Positions 1 to 64,000 of a stretch of DNA of 64,000 nucleotides are shown here, one piece after another. Below the pieces are notes generated by a model. The model saw nothing but the letters and a program-made list of their open reading frames with translations. It was not told the origin of the DNA and did no database searches. Positions within the stretch are counted from its first letter, which is position 1, and the number at the start of each line of letters is the position of its first letter. This DNA comes from Agelas oroides (taxonomy: Eukaryota; Porifera; Demospongiae; Agelasida; Agelasidae). Position numbers and translations under genes: made by a program. The stretch is from NCBI GenBank assembly GCA_949130485.1, contig OX422199.1:1545902-1609901 (forward strand), given 5' to 3'.

Positions 1-1194
1 AATTTACGGGAGATAAACGGATACTATTATAAGTATCCTCAATTTCTCCTGCACAAACTGTGTGATGCTACTACCAATTATTCTCAACTAAGGAAGGTTA
101 TTTTACTTTTGAATGAACCTTCCAATGTTGGATGCCTTCTGCAAAAGTCACCTAAACTTGAATCACTTATTGTAGTTGGTTTGAACTGGGACAAGTTGCA
201 ATCAGAAGATGCTGCTGCTCTAGTTCTGCCTCCTTATGGAACTGAACTTTTGAACATCAGATATATACATTTAGAAGATCTCAACATTGGTGACAAAGGG
301 ATTAAAAAACTTTCTCAACTTCTTCAAAATTTAACTTCCTTAGAAACTCTTTCACTAGAGGGCAATCATATTGGTGACAATGGAGCATCAGCAATTGCTG
401 ACTTGATGAAAGCTCTTCCACATTTAAGACATGTTTATCTTGCTCGTAACCACATAGGAGGACGTGGGGCTGCTTTGCTCTGGAACCAGTCCATTCATAA
501 GTGCTGCAATTTATACCTGGATTACAATGTCATTTGGCATGACAGACCTGATGCTTTTATTCATGCTTTGAATGATACTGTAAACAATGGACATGAAAGG
601 AATGAGTCCTGTCAATTTCTAGTAACTATGCTATATGGTAGTAATTTTCTGTGCTCTGACCTAAGAGATATTCTTACAATCAGCAAAAAACTGCCAAAAG
701 GAGTGATGCTAATAACTGATGATTCTCACTGTGTGAATATGATTATCAAAAAATTGCCAATAACGCTACAAACTGGTTCTGAATTTTTGAAGATGACTAA
801 GAAGATACTCAGAAGATTTGAATACTTCCTTGGTGAGAATCATCCCCCTATTTGGGCAGGGTTTCAATGGATATCTTATGCTGTTTGCACCTTCCACATT
901 TTTTATTCAACTAGAACAAAACTGTGGTGGTTGTTGTATTTTTGTTGTTGTCTCAGTCTTTTTGTCTTGTCAACATTTGACTATCTTGTGCAGGTAGATT
1001 CTTTCAGTTTCATCATGTCATTTCTGTGGTCTTGGATAGTGGTGGGTAGACTTATTTTTCGTGTGTCACTCAAACTTCTCTTTAAACCATGGGGCTGGGT
1101 TCTTATCATTATTATTGCAGTAGTGGTGAAATTATATTTTATTGACATCAAACTCATTGACTATCAATGTTCTGCTGTTTATATATTGGATTGA
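1..1194 (+). CDS. Leucine-rich-repeat protein with membrane-spanning C-terminus (5'-partial)
   Basis: The reading frame is open from base 1 (starting N-L-R-E-I-N) to a TGA at 1192-1194, so the gene begins upstream of the window. Near positions 240-480 there are ribonuclease-inhibitor-type LRRs: two consecutive units with L-x-x-L-x-L-x-x-N-x-I-G-D/G-x-G spacing, including SLETLSLEGNHIGDNGA. This LRR style is typical of NLR immune receptors, but no NACHT domain is visible because the 5' part is missing. After a linker, the last roughly 115 residues (about nt 845-1190) contain three or four strongly hydrophobic segments rich in W, F, C and I, which I read as transmembrane helices. A membrane C-terminus is unusual for a cytosolic NLR. 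I infer a membrane-anchored LRR protein; substrate and partner are unknown. Confidence 0.7.
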   Translation, partial: NLREINGYYYKYPQFLLHKLCDATTNYSQLRKVILLLNEPSNVGCLLQKSPKLESLIVVGLNWDKLQSEDAAALVLPPYGTELLNIRYIHLEDLNIGDKGIKKLSQLLQNLTSLETLSLEGNHIGDNGASAIADLMKALPHLRHVYLARNHIGGRGAALLWNQSIHKCCNLYLDYNVIWHDRPDAFIHALNDTVNNGHERNESCQFLVTMLYGSNFLCSDLRDILTISKKLPKGVMLITDDSHCVNMIIKKLPITLQTGSEFLKMTKKILRRFEYFLGENHPPIWAGFQWISYAVCTFHIFYSTRTKLWWLLYFCCCLSLFVLSTFDYLVQVDSFSFIMSFLWSWIVVGRLIFRVSLKLLFKPWGWVLIIIIAVVVKLYFIDIKLIDYQCSAVYILD

Positions 1195-2464
1195 TTTCAG
1201 GGTATATTCTTTATCGTTTACGTCAGACAGTTTTCACTGTATTATTTTTGTATTTGCTGCTCCAAGTTGCTTTGGTAGACTAAGGTCTGGGGACTGTGTT
1301 GGCTATGGAATTATTAATGAAAGTTCTTAAAATTGGTTTGCATTAGGTTTTATGCCTGTAATATCCATCCTGTAAGTTCATTTTTGTGCTAATGACTTTA
1401 GACAATGTACTGTTTTCACTTTTAGCATTGTCTACACACATGATATCTACCTCTGGTGAAGACTGCCTTTGGCTAATCAGGCTTTGCAGGGGTACGCTCA
1501 GGCTTACCTTATGATGCTGAGATTCAAGATCTATTGTTTGTTAACTCAACTTCCACCTTAATAGTATGACAGCTATGTGTGAGCTGTCAAATGAGATATT
1601 TTTGTGTACATATTATTCATGGTTTGGTATTTTGTGTTATAGTACTACTTAACCCCTAGCAGCTCCATACCACCGCAGCTGAGTGTGTGACCATGCTAAT
1701 TTAAAGAATACAAAATATTTAGTGGGAGGCTGCTATTACTCAAGTATCAGCTCTCACTGAATTTGATCTTTTCCATCACTGGGCATGGGGAGGACTGTCA
1801 TTAGCCATCACTCACTATTTGCAGCTCCATCTCCACGTAGCTATACGTTGTAAATACGAAGTCATGCATATGCATGCAATTGAAGGGCCAAGAACTATGC
1901 AAAGTACTGCATGGAAATGCCCTGAATTGCAATGAAACATGCATATCCTATGAATGTATGGTCAGAAATTTGAAAATGTTACATTTTAGCAGCCTCTAAA
2001 ACATATTTTAAAAGTATTTTCATGTCACAGAGAGCTAGCCTTGTCATTTTGTGGGTTAGACAACTCTGGTTCTTGCTACTACAGTTGCATGACTGGTTGT
2101 AAGAATGCTACTATTTAGTGGGAGTTTACTCAAGTATCAGTTCACAATGAATTCTTCCAGCACTTGAGTTGCCATGGGAAAGACAGTCACACAACTGCAG
2201 TAATTGGGTGCATTACTTATAATTAGAACAGTCATCCAGCCTCGTGCTGGAAATGAAGAGATTTAATTTTAATTTATTACACAGAGAAAACTACTCAGCA
2301 TGGGCTCTCTCCTGATGGAGGCAATTTTCTGGTTAACCCCTAACTGATTTCGGGTGGCCCACACTGATTACTGAGTATATACATAGCTGCTGGATGAGCA
2401 TTCAGTATGTACCACCTGTGCAGTACATTTAGAGGATTGTGAAGGCTGGTGGTTGTCCAGTTGT

Positions 2465-2545
2465 TATATCTCAGTGGTAGAGCACTGCATTGGCAGTTCA
2501 ATCCAGGAGCCTTGAATTGGGTTCGATTCTCGGCAGCTGCACTTA
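2465..2545 (+). repeat. tRNA-derived SINE-like remnant
   Basis: It contains an A-box-like stretch (TATCTCAGTGGTAGAGC) and a B-box-like stretch (GGGTTCGATTCTCGG) about 40 bases apart, as in polymerase III promoters of tRNA genes. The anticodon arm does not fold with a normal 5-bp stem and 7-base loop, so it is not a functional tRNA. A related sequence sharing CCAGGAGCC and the B box lies at 14341-14460. Confidence 0.5.
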
Positions 2546-2715
2546 ATGCAGGACTAATGCCTATTACTCTCACAGGTCTGGATATTTGTTGCTAGTATTC
2601 CAGCATAATTCTAAAAAATTATGGTTTTGAGTACCCATATTCTCAAATTAGACTAGCATAATTTGTCAACACCTAGTCAGCACTTTTTATTTTTAATCTG
2701 GCCACACTGTGTACA

Positions 2716-2815
2716 AGGACAGTGAGACCAGCACTTCTCATGCACACTAATACATTAGAGAATACGAGGACAGTGAGACCAGCACTTCTCATGCACACTA
2801 ATACATTAGAGAATG
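2716..2815. repeat. 51-bp direct tandem duplication
   Basis: The block beginning AGGACAGTGAGACCAGCACT is repeated once, almost exactly, at a period of 51 bases. No gene is associated with it. Confidence 0.85.
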
Positions 2816-3273
2816 GTGTAACACTATGGACGACAACTTTATTGGTGGTAACACTGCACCATACGTACATACAACTTAATGTTGTGGTACACAGCAGTCA
2901 GTTTCCAACACATGTTGCATGATATTTTTGTGGGCATACATTATTTGGTTTTTACACACAGAAATGTTGAAAGTACATACAAATAGAAATGTTATAAAGT
3001 TTGTCAATGAATCAGAAAGTTGATAGACATCAATCAGGTCAGTGAAGAAATTTACTGCAAACGTAAACAACGTAGGTGAATTATTGTGTACATTAAACAT
3101 AACAATTATGTGTAACAGTGTATGTGAGTTGTGTACAACCTATGTTGTAATCCTGTTTCTGTCTCATGAGGTCAACAAAACTGTGAGAGAAGTTCAAAAT
3201 TGGTATCAGGTCAAGGTGACTAAAACAGGACATTATCACCATCACATGACATCACATGACATCATATGTACAG

Positions 3274-4307
3274 TCACGTGACATCACATGACACCCTCAC
3301 CTTCCACCTGTTCCCACACTCGTTGCAGTAGACAAAGGTTGTCATGGGCTCATCCGCACTCCTGGTTTGAGCCTGTGAAATATAGGAACACGTACATGCA
3401 ATATGACTGGTCATGATGCACTTCTACACTGTACATGTATGCCACACAAATTAGATTATCATAGAAGCTGGTTGATATGTTAATGTAGACAGTTGCTAGG
3501 TAGTTATTAGAGCAACCCCCTTCCCTTCACCTCCCTCCCCTCCCTCCCTTCCTTTCCTCCCTCTTCACTCTCCACACACAAAGATGTACATACAGTAAAC
3601 TAAATCATCGCAAAGCCCTCACCCCCCCCCCCCCCCCCCCTCCCCCCTCCACACCGACATACCTGTGTATAAGTACAGTTCCTCTTTTTACACTTGCCGC
3701 ACTTCAACAGGTCGGTCTGCGTCCCTCCTCCCGAGGTGGCCATTTGAGCATCACGAATAGCATCCTTTGTAAATTGCTGCCGCAGTTTCTTCATTGTGTC
3801 ACTGGCCATTTCCTGGGAGGAAAGTGAGTACACCAGGTGCAATTCAATGAACAACACCTCCCTCATCTAGGCTATAGCAAGAGCGCATAACAAATGGTGG
3901 AGAGAGAAATCTCAAACTGCACAAAATTTACTACCAGTGCAGAATATGTATTGCACATAGTTCGTGGGCTTTGTGTATGAGTCTGCAGTCTTGTGCCCAG
4001 CACGTAGCACTTCCCTTACAACAATAACATTTGTTATCTCTACTCGAGTATCCGTACCTTTTTGAGAGGCTTTGACGTCATAAAAATTTTTCAACATCGC
4101 TAGGTTACACTGTCACAAAAGAGTGCAGTAGCCCAAGAAATTTGACTTGGTTCACCACACCGTTTCTCCTTGTGAGAGGGTGGGTCTGGGGACAAGACTA
4201 ATGAGTCTGCCCGGTTAGTACCTAGCCCATTTAACCAATATGACGTTATGCACATAAAAAAGCAAGTACCCCCTCACACACACACGCACGCACGCACGCA
4301 CGCACGT

Positions 4308-4354
<47 letters not shown>

Positions 4355-5425
4355 CACCCACACATGCACACACACACATGCACACACACGCACACACACA
4401 CACACACACACCTCTGTTGTCATGACGGCAATCTGTGAGGGGGTGATGGCACCAGAAATGACGTTCTGTCTCAGGCTGGGGTTGCGGAGGTCACTGAGGT
4501 TAGCCACTCGGCTCCTCACCTTCATCTTGTACTTGTTACCAGTGTCTCTAAACTCAGAGAAGATCAGTGAACACCAGTTAAGAAAAATGGTGTCCAAAAG
4601 GACAGAGACAATTGACCTGACTCTCCGTAAACTCTCTTGCACATAAAGAAACTAGATACTGTACACACACGAGCATGGCACACAGGTTACAGTCTAGTTA
4701 TACACGAACAATCAATCAACCACATCTCCATGGAAACAGGCAGGCCTCTGTTGCTGTCTTGCTCATTAGGTAGTGTCTCTTTGTGTTGCTGTCTTGCTCA
4801 TTAGGTAGTGTCTCTTTGTGTTGCTGTCTTGCTCATTAGGTAGTGTCTCTTCGTGTTGCTGTCTTGCTCATTAGGTAGTGTCTCTTTGTGTTGCTGTCTT
4901 GCTCATTAGGTAGTGTCTCTTTGTGTTGCTGTCTTGCTCATTAGGTAGTGTCTCTTTGTGTTGCTGTCTTGCTCATTAGGTAGTGTCTCTTCGTGTTGCT
5001 GTCTTGCTCATTAGGTAGTGTCTCTTCGTGTTGCTGTCTTGCTCATTAGGTAGTGTCTCTTCGTGTTGCTGTCTTGCTCATTAGGTAGTGTCTCTTCGTG
5101 TTGCTGTCTTGCTCATTAGGTAGTGTCTCTTTGTGTTGCTGTCTTGCTCATTAGGTAGTGTCTCTTTGTGTTGCTGTCTTGCTCATTAGGTAGTGTCTCT
5201 TTGTGTTGCTGTCTTGCTCATTAGGTAGTGTCTCTTTGTGTTGCTGTCTTGCTCATTTTAATACAAACATTAGTACATGTAGGATTACATATAGTTAGGT
5301 AAGGGTTAGAGGCGGGGAATCTTGGAGTTACCCAAACACGTTGCCACATTGTTCCCACGTGTGTAAAGGATATGTTCTTCTATTGTAGCACTGAGGTTGT
5401 GAAATTTAATGTCTTCCTCTATACT

Positions 5426-5465
<40 letters not shown>

Positions 5466-7613
5466 ATGTGTGTGGGGGAGAGAGACAGAGAGATAAACAA
5501 TGTCAACGACCTCGCTGCACAGCTGAGGTGGACTGGAGCACATTACAAACTAACAAACTGAAAAAGAAAGTAATGTCAACTATGTTACCATGGAAACTCA
5601 AGGTAATACACCTCATCCAAATCTATCACGATACTAAGTCCAGTCGTGGACCACCTGATTAGCCTCATTCCCAGGCCATACCAAAAATCGTTTTTTCTCC
5701 ACAGCTGCAAAATAAAAATCTTGGGCTGGCCTAGGAACAAGGCTACCACCTGATGGTGTCTGGGAATACCCTCGTTCTAGCAACCAAATCTAAGATACTA
5801 GTGTACACCTGTAGCCTCCCACACGTCCTACAATGAATGGAGACGGCAATGAATGGAGACGGTTTGCTGTACTGCAAGCGACAAAGCTTGGTGTGGCCTG
5901 GGAATAAGACTAAGCAATTTAAGGGCTGGCACTTCCTGCCTAGACACCCAAAGTAGCATTCTGATTGGTCGAATCAGAGATTATGTACATTATATCACAG
6001 ACATACTTTCATTAAATCCTTTCTTCAGTGCCTTGATAATGAGGTCACGACATCGGTCTCTGACATCACTTCCTGTCGAGGACACACGTGCACTGCCGTC
6101 TATTGTTGGAGCAAAACAAAGTACTGTGTCCAAACTGGGCATTTGTGATGAACTAGACTCTTGTGACGACGGAGAGCTTCCTCCGTTAGGTAATAATTTT
6201 GGTGATGTTATGTTACTATTTTTAGCTACATCTGTGGATGGGGAGTAGACTACGGGGGGTGGGGTGGGTGGGTTGGAAGGTCGTCTCTGAATGGTGGGTG
6301 TGTCTTCTTGTGAGGGTGTCTTTGTGTTAGCAGTGGAGGGTTGGGAGGGGGACTGGGTAGCTGTGTGTGTGTATGTGTGCGTGCATGCATGCGTGTGTGC
6401 ATGCGTGTTTGGGATGAGCAAGTAAAGATTTACAGATCCATAAAGTAGGGTAGCCATTGTCCTTGCGCTCATTGATTAACTGACCAATGAATTCCAGGCT
6501 CCTCCCCTTTTTTGTAGCAAATAGAGCACGTAACATAATGTACACAATGCCAGTCTCATTCCCTCGCTCTTCCTCAATTTTTGGTTGCCAAGAAAGTGGC
6601 AAAAGCAGAAAAGCCTAAAAATGAATCCATCCCACTCTCATAATCTGTTGTCTTGGTTACCAATTTCTACAGGTGTATTTTAAATGATGGTGTATAAAAA
6701 CAAACAAGCCCACTGACCTGGTAGTAGCTTCTTCCAAGACTTGATCAATTTCTTAGCCACAGTGGACAGCTCTGTCCCACCACACTTCTTTCTGAGTTTG
6801 TTGACTGACATTCCCACATGAGATTTCTGAGGAGGTAAGAAACAGCGGCCAAAACAAAGTCACCAAATTGATCATTAGCATATTTACATACATCTCCATA
6901 GCGTATCTAGATGGTTTGTTCACTGGAAATTTTCCTACGTATACCGGCCCCCAACTATTGGTGAGCGATTAAACCAGTATAGCTTGATAGACACATACAT
7001 ACTTCGATGTACAGTAGGAAGTCGCTTATCCGAACATCCTCTGGTCCCAACGTGTTCGGATAAGTGACTTCCCACTGTATTTGTGATCAAAGTGGATCAA
7101 GTAATCAGAGGGTGAGCAAGTATCAATCATGCAGTATCAAAATGATCTGTGACACAGACAACACTTGTCAAAGTAAGGCAAATCGAGACTAATGATCTTG
7201 CATCACAATCGCATCGTAGTGACCACTACTTCGAATCTTTCAAAGAAGTCTCACAAAACGAAGAAAAAGAAGTTTACCAACACACTCACTCTCCCACATA
7301 TACTAGCTTCGTGTATGTGTTAATCACATATACGAATTAACAGATTCAGCTACCTGCAAAATGTCCAGCGACATTGGTAAGCCCTGCAGGGACTTCAAAA
7401 GATCCAGAGCCATCTCATCATTCTGTGGGAAAACATTCAAAAATAGGCAAAGTAAAGACATCAGAATGTTAATTCCTTTTAATGCCCACCCCTATGGATG
7501 ATCTGATGAACACAGGCCTAACTTATTAGCCTCCCTACCGGTGTGTCATTGTTGGCTATTTTCTCTAGCTGTTTCCCAATCCTCAGGACCTCCATATCCG
7601 AGGAGGAGCTCAT
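3274..7613 (-). CDS. Transcription elongation factor TFIIS (TCEA family)
   Basis: TFIIS rescues backtracked RNA polymerase II by stimulating transcript cleavage. Exons on the minus strand: 7539-7613 (ATG at 7613, [15 protein letters not shown]), 7354-7422, 6718-6826, 6007-6360, about 5370-5427, 4412-about 4554, 3663-3812 and 3274-3372. The first three encode the helical N-terminal (TFIIN/LW) domain, including [12 protein letters not shown]. The fourth holds a Ser/Pro linker and the start of the central domain ([10 protein letters not shown]). Exon 4412-4554 carries [20 protein letters not shown]. The last two encode the C-terminal zinc ribbon: paired cysteines CGKCKKRNC, the acidic hairpin TRSADEP that enters the polymerase active site, and CNECGNRW. 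Phases are consistent except at the junction between the fifth and sixth exons, where the donor is uncertain. The protein ends with a short extra tail after RWKV. The gene is head-to-head with the VWA gene. Confidence 0.93.
3986..4200. mobile_element. Foldback (TIR) element in TFIIS intron
   Basis: Ends read CAGTCTTGTGCCCAGC and GGTCTGGGGACAAGACTA. A perfect 9-bp direct repeat ATGAGTCTG flanks it (3977-3985 and 4201-4209). The interior matches the element at 13505-13827 in inverted orientation (shared ACTCGAGTATCCGTACCTTT and CACCA-ACCGTTTCTC stretches). Confidence 0.85.
4270..4411. repeat. CA/CACG-rich microsatellite at TFIIS splice donor
   Basis: A nearly pure (CA)n tract with CACG interruptions abuts the exon ending at 4412, so the intron begins GTGTGTGTG on the minus strand. 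The poly-His and poly-Val/Cys reading frames over it are artefacts of the repeat. Confidence 0.9.
4751..5257. repeat. 35-bp minisatellite, about 14.5 copies, in TFIIS intron
   Basis: The unit begins TTGCTGTCTTGCTCATTAGG and continues TAGTGTCTCTTTGTG. Copies are almost identical; the only recurrent variant is TTTGTG versus TTCGTG. The array lies within a TFIIS intron. There are no unique spacers, so it is not a CRISPR array. Confidence 0.97.
5660..5745. mobile_element. 86-bp foldback element with perfect 9-bp TSD
   Basis: Starts TAGCCTCATTCCCAGGCC, ends GGCCTAGGAACAAGGCTA. Flanked by CCACCTGAT at 5651-5659 and again at 5746-5754. Confidence 0.88.
7010..7079. mobile_element. pogo/Tc1-like hairpin MITE
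   Basis: TA-flanked inverted repeat: CAGTAGGAAGTCGCTTATCC at the left pairs with GGATAAGTGACTTCCCACTG at the right. CAGT(G/A)GGA...CTTATCCG termini with TA target sites are typical of pogo/Tigger-type non-autonomous elements. It lies in the TFIIS intron between 6826 and 7354. Confidence 0.7.
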
Positions 7614-7775
7614 TTTGAGCCGTAATTTCAGCCCTCTGTTTACTAGCCTATAATATCCAACGCACGTGATTACATGTTGTAGTCTCGTTCCCAGACTGCA
7701 GAACGGTGGTCTGGGAACGGGACTAATTTAACGCTGCTGCTGCTGCGGTGTCAAGGAAACGGCCAAATCAGAACG
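7614..7775. promoter_or_regulatory. Bidirectional intergenic promoter region, TFIIS/VWA gene
   Basis: Only 162 bases separate the start codons of two divergently transcribed genes, so both core promoters must lie here or inside 5' UTRs. No clear TATA box is seen. A 46-bp palindromic foldback element (7680-7725) sits in the middle. Confidence 0.45.
7680..7725. mobile_element. 46-bp foldback element in a shared promoter
   Basis: TAGTCTCGTTCCCAGAC at the left pairs with GTCTGGGAACGGGACTA at the right. No target-site duplication is preserved, so the insertion may be old or the flanks altered. Confidence 0.7.
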
Positions 7776-9467
7776 ATGCGGTTGCTTGCATTTCTGCTGT
7801 GTACTGCTTCCGTGGTCGCTGTGAGCTTTTGCCAGCAAGATCCACTGACGGAAATCATTGAGGACAAAGAAAGAATCGTGAACGACCTTGCAGCTGTCGC
7901 TCTCTCAGCATTCCGGGCCAGATGCTCGCAGAACTGTGGTGATTCTTGCGCGCGTTCTGCATGCGGCTCTCCTCTGACAGCCGGTGCAAGCTGTTCTGAT
8001 GAATATGGTGCTGCTGTTATACAGAACAGAGATTTTCAATGCGAGGAGATCTGCACTTTACGGAACTTGGATTTCCAATCTTCATTTGTGCGTACTGCAG
8101 AATTTTCAGAGAGCACAGAAATAGTCACGCAAGAGTGTTGGACAAGAGTGCTGGAAAACCAGTTTATTCAAAACAGACTTGTTGACCGGCAAGGACAAAA
8201 TAGTCTGCGTTGGCAGTATATTGGAGCTCCAAGTGGCTTCTACCGCATCTATCCTGGAGTCACACAACAAAGATGCTTCACGTATGATCCACGAATTCGT
8301 CCCTGGTACGTTGCTGCAACCAGCGGACCTAAGAATGTCATCTTGGTGTTAGATGTAAGTGGTTCCATGGGCAATAACGATCGTATGGAGCTGGCCAAAG
8401 AAGCTACACTGACTGTGATCAACACCCTGACAAACAGTGATTTCGTGGCCGTCATCATCTTCAGTAATACTGCTCAACAGCTTCAGATTCCTGGACAACA
8501 ATCAGGCACCCTTGTGGCAGCTTCTACTGAAAACATTGCCCAACTTTCTCCACTTATCATGAGCATCGATCCTTATGGGGGAACAAATTTTGAAGCTGCC
8601 TTCAGGAAAGCGTTTGAAGTTTTGGGTGCAACTGGTGAATACTCAGCAAATTGTCACACGGCAGTTCTCTTTCTCACAGATGGTACTCCAACCAGTGGTA
8701 GTATACAGTCAGAAAGTGGGCTCAACTCTCTTGTTCAAGGCCTGAACACAAACCCTGATGGATCCCTCAAAACAACCATGTTCACGTACACACTTGGAAG
8801 TGGTGCATCCACTGCAATACCCCTTGCCATTGCATGTGGTAACAGAGGTATTTATGCACATGTCGATGACGGAGGAAACTTGAGGGGCCAGATGAGTCAG
8901 TATTACGACTATTACGTCACATTAAGAAGAGCTGGGGACGAGGGTGTGGTCTGGGTTGAACCTTACATGGACGCTTCTGGTGCAGGGATGCTGGTGACAG
9001 CTTCAAAGGCAGTGTACGACTCCCAGTCCTCCCCTTCTCATCTGATTGGAGTTGTAGCTGTGGATATTCTTGTCAGTGACCTCGAGGAGGCAGGAGAACA
9101 AGCTGGAATTGATTATGAAGGCGTTGTCCGCCGTTTAGCCCTTCGGAACACTTGCCCCAATATAGAGACCAGTAACATTACAGACTGTGAGCTGGATTCC
9201 ATCAGATCTTCAAACGGGGGACAGATGTGTGGCAGTGTTGTGTGCAACGAACAGAACTCCACTGCATGCCCAGCCGCTGCCCAATCTGTAAGCTACTGCT
9301 CCTATCAACTTCAACGGTACTACACTGACCCACAGGCTTATCGGCAGGAGGCTTGCTGTGGAGGATTTGCCCCATGCAAGCTAGAGAATGGTGCCACACT
9401 GCAATCTGTTCACCTCTGTATAACTTTGCTCACCGCTACACTACTTATTCTGGCATCACATCTGTGA
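7776..9467 (+). CDS. Secreted/GPI-type VWA-Cache protein, alpha2delta/CACHD1-like
   Basis: An intronless 563-residue frame. Residues 1-20 form a signal peptide (MRLLAFLLCTASVVAV...). A cysteine-rich stretch at about 50-65 is followed by RIRPWYVAA (about residue 172), a hallmark of the Cache-type fold directly before the VWA domain in calcium-channel alpha2delta subunits and CACHD1. The VWA domain has a complete metal-ion site: DVSGSMG at 193-199, the threonine of GGTNF at about 270 and the aspartate of FLTDGTPT at about 302. A second Cache-like segment (GVVWVEPYMDASGAGMLVT, HLIGVVAVDI) follows. The last roughly 20 residues are hydrophobic with no tail, suggesting a GPI-anchor signal, as proposed for alpha2delta proteins. 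It is about half the length of those families, so channel association is only inference. AATAAA lies near 9854. Confidence 0.82.
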   Translation: MRLLAFLLCTASVVAVSFCQQDPLTEIIEDKERIVNDLAAVALSAFRARCSQNCGDSCARSACGSPLTAGASCSDEYGAAVIQNRDFQCEEICTLRNLDFQSSFVRTAEFSESTEIVTQECWTRVLENQFIQNRLVDRQGQNSLRWQYIGAPSGFYRIYPGVTQQRCFTYDPRIRPWYVAATSGPKNVILVLDVSGSMGNNDRMELAKEATLTVINTLTNSDFVAVIIFSNTAQQLQIPGQQSGTLVAASTENIAQLSPLIMSIDPYGGTNFEAAFRKAFEVLGATGEYSANCHTAVLFLTDGTPTSGSIQSESGLNSLVQGLNTNPDGSLKTTMFTYTLGSGASTAIPLAIACGNRGIYAHVDDGGNLRGQMSQYYDYYVTLRRAGDEGVVWVEPYMDASGAGMLVTASKAVYDSQSSPSHLIGVVAVDILVSDLEEAGEQAGIDYEGVVRRLALRNTCPNIETSNITDCELDSIRSSNGGQMCGSVVCNEQNSTACPAAAQSVSYCSYQLQRYYTDPQAYRQEACCGGFAPCKLENGATLQSVHLCITLLTATLLILASHL

Positions 9468-10048
9468 ATTAAGTACCGAGTGAAGGATGGCCACCAAGCC
9501 GTAGCATTTACAAATCATGTCAGCAGTATGTGAACTCAATAGAAGATATTGGGGAAGATAATCGCCAGCTTTGAGCCAGCCTTGTGTATATAGAAATGTC
9601 TAAAAATACTGTTCCTGAAATAATACTACAGTGCATGTTTAAATTCATGAGCAAGTGAACTAGACAAGGAGTAGTCACTCATATGTTACTTTTTTAAGCA
9701 TTTGGAACCAGGATCAAGATTTTTGATTGGCAAAGTTTGTGCTTAATTGCTTGGTTCAAAGAGTGAAATGGCATTTCTCTTCAGAGCAGTCACATTGATC
9801 TGATTAGCTATTGATCACTCAATTCCACTCCCTCTTGCTAATGACATTTTCTGAATAAAGTATGCTGTGGAAGTATAGTCAATTGCATAAATCAGGGAAC
9901 ATATTCTAAATTCCACAGGTACAGAAAAAGGGTACTTTCCAGGGAGCGATACATGTAACTTTATTCCGAGAGAAAATTACGTAATCACACTTTGCAGTAT
10001 GCGAACGAGACAAGTGTACAGTCTCGTTCCAGTGCTAGATAAGTGGCG

Positions 10049-13000
10049 ATGGCTGCGCACATTGTGGGGAGAGTTTCGTTCGGCCTTGGTCGGCGATGGC
10101 TTTCCTGCAGTACAGCTGCAAGAACTTCCATGTGCCGCGCACTCGTGTATGGCAGCTTCGGACAGCCGGAGGACGTGGTGCGGTTAGTACCGGAATGGAA
10201 TTATGGAATGGGAGGTGGTCCAACAATTTTAAGGGGGTGTGGTGTTCAACTGTTCATTGACATAATTATGGAAAGATTTGCTTGGCCAAGGGGTAGTCAC
10301 TTATATGTCCCGTGTAGAAGCATTTGTGACAGGGATCAAAATTGAATGAAGTGATCAAAGTCCTTTTTGGGGGCCAATCAGGGGATCAGGGTTGCCTCAG
10401 AGCTGCTAAAATCAATGGATCAAGAATGCACGGCTGCAATTTAACCATGAAAATCAAGCAATCAAGAGCCTCAGAAGGGAATGATCAAGCAATCAAGCAC
10501 ACTCTTTGCCGATCAAACGTTTTGATCGCGGTCACAAACACTTTAACAGGCAACATATAGGTGACTACTGACTACCCCTTGTTGGCTATGTGTTTATAGC
10601 CAGTCATTACCTTATGTATAGCTTTAACTATTAAACTGAAAACCATCATTTTACAAGACTGTAGTTTTTAATTCATAATGGTTTTGCATGCCAGGTTAGA
10701 AGAGCATCCAGTGGCAGAAATGGGTTCAAAGGACGTTACTGTGGAGATGATCATGTGTGCAGTCAATCCATCTGACATCAATCAGATTCAAGGTGATTGA
10801 TACAATTATGCACCTGCTACCAACATTGATAAGCCTTAGCTTCATTACCAGGACATCAAATCTCATTCCCAAGCTTATTTTCAAGTATGAGCTTGAAGAA
10901 AAGGGCACTGCCAAGCATTTCATTATGAAAACTGGGATTAAAAAGCTTTCAGCTGGACCTGGGCCACCCTAATGTGGATTAGTCTGGTGCCCAGAGAAGG
11001 GCTTGTGCCCAGACCCCACCCAGCTCACACAAGGAGAAGGGTTTCTGACAGACCCCACCCAGCTCACACAAGGAGAAGGGTTTCTGACAGAAACCCTTCT
11101 CCTTGTGTGAGCTGGGTGGGGTCTGGGCACGAGCCCTCCTCCTCATGTGAGTTGGGTGGGGTCTGGGCACGAGCCCTTCTTCTCACGTGAGCTGGGTGGG
11201 GTCTGGGCATGAGCCCTTCTCCTCGCGTGAGCTGGGTGGGGTCTGGGCACGAGCCCTTCTCCTCACGTGAGCTGGGTGGGGTCTGGGCGCGAGACTAAAT
11301 GTGGATAGCTTTTAGTATCACATGTAGGTAATAATCATGCAGGATGATGTGAAATGAGTAATAGCTACCATATAAAGCAAACAAATACGTAATGGTTTGT
11401 GCATCCTTGTTGCTTCCAGGGGTGTACCCCATCAAGCCGTCCCTACCTGCGGTGGGGGGTGGGGAGGGTGTGGGTGTGGTGACAGCGAGGGGAGCAGATG
11501 TGACACACCTGAGGACGGGGGACTGGGTCATACCAGCAGGAGCCGGTCTAGGTGAGTGAGTCACAAGAACTCAAAACAGTATTGAGCTACTTGCAGAAAC
11601 TCTGTGGGCTAGCCTCATTCCCAGACTCCACTCCAGTATACTGGAATGAGGCTATAAGTTTCCTGGGCTTGGTTTAGGACAGCTTTGTCGTAGCAGAGTA
11701 GTGTGAGCAGCTGAGCGGCGGGTCGAGTAAGAGCATGCAACTCCAATAGAAGCCCGTAGTCCGGGCAAAATTATTGAACCATACTAAAAATAGAACACTC
11801 GATCACGCGCTTAGCAACAAAGGCTTACGTCTATGTGCAGCTGCGCATACATGTTACTATTTTAGTACTGGTGGTAAATTCCACCCGGTTTGGAAAGTTA
11901 CACGCTCTTACTCTAGCCGCCCATTCTTATGCGATCTTGTTATGGTGTAATGCTACAATGTATATTCACTCTAATCAATATACACACACACATAGGAACA
12001 TGGCGCACTAAGCTTGTTGCTAGTGCAACTCGATTCACCAGGATATCTCAGGATATTCCAGTACAGACGGCCGCCACACTGTCAGTAAACCCAACCACAG
12101 CCTACCGAATGCTGAAGGACTTTGTGAAATTGAAAACAGGTAGATTGTGTAGCTATACATGCATATATAGCATGCAAGGCTTCATTTAGGGGGGAGGCAA
12201 AGGGGGGCATTCAACCTCCTTGCCAGAATCTTGCCCCCCTAGAACTTGTGAGCACTGTGTGAGGTGTGGGACAGAGACTAGTGATGCCCCCACCCCCCCT
12301 AAACTTTTTAACCGTCAACTTTCACTCCCTCTTAGCAATTTTTCTGAATGAATACCTGTATGTATGTATTTTACATGGAGAAAGCTGTTGCCAACTGGAG
12401 AATTTGATGCAGATGTGGGAAGAAGGTCCGAATCAGAATTCGGGTCGCATCGGTACCTACCACATGATATATGACCTTTGTATAACGTTGTTTCAGCCGG
12501 AGAGGTGGTTGATTAGGCTAATAGAAAGCACTCCAGCTGAGGAGCAAGTACATACGGTTTTGTAGTACTTCTTTTTGCTTTGAAATTTCGTTCTTTCTTA
12601 GAGTGAGTTCTCTTCAGAGAGCCATGCTTCAGCGATTTCTTCACTTTGCCTGAAACTGAGTATTTGCTAGTAAAGGATAATGCACCTATCAATCTTGTGC
12701 CCCACTGCCACCCGTACAGGCAGATGGTGGGCATTATAGGGGCTTTGACTGAAAAAGGCTATACCTATAGTCGGGCATACCTCTGAACATATCTTGATTA
12801 CGGCAATGGTCTCCATAGTTACAATGTACGTCAAATCATCTCCCACCTTCTGCAAAGGATTTAATTCTAGGGTATGACCCATATATTGGGGGCAATTGAT
12901 ATTTTAATTAGTCAAATCCCCACCCTGTCCCACTATAGCCTGTACAGGGGGTAGGGGAGCATTACATTGATAGGAGCATTAACAGATTGATTGAAATATT

Positions 13001-15202
13001 TGATAGATAGAGAGTTGCACACTAAATATATAGCTAGGACAATCATGCAGCTATGTACAGCCAATGGGTGAAGGATGGTCAGAGGGTGACCACGATTTCG
13101 TTTGTGTTTCGTCAGGTGACTGTGTGATTCAGAATGGAGCCAACAGTGGCGTGGGACAGAGTGTGATCCAACTGGCAGCTGCCTGGGGTATCAAGACTAT
13201 CAACATCATCAGAGATAGGTGAGCAGAATGTGATAGAGCCGTGATATACCGGTACGTACCATGTGTGTGTGCATGATGTGCCTGTGGCTGCTTGTATGTA
13301 GGTCTGACCTAGCTGAGCTGAAGTCCTCCCTGTTTGACCTTGGTGCAACTGAAGTCGTGACTGAAGAGTTCTGCAACTCACATCAAATGCACAAATTGGT
13401 CCAAGTAAGGCCCCAATTCGTTCCCAGACCCTCAGCAAGACCCCAGTACCGTACTGAGGGTCTGGGAATGAGCCAAGTAACTACTAACATACCTACACAA
13501 GATTTAGTCTCGTCCCCAGACCCCACCCTCTCCCGAGGAGAAACGGTCTGGTGAACCAAGTCGAATTTCTTGGGCTAGCGCACACTTTTGCAACATTGTA
13601 ACCTAGCAACGATCAAAACATTTTGCGGCCAACCCGCTCAAAAAAGGTACGGATACTCGAATGGAGATTAACAAATTTTACTGTTGTAAGGGAAGTGCTA
13701 CGTAATAATTACCGATCTCGCGATCTCATTGGTCATTACCCGTTTTGGGTAATAAGCCCAAGAAATTCGACTTCGTTCACCAGACCGTTTCTCACCGGGA
13801 GGCGCGCGCGGGCGGGGCACGAGACTACTCAAGATTATGGCGCTGAAGTATCTAACTACCTCCTTGTCTGCCAATGCCTGGGACTGGATTAGGCTAAACA
13901 GGCAACCCCTCCTGGTAAAATGGGCATTGCCTTATATGGCTTGTCTTGTGTCTTAAGTTACCTTATGAAATTGGTCTTTGCACTGCAGAATTATAGCAGA
14001 CCTGTGTTGGGCTTCAACTGTGTCGGTGGAAGGAGTGCTACCAATCTGATGAAGCAGCTGGCGTGAGTGCTACATGCCACACACCAGACTCTCTTCAGTT
14101 GCCATGGATAATAATGGCATCTTTCATACCCTGTACAGGCCCAAAGCAGCGTTGGTGACATATGGTGGGATGTCAAGAGAACCAGTTACCGTGGCAACTG
14201 TAAGTGATAAATAGAACCTGATGTTCCTGCTATTCCTGCACAGAGTATGGTAGAACAATGACAGAATGAAAGACTTTATCACTGGACAACCACCAGCCCT
14301 CACAATCCTCCATATGTACTAAAATGCTTCAGTCACACACTCATAGCTCAGTGGTAGTAGCCTCATTCCCAAGCCACTCCACAGCTGCGAGATAAAATCT
14401 GGGAACGAGGCTACAGTGGTAGCTCAAACCAGGAGCCCTAGGTTTGATTCCCAGTGACTTAAGACTACAGAAATTCATACTGAGACTTTTATTTTTGGCA
14501 GGGATCGTTGATCTTCAAAGATCTGAAGATTGTAGGATACTGGAACTCAAAATGGCTGGAGATGAATGTGCACAGTGAGAGTTATATACTAGCCTCGTCC
14601 CTGGGCCACTCCCAGATTTTATCTTGCAGCTGTGGAGAAAAATGAGAAGACCTAGTACCATTGCTATGTCATGGACCGGAAATTGTGGATTCAGTTAGTG
14701 CGTAATGTGGACTCGGCTTCGTAATGATAGCAATATGCAACCAAGTACAGCAAGTGATCGAACAGTTAAGTTTGCCTAGACGTTTTGCCAATAGCTCCCA
14801 ATTTCTCTCCACAGCTGCAAGATAGAATCCGGGAGTGGCCTGGGGGACGAGGCTAAGAGTTACAGCTGAGCTAGACGTCAAATTTGCATAACACTATGCT
14901 TATCCACAAGTGAGAGTGTGAGATGATGTGTCTCACACACAATGCGTGACAGGTTTTGGTTTATAGCTACAGTAACCAATCAAAGCCTGCTGGTCCACGT
15001 TGCTATGCAACCTGTTGCTATAGAAGCACTTCCTGATCCAGGTGCTGACCACACCCAGATGATGGCAGACTTGTGTGAGATGGCTCAGAATGGGCAGCTA
15101 CGTCCCCCTCCCTGCACGGAGCACTCGCTGGGGAACTACAAGACTGCTCTCTCCAAATCGATGAAACCTTATGTTGGGAGCAAGCAGCTGCTTGTAATGT
15201 AG
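10049..15202 (+). CDS. MECR: Mitochondrial trans-2-enoyl-CoA/ACP reductase
   Basis: MECR does the NADPH-dependent last step of mitochondrial fatty acid synthesis, which supplies octanoyl-ACP for lipoate. Ten coding exons: 10049-10182, 10695-10792, 11420-11551, 11996-12139, 13116-13218, 13302-13404, 13989-14062, 14139-14199, 14502-14574, 15042-15202. All junctions are GT-AG and in phase, giving 360 residues, close to the usual length. The first roughly 30 residues are Arg/Ser-rich, like a mitochondrial presequence. Family landmarks: [36 protein letters not shown], the cofactor-binding [15 protein letters not shown] (about 175-190), [29 protein letters not shown] and the C-terminal [10 protein letters not shown]. 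An upstream in-frame GTG at 10043 is not needed. Introns are full of short repeats. A polyadenylation signal lies near 15325. Confidence 0.95.
10287..10581. mobile_element. GATCAA-rich TIR element, copy 1 (MECR intron 1)
   Basis: Terminal CAAGGGGTAGTCACTTATAT pairs with ATATAGGTGACTACTGACTACCCCTTG at the right end. The interior is rich in GATCAAGCAATCAAG. A second copy lies at 53094-53348. No clear target duplication was found. Confidence 0.75.
10980..11297. mobile_element. 318-bp foldback element with internally amplified arms (MECR intron 2)
   Basis: Starts TAGTCTGGTGCCCAG, ends CTGGGCGCGAGACTA. Flanked by a perfect 9-bp repeat AATGTGGAT (10971-10979 and 11298-11306). The inside is an inverted, tandem array of GAGCTGGGTGGGGTCTGGGC-type units: two copies in one orientation, then five in the other. 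Confidence 0.88.
11610..11654. mobile_element. 45-bp foldback element (MECR intron 3)
   Basis: TAGCCTCATTCCCAGACTCC at the left; CTGGAATGAGGCTA at the right. The centre is the palindrome CCAGTATACTGG. No clear 9-bp flank repeat. Confidence 0.6.
11712..11939. mobile_element. TIR element, family with AAGAGCG termini, copy 1 (degenerate)
   Basis: Shares the interior CTCCAATAGAAGCCCGTAGT, GTACTAAAAATAGAACAC and GTTACTATTTTTAGTACTGG with copies at 54680-54913 and 60785-61033. The left terminus is worn; the right end CTAGCCGCCCATTCTTATGC is clear. It lies in MECR intron 3. Confidence 0.7.
12183..12365. repeat. Dispersed repeat (C-rich, GCCCCCCTAGAAC type), copy 1
   Basis: The sequence matches, in inverse orientation, 61885-62085 (shared CAAGAGGGAG, CACTAGTCT, TTCTGGCAAAGGGGGGCA motifs) and part of 57655-57735. 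It is a moderately diverged dispersed family in introns. No terminal repeats were identified, so the boundaries are approximate. Confidence 0.6.
13505..13827. mobile_element. 323-bp foldback element (MECR intron 6)
   Basis: Long inverted repeats: TAGTCTCGTCCCCAGACC...GAGAAACGGTCTGGTGAACC at the left mirror GGTTCACCAGACCGTTTCTC-like sequence and GGGCACGAGACTA at the right. Flanked by CACAAGATT (13496-13504) and CTCAAGATT (13828-13836), 8 of 9 matching. Related copies are at 3986-4200 and around 18310-18508. Confidence 0.87.
14358..14413. mobile_element. 56-bp foldback element inserted in a tRNA-like SINE (MECR intron 8)
   Basis: TAGCCTCATTCCCAAGCCAC at the left; TCTGGGAACGAGGCTA at the right. 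A perfect 9-bp repeat CAGTGGTAG flanks it (14349-14357 and 14414-14422). The target is the A-box part of a tRNA-like repeat (TCATAGCTCAGTGGTAG ... GGTTTGATTCCCAG). Confidence 0.9.
14590..14855. mobile_element. 266-bp foldback element (MECR intron 9)
   Basis: About 60-bp inverted repeats: TAGCCTCGTCCCTGGGCCAC...CAGCTGTGGAGAAA at the left, CTCCACAGCTGCAAGATAGA...GGACGAGGCTA at the right. Right flank AGAGTTACA resembles left flank AGAGTTATATAC, consistent with a slightly altered 9-bp duplication. Confidence 0.82.
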
Positions 15203-15870
15203 AGTGACTCCTCTGACCCGCCTGGAGCATTCAGGACTATAATCTGGGAGCAAGCAGCTGCTAGTAATGGGAGTGATTGACTTTTATGATGTCATTGATA
15301 ATGAAGTCATTGTGAGGTCATAATCAATAAAAATATTTGGCCAGAAAAAAAAATAAGTGTCGTATCACACTCTGTGTCACTGTTGGTGACATTGCGTTTT
15401 AACATCTAAGCCTGCCTTGGTTCTCAGTGAGATGTCGATTGTTCACACGTGTAAAATATTATACCTAGGTTAAAATATCTGCCAATTTTATATGCAAGCT
15501 TCTGAATCAGTATTTACTGCAGAAATTGAAAAACATTGATTCTTACTTATTACAGGGGCAGATTAAGATAGTTTTCAAGATCAAGGACAATTGTCAAGCA
15601 AAAAAGAAAAAAAAGTTTTAATTTGCAAAAATGACATCACCAAGAAAATTTTGAGAGTAAGGGTCTTATATATATTATTATAGAGAATGCCCAGGGGTAT
15701 AATATACACACACAGGAATCAGCATTGGAATTCCGCACTTCTAGAGCTATAGAGAATCTTTCTCAACAAACTAAAATAACATAGTTCTATTCGACCTGTC
15801 AAATTACCAAAATTTTGTAACAAATATTCCTAAAGTTTGTATTATGAAATCCTACTTTGTTTTTCTGAGT

Positions 15871-22810
<6,940 letters not shown>

Positions 22811-23516
22811 CTTGAACAGTTGCCACAGTCTAATGATTGCCAGCAGTTAGCTCTCAGCGAGAAGTTTCTCGATCGAGTTCTCGATCGACATCAACCGCGT
22901 GCACGTGCAGGACTGTATGTCACGTGCACGTGATGAGCCGTTGACCTCTGCTGGTTTTTGCACGCTGGGGTCAGAAATAGAGGATTGACAGAGTGAAGAC
23001 TTCCCTGTCATTCTACTCTCATTCATGTCCTCTCACATCTCCAACTTTCACTGCTTGCAGTAGGCACTGGTGACCCACAGTCAATAATTATACACTGTGG
23101 GAATGGGCAAATGCTAATTCCCAGCCATTAGCAACTTGCCAAACCACAAAACAGTTGTGGTTTCCGTTTGATAGACTGCTTAGTACAGGGGCAGTTGGAA
23201 ACTATATAGCTAGCACATTCTGAACTCTTCAGTGTGCATGCCAGTTAACTAGAGGCTAGTGACTGCTGCAAGGTTGCAACACTGGACTTTATTAGCTACT
23301 TCAGGAAATTGAGAAGGTCAGTACATGTGCAGTGAATAATTAACCGTCTGGCAAGTTGCATCTTTACAATTTGGGAACCAAATTAAAACTGTCATAAGAA
23401 GTAGGCTTAATAGAAATTCTAACAACCACTGGTATCCACAAATGTAGCTATGTAGTATAACTGAGAAACTGTGAGAGATATGCATGATCATGATGATTTG
23501 TAGCTATGTTATATAT
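22811..23516. other. Intergenic upstream region of the aldo-keto reductase
   Basis: No coding signal. Just upstream of the AKR start is a GC-rich palindromic stretch (TCGATCGAGTTCTCGATCGA near 22869; GCACGTGCAGG...TCACGTGCACGTGA near 22900) with E-box-like CACGTG cores, plausible promoter material. Confidence 0.4.
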
Positions 23517-23525
23517 GCATGGTAT

Positions 23526-23927
23526 TAGTCTCGCGTGGCCACACCCCTTTCCGCAAGAGAGGGAAGGGGTCTGGTAACTTCTGTTACAGCAGTTTGTTGC
23601 CCCGCAGTTCCGTGTCATATATCTATGGTTCCAATCACAGCGCAGTATTCGGTCACATGATTGCTGTTATCACAACTTCAATAGGAAATTACAAGGTGTA
23701 AATCAACTGTGAAACCACAAGCAGCTGCTTCGTCAGTCTTCGCGAGATAATTATGCGGCCTTAGCGCTTACGCAATGTGAGAAAATGAAATTCCTGTGCT
23801 ACGAGCGGCTGCGACGGTAGTCTCGTGCCCAGACCCCGCGGGTGGGGTCTGGGCACGAGACTACTGCGACGGAGGTTACCAGACCCCTTCCCTCTCTTGC
23901 GGAAAGGGGTGTGACCACGCGAGACTA
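23526..23927. mobile_element. 402-bp foldback element with perfect 9-bp TSD, upstream of the first beta-helix gene
   Basis: About 55-bp inverted repeats: TAGTCTCGCGTGGCCACACC...GGAAGGGGTCTGGTAAC at the left, GTTACCAGACCCCTTCCCTC...CACGCGAGACTA at the right. Flanked by GCATGGTAT at 23517-23525 and 23928-23936. A second foldback element is nested in its right half. Confidence 0.93.
23818..23863. mobile_element. 46-bp near-perfect palindromic element nested in a larger one
   Basis: TAGTCTCGTGCCCAGACCCC followed by its own complement, with a tiny GCGGG spacer. Flanked by a perfect 9-bp repeat CTGCGACGG (23809-23817 and 23864-23872). So it moved independently of the host element. Confidence 0.93.
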
Positions 23928-24043
23928 GCATGGTATAAGGGTAATATGCTACATGTAGCTATGATAGCCCTTGAAGTTAATTACCGGTACTACTTGCAGG
24001 TAGTTACGTACAAGACGTTCCTATGGAGATCCCAAGGAGGGTG

Positions 24044-27000
24044 ATGCTGCAGTGGTTCACCCTACTGTTAGCCACACTGACACTCAGTACAGTGGTCTCT
24101 GCTACCGATGTCCTCTTTGTCAAGCCCACCAATGACACACTGTGTCCACAACAGCCGTGTCACACTCTTGAGCACTATGCTCAGAGCTGGCAGCTCTACT
24201 TGACCTCCAACACAATAGTCCAGTTCTTACCAGGTGAGCACATTCTTGAGGGAGACTGGAACGTTTTGACAGTTGAGAATGTCTCCAACTTGACACTGAT
24301 TGGAAGTGACAGTGTGATTCGTGATAGCTCACCACTAGGTATACCTATGACTACAAGCAGAATCAACTGTAGAAGAGGCAAAACCTTATTTTTTTTCTCA
24401 AATATCACTGAACTGTTCATTGCAAAGCTTATATTCTCAGGGTGTGGTGGTGGGAAAGCAGCATTCACACTGTATGAAGTTTCCAATCTCATACTTGACA
24501 GTGTCACCATACGAAACAGCACTGGGACTGGACTAGTAGGTATTAATCTCAGAAAATCATTGATTCATCATTCGTCTTTCATGTTCAATCAGGCTGCCAA
24601 AGATTACTTTTGTAGTGGCAACATTATGTTGCTCTACGCAAAGTGCTCAGAAAGGATTAAAACTTACACACTGAATATAGCCTCTTCGTGGATCTTGTAT
24701 GGAAATGCCACCACTGAAATACCATGTGTTGGTGGTGCATATATGCTGGTTAGTGAGTCCTGCTACAACGTACGGGTAAACATCCACAATACTACATTGA
24801 AGGAGAATATGGGTGGAAACATGCTCCTCGCACTCAACAGTTTTGCAAGTAGCGTCATTACCATCACTGAGAGCCGCTTTGAAGCTGGATACAATTCAGT
24901 TGGTGGAGGAATACTAATAGCTACAGAACATGATGCTTCTCAATACCCTCAACATGCCCAAAGTAATCATGTGTACATCAACAACACAGAGTTTGTGGGC
25001 AATCGTGCAGAATCTGGAGGAGCAATGGCAGTAGTTCCATGTACAGGCACAGAGCTGCACATTAATGGATCAAAGTTTTACAACAATGTAGCACACGGTG
25101 GTGGGCATATTGCTGTCAGCTTGGGTTCCTACCAATGTGTGAACATCACAATTACAGTCAACAACAGTCTGTTTGAAGAGGGGAAAGCTACCAATGGTAG
25201 TGGTGGTGGAGTTGCAGTGCAAGGGGTCTGTAGTGATTTCCCATGTACAAATGGTAGTCGTATTTATATTAGCAACACACAGTTTGTGAAAAATTATGCC
25301 GAATTTAAGGGAGGTGCAGTGTCATTATATGGGTGTATTAGCACTGAGCTACATATAAATGAATCAGAATTTTACAACAATACAACACCATTAGCTGGTG
25401 GCCACATTTCATCAGAAATGCTGTCAGATTGTATTCTGTTTATTGTTATAAACAACAGTCGTTTTGAAAATGGAAAAGCTCTTGTTGGTGGAGCGATTTC
25501 AGTGTTTGCTGGTCATGGTTGCACATCATTAAGCAGTACCATACAGAAATCCGTTTACATTTTGAACAGCAAAGTCTATCGAAATATTGCTGATTTGGGA
25601 GGAGGAATAGCAATCCAGTTTAATCAGAGCTGTTTTGCTGCGAACGTTTTAATTCACAATGTTTTTCTTTCAAGGAATGCTGCGACTAAATCCGGAGGGA
25701 ATGTTTACTTGCCAAATAACTGCACAGCAGGAAACTCTGTAACAATCAGCAGGAGCACTGTGGAGTTTGGCAATGCTGGCGACAATGGTGGAGGAATGGT
25801 ATTTAAGGCAAATACTTCAGAGGCATGCTCATCTTCAATGATAAACCTCAAACCAACCATCATCACTATTGTGGACTCAACATTTCAATACAATACTGTT
25901 CGTTACCTCGGTGGTGGACTTCGTATTTCATTTTCCAATGGTTTCTCTGAGTACTCTTGCTGCAATACTGAAATAAACATCACAAACGTAACATTCCTTA
26001 ACAACAAAGTTTATGGAACAGGTGTTCTGACAAAAGGTGGTAATATCTTTATTGAGGATATTAGTGGGAAGTGGCTTAACAACTCAGTCAGGATTCATGA
26101 CTGTTTGATTGAAGGTGGGGTGGCGAGTTCAGGAGGTGGAATTTCACTGATGCAGGTGGTAAAGCATGCTATTTCTTCCCAGCAAGAAACCACTGAAATG
26201 GAAGGTTTATTTATCTCCAATACACAGTTCATATGTAACCAAGCAACTGATAGCACTAATGGAGCTTCACTTGTAGCCGAAATGGTGCTAAATGTTTCCA
26301 TGACACTGAACTCCTTGACACCAGCTCTCACCAAAAAACTCACAATCACAGACACTACATTTGACGGAACATGTTCTGATTCCAGCAATGTTTGTATAAC
26401 TGGTATGGGAATCAATGCTCCCTATTTACCAACTGGGAACAGTGTGACGTTTATCAATGTCTCATTCCGAGGGTATTCCACAAACGTTTCATCCCCACTT
26501 TCTACTTATCATTCACAGCAGTCTTCTGAATTGTCATTGGGTAATGGCTTTATGCAATATTTACCATCAGTCAGTACCACATTGTACACATACCAACCTG
26601 GAGTGGTACTTTCCTTTGTACCAAATGCAACCTTTATTAACTGTAAGTTCTATGAAAGCACTGCAGATAGTGCTCTTTATGCAACAAGTGCCAACATGTT
26701 CTTTGGAGGAAACATAACTTTTCGGGACAACATAGCCACATATGGTGCAGGAATGACGCTACTTGATAATTCTGTCATGTATCTCAGACCAAACACACAC
26801 ATCGTATTCTCTCACAACCATGCCACTTATGCAGGAGGTGCTATTTATGTGCAATCAGATGATGTTGGGAGCAGTCTCAGGTGCTTCTATCAATTTGATG
26901 GAATAAATCAAACCATATCTGACCTGAATATTGAGATTACATTTGAGAACAATACAGCATATTTTGCTGGCAGTGCACTGTATGGAGGTTTGGTAGACTT

Positions 27001-28993
27001 CTGTTTACTCGTGCCATTTGAAACCGAAAGAAGTAATTCTTTTGATTCTATATTCCAAGTACAAAACACAGATGATGACCCCACTGCAATCTCGTCTGAT
27101 CCATACCAGGTCTGCTTCTGTAACAACAGTAAACCACTATGTGGTATCCAAAAATTTTGGCACATGTACACGTATCCAGGAGCACTGTTTCATGTCCAAG
27201 CAGTAGTTGTGGGTCAGAAGTTTGGTATTGTTCCAGGTGTTGTGCGTGCTACACTTCAGAACACATCTGCTGTCTTGGGTGATCTTCAACAGTCTCAAGC
27301 CACGGGCAAGTCCTGCACTACACTGAACTACACTGTATACTCATCCCAGACAGTGGAAACAATTACTTGCAGGACTGAAACCATCCCAGGAAGAATGACT
27401 CTACCACGATTGATAATGAATGTGACACTGCTCAACTGCCCATGGGGCTTTACACTTAATGGTTATCCAACAAAATGTGATTGCGTAGATGAACTGCGAA
27501 GCCACCACATTACATGCAACATCACAACCCAGACAATCAGTCGCCCACCTCCACTGTGGATAGGATACTACTACTCTGGTAACGACACTGAACACCCGGT
27601 TGAGGGGGTCTTGGTGCATGATCAGTGCCCATTTGACTACTGCAAACGTAAACAGCTCTCCATACAGCTGAACGACTCAGACAAACAGTGCGCCTTCAAT
27701 CACTCAGGCATTCTCTGTGGAGCATGCAAGCCAGGCCTCAGCCTTGCCCTGGGAACATCCAGATGTCTGAAGTGCCCCAACAAGTACCTCATGCTGCTGT
27801 TTGCATTCACTGTTGCAGGCCTTGCACTTGTCTTCCTACTCATCCTCACCAACATGACAGTCTCAGAAGGAACCATCAATGGACTCATATTCTATGCTAA
27901 CATCATTCACATCAATCGAGCCATCTTCTTCCCAAGTGAAAGTACTGGAATAAACAAAATCGTATTGAATATTCTGTCCACTTTCATATCTTGGATCAAT
28001 CTTGACCTTGGAATTGAGACCTGCTTCTACAGTGGTATGGACATGTACACCAAGGCATGGCTACAGTTTCTCTTCCCTTTCTACATCTGGACTATTGTTG
28101 GTGGGATGATTGTCTCCAGCCATTATTCCACCACTGCAGCTAAACTGTTCAGAAGACATGCTGTGAAGGTGCTAGCTACACTCTTCCTACTGTCCTTTGC
28201 TAAACTGCAGCGTACCATCATCACAGTTCTCTCCTTCACCTTCCTCACCTACCCTGATGTGACTAAGATTGTGTGGTTGTATGACAGCAACATTGAGTAC
28301 TTACATGGGAAACACATCCCTCTATTCATCGCTGCCCTTCTTGCTCTTTTGTTCCTTGTGATCCCATACACCTTAGTGCTGTTCTTCATCCAGTGTCTTC
28401 TGAAGTTAAACTGCCGAATCTTCTTCTGGGTGAAGAAGTTGAAGCCATTGTTTGATGCCTACACTGGTCCATACAAGGACAGGTACCGGTTCTGGACTGG
28501 GTTTCTTCTTATTGTCCGCACAATTCTTTTCCTCATCTTTACTCTCGGCAACCCTGGTCTGAATCTTGCAGCAATAAGTGTCACTACCACCTGTCTAGCT
28601 TTCTCTCCAGCTGTCTACAAGAAAGTGTGGCTTACTGTGCTAGAGTACTCCCTACTACTCAATCTGAGTGCAGTTTCTGTTGCTACATTTTACTGTCGTT
28701 ACACCCAGTTCAGTGGCAATCAAGCATTGGTAGTGTATATTTCAGTCGGCACTGCCTTCATAACATTTTTTGGGATAATGGCCTATCATCTCTGCCAGTG
28801 CACTATCAATTCACGAGCCTGGAAGAACGTCTCAGATCGAGTTACTCAGAGGAGCAGTGATCGCGAACTAGTGAACATTGTAGCAGAGAGCTCAGATGAA
28901 GAGGAGGAGGAGGAACCAGCTCAAGCTGAGTTACGACCACTGATGTTGCAGTTTGATGAATACCGTGAACCAGTCCTGGTTTATGATGATTAG
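24044..28993 (+). CDS. Beta-helix ectodomain / multi-TM membrane protein, copy 1
   Basis: An intronless 1649-residue protein. I start at 24044 (MLQWFTLLLATLTLSTVVSA, a signal peptide) because all paralogues share this start; an upstream in-frame ATG exists at 24023. Next comes a conserved N-terminal module with a CPQQPCHTLEHYA motif, then from about 60 to 1000 a long series of short repeats of the type INNTxFVGNxAxxGGAxxV, rich in Asn-X-Ser/Thr sequons. The GGAI/FxxN pattern is that of right-handed parallel beta-helices such as bacterial Pmp-type autotransporters. Around 1212-1243 is a small Cys-rich module (HSGILCGACKPGLSLALG), then about eight to ten membrane helices (1246-1590) and a cytoplasmic tail with an EEEEEE run and the C-terminal REPVLVYDD. 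I do not recognise the membrane domain with certainty. The likely role is a surface receptor or adhesion protein, by inference. Confidence 0.9.
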   Translation: MLQWFTLLLATLTLSTVVSATDVLFVKPTNDTLCPQQPCHTLEHYAQSWQLYLTSNTIVQFLPGEHILEGDWNVLTVENVSNLTLIGSDSVIRDSSPLGIPMTTSRINCRRGKTLFFFSNITELFIAKLIFSGCGGGKAAFTLYEVSNLILDSVTIRNSTGTGLVGINLRKSLIHHSSFMFNQAAKDYFCSGNIMLLYAKCSERIKTYTLNIASSWILYGNATTEIPCVGGAYMLVSESCYNVRVNIHNTTLKENMGGNMLLALNSFASSVITITESRFEAGYNSVGGGILIATEHDASQYPQHAQSNHVYINNTEFVGNRAESGGAMAVVPCTGTELHINGSKFYNNVAHGGGHIAVSLGSYQCVNITITVNNSLFEEGKATNGSGGGVAVQGVCSDFPCTNGSRIYISNTQFVKNYAEFKGGAVSLYGCISTELHINESEFYNNTTPLAGGHISSEMLSDCILFIVINNSRFENGKALVGGAISVFAGHGCTSLSSTIQKSVYILNSKVYRNIADLGGGIAIQFNQSCFAANVLIHNVFLSRNAATKSGGNVYLPNNCTAGNSVTISRSTVEFGNAGDNGGGMVFKANTSEACSSSMINLKPTIITIVDSTFQYNTVRYLGGGLRISFSNGFSEYSCCNTEINITNVTFLNNKVYGTGVLTKGGNIFIEDISGKWLNNSVRIHDCLIEGGVASSGGGISLMQVVKHAISSQQETTEMEGLFISNTQFICNQATDSTNGASLVAEMVLNVSMTLNSLTPALTKKLTITDTTFDGTCSDSSNVCITGMGINAPYLPTGNSVTFINVSFRGYSTNVSSPLSTYHSQQSSELSLGNGFMQYLPSVSTTLYTYQPGVVLSFVPNATFINCKFYESTADSALYATSANMFFGGNITFRDNIATYGAGMTLLDNSVMYLRPNTHIVFSHNHATYAGGAIYVQSDDVGSSLRCFYQFDGINQTISDLNIEITFENNTAYFAGSALYGGLVDFCLLVPFETERSNSFDSIFQVQNTDDDPTAISSDPYQVCFCNNSKPLCGIQKFWHMYTYPGALFHVQAVVVGQKFGIVPGVVRATLQNTSAVLGDLQQSQATGKSCTTLNYTVYSSQTVETITCRTETIPGRMTLPRLIMNVTLLNCPWGFTLNGYPTKCDCVDELRSHHITCNITTQTISRPPPLWIGYYYSGNDTEHPVEGVLVHDQCPFDYCKRKQLSIQLNDSDKQCAFNHSGILCGACKPGLSLALGTSRCLKCPNKYLMLLFAFTVAGLALVFLLILTNMTVSEGTINGLIFYANIIHINRAIFFPSESTGINKIVLNILSTFISWINLDLGIETCFYSGMDMYTKAWLQFLFPFYIWTIVGGMIVSSHYSTTAAKLFRRHAVKVLATLFLLSFAKLQRTIITVLSFTFLTYPDVTKIVWLYDSNIEYLHGKHIPLFIAALLALLFLVIPYTLVLFFIQCLLKLNCRIFFWVKKLKPLFDAYTGPYKDRYRFWTGFLLIVRTILFLIFTLGNPGLNLAAISVTTTCLAFSPAVYKKVWLTVLEYSLLLNLSAVSVATFYCRYTQFSGNQALVVYISVGTAFITFFGIMAYHLCQCTINSRAWKNVSDRVTQRSSDRELVNIVAESSDEEEEEEPAQAELRPLMLQFDEYREPVLVYDD

Positions 28994-29486
28994 GACAATC
29001 AATGAACCACATCTTTTAATTCCTAAACAAAACAGGCTTAGATGTTCTAAAAATGTTTATTTTTTTTGTCATTTTAAGAAGCAGTGCACAACAAATCAAG
29101 CAACTATAGCTAGTTCTGTCAGATTGTGGGAGCTTTTGATGTTTCTTCAGTAATACAGTTTTATAATCGATTTGCAATAAACTAGAGTTGCTGAGCTGAC
29201 AAACCAGTGATGAGGTACATAATCCTTTTTTTATTGTCCAGTACTTAACTTGCAATGGACATGAGTTGCTGACAAACCAGTGATGAGGTACATATGCTTG
29301 TGACTAGCTATATCTACTCACTTCAGAAACAAATTGCTGGTTATGTAAAAACATTTTCTCTCATGAATGCGCATGATTTCTCATCATTTTAATGCATGAG
29401 CAGGGAACAACATGTGTGTACATGTGATGTTTGATAACATTATCTACTTGCAGATAAACAAACCTGGAGACCACATTAAGCAGCAT
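28994..29486. other. 3' flank of copy 1, duplicated after copy 2
   Basis: 28994-29340 is almost identical to the DNA after copy 2 (36890-37235), including GAGTTGCTGAGCTGACAAAC and its repeat. 29360-29460 matches the DNA just before copy 3 (37576-37690), ending in a TACTTGCAG splice-acceptor-like site at 29453. So the intergenic DNA is part of the duplicated unit. Confidence 0.8.
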
Positions 29487-30912
29487 GATGCAGTGGTTCA
29501 TTCTATCACTAGCCACACTGACATTCAGTACAGTGGTGTCTGCTACTGGTGTCCTCGTTGTCAAGCCCACCAATGAAACACCATGTCCACAACAGCCATG
29601 TCACACTCTTGAGCACTATGCTCAGAGCTGGCAGCTCTACCTGACCTCCAACACATAGTTCTTACTAGGTGAGCATGTTCTCGAGGGAGACTGGAATGAG
29701 TTGACAGTTGTGAACGTTTCTAACTTGACACTGATTGGAAGTGACAGTGTGGTTCTTGATAGTTCACCACTAGGTATACCTATGACTACAAGCAGAGTCA
29801 GCTGTAGAAGGGGGAAGACCGTGTTTTCTTACTCCAATGTCACTGAACTCTTAATTCATTGCAAGACTCATGTTCTCAGAGTGTGGTGGAAGGGAAACAA
29901 CACTCATACTCTATGAATTAAGTGTCTAATTTTGTACTTGATAGTGTCACCATTCAAAACAGCACTGGGACTGGACTGGTGGGTTTTAGCCTTAGAGAAT
30001 TCATCATTCTGCTTTCATGAGTCACTGAAGTTTATGCTATCAGTACTTGTTTTGTCTATCATGAGTGCTTAGAGATGATTGAAAATTTCATATTGTGCAT
30101 AACCTCTTCATGGATCTTGTTTGGAAAGGCCACCACTGAAGCAATAGATCCGAGAGGCCTAGCACTGCAAGTTGGTCAGTCCTGCTACAATGTAAAGGTA
30201 CAAATCCACAATACTACTTTGAAAGAGAATATGTTGGGTAATATGCTCCTCATGCTAAATGTTTTGCGCAAAACATCATTACCATTACTGACAGCCACTT
30301 TGAAGGTGGGTATGGCAGTGGTGGAGGGTTATTGATTATTCCAAGTCACAGTGGTTCTCCATGCAGTTCCCCAGCATGTCCAAAGTAATCATGTGTACAT
30401 TAACAACACGAAATTTGTTGGAAATTATGCAAAGTATGGGGGTGCAATGGCAGTATTGCCATATTCAGGCACATTAATAGTTTCGAAACAACACAGCACA
30501 AGATGGTGGACGTATTTCAATCATCTTGACACCCAACAATTGTGCAAGTGTAAACACGGCTATTGCAATCAACAACAGTCTCTTTGAAGATGGAAAAGCT
30601 ACTGGTAGAGGTGGTGGAGTTGCACTGCAAGGGACATTTGATACTGAATCCCAATGTACAAATGGCAATCATATTTCCATTAGCAAAATTTGAAACTATG
30701 CTGAAGTTGATCAATGGAGGTGCAGTGGCATTATGGGGGTACATATAGGCACGGGACTATATATCAAAGTTTTACAAGAATACTGCACCACCACCTGTAT
30801 TTGAAACTGCTGTCAGATCATGTTCTGTTCATTGTTATTGATAACAGGAAAAGCTGTTATTAATGGGGGAATTTGAGTGTTATTGAATGCTGCTAACAGT
30901 TGTATCTCTGGC
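29487..30912 (+). pseudogene. Broken, truncated beta-helix family copy
   Basis: Starts ATGATGCAGTGGTTCATTCT and keeps the N-terminal module. An early stop appears where the others read an open frame (ACACATAGTTCTTACT near 29651), followed by several frameshifts. Similarity stops near 30912 at a point matching about 39185 in copy 3, so the Cys-rich module, all membrane helices and the tail are missing. Its 30390-30720 segment is nearly identical to 38640-38990 of copy 3. It is either a decayed gene or a fragment that can still serve as donor in gene conversion. Confidence 0.9.
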
Positions 30913-31871
30913 CGGCGGCATGCATTGTCCTGTTTTGCTTATTCAGCAACTAAGGAGTTACCAGTAGATACTGCCATACATGTGCATTTCGCATATACTA
31001 GCTGTATTAGTTATGTTTAAGGTAAAAGACACATGCAGTACATCCAGTTTCATTGGTCTTTTCTACAGCCACTGAAGAAAGTGTGCATGTGCATTATGTC
31101 TGCAGACACCCATGTCAGTAGTGCATAAACAATAATATAGACAAAATGAAAATGTATTTTATGTAGAAACTGTCTTAAATTTAATATTATGTATAAGCTT
31201 TTTGGGCTTGGTTGGTTGTGGCAGACAAAACCCAGGGACAAAGTCTAAACAGTGTATGAAAGGCTTCTTTCTCTCCCTCCTGCACATAAAACAGAAATAG
31301 AACATAAATTTGTGCTTTTTTTAGATTTGCAATAACATTGTGGCTTTGTTTACAACTAGCTGGGATTCATAAATTAATTATGGCAAAGAATTGTTACTGC
31401 AGTATCCAAATCATCTACTGCAACTTATGTAATGCTAGTAGCAATCACATTCCACAAGACAACACAAGAGGTTTCAGAGGACGCTTTGGTGCTTGCATTG
31501 TACACTGAAGAAGTTTCACAGTTTGAACTTCAATTACACTTTCTAGCAAGCTAGTGTGTGTTCTGGACAGAGACTATCAGCAGACTTCAAGGAAGGTAAG
31601 CTACAAAGTAGTAACATTTGTCAGATCTACAATTTCTTGGTTGGCCTGCACATGGAAGGTTTTGCATGGTACCTGAAGTGTTAAAATAACCATGTATTGA
31701 CTGGAGTTGAGAATTGTAGCTAATTCACTGCAAGAAGTTAATAGCCAGTCAAGAGTTGTCTTTAAATTTGCTGTTCACAAGATCCCATCAGCCACCTGAA
31801 TTATTGTTGTACAAAATCTGTGCACTCATGTCAAAGCTACATGTAAAGCATGTCACCATTGACTATCTCAT
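30913..31871. other. Unique DNA between the pseudogene and copy 2
   Basis: AT-rich, with no coding signal and no family similarity seen. It takes the place of the missing 3' half of the broken copy. A CTCATATAG acceptor-like site at the right edge precedes copy 2. Confidence 0.5.
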
Positions 31872-31915
31872 ATAGGTACATGCTACAAGGCACATTGTGG
31901 AATTAAAAAGGACTG

Positions 31916-34900
31916 ATGCTGCAGTGGTTCATTCTATCACTAGCCACACTGACACTCAGTACAGTGGTCTCTGCTACTGGTGTTCTCTTTGTCAAGCCCA
32001 CCAATGACACACCATGTCCACAACAGCCGTGTCACACTCTTGAGCACTATGCTCAGAGCTGGCAGCTCTACCTGACCTCCAACACTATAGTCCAGTTCTT
32101 ACCAGGTGAGCACGTTCTTGAGGGAGACTGGAATGAGTTGACAGTTGTGAACATCTCCAACTTGACACTAATTGGAAGTGACAGTGTGGTTCTTGATAGT
32201 TCACCATTGGGTATACCTATGGCTACAAGCAGAATCAGCTGTAGAAGGGGGAAGACCGTGTTTTCTTACTCCAATGTCACTGAGTTATTCATTATAAAGC
32301 TCACATTCTCAGAGTGTGGTGGAGGGAAGGCAACACTCACATTGTACGAAGTTTCCAATCTCATACTTGACAATGTTGCCATACAAAACAGCATTGGGAC
32401 TGGACTGATGGGTCTTAACCTTGGAAAATCATCAATTCATCGTTCGTCTTTCATGTTCAATCAAGCCACTAGTGCTTTCTCTTGTAGTTCCAATGTTATG
32501 TTGTTCTATAAAAAATGTTCAGAGACAATTGAAACTTACGCACTGAATATAACCTCTTCGTGGATCTTGTTTGGAAATGCTACCACTGAATCAGGATGTG
32601 TGGGTGGTCTAAGTCTGGAACTTGGTCAGTTATGCTACAACATGAAGGTACACATCCTCAATACCACAATCAAAGGGAATATGGGTGGAAATGTGCTCCT
32701 TAAACTCAACAATGGTTTTGCACATAACATCATTACTATTGCTGACAGCCACTTTGAAGTTGGATTCACTTTAGACTTTGGTGGAGGAATATCAATATAT
32801 ACAGAGTACAATGCTTCTCAAGTAGCTCAGGTTGTTCAAAGTAATCGTGTGTACATCAACAACACAAAGTTTGTGGGAAATATTGCACCCTCTGGAGGTG
32901 CAATAGCAATATTACCAAGTACGGGAACTGAGGTATACATTAATGGATCAAAGTTTTACAACAATGTAGCGGATGGTGGTGGACATATTTTCATCAGCTT
33001 GGTCTCAAATTATTGCGCAAATGTAACTATCACAATAAACAACAGTCTTTTTGCAAATGGGGAAGCTACTAGTCATGGTGGTGGAGTTGCAGTGGTAGGG
33101 CCATATAGTGATTCTCAAAGTACAAATGGTAATTATATTTATATTAGCAACACACGATTTGTGGGAAATCATGCCCAGAGTGTGGGAGGTGCTGTGGCAT
33201 TGTTGGGGTGTTTAGGCGCTGAGCTAAAGATTGATGAGACAGGATTTTTCAATAATACAGCACCATTAGATGGTGGCCATATTGCATTGGAATTAAACTC
33301 AGATTGCATTCAGTTCATCATTGTCAATAACAGTCATTTTGAAGGTGGAAAAGCATATTTTGGTGGGGGGATTTCAATGCTTGCTGGAAGTGGTTGCACA
33401 TCAGTTAGCAGTACCATTCATAAATCTGTTTATATCATGAACAGCAAAATTTATCAAAATTTTGCTGAGTTTGCTGGTGGAGGATTGGCAATCAAATTCA
33501 ACCAGAGCTGTTTTGCTATCAACATTTTAATTCACAATGTGTCCCTTTCAAGAAATGTGGGAAACAATTTCCTATTGAGTGGAGGGAATATTTTCATTCC
33601 AAATATCTGCACAGCAGGAAACTCTATAACAATAAGCAGAAGCACTGTGGAGTTTGGCAATGCCAGTGGAATTGGTGGAGGAATGATATATGTAACACAT
33701 GCATTTCTGGGATGTCCATCTACTATGGTAAAACTCAAACCAACTAGCATCAACATTGTAGACTCAACCTTTCAATACAACACTGCCCGAAAAATGGGTG
33801 GTGGACTTGCCATCTTATTAGGTTCATTGGAGTATTTTTGCTGCAGTGCTGAAGTGAACATCAAAAATGTAATATTTTTCAACAACACAGTTTCTACAGT
33901 CAGTTTCGACACAGTTGATGGAGCAAAGCATTTTACAGGAGGTGGTAACATTTATACTGCTAATTTTAATGGGCAGCGGTTTAACAACAGTGTCAGGATT
34001 CATAGCTGCCTGATTGAAGGTGGGATTGCAATGTCAGGAGGTGGGATTTATTCAACAACACAACATGTAAACAGTGTAGGCTTCTGCCAGAAAAGTACTG
34101 AGGCTTTAATCATCTCCAATACTCGCTTTATATGCAACCGAGCAACATATGCAGGTTTTGCAGGTGCTTCGCTGTTGGTTGAAGAACTACCTAATTTTTA
34201 TAACATGACATTGTACTCCATGGCAGCAAAAACCGTTTACTTTAAGAAAATTAGAATTATAGACAGCATATTTGATGGAACCTGTGCTAATTTTGGCAAT
34301 ATTATTATTATCAATTTAGAAGCCTATTCTCCCTATTTACCAACAGGGTACAGTGTGGCGTTCATCAATGTCTCGTTTCAAGGGTATTCCACAGACCTTT
34401 CATTCCCACCTTCTACATTTCATTCTCAGAAGCTCTTTGTTAATCTCATTCTTACAAATACTGCTGAACCTGCTTTGTACACACCATACTCAGGAGTAAT
34501 GCTTTATTTTATTCCAAATGCAACTTTCATTGACTGTGAATTCTTTGAAAGCACTGTAGACAGTGCCCTTTATGCAGAAAGTACCAAGATGTTCTTTGGA
34601 GGCAATATAACATTCAGGGACAACATAGCCACATATGGAGGAGGACTGACACTACTTGATAACTCTGTTATGTACCTCACGCCAAACACACATATTATGT
34701 TCTCTCACAACCATGCTACTTATGCAGGAGGTGCTATTTATGTCCAGTCAGACAGTTTTTCATTTGGCAATCATATGTGCTTCTTTCAGTTTGATGGAAT
34801 AAACCAAACCATATCTGACCAGAATATTCAGATTACGTTTGTGAACAACACAGCATATTTTGCTGGCAGTGCACTGTATGGCGGTTTTGTAGACTTCTGT

Positions 34901-36889
34901 TTCATCACCGTGGCAATATCTACAGAAAGAAATAATTACTTTGATTCTATATTCAAAGTACAAAACACAGATGATGATCCCACTGCAATCTCGTCTGACC
35001 CATACATGGTCTGTCCTTGCAATGAAAGTAAACCACACTGTGGTAGTAGTGTGCAAGTTATGCACACGTATCCAGGAGCACTGTTTCATGTCCAAGCAGT
35101 AGTTGTGGGTCAGAAGGAAGGTATTGTGCCAGGTGTTGTGCGTGCTACACTTCAGAACACATCTGCTGTCTTGGGTGATCTGCAACAGTCCCAGGCCACA
35201 GGCAAGTCCTGCACTACACTAAACTACACTGTGTACTCAACACAGACAGTGGAAACAATCACACTAGTGACTGAAACCATCCCAAAGAGGCTGACCCTAA
35301 AAGGATTGATAATTAATGTGACACTGCTCAATTGTCCATGGGGCTTTACACTTACTGGTGCTCTACCAAAATGCAATTGCGTTGATGAACTGCGAAGCCA
35401 CCACATTACATGCAACATTACAACCCAGACAATCAGTCGCCCACCTCCACTGTGGATAGGGTACTACCACTCTGGTAACAATGCTGAACTACTAGTTGAG
35501 GGGGTCTTGGTGCATGACCATTGCCCATTTGACTACTGCAAACCTGGACAGCTCTCCATACAGCTGAATGACTCAGACAAACAGTGTGCCTTCAATCACT
35601 CAGGCATTCTCTGTGGAGCATGCCAGCCAGGTCTCAGCCTTGCTCTGGGAACATCCAGATGTCTGAAGTGCTCCAACAAGTACCTGATGCTGCTGTTTGC
35701 ATTCGCTGTTGCAGGCCTTGCACTTGTATTCCTACTCACCCTCACCAACATGACAGTCTCAGAAGGAACCATCAATGGACTAATATTCTATGCTAACATC
35801 ATTCACATCAATCAAGCCATTTTCTTCCCAAGTGAAAGTACTGGAATAAACAAAATCGTATTGAATATTCTGTCCACTTTCATATCTTGGATCAATCTTG
35901 ACCTTGGAATTGAGACCTGCTTCTACAGTGGTATGGACATGTACACCAAGGCATGGCTACAGTTTCTCTTCCCTTTCTACATCTGGACTATTGTTGGTGG
36001 GATGATTGTCTCCAGCCATTATTCCACCACTGCAGCTAAACTGTTCAGAAGACATGCTGTGAAGGTGCTAGCTACACTCTTCCTACTGTCCTTTGCTAAA
36101 CTGCAGCGTACCATCATCACAGTTCTCTCCTTCACCTTCCTCACCTACCCTGATGTGACTAAGATTGTGTGGTTGTATGACAGCAACATTGAGTACTTAC
36201 ATGGGAAACACATCCCTCTATTCATCGCTGCCCTTCTTGCTCTTTTGTTTCTTGTGATCCCATACACCTTAGTGCTGTTCTTCATCCAGTGTCTGCCCAA
36301 GTTAAACTGCCGAATCTTCTTCTGGGTGAAGAAGTTGAAGCCATTGTTTGATGCCTACACTGGTCCATACAAGGACAGGTACCGGTTCTGGACTGGGTTT
36401 CTTCTTATTGTCCGCACAATTCTTTTCCTCATCTTTACTCTCGGCAACCCTGGTCTGAATCTTGCAGCAATAAGTGTCACTACCACCTGTCTAGCTTTCT
36501 CTCCAGCTGTCTACAAGAAAGTGTGGCTTACTGTGCTAGAGTACTCCCTACTACTCAATCTGAGTGCAGTTTCTGTTGCTACATTTTACTGTCGTTACAC
36601 CCAGTTCAGTGGCAATCAAGCATTGGTAGTGTATATTTCAGTCGGCACTGCCTTCATAACATTTTTTGGGATAATGGCCTATCATCTCTGCCAGTGCACT
36701 ATCAATTCACGAGCCTGGAAGAACGTCTCAGATCGAGTTACTCAGAGGAGCAGTGATCGCGAACTAGTGAACATTGTAGCAGAGAGCGTAGATGAAGAGG
36801 AGGAGGAGGAACCAGCTCAAGCTGAGTTACGACCACTGATGTTGCAGTTTAATGAATACCGTGAACCAGTGCTGGTTTATGATGATTAG
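31916..36889 (+). CDS. Beta-helix ectodomain / multi-TM membrane protein, copy 2
   Basis: An intronless 1657-residue paralogue with the same plan: signal peptide starting MLQWFILSLATLTLS, N-terminal Cys module, beta-helix-type repeats, juxtamembrane Cys-rich module, about eight to ten membrane helices, acidic tail. Its membrane half (from about 35,740) and 3' UTR are almost identical to copy 1; in the last roughly 400 residues I count only about four differences (INQAIFF for INRAIFF, CLPKL for CLLKL, one in AES(V/S)DEE and LQFNEY for LQFDEY). The ectodomain is clearly more diverged, with its own loops, for example around YAGFAGASLLVEEL. This contrast suggests recent conversion of the 3' half or strong constraint plus recent duplication. 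Confidence 0.9.
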   Translation: MLQWFILSLATLTLSTVVSATGVLFVKPTNDTPCPQQPCHTLEHYAQSWQLYLTSNTIVQFLPGEHVLEGDWNELTVVNISNLTLIGSDSVVLDSSPLGIPMATSRISCRRGKTVFSYSNVTELFIIKLTFSECGGGKATLTLYEVSNLILDNVAIQNSIGTGLMGLNLGKSSIHRSSFMFNQATSAFSCSSNVMLFYKKCSETIETYALNITSSWILFGNATTESGCVGGLSLELGQLCYNMKVHILNTTIKGNMGGNVLLKLNNGFAHNIITIADSHFEVGFTLDFGGGISIYTEYNASQVAQVVQSNRVYINNTKFVGNIAPSGGAIAILPSTGTEVYINGSKFYNNVADGGGHIFISLVSNYCANVTITINNSLFANGEATSHGGGVAVVGPYSDSQSTNGNYIYISNTRFVGNHAQSVGGAVALLGCLGAELKIDETGFFNNTAPLDGGHIALELNSDCIQFIIVNNSHFEGGKAYFGGGISMLAGSGCTSVSSTIHKSVYIMNSKIYQNFAEFAGGGLAIKFNQSCFAINILIHNVSLSRNVGNNFLLSGGNIFIPNICTAGNSITISRSTVEFGNASGIGGGMIYVTHAFLGCPSTMVKLKPTSINIVDSTFQYNTARKMGGGLAILLGSLEYFCCSAEVNIKNVIFFNNTVSTVSFDTVDGAKHFTGGGNIYTANFNGQRFNNSVRIHSCLIEGGIAMSGGGIYSTTQHVNSVGFCQKSTEALIISNTRFICNRATYAGFAGASLLVEELPNFYNMTLYSMAAKTVYFKKIRIIDSIFDGTCANFGNIIIINLEAYSPYLPTGYSVAFINVSFQGYSTDLSFPPSTFHSQKLFVNLILTNTAEPALYTPYSGVMLYFIPNATFIDCEFFESTVDSALYAESTKMFFGGNITFRDNIATYGGGLTLLDNSVMYLTPNTHIMFSHNHATYAGGAIYVQSDSFSFGNHMCFFQFDGINQTISDQNIQITFVNNTAYFAGSALYGGFVDFCFITVAISTERNNYFDSIFKVQNTDDDPTAISSDPYMVCPCNESKPHCGSSVQVMHTYPGALFHVQAVVVGQKEGIVPGVVRATLQNTSAVLGDLQQSQATGKSCTTLNYTVYSTQTVETITLVTETIPKRLTLKGLIINVTLLNCPWGFTLTGALPKCNCVDELRSHHITCNITTQTISRPPPLWIGYYHSGNNAELLVEGVLVHDHCPFDYCKPGQLSIQLNDSDKQCAFNHSGILCGACQPGLSLALGTSRCLKCSNKYLMLLFAFAVAGLALVFLLTLTNMTVSEGTINGLIFYANIIHINQAIFFPSESTGINKIVLNILSTFISWINLDLGIETCFYSGMDMYTKAWLQFLFPFYIWTIVGGMIVSSHYSTTAAKLFRRHAVKVLATLFLLSFAKLQRTIITVLSFTFLTYPDVTKIVWLYDSNIEYLHGKHIPLFIAALLALLFLVIPYTLVLFFIQCLPKLNCRIFFWVKKLKPLFDAYTGPYKDRYRFWTGFLLIVRTILFLIFTLGNPGLNLAAISVTTTCLAFSPAVYKKVWLTVLEYSLLLNLSAVSVATFYCRYTQFSGNQALVVYISVGTAFITFFGIMAYHLCQCTINSRAWKNVSDRVTQRSSDRELVNIVAESVDEEEEEEPAQAELRPLMLQFNEYREPVLVYDD

Positions 36890-37715
36890 GACAATCAATG
36901 AACCACATCTTTTAATTCCTAAACAAAACAGGCTTAGGTGTTCTAAAAATGTTTATTTTTTTGTCATTTTAAGAAGCAGTGCACAACAAATCAAGCAACT
37001 ATAGCTAGTTCTGTCAGATTGTGGGAGCTTTTGATGTTTCTTCAGTAATACAGTTTTATAGTCGATTTGCAATAAACTAGAGTTGCTGAGCTGACAAACC
37101 AGTGATGAGGTACATAATCCATTTTTTATTGTCCAGTGCTTACCTTGCAATGGACATGAGTTACTGACAAACCAGTGATGAGGTACATATGCTTGTGACT
37201 ATATCTACTCACTTCAGAAACAATTTGCTGGTTACTACAGTTGTGTGACTAACCTTCTTATACTAATTCAAAGAATGCAGCACTGGAAAGAGGAGCTGAT
37301 ACTTGAATAGAATTCATCTACCCTGAATATTGAGTTACAACCACAGCATAGTTTGGAATTACCACTTTCTAAAACAGGGAATTTTTTTCTAGTACATACT
37401 AATCATTTTGTAGTAAGCCGCAAACTTGATGTGCATTCCGGAGCCAAGTTCATGCACGTAGCAGTGGCAGAAAGAGCTGAACATCTTTTGCCTCTTCGAA
37501 GTGTTCTGTGTTTTTCTCTGTAGACATTCAAATTTGGTGACTATAACCGGATCAAGAGGTATGTAAAAACAACAACTTTCTCTCATGAATGCATATGATT
37601 TGTCATCATTTTAATACATGAGCAGTGCACAACATGTGTGTACATGCATGGATGAAGTTTGATAACATTATTAACTTCTTGCAGGTAAACATACCTGGAG
37701 ACCACGAGCAACATA

Positions 37716-40700
37716 ATGCTGCAGTGGCTCACCCTACTATTAGCCACACTGACACTCAGTACAGTGGTCTCTGCTACTGGTGTTCTCTTTGTCAAGCCTA
37801 CCAATGACACATCATGTCCACAACAGCCATGTCACACTCTTGAGCACTATGCTCAGAGCTGGAAGCTCTACCTGACCTCCAACACAATAGTCCAGTTCTT
37901 ACCAGGTGAGCACATTCTTGAGGGAGACTGGAGTTGGTTGACAGTTGAGAATGTCTTCAACTTGACACTGATTGGAAGTGACAGTATGGTTCACAATAGC
38001 TCGCCACTAGGTATACCTATGGCTACAAGTATCATCAACTGTAGAAGAGGCAAAACCTTGTTTTTTTTCTCAAATATCACTGAACTGTTCATTGCAAAGC
38101 TTGTATTCTCAGGGTGTGGTGGTGGGAAAGCAGCATTCACATTGCATGAAGTTTCCAATCTCATACTTGACAGTGTCACCATACGAAACAGCACCGGGAC
38201 TGGACTAGTGGGTATTAATCTCAGAAAATCACTGATTCATCATTCATCTTTCATGTTCAATCAAGCCGCCAAAGATTACTTTTGTAGTGGCAATATTATA
38301 TTGCTCTACGCAAAGTGCTCAGAAATGATTGAAACTTACGTACTGAATATAACCTCTTCATGGATCTTGTATGGAAATGCCACCACTGAAATACCATGTG
38401 TTGGTGGTGCATATATACCGGTTAGTGAGTCCTGCTACAACATACAGGTAAACATCCACAATACTACCTTGAAGGAGAATATGGGTGGAAACATGTTCCT
38501 CATACTAAACAGTTTTGCGAGTAGCGTCATTACCATCACTGACAGCCATTTCGAAGCTGGATACAATTCATTTGGTGGAGGAATACTAATAGCTACAGAA
38601 CATGATGCTTCTCAATACCCTCAACATGCCCAAAGTAATCATGTGTACATTAACAACACGAAATTTGTTGGAAATTACGCAAAGTATGGGGGTGCAATGG
38701 CAGTATTGCCATATTCAGGCACAAATGTATACATTAATGGATCAAAGTTTCAAAACAACACAGCACAAAATGGTGGACATATTTCAATCATCGTGACCCC
38801 TATCACTTGTGCAAGTACAAACACGACTACTGCAATCAACAACAGTCTCTTTGAAGATGGAAAAGCTACTGGTAGTGGTGGTGGAGTTGCACTGCAAGGG
38901 ACATTTGATATTGAATCCCAATGTACAAATGGCAATCATATTTCCATCAGCAACACACAATTTGTTGGAAATCATGCTGAAGTTGATGGAGGTGCAGTAG
39001 CATTATGGGGGTACATAGGCACGGAACTATATATTGATAAATCAGGATTTTACAAGAATACTGCACCACTAATTGGTGGCCACCTGTACTTGGAACTACT
39101 GTCAGATCACGCTCTGTTTATTGCTATTAATAGCAGTCATTTTCAAAGTGGAAAAGCTGCTGCTGGTGGGGGGGTTTCAGTGTTACTAAATGCTGCTGAC
39201 AACTGTATCTTGGTAAGCAGTACCATACACAACTCGGTATACATTTTGAACAGCAAAATCTATCAAAATGTTGCTGATTTAGGAGGAGGAATAGCAATCC
39301 AATTATTCAACCAGAGCTGCATTGCTGCTAATGTTTTAATTCACAACGTATCCATTTCAAGGAATAATGCAACTATGTCTGGAGGGAATATTTACTCGGC
39401 AAACCTTTGTACAGCAGGAAACTCTATAACAATAAGCAGCAGCACTGTGGAGTTTGGCAATTCCGGTGGGAATGGTGGAGGAATGGGATTCTCAGCAGGT
39501 TCTTTTAAGACACGCGCACCTTCTACGGTAAGCCTCAAACCAACCACCGTCAATATTGTAGATTCAACTTTTCAACACAACACTGCCTGTGATTATGGTG
39601 GTGGACTTGGAATTGTATTTCTGCATTTTTGCTGCAGTGTTAAAATGAACATCACAAATGTAAAATTTTCTAAAAACAAAATTGGTGAAGTTCAAGCAAC
39701 GTTTAGTGGAACAAAACTTAATGATGTTACAAGCGGTGGTAACATTCTGATTTACGATAACGCAGGGCTGTGGTTTAACAACTCAGTCAGGATTCATAAC
39801 TGCTTGATTGAAGGTGGAGAGGCAGGGGTAGGGGGTGGCATCACAATCAAACATACTGCTTCCTGGCAGAAAATCCCTGAAGTGGAATGGATAGCTATTT
39901 CCAGTACACTGTTTATATGTAATCGAGCAACTCAAGATCTACCAACTGGAGGAGCTTCACTGCAAGTTGTAGGAAACTATTCGAGGCCACAGCAGCCCTT
40001 GACACTAAGCACCATCAAGAAAATCACCATCACGGACACTACATTTGATGGGACATGTGATAATTCCACTAACGTCATGCTCGATGGTTTTCCAGTTGGT
40101 TATCCATTTCTAACACCTATGTACAATGTGGTGTTCATCAATGTCTCATTCCAAGGGTATTCCACAAACCTTTCTACATATCATTCTCAACAGCTCTTTG
40201 ATGATCATCTTATACTTAACACTGTGCATAGTGCTGCAGTTGCTTTGTACTTCCAACAACCTGGAGTAATGCTTTATTTTATTCAAAATGCAACTTTCAT
40301 TGACTGTGAGTTCTTTGAAAGCACTGTAGAAAGCGCTCTCAATGCAGTAGGTACCAACATGTTTTTTGGAGGCAACATCACTTTCAGGGACAACATAGCC
40401 ACATATGGTGCAGGACTGTCACTAGTTGATAACTCTGTCATGTACCTCACGCCAAACACACACATCATGTTCTCTCACAACCATGCCACATATGCAGGAG
40501 GTGCTATTTATGTGCAGTCAGATAGTTTTACATATGGCAATTTAATGTGTTTCTATCAGTTTGATGCAATAAACCAAGACATATCTGACTTAAATATTCA
40601 GATTACATTTGAGAACAACACAGCATATTTTGCTGGCGGTGCACTGTATGGAGGTTTTGTAGACTTCTGTTCCCCCCCACCATTTGTAGAAACAAACATT

Positions 40701-42662
40701 TCCTTTGATTCTATATTCAAAGTACAAAACACAGATGAAGATCCCAGTGCAATCTCATCTGACCCATACATGGCCTGTCCTTGTAATGGTGATAGACCCT
40801 ACTGTGGTAATCGTCCACAAGTTTGGTTTATGGACACATACCCAGGAGCACTGTTTCATGTCCAAGCAGTAGTTGTGGGTCAGAAGGATGGTATTGTGCC
40901 AGGTGTTGTTCGCGCTACATTTCAGAACTCATCTGCTGTCTTGGGTGATCTTCAGTATTCCCAAGCCACGGGCAAGTCCTGCACTACACTAAACTACACT
41001 GTGTACTCATCACAGACAGAGGAAACAATTACTTGCAGGACTGAAACCATTCCAAAGAGACTGAGCCTAATAGGATTGATAATAAATGTGACACTGCTCA
41101 ATTGTCCATGGGGCTTTACACTTACTGGTGCTCCGCCAAAATGTGATTGTGCAGATGAACTACGTAAACACCACATTGATACATGCAATATCACAACTCA
41201 AACAATCAGTCGTCCACCACCACTGTGGATAGGGTACTACCACTCTGATAACAACACTGAACACCCAGTTGAGGGGGTCTTGGTACATGATCACTGCCCA
41301 TTTGACTACTGCAAACCTGAACAGCTCTCCATACAGCTGAACGACTCGGACAAACAGTGCGCCTTCAATCACTCAGGCATTCTCTGTGGAGCATGCCAGC
41401 AAGGTCTCAGCCTTGCCCTGGGAACATCCAGATGTCTGAAGTGCTCCAACAAATACCTGATGCTGTTGTTTGCATTCACTGCTGCAGGCCTTGCACTTGT
41501 GTTCCTACTCACACTCACCAACATGACTGTCTCAGAAGGAACAATCAATGGACTCATATTCTATGCTAATATCATTCACATCAATCGAGCCATCTTCTTC
41601 CCAGACGAAAGTTCTGGTGTGAACAAAATCACATTGAGTATTCTGTCCACTTTCATAGCTTGGATCAATCTTGACCTTGGAATTGAGACCTGCTTCTACA
41701 ATGGTTTGGACATGTACACCAAGGCATGGCTACAGTTTCTCTTTCCCATTTACATCTGGACTATTGTGGGTGGTATGATTGTCTCCGGCCATTATTCCAC
41801 CATTGCAGCTAAACTGTTCAGAAGGCATGCTGTGAAGGTACTAGCCACACTCTTCCTACTGTCCTTTGCTAAACTGCAGCGTACCATCATCACAGCTCTC
41901 TCCTTCACCTTCCTGACCTACCCTGATGGCACCAAAACTGTGTGGCTCTATGACAGCAACATTGAGTACTTACATGGAAAACACATCCCACTATTCATCG
42001 CTGCCATTCTTGCTCTTCTGTTCTTTCTGATCCCCTACACCTTAGTGCTGTTCTTCATCCAGTGTCTGGCAAAGTTAAATTGCCGAATCTTTTTCTGGGT
42101 GAAGAAGCTGAAGCCATTGTTTGATGCCTACACTGGTCCATACAAGGACAGGTACCGATTCTGGACTGGGTTTCTTCTTATTGTCCGCACAATTCTTTTC
42201 CTCATCTTTACTCTTGGCAACCCTGGTCTAAATCTTGCTGCAATAAGTGTCACTAGCACCTGTCTAGCTTTCTCTCCGGCTGTTTACAAGAAAGTGTGGC
42301 TTACTCTGCTGGAGTACTCCCTGCTACTCAATCTGGGTGCAGTTTCAGTTGCTACATTTTACTGTCATGACCCTCAGTTGAGTGGTAATCAAGCAGTGGT
42401 AGCGTATATTTCAGTCGGCATAGCCTTCATAACATTTGTCATGATATTGGTCTACCATCTCTACCAGTGCACCATCAATTCACGAGCCTGGAAGACTGTC
42501 TCAGATCGAGTTACTCAGAGGAGCAACAATCGTGAACTAGTGAACATTGCAGTAGAAGGGTCAGATGAAGAGGAGGAGGAAGAACCAGCTCAGGCTGAGA
42601 TACGACCACTGATGTTGCAGTTTAATGAATACCGTGAACCGGTCCTGGTTTATGATGATTAG
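37716..42662 (+). CDS. Beta-helix ectodomain / multi-TM membrane protein, copy 3
   Basis: An intronless 1648-residue paralogue starting MLQWLTLLLATLTLS. A splice-acceptor-like TTCTTGCAG ends at 37683, 32 bases upstream, as in copies 1 and 4, which suggests a 5'-UTR intron. The N-terminal roughly 300 residues are nearly those of copy 1 (shared NQAAKDYFCSGNI and NIHNTTLKENMGGNM), while the SWLTVENVFNLTLIGSDSMV stretch is shared with copy 4 instead. The tail and 3' UTR (AGGATTGAAACTTA...) are of the copy-4 type. So it is a patchwork of both subfamilies. Membrane domain and REPVLVYDD end are intact. Confidence 0.9.
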   Translation: MLQWLTLLLATLTLSTVVSATGVLFVKPTNDTSCPQQPCHTLEHYAQSWKLYLTSNTIVQFLPGEHILEGDWSWLTVENVFNLTLIGSDSMVHNSSPLGIPMATSIINCRRGKTLFFFSNITELFIAKLVFSGCGGGKAAFTLHEVSNLILDSVTIRNSTGTGLVGINLRKSLIHHSSFMFNQAAKDYFCSGNIILLYAKCSEMIETYVLNITSSWILYGNATTEIPCVGGAYIPVSESCYNIQVNIHNTTLKENMGGNMFLILNSFASSVITITDSHFEAGYNSFGGGILIATEHDASQYPQHAQSNHVYINNTKFVGNYAKYGGAMAVLPYSGTNVYINGSKFQNNTAQNGGHISIIVTPITCASTNTTTAINNSLFEDGKATGSGGGVALQGTFDIESQCTNGNHISISNTQFVGNHAEVDGGAVALWGYIGTELYIDKSGFYKNTAPLIGGHLYLELLSDHALFIAINSSHFQSGKAAAGGGVSVLLNAADNCILVSSTIHNSVYILNSKIYQNVADLGGGIAIQLFNQSCIAANVLIHNVSISRNNATMSGGNIYSANLCTAGNSITISSSTVEFGNSGGNGGGMGFSAGSFKTRAPSTVSLKPTTVNIVDSTFQHNTACDYGGGLGIVFLHFCCSVKMNITNVKFSKNKIGEVQATFSGTKLNDVTSGGNILIYDNAGLWFNNSVRIHNCLIEGGEAGVGGGITIKHTASWQKIPEVEWIAISSTLFICNRATQDLPTGGASLQVVGNYSRPQQPLTLSTIKKITITDTTFDGTCDNSTNVMLDGFPVGYPFLTPMYNVVFINVSFQGYSTNLSTYHSQQLFDDHLILNTVHSAAVALYFQQPGVMLYFIQNATFIDCEFFESTVESALNAVGTNMFFGGNITFRDNIATYGAGLSLVDNSVMYLTPNTHIMFSHNHATYAGGAIYVQSDSFTYGNLMCFYQFDAINQDISDLNIQITFENNTAYFAGGALYGGFVDFCSPPPFVETNISFDSIFKVQNTDEDPSAISSDPYMACPCNGDRPYCGNRPQVWFMDTYPGALFHVQAVVVGQKDGIVPGVVRATFQNSSAVLGDLQYSQATGKSCTTLNYTVYSSQTEETITCRTETIPKRLSLIGLIINVTLLNCPWGFTLTGAPPKCDCADELRKHHIDTCNITTQTISRPPPLWIGYYHSDNNTEHPVEGVLVHDHCPFDYCKPEQLSIQLNDSDKQCAFNHSGILCGACQQGLSLALGTSRCLKCSNKYLMLLFAFTAAGLALVFLLTLTNMTVSEGTINGLIFYANIIHINRAIFFPDESSGVNKITLSILSTFIAWINLDLGIETCFYNGLDMYTKAWLQFLFPIYIWTIVGGMIVSGHYSTIAAKLFRRHAVKVLATLFLLSFAKLQRTIITALSFTFLTYPDGTKTVWLYDSNIEYLHGKHIPLFIAAILALLFFLIPYTLVLFFIQCLAKLNCRIFFWVKKLKPLFDAYTGPYKDRYRFWTGFLLIVRTILFLIFTLGNPGLNLAAISVTSTCLAFSPAVYKKVWLTLLEYSLLLNLGAVSVATFYCHDPQLSGNQAVVAYISVGIAFITFVMILVYHLYQCTINSRAWKTVSDRVTQRSNNRELVNIAVEGSDEEEEEEPAQAEIRPLMLQFNEYREPVLVYDD

Positions 42663-42984
42663 GATTGAAACTTAACTGTTTACATATATGCATGCATGTA
42701 GTATCTTAATTCAACTAATGCACATAGTCTGAGTAGAAAGCACTAAAAGCACTTGTGTCTGTCATTTTACAATAGCTAGTCACATTTATGATATGTGATC
42801 GATGATTTTTGTACATTAATATTGTAGCAAAGGGATGCATGTTACTAGAACTGTATCAGTTTATTTTTTGTATATCACTCATTATGTATCTTAAAACTAA
42901 ACTGAAGTAGCTAGCTAGTCATGCATTTTATTTTCTTAGCTTGTGTACAGTCTGTATAGCCCATTGTTTAGCCAGCAACATATT
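42663..42984. other. 3' flank of copy 3
   Basis: It is similar to the flank after copy 4 (from 50963), sharing GATTGAAACTTA, GGTGATTTTTGTACAT-type and ATGCATGTTACT stretches, up to about the RGS22-exon fragment. No separate gene is seen. Confidence 0.6.
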
Positions 42985-43037
42985 CACCTGTGCCTCGCTG
43001 AAATTGTATGGTCAAGGTTGTTTCTTTGCCCCCTAGT
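42985..43037 (-). pseudogene. RGS22 exon-15 fragment, left part
   Basis: CACCTGTGCCTCGCTGAAAT + TGTATGGTCAAGGTTGTTTCTT matches 52801-52850, the 3' end of RGS22 coding exon 15, including the splice-donor bases. The copy is interrupted at about 43037 by the FLYWCH/transposase segment. Confidence 0.8.
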
Positions 43038-43058
43038 TGACTGGAATTATGAGTCATT

Positions 43059-43136
43059 CCCAGAATGTCTAATCCCAAAATGTCTAATCCCAGAATGTCT
43101 AATCCCAAAATGTCTAATGCCAAAATGTCTAACGGG
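43059..43136. repeat. 15-bp direct repeats
   Basis: Five tandem units of CC(C/A)A(G/A)AATGTCTAAT. They lie near the left edge of the transposase-bearing insertion and may be its subterminal repeats. Confidence 0.85.
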
Positions 43137-43263
43137 GTGCTAACACAGCTGGTACAGTTCTAATTGACAGGTATTGAAACAGGTCAGTCAATCTGACAGG
43201 TATTGAGCAGTGTGGACAGTATTTAAGGGGTACAGCTTACAACCACACATATGAGTATCATCA

Positions 43264-43945
43264 GTGGCTATGGAGATTATCACAACACAGAAAGGAGGAG
43301 AAGCTCTCATCTGGCAGGGGTGCAAGTTCACCCTTAACCGCAAGATGGTAAATGGGAAGAAATACTGGAGGTGTGCTAAGAGGATTTGCCCAGCTAGAAC
43401 CACAACAGAGGGAAACGAAGTCCTACAGCAAACTAACAGTCACAATCATCCTGTGGATGGGGTTGAAGCTGAAGTGGAGAGGGTAAAGCATGGGCTAAGG
43501 AAGCGAGCACGAGAGGAGGTCACCCCTATTCCTGCCATCTACAATGATGCATTGGTGGACATAGCCACTCAAGTAGAAGATGAGGCAGTTGCTGCACGAC
43601 TTCCAACCTTTCCAAGCCTAAAGTCTTCTATGTATCGTTCTCGAAGGAGCAGACTACCCCCCTCTTCCCATGAGCCAAGAAGATATTCGAATTGAAGGCA
43701 GATGGCAGACAACATTATCGGGAGAACAGTTCTTTTTACGGAAGGAAGGTGAAGTTCTGATCTTTGCCACGCACACAAACATGCGTCTCTTAGCAGAAGC
43801 TACAACAATTTATGTGGATGGCACATTTGAAATTTGCCCGAGGCTGTTTTATCAAGTGTTCACCATCAATGCCTTCATCCATGGCCAACAGTTCCCACTT
43901 GTGTATGGGTTACTACCTGGCAAATCAAGAGATATATACCACCTA
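43264..43945 (+). mobile_element. FLYWCH zinc finger plus N-terminal part of a MULE-type transposase (frameshifted, truncated)
   Basis: The first frame (43264-43695) encodes a FLYWCH-type zinc finger: NRKMVNGKKYWRCAKRICPA followed by the SHNHP metal-binding end. It continues into RSRRSRLPP, then the frame shifts near a run of six C's at about 43660. The second frame (to 43978) has GEVLIFATHTNMRLL, YVDGTFEICPRLFYQVFTI and PLVYGLLPGKS, the start of the Mutator-like (MULE) transposase domain with the first catalytic Asp in VDGTF. It stops after KSRDIY; later catalytic residues are missing. The last few residues and stop come from the flanking RGS22 exon fragment. Not functional as it stands. Confidence 0.82.
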
Positions 43946-44060
43946 TTAGTCCAGAATGGCAGACTGATTTTGCTTTAGCATCTCCTGTGTGGTGTGGGCA
44001 TGGCACATCTCCTGTGGAAAACGGTTTCAAGGCAGAACTTGAGGGGGAAGGTTTAGCTTT
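43946..44060 (-). pseudogene. RGS22 exon-15 fragment, right part
   Basis: TAGTCCAGAATGGCAGAC and CATCTCCTGTGTGGTGTGGG match 52912-52977 (start of RGS22 coding exon 15). The match continues past the splice acceptor into intron sequence (GAACTTGAGGG... versus GAACTTGAGAG...). Because intron DNA is included, this is a genomic duplication, not a retrocopy. Confidence 0.82.
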
Positions 44061-44189
44061 GTTGGAAAATAGGTGAGTGGATTTCATTGGTAGCTTATTA
44101 ATAATTTGCTAAGAATTCAACAATTAACACCAATGAGTCTATAAGGCAGGTGCGAGTCACACCTACAGGCCTGCTCTAGTTTACAGCAG

Positions 44190-44710
44190 TGATCAACAAG
44201 ATGACTTTATCTTACCATTGCAGCACTGCGGTCTACAAGGAACTTCCTCACAGTGACCATCATATTGAAATTGACTGTCTGTGTCTTACCATTGCAGCAT
44301 TGCGGTCTACAAGGAACTTCCTCACAGTGACCATCATATTGAAATTGACCTTACCATTGTGGCATTGCGGTCTACAAGGAACTTCCTCACAGTGACCATC
44401 ATATTGAAATTGACCTTACCATTGTGGCATTGCGGTCTACAAGGAACTTCCCAGTGACCATCATATTGAAATTGACTGTCTGTGTCTTACCATTGCAGCA
44501 TTGCGGTCTACAAGGAACTTCCTCACAGTGACCATCGTATTGAAATTGACTGTCTGTGTCTTACCATTGTGGCATTGCTGTGTACAAAGAACTTCCTCAC
44601 AGTGACCACCAAATTGACTTTATCTTACCATCGGCGGCATTGCTGTGTACAAGGAACTTCCCTCACAGTGACCACCAGGATATGACTATCTTACCATTGT
44701 GGCGCTGCTG
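44190..44710. repeat. Tandem array with units of about 60-75 bp
   Basis: Seven to eight units with the core ATTGC(A/G)GCATTGCGGTCTAC + AAGGAACTTCCTCACAGTGA + CCATCATATTGAAATTGAC. Unit length varies because the CTGTCTGTG linker is present or absent. The right-hand units are more diverged. Confidence 0.9.
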
Positions 44711-44864
44711 AAATTCAGTCTGCATGCGATATTTAACTAGTATTATTATCACATGGTTGCATGCAAGTTGAATTTCACTGCATGTACATAAAGGTGGAGA
44801 AGTAAGATTCAGTTGGAGCTAACAAGAAACAAAAGAGGTATGTGGCAGCATGGTTTTACTGATG

Positions 44865-45480
44865 CATTACCGTATAGTAGATTTGAGATCCTTTCGCGGG
44901 AGAAAACTCTCGCGAATTTCGCGCTTCGTCAGCAATTTGCGAAGGTTTTATCCGCGAAAATCCGCACACTGAATCGCCGCGAAACACTGAAAGATTGCTC
45001 AGACCAGTTACGAGCTATTCTTCGCTACTGCTAAGTTACTTTATAGTCAATAGAGCGCAGATTTGGTGCTACCAATACCATGCCCAATTTGTAATGCCAG
45101 TGTTTTTACCGTATCCTCCCAAAATCGCGACAGCGTAGGATCGTGTTGTCTCACTACGCGAGAGAGTAGGAGTGAATGTTGCATCCTCTCGCTGGCAAGG
45201 CAGAATTTTTCTTGTAGACGCATAGGCGTAGGAAGCAATTTGGAAGTGTGGAGGCCATGTTGTGGCACATGAAGCGCAGCGGAATTTCTTTAGACGATGA
45301 CATCGCTACGCATGGCTGCGAATTTTTTCAAAAGTGCGCACCTTACGGGATACGTAACGGGGCGTGGTCAACAGTTACTAACCGCGAAGCGGTTGCACAA
45401 CACTAGACTACAGCTGCAAAACACGAACATGAAGAGAGACCCTCAACGCGTTCTTCACAGCGAGAACCGATAGGTTACCT
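44865..45480. other. CpG-rich block of unknown origin
   Basis: It is notably richer in CG dinucleotides than its surroundings (TTTCGCGGGAG, ACTCTCGCGAATTTCGCGCT, ACTACGCGAGAGAGTAGG). It contains short inverted motifs but no complete gene. It lies between the tandem array and copy 4; it may be an unrecognised mobile element or a promoter island. Confidence 0.4.
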
Positions 45481-45991
45481 TGTACGAGCGGTTATGCATA
45501 CGCGGCCGAACTTGGTACTGAACCAAAATCTAACCACCCAAGCAACCGAGAGCGACGAACGACACTCCAGATCGATAGTACGTACTCGAGGGCCAGACGG
45601 AGAGTTTTGTTGCAAGGGTCGTTCGGTTTTTGAGAAATAGCCCGTTGTCCAGTAAACCGTACACACCTCACGACTGTTCGCCTCTGTGAAATTACCGCTA
45701 CGGTTCCTATGCCACTGACGTGTATGGTAGCCTTGGATGCCACGTAGCTATAACGTACCCGTACTTGTCTAGTCACATTCGCATGCCGATAGTTTAAATG
45801 CATGTGGGTTCACGTAATTTGTGAAAGCCATCAAGTTTCTTCCGCAAAGAATCCATGCGGATAGTAACAGTTCTTGTTAGACAACAGTTTATACAAGCGT
45901 ATAAATTATGTATGGCACTTAAATACCATTACCTATGTGCAGGCGAACACAAGAGTTGAGACATCCGTGCATGGAGATCCCAAGGAGGGTG

Positions 45992-48900
45992 ATGCTGCAG
46001 TGGTTCACCCTACTGTTAGCCACACTGACACTCGGTACAGTGGTCTCTGCTACTGGTGTCCTCTTTGTCAAGCCCACCAATGACACATCATGTCCACAAC
46101 AGCCATGTCACACTCTCGAACACTATGCTAAGAGCTGGCAGCTCTACCTGACCTCCAACACAATAGTCCAGTTCTTACCAGGTGAACACGTTCTTGAGGG
46201 AGACTGGAGTTGGTTGACAGTTGAGAACGTCTTCAACTTGACACTGATTGGAAGTGACAGTATGGTCCACAATAGCTCGCCACTAGGTATACCTATGGCT
46301 ACAAGCATCGTCAGCTGTAGAAGAGGCAAAACCTTGTTTCTTTTCTCAAATGTCACTGAACTGTTCATTTCAAGGCTTACAATCTCAGAGTGTGGACAAG
46401 GGGAAGTTGCACTGTTATTGTATGAAGTGTCTAATCTCGTATTTGATAGTGTTACCATACAAAACAGCAACGGGACCGGACTGATGGGTACCAACCTCAG
46501 AGAATCATCGATCCATCGTTCTGCTTTTGTGTTTAATAATCAAGCCACCAGTGCTTTGTCTTGTAACATCAATGTAGCATTGCGCTACACAGACAGTAAG
46601 TGCTCAGAAATGATTGAAACTTTCACACTAAACATAACCTCTTCACGAATCATGTTTGGGAATTCCACCAATGAAGCATTAACATGTCCAAGTGGCCTGA
46701 GCCTGCGAATGAGTCAGTCCTGCTACAACATGAAGGTACACATCCACAATACTACATTGAGGGAAAATGTGGGTGGAAATATGCTGCTCTTACTGAATGG
46801 TTTTGCACATAATATCATCACCCTTGCTGATAGCCACTTTGAAAGTGGTACTGTACAAACCTTAAGTGGTACTGGTGGTGGGATATTCATAACTTCTATA
46901 GGAGATGACAATCCTCCCCAAGTTTCTCATCCTGTACAAAGTAATCGTGTGTATATCATCAACACAGTGTTTGCAAAGAATCGTGCAGAGTTTGGACTCG
47001 GAGGTGCAATTGCAGTATCATGTACAGGCACTGAGCTCTACATTGATGGATCAAAGTTTCATAACAACATAGCGTATTTAGGTGGACACATTGCTATGAT
47101 AGCCTCAACCCCCGAAACTTGTGCAAACACGACTATTGCAATCAACAACAGTCTTTTTGAAGGTGGAAAAGCTACTGGTAGTGGTGGTGGTGGTGGTGCT
47201 GTTGTAGTGTTGGGGCCAAACACTAATATTTTCCCATGCACAAATTGTAATCATATTTCTATTAACAACACACGATTTGTGGGAAATTATGCCCATGGTA
47301 GTGGAGGTGCAGTGGCTTTATATGGGTGTGTAGGTGCTGAGCTGAATATTGATAGGTCAGAATTTTACAACAATACAACACCATCAGCTGGTGGCCACAT
47401 TGGATTGCAATTGCAGCTGTCAGATGACATTCAACTCATCACTATCAACAACAGTCATTTTGAAGGTGGAAAAGCTCATATTGGTGGGGCGATTTCATTG
47501 TTTGCTGGTGGTGGTTGTATGTCCGTAACCAGTACCATACAGAAATCTCTGTACATCATGAACAGCAAAATTTATCGAAATGTTGCTAATTTTGGTGGAG
47601 GAATAGCAATGACATTCAACCACAGCTGTTTTGCTTTTGAGGTTTTAATTCACAATGTATCCTATTCAAGGAATGCAGGAACTAATTCCGTCGGAGGGAA
47701 TGTTTACTTGGCAAATCTCTGCACAGCAAAAAACACTATAACAATCAGCAGAAGCTCTGTGGAATTTGGCTATGCCGATGATGCTGGTGGAGGAATGTCA
47801 ATTACAACAAATGATTCTCAGGAATGCCCGTCTTCAATTGTAAGCCTCAAACCAACTAACATCAACATTGTAGACTCACGCTTTCAGTATAACACTGCCC
47901 GTAGGATGGGTGGTGCACTTGTTATTATATTTGACTCATCTCAGTACTTTTGCTGCAGTGCTGAAGTGAGCATTACAAATGTAACATTCCTCAACAACAA
48001 AGTTGGTACAGTTCCAGTGTCACGTAATGGAGAAGAACTCATTACAAGTGGTGGTAATATATTCATTCAGGATAGTACTACAGGACAGTGGCTTAACAAC
48101 ACAGTCAGGATTCATAGCTGCCTGATTGAAGGTGGGGTGGCAATGTCAGGAGGTGGAATTAGACTGATGTATTTAGTAAAATTTGCTGCTCCCTGGCAGA
48201 AAAATGCTGAAATGGAAGGCTTATTCATCTCTAACACACGATTCATATGTAACCAAGCAACTAATAACAGTTATGCAGCTTCACTGCTGGTTGAAGGTGA
48301 CCTGCTTGACAATTATTCCATGACACTTAACTCCTTGACACCAATTTTCATCAAGAAACTCTTAATTGTGGACACTACATTTGATGGGAGTTGTGCTGCT
48401 TCTAGCAGCAATGTCAAAATTAATGGTTTGAAAGCCGTTAGCTATTTACCAACGGTGTACAGTGTAGTGTTTGTTAATGTCTCATTTAGAGGGTATTACA
48501 CAAACAGTTCATCCCCTCTTTCCACATTTCATCCTCGGCAGCTTGCTGACTGGTCCTTAGACAATGACTTGAAGCACTATATAACTGACCGTACATTGTA
48601 CACACTATCACCAGCAGTGCAACTGTTCTTTATCCCAAATGCAACTTTTTTCGACTGTGAGTTTATTGAAAGCTATAGTGCACTTTATGTAGCAAGTACT
48701 AACACATTTTTCGGACTGATGCTAGTTGATAACTCTGTCATGTATCTCAGACCAGACACACATATTATGTTCTCTCGCAACCATGCCACACACGCAGGAG
48801 GTGCTATTTATGTAGAGTCAGTTGACAGTCATGGCACTCCCGGGTGTTTCTATCAGTTTTATGAAGTGAATCAGACCAACTCTGACCTGAATATTCAGAT

Positions 48901-50962
48901 TACCTTTGTGAACAACACAGCATATTTTGCTGGTAGTGCACTGTATGGAGGTTTGGTAGACAACTGTGTATTTGATACAACTATTATCAGGAAAAACACT
49001 TCCTTTGATTCTGTATTCAAAGTACAAAACACAGATGATGACCCCACTGCAATATCTTCTGATCCATACCAGGTCTGCTTCTGTAACAACAATAAACCAC
49101 TATGTGGTAATCAAACCTATTTATCTATGCACACGTATCCAGGAGCACTGTTTCATGTTCAAGCAGTAGTTGTAGGCCAGAAGTTTGGTATTGTTCCAGG
49201 TGTTGTGCTTGCTGGACTTGTTAAAAACACATCTACTGTCTTGGGTGACCTTCAAGAGTCCCAGTTCACAGGCAAGTCCTGCACTACACTAAACTACACT
49301 GTATACTCATCCCAGACAGAGGAAACAATCACACTAGTGACTGAAATAATTCCAGGAAGAGTGACTCTAGATGAACACATAGTAGATGTGACACTGTTAC
49401 CTTGCCCATGGGGCTTTACACTTAATGGTCATCCAACAAAATGCAATTGCGTTGATGAACTGCGAAGCCACCACATTACATGCAATATCACAACCCAGAC
49501 AATCAGTCGCCTGCCTCCACTGTGGATAGGGTACTACCACTCTGATAACAACAGTCAACACCCAGTTGAGGGGGTCTTGGTGCATGACCATTGCCCATTT
49601 GACTACTGCAAACGTAAACAGCTCTCCATACAGCTGAATGACTCAGACAAACAGTGTGCTTTCAATCACTCAGGCATTCTCTGTGGAGCATGCCAGCCAG
49701 GTCTGAGCCTTGCCCTGGGAACATCCAGATGTCTGAAGTGTCCCAACAAATACCTGATGCTGCTGTTTGCATTCGCTGCTGCAGGCCTTGCACTTGTGTT
49801 CCTACTCACACTCACCAACATGACAGTCTCAGAAGGAACCATCAATGGACTCATATTCTATGCTAACATCATTCACATCAATCGAGCCATCTTCTTCCCA
49901 AACGAAAGTACTGGAATAAACAAAATCGTATTGAATATTCTGTCCACTTTCATAGCTTGGATCAATCTTGACCTTGGAATTGAGACCTGCTTCTACAACG
50001 GTATGGACATGTACACCAAGGCATGGCTACAGTTTCTCTTTCCCATCTACATCTGGACTATTGTGGGTGCGATGATCGTCTCCAGCCATTATTCCACCAT
50101 TGCAGCTAAACTGTTCAGAAGGCATGCCGTGAAGGTGCTTGCTACACTCTTCCTACTGTCCTTTGCTAAACTGCAGCGTACCATCATCACAGTTCTCTCC
50201 TTCACCTTCCTGACCTACCCCGATGGAACTAAGACTGTGTGGCTCTATGACAGCAACATTGGATACTTACATGGGAAGCACATCCCATTATTCATCGCTG
50301 CCGTTCTTGCTCTTCTGTTCCTTCTGATACCCTACACTTTAGTGCTGTTCTTCATCCAGTGTCTGCCCAAGTTAAACTGCCGAATCTTTTTTTGGGTGAA
50401 GAAGTTGAAGCCATTGTTTGATGCCTACACTGGTCCATACAAGGACAGGTACCGATTCTGGACTGGGTTTCTTCTTATTGTTCGCACAATTCTTTTCCTC
50501 ATCTTTACTCTTGGCAACCCTGGTCTGAATCTTGCTGCAATAAGTGTCAGTAGCACCTGTCTAGCTTTCTCTCCAGCTGTCTACAAGAAAGTGTGGCTTA
50601 CTCTGCTAGAGTACTCCCTGCTACTCAATCTGGGTGCAGTTTCTGTTGCTACCTTTTACTGTCGTGACCCTCAGTTCAGTGGCAGTCAAGCAGTAGTAGT
50701 GTTTATTTCAGTTGGCACTGCCTTCATAACATTTGTTGGAATATTGGCCTACCATCTGTATAAGTGCACCATCAATTCACGAGCCTGGACGACTGTCTCA
50801 GATCGAGTTACTCAGAGGAGCAGTCATCGTGAACTGGTGAACATTACAGTAGAAGGGTCAGACGAAGAAGAGGAGGAGGAAGAACCATCTCAGGCTGAGA
50901 AGCGACCACTGATGTTGCGGTTTGATGAATACCGTGAACCAGTCCTGGCTTATGATGATTAG
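45992..50962 (+). CDS. Beta-helix ectodomain / multi-TM membrane protein, copy 4
   Basis: An intronless 1656-residue paralogue starting MLQWFTLLLATLTLGTVVSA. In-frame ATGs upstream at 45935 and 45971 are present, but CAG at 45940-45942 looks like a splice acceptor and family comparison favours 45992. Same architecture as the other copies. An in-frame deletion of about 15 residues removes the GGNITFRDNIATYG segment of one beta-helix repeat (NTFFG joins directly to LMLVDNSVMYL). The ectodomain carries its own variants, including a Gly run (SGGGGG, near 47180). The membrane domain is close to copy 3 (FIAWINLDLGIETCFYNG), and the tail has a longer acidic run before PSQAEKRPLML. Confidence 0.9.
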   Translation: MLQWFTLLLATLTLGTVVSATGVLFVKPTNDTSCPQQPCHTLEHYAKSWQLYLTSNTIVQFLPGEHVLEGDWSWLTVENVFNLTLIGSDSMVHNSSPLGIPMATSIVSCRRGKTLFLFSNVTELFISRLTISECGQGEVALLLYEVSNLVFDSVTIQNSNGTGLMGTNLRESSIHRSAFVFNNQATSALSCNINVALRYTDSKCSEMIETFTLNITSSRIMFGNSTNEALTCPSGLSLRMSQSCYNMKVHIHNTTLRENVGGNMLLLLNGFAHNIITLADSHFESGTVQTLSGTGGGIFITSIGDDNPPQVSHPVQSNRVYIINTVFAKNRAEFGLGGAIAVSCTGTELYIDGSKFHNNIAYLGGHIAMIASTPETCANTTIAINNSLFEGGKATGSGGGGGAVVVLGPNTNIFPCTNCNHISINNTRFVGNYAHGSGGAVALYGCVGAELNIDRSEFYNNTTPSAGGHIGLQLQLSDDIQLITINNSHFEGGKAHIGGAISLFAGGGCMSVTSTIQKSLYIMNSKIYRNVANFGGGIAMTFNHSCFAFEVLIHNVSYSRNAGTNSVGGNVYLANLCTAKNTITISRSSVEFGYADDAGGGMSITTNDSQECPSSIVSLKPTNINIVDSRFQYNTARRMGGALVIIFDSSQYFCCSAEVSITNVTFLNNKVGTVPVSRNGEELITSGGNIFIQDSTTGQWLNNTVRIHSCLIEGGVAMSGGGIRLMYLVKFAAPWQKNAEMEGLFISNTRFICNQATNNSYAASLLVEGDLLDNYSMTLNSLTPIFIKKLLIVDTTFDGSCAASSSNVKINGLKAVSYLPTVYSVVFVNVSFRGYYTNSSSPLSTFHPRQLADWSLDNDLKHYITDRTLYTLSPAVQLFFIPNATFFDCEFIESYSALYVASTNTFFGLMLVDNSVMYLRPDTHIMFSRNHATHAGGAIYVESVDSHGTPGCFYQFYEVNQTNSDLNIQITFVNNTAYFAGSALYGGLVDNCVFDTTIIRKNTSFDSVFKVQNTDDDPTAISSDPYQVCFCNNNKPLCGNQTYLSMHTYPGALFHVQAVVVGQKFGIVPGVVLAGLVKNTSTVLGDLQESQFTGKSCTTLNYTVYSSQTEETITLVTEIIPGRVTLDEHIVDVTLLPCPWGFTLNGHPTKCNCVDELRSHHITCNITTQTISRLPPLWIGYYHSDNNSQHPVEGVLVHDHCPFDYCKRKQLSIQLNDSDKQCAFNHSGILCGACQPGLSLALGTSRCLKCPNKYLMLLFAFAAAGLALVFLLTLTNMTVSEGTINGLIFYANIIHINRAIFFPNESTGINKIVLNILSTFIAWINLDLGIETCFYNGMDMYTKAWLQFLFPIYIWTIVGAMIVSSHYSTIAAKLFRRHAVKVLATLFLLSFAKLQRTIITVLSFTFLTYPDGTKTVWLYDSNIGYLHGKHIPLFIAAVLALLFLLIPYTLVLFFIQCLPKLNCRIFFWVKKLKPLFDAYTGPYKDRYRFWTGFLLIVRTILFLIFTLGNPGLNLAAISVSSTCLAFSPAVYKKVWLTLLEYSLLLNLGAVSVATFYCRDPQFSGSQAVVVFISVGTAFITFVGILAYHLYKCTINSRAWTTVSDRVTQRSSHRELVNITVEGSDEEEEEEEPSQAEKRPLMLRFDEYREPVLAYDD

Positions 50963-51469
50963 GATTGAAACTTACCTGTTTATTGCATGCATTACTATCT
51001 TAATTTATTGTTAGTAGAAAATCCTAAAAGCAGTTTTGCATGTATCTGACATTTTACAATTATTGTGACATTCATGATATATGATTGGTGATTTTTGTAC
51101 ATGAATATTTTGCTAGTTGGTAAGAGATGCATGTTACTGGCACTGTATCAGACTTTCTTTTTGTTTTGTACATCACTTATTATGTATCTTGAAAATAAAC
51201 TAGCCATGCATTTGATTTGTAGTAATGACCTTTCTGTGATGGCCACTTGACACTTCACACAAACAACCTAGATTGTGCAAAAACTTCATTTCCAACAACC
51301 CGAAGCCATGCAGTGAAGATCACAGCAAGGTGACCATTAAAGACTGTATCATGCATGCATTAAAAGCCCTGTGCAACACTGTCTCCTGAAGGTAACGACC
51401 AATCATCTCAAACAAAAAACCAAGAAGTAAAATTAAGTGATTCTCAGTTTCTGGGGGAAAAAACATACT
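50963..51469. other. Convergent intergenic region between copy 4 and RGS22
   Basis: The 3' flank of copy 4 resembles that of copy 3. An AATAAA near 51195 could serve copy 4. No gene is seen; the RGS22 stop codon lies at 51470-51472 on the other strand. Confidence 0.5.
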
Positions 51470-54400
51470 TCAAGTAATTGATAAAATTGATAAATGGGAT
51501 TGCTGGTCATCAGGTAGTCCTGCACCATAAGAAAATGGTGAACCCCGAGTTCCAGATATTTGCATACTGATGGTGCAGTGTGGAAGGAACTTGCTGTTGG
51601 ACACAATTGGACATTTCTTGCGATTTTTGCCCCGAAAAGTGGAATTGTTCTTAGATGCACCAGTTCTACTACTCACAGGCCTTGAGCTGTGGAAATGCTC
51701 TTGTGTTGACTCAGCAGCGCTGGGGTCTGAGAGTTTGTCTGATTGGAGGGTAGCTGAGGGAGGTGAGTATCTTTGCCTTCTGCCACCTCTTCCTCGTGCT
51801 AGTCTCATTGCTGTGACTGTAGTTGGCTGAACATGCGAGTCTGTTCCAACATTTTTAGCCTCTTCTCTTTCATCAGTACTTCTTCGATTTATGTATCCAC
51901 TTTTCATTGATCTACCAACACAGGGACCAGGCTTAATATTGTCCCAAGGAAAAGATTTCCTCATGGCTGTTTGTCTAGTTTGATAGCTAAAAGTATCAAA
52001 GGATTGAGAGTCCACTGCACACTGGTACCTGTTGTTTGCAGAATGGTCATCACTCTTGTTGATCTTCTTTGTATCTACTCCTTGCCACTGTCGCAATATA
52101 CTTTCTTCACGACACTCACCCGGTACCTCGGTGTAGTATGTGTAGTTGCTAGTGTCAGGGGTGGATAATCTAAAGGCTATGGCTACCTCACCAAATCTGG
52201 TCAGCTCCACCTCTTTCTTTACCCTCTCCTCCCTCTCAGCAGCAGTCTCAAATCTTGGTACACTGAGCTTTTTTCTTTCCTCTTCCTGTTTGCTCTGAAA
52301 GTTTGCATCTCTGGTAGTTGCCTGAAGCTGTCTCATTTGAGTACCAAACTTGCTGATTGCAGAGTCAATTTCCTCTTCGTTGTAACCACTGGTGAAATTT
52401 TGGTAGTCTTGCCAGTGGTAATACAGATGTTTGAATACTGCAGCCTGTAAATAAGTGTGAACATATGAGTGTTTGTGTGTGATGTGGATGTGTTATACAT
52501 TGTGTATATGCATGAACAATCAATGGACCACATCTCCCTAAAAAATAGGCCTAAATATTCAAGTCACCCACTGCATGAACAATCAATAAAGTACATCTCA
52601 CTACTACAAAGGATGCCTAGCTAGATATTATGAAAAGTCCCCCAACGTGCAGTATGTACTGATTACTCTACTAGCACATGCATGTATATGAGAGAAGGGG
52701 AAATAGGGTGCAGTGAAATAATTAAAGCCACTAATGTAATTTTTATTACGTGCATGCAATCTGTGTAGAGACATTGTGTGCCTGTAGCTAATCAGATACT
52801 CACCTGTGCCTCTCTGAAAATGTATGGTCCTGGTTGTTTCTTCACCACCTGGTCCGCAAGGCTTGGCTGGATATCCAGCTGTAGCGGGGGTGGCACAGAG
52901 GACTGGAAGTAGCAGTCCACAATGGCAGACACTTTCTGGTGTAGCATCTCCTCAGTGGTGTGGGCGTGGCACATATCCTGTGGAGTACAGTTTCAAGGTA
53001 AGTAAGAACTTGAGAGAGAAGAATCAGACAAAAAGGAAAGTGGTTTTAATGCGTATCAGTCTTCGTTCAGACTATGTTTACTGCTGGTGCTACGGGATCA
53101 AAATTGAATCAAGCGATCAAAGCCCTTTTGGAGAGCCGATCAAGGGATCAAGGTGACCTCCAAACTACTGCGAAAATCAACGGTTCAAGAACTCACGGCT
53201 ACAATTTGACCTTTGATCCATTGAAAATCAAGCAATCAAGCGCTTCAGAAGGGAAAGATCAAGCAATCAAGCACACTTTTCGCCGATCAAAAATCTTGAT
53301 CCTGGTCGCAAACGCTTCTACAGGCGACATATAAGTGACTACCCCTTGTATTGGGTTGGGTAACTGTAACCTTCAAAACTGGCTTGGTATTGCTCAATTT
53401 CAAAGACACTGCAATGAAGCGAACATGTACATGTAGCAAACCAATGATAATGTAGAGCCATGCAATCCTACTTCATGAAAAAGCAATCAAAAAGAGAAAT
53501 ATGCACGACTTTGGGAAGGCTCCACCTTGTATTTCTGAACCTCCAACCAGAACTGGATGTCCTCCCGGGGATGGGTGCCAGGTGAGGCCTTGATACAGAG
53601 GTACCGCTGGAATGGCTCCCTGCCCCCCTCATCTTGCAGTACGCGTCGAAGGAGGATAGCTTCGTGTGAGTTGGCAAAAGACTTCTCATACTGCAGTGGA
53701 GAGGAATACAGCAGGATTTGCTCTCATCATGGTCTCTAGATATCATCTTTTCTCTCTCTCTTTACCAGAAATCAGACTCAATATCCTATTTCTAGCACCC
53801 ACTTCTATGTAGCAAAAATGGCAGGATCTACTCTCTTAGTTTGTGGCTGCATGAGGGCTCCATTATTGGTTTGTTTTCTCTCTAGAACAATTTCCCTTAA
53901 GGAAGATGGATGGGTTGCTGTGTTGGGTTTGGCACTGATTCTGTTGTGGATCATGCATCAAGCTAATTAAATGGCTGTGCTGTTGCACACAGCCAACTGA
54001 CAGCTTCATAATACAGAATTTCACAGGTAGTATAGCTACTACACAACAGAGTATAGTCACTAGAGCAGGCTATTTGGAATCCAACTTGTACATGGATCTC
54101 ACAAAGATAAGACGATTTACGGTGAGCAAGATTCAAGCTTACAGATACACACATGTATAGGTAATGGAACACTATTAGATTAAGTGTGGGGCTCACTCAG
54201 CCTAGCCTTGTTCCCAAGCACTCACGCCTCCCGTTTTCATCGCTTGCAGTATGAAAGCTAGGGGTGTGAAAGCCTGGGAAAGATCGAGGCTACACTCGGG
54301 CTCACCCACCATGAAAGACTTGCTGGGTGTGGCAGACTGGCTGCCTCCTCTCTTCTCCACACTAAGAGTGCTCCCTCCATTCCGCTCAATAAACCCTGGT

Positions 54401-57400
54401 GTGGACATGAACCCTGCCAGCCATTTCTTCTCAAGTCTAGCCCTGACATGTTTTTGGGCCTCACGGAAGACTGGGGTACGGGGCCTGGCTGGTAGCCGTC
54501 CTCCATATCCACCACCCCCAGCTGCCACCACCTGAGGATTGCAATAATGTGCAGCTGGATTACATATGTATATCAAAATAACCACCCCAAACACATATGT
54601 ACATACGTATATACATGCATACTTGCAAATTATTAAAATATGTATCTATATACATATCACAAATACTGTTCACTGGTTACAAGAGCGCATAAGAACGGGC
54701 GGCTAGAAGAAGAGCATATAACTCCAATAGAAGCCCATAGTCCAGTCAAAATTATTGAACCGTACTAAAAATAGAACACCTGGCACACGCTTAGCAACAT
54801 GTCTATGCGCAGCTGCACATATGTGTTACTATTTTTAGTACTGGCGGTAACTGGTTTGGAATTTTACGTAGTTACACGCTCTTCCTCTAGCCGCCTGTTC
54901 TTATGCGCTCTTGCCGCACGACATGCTCATTATTGCTAGCTACGACAGTCTGCCTGCTACATTCTCATTTACGTACAAGTAATATAATTTTCTGAGGCTA
55001 TATGTCTTTACCTTTTCACCCATGTTGTGAACAGGTACATCAGAACATGCAACTCATTTAGAGTATAGTATAACTAGGCTTAGCCTCATTCCAGGCCCTT
55101 TCTCCTCCTCCTCTTTGGACCTGGGGATGAGGCTAAACTAGGCCATATAGGTACTAATTTCAATTTCATTGCTAGTAGTAAATGCTACCATAGTAGCTTG
55201 AGAGACACATGAAATTACAAGCAACAGCTTTTGGAAAAATCCCACTATCTTTACCTGTCGCTGTGCCTCCTTGCTGGCCGGACTGTTAGGCCCAAACAAA
55301 TATTTCTTGTTGAAGTACTTGCTCCTCAGCTGTCTGGCCTTCAGGTCTCGGACGTGCTTGTCACTGGCGGGGATTCCCCTGAATGACTCAATCTCCATCC
55401 AACACATCAGGTCCTGTGCAGCGTAGTTCTCATTGAGGTAAACCTGTGTGTGTGTGTGTGTGCATGCATGTGTGTGATTAAATGTGTGCATATGTGTGTG
55501 TGTGTACGTGTGCATGTGGTAACGTGTGTGGCATGTGTGTGAATGTGTGTGTGCATATGTGTGTGCGTACGTGTGCATGTGTGTGTAGCATGTGTGTGTA
55601 GCATGCATATGTATACAAGTAATATATCTTTTGGTATAAACCACTACCTATATACTGTACATACCAGCTCCCTCTATTACCCATCCACGGCCACAAACAG
55701 TGACACACACTATGTACCTTGAAATGCTCCAATTCTGTGGGATTGTCCATGATGTCATTGAGACTGATGGCTCTGGACTGTTCGCTGACCTGTGACACTG
55801 ACCCAAAAAGAGGGGAGGGGGAGCGGGTGAGGGTGTGGGGGGTACTAGTAAGTGGACGTAGCGTGCTCATCCTGGAGGGTGGGCGGGAGAGGTGCTTTGC
55901 GGGAGAGGGACTGCGGGAGGTGAAGTCTAACATGTCCACAGTCACGTCTTCCTCATACAGATAGAGCTGGAGCAGGAGGAGGAGGAGGAAGAGGAGGAGG
56001 AGGAGGAGGAGGAGGAGGAGGAGGGGAGGAGGAGGAGGAGGGGGAGGAGGAGGAGGAGGAGGAGGAGGGGAGGAAGAGGGGAGGAGGAGGAGGAAGAAGA
56101 GGAAGTAGATCTCACTCCTAGACTCCACAACCAAGCTGAGAGGGTCAGGTGACCTCTTTGGAATTAACTTAGCATCAAGGACTCACTAACTCCAATAAAA
56201 AAGTTATCATTCTATGTGTATGTGTTCTTACATGCATATGCACTTGACATTTACTCTACATATAATTTTGCACCTCTTCTTCGTCAAGATCCTCCAGGCC
56301 TACAATATCACTGGTGTGACCACGCCTGTTAGTGTGGGGAGAGGAATACCTTGAGACCACATCCAGCTGTGTGTGTGTGTGTGTGTGTGTGTGGGTATGG
56401 TGGGGTGTGTGTGGGTGTGTGTTTGGGTGTGTGTGTATATTGGAGGAGTATGTAAGTCAGTGATTGTTCTGCAGATATCTTTTCTTGCCAACAAGAAATA
56501 TCATTACTCATGTGAGCACATGAGAACATACATGTAGTATGTGACACAGTTTTTGTACATTAGCTATACTCTATAGTTGCACTCTTGAAGAGCTAACCTT
56601 CCGGAAGGTGGAGTCTTCACTGCTACAAAGCTCCAGCCATTTCTCCAGTAGCAGTCGCAGTGCATGCTCCTCGGCTCTGTCAAAGAGGTCTTCATACGCT
56701 GGCCAGAGGTGGGAGGTGATGGTATCAACCACACTTGGAGGACAGCAGATATCTTCACTACTGTCTTCCATAATGTAGCAACTGTACAGCATCTAATGGG
56801 TATGTGTGCAGTGTGTGCAACAGTTCAACAGTTCATTCAGTGCATGAAGAGTACATAAGTATACTGCTGTGTAGTGGGTATATAAGCTCTAATGTAACCA
56901 GAATGGTCGGATAGTAGCCTCGTACCCAGGCTCCTCCCCAGAAAAACGGGGTACGAGGCTAGTCGAAGAGCTTCTTGACATGATGGAATCACTCAAGAAA
57001 ATAAACTGAAATCACGTTCCATAAAGAAAAGTATTGTAAGTTCTAATTCATTCTACCTACTATTACTTATAAATATATTTTATAAAAGTATTGAGCAAGG
57101 TATATGTTAAAGCCAAAGCCAGACCAATGTCCAGCTCTCCCTGCCCCAGACAAAATTTCCACATAAACAACATATATATATGTACACAGCATAGCTCTGA
57201 TGATGGAGTGCAATTTTCACAAGAAATTAACCTTGGCTTTCCTTTCCACTGCACAGGGGATGAAAGAGTCGGCAGTGAAGAGACCTTTGTACTCCTGAAC
57301 ATCACGCCAGAACAGCAGACAGTGCAGAAAGGTCTGGTGGCAGCCAGAAATGTCATCAAATTTAAGTGCACTCTACAGAACTAACTGGTTGTTGACAATG

Positions 57401-60400
57401 TATATACTGCATGCTTATAGCCAGGCTAGGTCCATGCTAGTCTAGTACCCAGACCCCCCTCCCAACCCTCCGGGGGTCTAGGTACAAGACTAGATCCATG
57501 CATGACACAGTTAATAGTGGCAACAAAGGTTCTTTTACTGTTGATATTATGTACGCATTAATTCTTAGTGGTTTGCTCAGGATTTTGGTATAATAACATG
57601 TAGCCTTGATTTAGTCTAGCTAGAAGCAACTTTCAGTCCACCTATAAACACATCATCCAGGGTTCATTGTCAAGAAGGGGATGGTTGAAAAGTTTGAAGG
57701 GGCATCACTAGTCTTGTTCTCACAGCCCAGTGCCGTATCATATGATTGCAGGTATCTACATTAGCCTCGTTCCCAGGCCTTCGTGTGTTTGTCGCTTGCA
57801 GTACGAAATAATTCGCTCAGAAGGGCTGGTCCATTTCATCACGTGATGCGTGCTGCAGACGTAATTTTACGTCACACCAGATATGGCGATATATAGCAGA
57901 TATCCAGATAGGCTAGCTCATCTATGACATCATTGATTCCAGTAGAATGGTCATGACGTAAGCTGTGGCACGCATCACATGATGAAATGGACCAGGCCTT
58001 CTGAGCAAATTATTTCGTACTGCAAGCGACGAACGCGCGAAGGCCTGGGAACGAGACTATATCTACATACCTACTTATGTAGCTATAGTAACCATTTCAT
58101 GATAAATACTGCCACTGAGTCTTTCTACCATATCTTCCAGTCTCTCCAAGTGCTGCTGAAAGTAGCCACCAGCTTTTCTTTGCTCTGTAGCCAGGCAGTA
58201 GAGCAGTGGGGTGTATGTGTCGCCCTGTGGGGTGGGTGTGGGTGGGTCGGTGTGCAGGGGAGTGCCCGACACAGAGAAGATCTGACAGCGACTGCCACAC
58301 ATGCTGGAAGCACTCTTGGAGCCCTGAGGGAGATGACAGATTGCTTATATCAGCAGGGTGTGGATTGTAGAGCTGGTGAGTCACAAGTATATCTCATTCC
58401 AGGCACTGACCAATCACATTACAGTATTTTATTACACCATTCTCTCAACAACCATAATTGCACAGTCTCAAAGATATGCATACACATACATAATATATAC
58501 ATCTAGGCTAGCCTCTTTTTGCAGGGAGCTTTACTCATCACACCTTTACAGACCTACTTAACCCACTTCCAATTCACTGAAGCCCAGCAAGCAACTTCAA
58601 AGGCTTATATAATAGCTTTATCAATATCAATGCTTGCCTATGGTACTATATTCACCAGACCCTCCTCTCTCGTGTGCATGTACCCGTACAGAGGGTCTGG
58701 AAACAAGACTATGCAGTTCATTGCTTCTTCATGCATACACATGCACACACATACACACATGCAGATGCATACACTACAGATGAGTTGGTTTGTTCATGTG
58801 CATATTATGTCACACACAAATTGCCCTACATTAACTTCTGCATTAGTACCATTAGCTTCCATTAGCTTCCATTAACTTGTGTGAACTTTTAACTTCTGTG
58901 AGGAAGAGTAGTAGCAAACGGGGAACGCCGCTCCCGTGTATTATTGTGAACGCAAACGGAAGGTAAAAACGGGGGAGGCCTGGGAATGAGGCTAGGAAGA
59001 GTAATACGTAGCTGTGTAATAACCTGCACAAGTTTGACTCACCAGTACAGACGCACATCTGCTGTTGACGTCAGGAAGATGATGCTGAGTGTATTTAGCC
59101 AGTTGGCTGAAATGTGCCAGAGGTGACTGACTCTGCCCCTCCTTTTGTGGAGACTGTTTGTGCCACACCTTGCGAGATTTTCCTCTTACGGGAGGTCGAA
59201 TGGATGCAGTATCCACCGTGTGTGGTCGCTGAGACACAGTACTGGTGGCCTCACAGTGGAAGGGCATTGCAATGCTGGGTAAATTACTTGTACGATTGTC
59301 ACCAGTCTGTGGTTTAGTGGGCTGAATTGGGTGATGGTTTCCATCCTTTCTGTCAGAGGGATGCTCTTCTTGGATTTGATAGTTTGTAGGTGAGGATTTT
59401 GATCTTGGGCGGACAGAGGTCAGTTTTCGGAAAGTTGGTGTTTGAGTGGGGGTGAAGGGAGAGGGAAGTTTGGGGTGCTTGGGAGAAGTGGTGCTGTGAG
59501 GGTGGGGAGGTGTGATGGTGTGAAGGGCTACAGGCGTGGTGGAGAAGGACCTGAAGAAGGGGATTGCAGTAGTGGAAGAGGTGGAAGGGTGAGGGTGGAG
59601 GGGTGTATTGTGATGACGGTGGAGGATGAAACGGGGAGACCTGGAAGAAGGAAGGTGAGAAAAGTGCCACCAGCTTACGTACTAAGTGCTGGTATAGCAG
59701 TACGTGTAACTAGATTTCTATCTCTGAATTTTGTTCAATTCTGATTCCATTCCTCATCTAGAGCTCAGAGATCTGAATTGAGCTAATCATGGCTAGTCTT
59801 GTTCCCAAGCCTCTACTACAAAGATTTTATCTCACAGCTGTGGTGTAAAATTGGTGAAATTTATGACATGGTACCTGCCATTGTTGACTCTCTTTATCCA
59901 CATGTAGCTGTGAGATGGAATCAGGGATGGAGGCCTGGGAATGAGGCTAAATTATGGCAGTGTGTCTGCTATGTAGCCTCACTCCCAGGCTGTTTTCACC
60001 TCTCGTTTTTGGTCGCTGGCAGTGTAAGTGATCAAAAACTGGATGGTGGTGAAGACCTGGGAACAAGGCTACCCGGTATGCTACATCTACAAAACCCCTT
60101 CAGTTGCAGGCACTGAAAGGACCACTGCAGACCAAACTTCCCACAAGCTGGCTCCACATACATAGGCATCCTGCAAGATATTACTCTTGAAGAGGACCAA
60201 CTCTAACCAAATTCACAGTCAGGACTTAATTACCAGTAGTCACGCAGTCCCTGGACCAGTGCTTGTTGTAGCTCTCCCAGCTGCTGCAGGGTAAGGCGGG
60301 AGGATTTGCTCACATGCAGCTTGCTCCTGGCCTCTGCAGGAAGCTCCAGGGGGGCTCCCGCATGGAGGTATCGCTCACGAAGCTCTCGTAGGACTCTGTG

Positions 60401-63157
60401 CAAGATTGTGCAAGGAGAGAGAAGGAGGAAAGGCAGAATAACGTCAGAATCAAACTGCCTGGGAATGAGGCTACATTCCAGGCACAATGCTAATATTTAG
60501 CCTCATTCCCAGCCCCCCCCCCCCCCCCCCCCCTGATTCCATGTCGCAGCTGCATGTGGATAAAGAGTTACTTCAAAGGTGCTGTATGCATTTTAATTTG
60601 TGTGTTTCTTCTGCACATGTGCATTTAACTTTCCATGGAATACACAGGATTTGCACAGTCTAATCTCTTCATGTTTTACTAGCCCTGCTGATTAATATCA
60701 CAGAAACTCTGTTATGCGATTCAAGAATTTACAGTAATGATAAGCATTCTATAACATGTAGCATATTACTGCAATAAGTTAATACAAGAGCGTATAAGAA
60801 CGGGCGGCTAGAAGAAGAGCGTGTAACTCCAATAGAAGCCCGTAGTCCGGTCAAAATCATTGAACCGTACTAAAAATAGAACACCCAGCACGTGCTTAGC
60901 AACATGTCTACGTGCGCGCAGCTAGCTGCACATACGTGTTACTATTTTTAGTACTGGCGGTAAATTCTGACCAGTTTGGAATTTTATGTAGTTACACACT
61001 CTTCCTCTAGCCGCCTGTTCTCATGCACTCTTGGTTCATAGTTACAGCCTGCATGTTACATGTATTATTTTGATGCACAAAGACAAACTGACCTCTGTTG
61101 ATTGATAGGTTTCTGGTAATACTTCACCCTCTCCGCGTCAAGCCAGAACAACCAGTTTCTTTCCCCGGCCTTCCCTCTCAAGAATTTCCAGAATGCACTC
61201 ATTCCCGATTTGGTCCCAAGGACTTTAGAGACAAGATGCAAGGGCAGTCTCTCCCCTTCCGCTGATGAAGGTGCCTCTAGAAAGGTCAGCACTTTACTCG
61301 ACAGTTCCACAGATAGACTCCTCTTGAGGGAAGACTTGTGACTATCACTGGGTGTTACAGATTTGGTTCTATCACCCAGCTCTATATCTGATCTGGAAAC
61401 TGTGATGGGTGTGCTTGAAGCTGAGCTCTGCTGTCTTCCTGTTTGATGGTGGTTAGTGGTACATGCTTGTGCGCTGCCGCTGTATGATAGAGAACTCAAA
61501 CTGTTTCTTCTCGGAATGCAGTTCCCTTGGCTGGGAGGTGGGAGTGGAAGGGAGGGGAGAGTGACAGCCAGTTCTTCTTGAAGAGAAGAATGTCCTTTTG
61601 GTGGTGGTGGTGGTGCATGAGTGATAGTAGAAGTTGTCACAGGAAAGACTTCAGATTTGGGAGTGATTAGCAGTTTGCAGAGTTTGTATTCTGAATAGAG
61701 GTCACTTCGAAGGAAGAGAGGGAGTCGGTGTTGTATCACCCACAACTTACTCTGCTGTTGGTCCAGGGACTGCATGTGTGTGTGTGTGTGTGTGTGATGG
61801 TTTTATACTTCCAAACTGACATTCCAAAGTTTTGGGGGCCTAGTATCATAAAATTGTCCCCACTGTGGTTTCTACTTTTGCTTGTTCAAAATACAGGGGT
61901 TCATTTAGAAAAATTGTCAAGAGGGAGCAAAAATGGACGTTAAAAAGTTTTTGGGGGACATCACTAGTCTTGTTTCCACACCTAACACAGTGTTCACAAG
62001 TTCCAAGGTGGGGGAAAGATTCTGGCAAAGGGGGGCAAATGCTCCCCTTTGCTACCCTAACCCCCCAATTGAAGCCCTGAAAATATAGTTCTGCCAAATG
62101 CACAATTTTTGCAAGTGTCAATTTATTCCCTGGAACAAAGAATTTCTTTGCACTAGTAATGGTCTCCCTTTGTCACTCATTTACTACCTCCATGTTTTCT
62201 TACCGGGCCAATAGCTTCATCAGCAAGGTAGAGGGTGGCCTGACTGGAGGAGGGTGTTACTCCCCACCCCAGCATACCCTCGGTGTGCACCTGCTCAAAT
62301 AAACCAGTGTCAGCATTGTAGAACACTCGGCTTGAGAAAGCCTATTTGTGTGTGTGTGCACACGTGTGCAGAAATGTGTGTATAATAATCCAATAGTACG
62401 TATGTGTACATGTATGCATGTGTGTATATATACATTTTCGAGTTTGTTAGGAGGAGGCGGAGCAGGGAATAGACTATACTAGTGGGTTTAACCTCATTCC
62501 CAGGCCACTCCCACCTCAAGTATAATGATCACAGCAGTATCAACTATTGGACCTGGTATCTCTTCCCACGTGACATTAAGTTAATAGCCATTGTATAAAC
62601 GATCTGGTGTTAAGAAAAGTAAGAAGAATAAAGGTGTACGCATTATTATTAGGGAGTAAACACTAGACTTGTGAAAACTGCAAACGTGCAAATCGGTAGG
62701 CCATGTGTTTGATTACACCATAGCTAGCATATACAATGCAACCTTTGCACTGAAAGTTATATGTTGTCTGTGCATATGGCATAAATAGGCCTTCTCATGC
62801 TTCATACCAACACTCTAATGTGAGCACAACTGGAGGGTTTAGACCCCTTCCTCTCAGTATGAAAAGTATTGCTTGTAAAACTGGGTCGCAGCCGAGTCAG
62901 TAAGCTTACTGGAAGTAGTAGAAATGAGTTGAAATATTCCACAAAGGTAGGGTCCTGCAGGTAGGTGTGCTGCAAAGAAAGAGAGGTCACTGAAAGTGAA
63001 ACACCCTTCTGCAGCAAAAAAACTCTGCTGTCCATATGAGTGAATATCACTTGAGTTTCTAGGCCTAAGATCCACACTGTTGCAATCACCATATGTATTG
63101 TAGACTTACCAGAGTTGCTGCACTCAAATCATCCCCAAAATGATCGGCAGAATACAT
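51470..63157 (-). CDS. RGS22: Regulator of G-protein signalling 22
   Basis: RGS22 is a multi-RGS-domain protein linked in animals to testis and cilia; RGS domains bind G-alpha subunits. Minus-strand coding exons: 63110-63157, 62910-62969, 62204-62341, 61093-61769, 60234-60395, 59043-59550, 58093-58323, 57232-57372, 56598-56792, 56274-56366, 55718-55966, 55255-55443, 54310-54531, 53526-53690, 52804-52977, 51470-52444. All have GT-AG sites and consistent phases, giving 1408 residues (vertebrate forms are about 1260). The start at 63157 (MYSADHFGDDLSAATL) is in frame; the ATG at 63171 is not. Landmarks: DPTFVEYFNSFLLLP, RLPLFLRSDLYSEYKLCKLL, RGS-type segments GMSAFWKFLRGKAGERNWLF (about 285), LHCLLFWRDVQEYKGLF (about 625), AAQDLMCWMEIESFRGI (about 842) and REDIQFWLEVQKYK (about 1013). 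The last exon adds a long basic, Ser-rich tail. Exon 6 is a Pro/Ser/Thr-rich linker that changes apparent frame only because of overlapping stops in other frames. Confidence 0.94.
53094..53348. mobile_element. GATCAA-rich TIR element, copy 2 (RGS22 intron)
   Basis: It matches the 10287-10581 element from GGGATCAAAATTGAAT to GTGACTACCCCTTG. The left terminus is missing or strongly diverged. Confidence 0.75.
54203..54292. mobile_element. 90-bp foldback element (RGS22 intron)
   Basis: TAGCCTTGTTCCCAAGC at the left; GCCTGGGAAAGATCGAGGCTA at the right. Flanks CACTCAGCC and CACTCGGGC agree at 7 of 9. It lies only 17 bases from the splice donor of exon 54310-54531. Confidence 0.75.
54680..54913. 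mobile_element. TIR element, AAGAGCG-terminus family, copy 2 (RGS22 intron)
   Basis: 35-bp inverted termini: CAAGAGCGCATAAGAACGGG + CGGCTAGAAGAAGAGC mirrored by GCTCTTCCTCTAGCCGCCTG + TTCTTATGCGCTCTTG. Best preserved copy. No convincing target duplication was seen. Confidence 0.85.
55081..55135. mobile_element. 55-bp foldback element (RGS22 intron)
   Basis: TAGCCTCATTCCAGGCCC at the left; GGACCTGGGGATGAGGCTA at the right. Flanks AACTAGGCT and AACTAGGCC agree at 8 of 9. Confidence 0.82.
55449..55612. repeat. TG-rich microsatellite with GCATG interruptions (RGS22 intron)
   Basis: Irregular (TG)n with CATG and CGTG variants, starting right at the acceptor of exon 55255-55443. Confidence 0.85.
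55970..56104. repeat. (GGA)n purine tract (RGS22 intron)
   Basis: About 135 bases of nearly pure GGA/GGGGA on the plus strand, hence a TCC polypyrimidine tract on the coding strand immediately before the acceptor of exon 55718-55966. Could form triplex or H-DNA. Confidence 0.92.
56368..56440. repeat. TG-rich microsatellite (RGS22 intron)
   Basis: A (TG)n tract at the acceptor of exon 56274-56366 with GGG interruptions. Confidence 0.85.
56915..56961. mobile_element. 47-bp foldback element (RGS22 intron)
   Basis: TAGCCTCGTACCCAGGC at the left; GGGGTACGAGGCTA at the right. Flanks GTCGGATAG and GTCGAAGAG agree at 7 of 9. Confidence 0.75.
57438..57492. mobile_element. 55-bp foldback element (RGS22 intron)
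   Basis: TAGTCTAGTACCCAGACCCC at the left; GGGGGTCTAGGTACAAGACTA at the right. Flanks GGTCCATGC and GATCCATGC agree at 8 of 9. Confidence 0.85.
57655..57735. repeat. Dispersed repeat fragment, copy 2 of the 12183/61885 family
   Basis: GGGTTCATTGTCAAGA...GGGGCATCACTAGTCTTGTT matches the left portion of 61885-62085. Confidence 0.6.
57762..58059. mobile_element. 298-bp foldback element with perfect 9-bp TSD (RGS22 intron)
   Basis: Roughly 100-bp inverted repeats: TAGCCTCGTTCCCAGGCCTT...GCTTGCAGTACGAAATAATT at the left, AATTATTTCGTACTGCAAGC...AAGGCCTGGGAACGAGACTA at the right. Flanked by TATCTACAT on both sides (57753-57761, 58060-58068). The right TSD lies about 25 bases from the donor of exon 58093-58323. 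Confidence 0.95.
59794..59949. mobile_element. 156-bp foldback element (RGS22 intron)
   Basis: TAGTCTTGTTCCCAAGCCTC at the left; GGAGGCCTGGGAATGAGGCTA at the right, with inner arms TTTTATCTCACAGCTGTGG / CACATGTAGCTGTGAGATGG. Flanks AATCATGGC and AATTATGGC agree at 8 of 9. Confidence 0.87.
59974..60071. mobile_element. 98-bp foldback element (RGS22 intron)
   Basis: TAGCCTCACTCCCAGGCTG at the left; GAAGACCTGGGAACAAGGCTA at the right. It sits only 24 bases from the preceding element. The flanks match weakly (6 of 9). Confidence 0.75.
60785..61033. mobile_element. TIR element, AAGAGCG-terminus family, copy 3 (RGS22 intron)
   Basis: CAAGAGCGTATAAGAACGGG + CGGCTAGAAGAAGAGC at the left mirrors CTTCCTCTAGCCGCCTGTTC + TCATGCACTCTTG at the right. 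Interior shared with 54680-54913. Confidence 0.85.
61774..61797. repeat. (TG)n microsatellite (RGS22 intron)
   Basis: A short TG tract directly at the acceptor of exon 61093-61769, as at several other exons of this gene. Confidence 0.85.
61885..62085. repeat. Dispersed repeat, copy 3 (RGS22 intron)
   Basis: Inverse match to 12183-12365, sharing GAAAGATTCTGGCAAAGGGG and GTTAAAAAGTTTTTGGGGG. Confidence 0.6.
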
Positions 63158-63328
63158 TTTTCGAACCTCATTACTGTTGATCAATCAAGGATCGTGCCAA
63201 CCGATCACAGTTGTGTACTACCGAGATGTTGCTAGGTAACGGAGCCGCCATAAATTATGACGCAATGCTATTGAAACTCACGTGATGCAAATAAGAAGGC
63301 GTGGCAGCCAACAAGATCGAGTGTAGCC
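63158..63328. promoter_or_regulatory. Bidirectional intergenic promoter region, RGS22/SPAG7
   Basis: Only 171 bases separate the divergent start codons of RGS22 and SPAG7. It contains CCATAAATTATGACGCAATG and GTTGCTAGGTAACGG. The latter resembles an RFX-type X-box half-site pair (GTTGCTAGGTAAC), which fits a cilium-linked gene such as RGS22. Confidence 0.5.
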
Positions 63329-64000
63329 ATGGATTTGTTGGGGTCTATTCTCAGCTCAATGGACAAACCTCCTGCTCCAAACGAGAAGGAGAAGAAGTTG
63401 GCCAAAGGTACGTGAACCGTTTCATAAGTATCGGGTAATCTGGCTACAAACTAGCCTCGTGCCTAGGCAGGGGGCTGGGCACTAGACTAGCAACATCGTG
63501 TGCCATTGAACTGCCTCCCTGTCTCAGGTGCCAGGCCTAATGGAGCCAGGGATTTGGTAGAGGATGCTGGGAACGTAGTTTTACTCACTTAGTGGTAGGT
63601 GCATTAATTAAACGTTATCACTGCTACATATTTCTGCCAGGTCAGAAGGCAAGCGACTGAAGTGTGTATGATATTTGCATGGTGCGACTTTTCTACAGGC
63701 TTGCTTTGATGTATGGAGCTTGCATTCAACTTTAGATTGGATCATGTTATTGTTTCACATCAACACGAGCTTCATTTGAGACCTGCCGCCTCAACTGTCA
63801 TTATTATTATCAATGGTATGCCCCACCTTGCATACCTAGAGCAGATGTTGTAGAAAGGAGGGGGATATGCTGTTGGAATCATATGGTACTTGGTCGGGAT
63901 TGTCCCAATCCACTCAAATCTCATATACATTCTCTGCCGTTGTGTTAAATGTCTTTGGAAAATTCTTTGTGGATTCCACAGATACCCATACCTACCTGTC
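63329..64000 (+). CDS. SPAG7: SPAG7, first coding exon and start of intron 1 (3'-partial)
   Basis: The exon is 63329-63407: MDLLGSILSSMDKPPAPNEK followed by EKKLAK and a GTACGT splice donor. This matches the conserved N-terminus of sperm-associated antigen 7, an R3H-domain nuclear protein; the R3H domain would lie in later exons beyond the window. The remaining bases are intron as far as I can see; no second exon with the expected lysine/glutamine-rich helix was recognised up to 64000. Confidence 0.8.
63452..63489. mobile_element. 38-bp foldback remnant (SPAG7 intron 1)
   Basis: TAGCCTCGTGCCTAGGC at the left; GGGCACTAGACTA at the right. No clear 9-bp duplication. Confidence 0.55.

Follow-up and report, generated by a model that had tools for sequence, protein, structure and literature searches.

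Introduction

A 64,000-nucleotide stretch of the genome of the sponge Agelas oroides, called the window in what follows, carries four intact large paralogous open reading frames (copies A to D) and one broken copy, all on the forward strand and within about 24–51 kb of the window (Table 1). What kind of protein is encoded here, and what might it do at the cell surface? Judged by their sequences, the four copies resemble cell-surface receptors of a family not yet described. Our main reading, to which we give a probability of about 0.5, is that they are four paralogous multi-pass cell-surface proteins acting as receptors or adhesion receptors. Their architecture consists of a long ectodomain rich in beta-helix motifs, a Cys-rich juxtamembrane region, a membrane domain with many hydrophobic segments, and an acidic tail. 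Ligand binding, signaling and any immune role are what we infer from this plan.

Organization of the gene cluster

The preliminary description had listed four intact paralogues of 1648–1657 residues and one broken copy on the same strand. These lengths are recovered when the residues are counted from the MLQW start common to the copies, which gives 1649 (A), 1657 (B), 1648 (C) and 1656 (D). Pairwise identity over the whole protein is 72–78% in the six pairs. The broken copy matches residues ~1–498 only, in frames 1, 3 and 1 with a 23-residue piece in frame 2. Copy D is missing 15 residues common to A, B and C at 48712/48713; the reading frame is kept, and the gap falls in the C-terminal helix part (alignment columns 917–931).

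The coding regions consist of one exon each, and to that extent the genes are intronless, as had been stated. An acceptor-like motif is found at most 60 bases 5′ of the start, TTGCAG in A, C and the broken copy and GTGCAG in D, and because of its position just upstream of the starts an intron in the 5′UTR is possible. AATAAA occurs 182–232 bp 3′ of the stop codon in A, B and D; there is none within 600 bp in C.

Table 1. Positions of the genes, protein regions and exchange tracts in the window
Feature	Position	Strand	Remarks
Copy A, intact ORF	24023–28993	+	1656 aa; shared start codon (ATG) at 24044
Copy A, ectodomain	24101–27169	+	Right-handed parallel beta-helix (AlphaFold2, fold comparison, motif pairs)
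Copy A, juxtamembrane region	27170–27790	+	12 invariant Cys; weak DUF7630 match
Copy A, membrane domain	27791–28783	+	Ten hydrophobic segments (hydropathy, charge)
Copy A, acidic cytoplasmic tail	28784–28990	+	17 D/E in 69 residues
Recent exchange tract, A side	28320–29343	+	Part of the tract: 3′ coding end of A with 350 bp of 3′ flank
Broken copy	29485–30906	+	N-terminal part alone, with frame changes; membrane half absent
Copy B, intact ORF	31916–36889	+	1657 aa
Recent exchange tract, B side	36216–37234	+	Matching stretch of B with 3′ flank
Copy C, intact ORF	37716–42662	+	1648 aa
Copy D, intact ORF	45935–50962	+	1675 aa; shared start codon (ATG) at 45992

The ectodomain

A beta-solenoid ectodomain had been set beforehand as a test, and one was found both in the AlphaFold2 model of copy A and in its fold matches. 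Of the "about 900 residues" of beta-helix claimed earlier, the helix itself stands; it is mostly confident over about 700, roughly A residues 116–816 (window ~24368–26470), with weaker helix on both sides. In the model 552 of 1112 residues have a pLDDT of at least 70, and past about A residue 978 the value is near 22. The Foldseek scores are weak, with a best E of 5.1e-4, TM-scores of 0.19/0.26, and one of 342 matches at E ≤0.001; the rows listed cover mainly model residues 2–517, at 8–15% sequence identity. Among the good matches are two non-catalytic beta-helices, pertactin and the adhesin PfbA. Viral proteins gave 72 fold matches at E ≤10 and three at E ≤0.001, and where these are named they are mostly beta-helix or tail proteins. 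A profile of the ectodomain alignment had no match among PDB sequences at E ≤10.

The repeats had been called Pmp-like, and this is borne out by two kinds of evidence. TIGR01376 matches both copies scanned, A and D, at 18.0 and 17.6 bits (curated cut-off 15), and the paired rung motifs [FILVM]xxN-GGx number 8–12 per copy, compared with shuffle means of 0.7–1.1 and maxima of 5–6. PF02415 is below threshold in copy A (15.2 vs. 20.6 bits), with no match listed at E ≤0.1 in B, C and D. Both characters of Pmp/POMP proteins, paired FxxN and GGA[ILV] motifs and a right-handed beta-helix, were thus found, the latter in the copy A model and fold comparison. As had also been noted, the outer part is rich in N-glycosylation sequons. 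Its 1238 residues contain 32–38, about twice the expectation from shuffled sequences (means 17–19, maxima 28–32).

The juxtamembrane region, membrane domain and tail

The Cys-rich juxtamembrane module described earlier is present, with 12 Cys invariant in the four aligned copies at A residues 1098–1251. DUF7630 matches all four weakly and below its cut-off (best E 0.0083, and 0.0036 with a shortened stretch of A). The Cys and membrane motifs presumably resemble those of uncharacterized marine invertebrate proteins and, more loosely, those of protist and fungal TRP-like proteins.

Ten hydrophobic segments are found in each of the four copies, in line with the eight to ten membrane helices proposed before. 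Nine of the ten probably cross the membrane, as hydropathy suggests; the structure model of this half is unusable (pLDDT 30). If nine cross and the N-terminus is outside, the basic loops 1366–1386 and 1457–1489 and the acidic tail would lie inside. The membrane halves of B, C and D are 89–96% identical to that of A. The REPVLVYDD ending attributed to the tail does not extend to copy D, which ends REPVLAYDD.

A Pfam scan of the four membrane halves gave no family above its cut-off, including no housekeeping transporter, which is absence of evidence only. No match was listed at E ≤10 for 7tm_3 in the four membrane halves, in a search whose HMMER filters drop most weak matches, nor for GPS and 7tm_2 in the four copies, nor for TRP, channel or transporter models; no autotransporter model was listed in any copy. 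A profile of the membrane half matched nothing among PDB sequences at E ≤10. A partial match to Fung_rhodopsin, in two of the four membrane halves in one scan and in one of the four in another (E 0.0008–0.001, below cut-off), was treated as chance.

Relation to known proteins

Among the described proteins that were found, the nearest overall plan appears to be that of GrlP, GrlQ and GrlR of Dictyostelium. These proteins of 1407, 1095 and 1604 aa carry a Chlamydia-Pmp-like N-terminal region and belong to the family 3 GPCRs (PMC1885808). They share with the cluster proteins a long Pmp-like N-terminal region on a multi-pass domain. In GrlP, GrlQ and GrlR the membrane is spanned by a family 3 (GABA-B-like) 7TM domain, and no signal peptide is marked for them in the paper's table (PMC1885808); on both points they differ from the cluster proteins, which have no Pfam 7tm match and likely nine crossings.

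The trichomonad Pmps are likewise an expanded eukaryotic family with FxxN/GGA repeats outside, and those of T. vaginalis have an acidic cluster in the cytoplasmic tail, as here; trichomonad Pmps have one C-terminal transmembrane domain (PMC6701047), where all four cluster proteins have ten hydrophobic segments. The chlamydial Pmps also build their rungs from paired FxxN and GGA motifs, but they end in an outer-membrane beta-barrel where the cluster proteins have long hydrophobic segments, and the variable loops of their repeat region lie between FxxN and GGA rather than mostly after GGx (PMC10715098, PMC11166332). Motifs of the FxxN/GGA type are also reported outside Chlamydia, where the rungs differ in their overall shape (PMC10715098, PMC11166332), so common descent with the chlamydial Pmps is not implied. 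Sponge adhesion GPCRs also place an ectodomain on a multi-pass membrane domain; their ectodomains are of other types and 28 of 40 have a GPS site, unlike the cluster proteins, which have no GPS or 7tm_2 Pfam match (PMC4302439). The cluster proteins were placed in neither the class C nor the adhesion GPCRs, since they fail both sequence tests (no 7tm_3, GPS or 7tm_2 match listed at E ≤10).

It had been stated that no described animal family has this layout. Support for this is weak: no animal beta-helix multi-pass family was described among the matches listed in open-access full text. A pattern search yielded 41 and 18 stretches in prokaryotic genome contigs and 5 and 113 in viral contigs, with no confirmed relative in either; these collections, made up of prokaryotes and viruses, say little on eukaryotic relatives. 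The Cys-module pattern gave 54 viral stretches. When 3609 six-frame fragments of at least 60 aa from these stretches were compared with the membrane and ectodomain profiles, no match was listed at E ≤1. Among 38 of the fragments, viewed with their motif peptide, 32 by our count resemble HNH endonucleases.

Sequence exchange between the copies

The cluster copies look as if they swap pieces of sequence. Trees by segment (A residues) group AC|BD at 90–330, AD|BC at 841–1200 and AB|CD at 1220–1656, with p ≤0.004 for each rejected alternative in the AU test, the limits of the segments having been set after viewing the pattern of informative sites; the segment 331–840 supports no single tree. Taken in order, the 316 informative sites form 115 runs; shuffles average 211, and 0 of 10000 had so few. 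The 74 strictly synonymous third positions form 36 runs vs. 49 in shuffles (12 of 10000). A and B also share a tract of ~1 kb that is 98% identical and spans the coding end and 3′ flank, which an assembly error could mimic.

Synonymous divergence is 0.04–0.22 in the membrane half vs. 0.37–0.48 outside it, dS falling along with dN. The contrast between a conserved half and a variable ectodomain, drawn in the preliminary description, is present and is in part a product of exchange: because dS is low, conservation of the membrane half comes partly from exchange or recency and not from constraint alone.

Where the copies differ

Differences between paralogues, when placed on the model, concentrate in one segment per rung, consisting of a strand end and the loop after it. 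With 16 rung GG anchors, 54% of the columns are invariant at offsets −16 to −5 vs. 25% at +4 to +16, offsets picked after the profile had been inspected. This contrast was reached by one of 975 circular anchor shifts, the unshifted one, and by 2 of 20000 random anchor sets. Gapped columns are commoner at +4 to +16 (13.5% vs. 6.9%). Over model residues 226–720 the invariant fraction is 0.40 for strand residues vs. 0.49 elsewhere, and of 13 loops of at least six residues, ten are 8–38% invariant and three 57–67%. With strands less conserved than the rest, the label "variable loops" alone would, on this model, misdescribe the variation.

The ratio dN/dS is 0.56–0.67 at the variable rung positions vs. 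0.28–0.42 on the scaffold in the six pairs, which points to weaker constraint, not positive selection. With ratios this low in the variable segments too, the data do not show selection for diversity. In 168 pair-windows of 120 codons, dN exceeded dS in one (B–C, from A residue ~559; 0.323/0.301, ratio 1.07), and three others were at 0.86–0.96. Positive selection on the ectodomain is accordingly unsupported by these pairwise averages.

Possible functions

If the cluster proteins are receptors or adhesion receptors, as we favor, the variable segment, found at an equivalent position in every rung, would line one side of the rod. It may bind different ligands in each copy, such as glycans or microbial or self surfaces. 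The Cys-rich neck would couple the rod to the common multi-pass module, and the signal relayed by the shared membrane half would be a common one, perhaps transmitted as binding moves the neck, with the acidic tail meeting cytoplasmic partners. Exchange among copies would keep the membrane half uniform and reshuffle the outer segments. The fullest form of this idea, an undescribed animal receptor superfamily that joins a rod with interchangeable recognition segments to an unclassified nine-pass signaling domain, undergoes tandem exchange, and discriminates microbes or self from non-self, is doubtful. If the receptor reading holds, a ligand-presenting rod best known from bacteria would have been joined in an animal to an unclassified multi-pass module, in tandem copies that trade segments, and a role of varied beta-helix rungs in recognition by an early-branching animal would become a testable question.

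Several other functions could account for part of the evidence. A diversified tandem family of receptors for innate immunity or allorecognition, with different microbes or tissue recognized by different copies or by the haplotypes of different individuals, is possible though unlikely; it would fit the tandem paralogues, the broken copy, the variable segments on a fixed scaffold and the mosaic exchange. Ordinary gene families commonly show tandem duplication with gene conversion, which takes from the weight of these features, and the pairwise averages give no convincing sign of positive selection. It seems rather improbable that the proteins serve in adhesion to matrix or substrate, the rod binding matrix glycans and the membrane half acting mainly as an anchor. 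Beta-helix rods are adhesins elsewhere, pertactin and PfbA are among the fold matches, and chlamydial Pmps mediate initial host-cell binding (PMC6701047); one crossing suffices as an anchor, however, and ten conserved hydrophobic segments suggest more. Even as a plain adhesion family, these would constitute a class of large surface proteins with a membrane half for which no Pfam model reaches its cut-off.

Quite unlikely, in our estimate, is a sensory ectodomain on an ion channel or transporter, as in a TRP-like mechanosensor. About nine crossings rather than seven would suit it, as would an RFW...R segment that we take to resemble fungal and protist TRP-like proteins, but no Pfam channel or transporter model was listed at E ≤10. 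Very improbable is a membrane-tethered polysaccharide-processing enzyme with a lyase, epimerase or hydrolase as its beta-helix, given that non-catalytic beta-helices match well too and that identity in the rows listed is so low.

Neighboring sequences

Other features were seen in the window. An open reading frame already open at its start (1–1194, +; 397 aa) contains leucine-rich repeats (PF13516, E 5e-12, above cut-off) followed by hydrophobic stretches, and may be the final part of an NLR-like or LRR membrane protein. At 7776–9467 (+) a single exon encodes a secreted-looking protein of 563 aa in which a VWA domain (PF13519, E 1e-14, above cut-off) lies between VWA_N and PDC/Cache-like stretches that score below cut-off, and the C-terminus is hydrophobic; we take its layout to resemble that of calcium-channel alpha2delta subunits. 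Exon-like fragments occupy 55138–61775 (−), and may belong to a multi-RGS protein: 61065–61775 has an RGS match below cut-off (PF00615, 20.0 vs. 23.9 bits), and 55138–55644 (−) resembles an RGS domain on reading.

An inverted repeat at 13513–13668 and 18349–18504, with 156-nt arms that are 89% complementary and 4680 nt apart, could represent the ends of a DNA transposon. Between C and D there is a FLYWCH zinc finger at 43264–43695 (+; PF04500, E 1e-12), perhaps a remnant of a Mutator-like transposon, and a minisatellite at 44210–44617 with 5.8 copies of 74 bp. A second, near-perfect minisatellite at 4749–5257 has 14.5 copies of 35 bp, and three microsatellites lie near the cluster.
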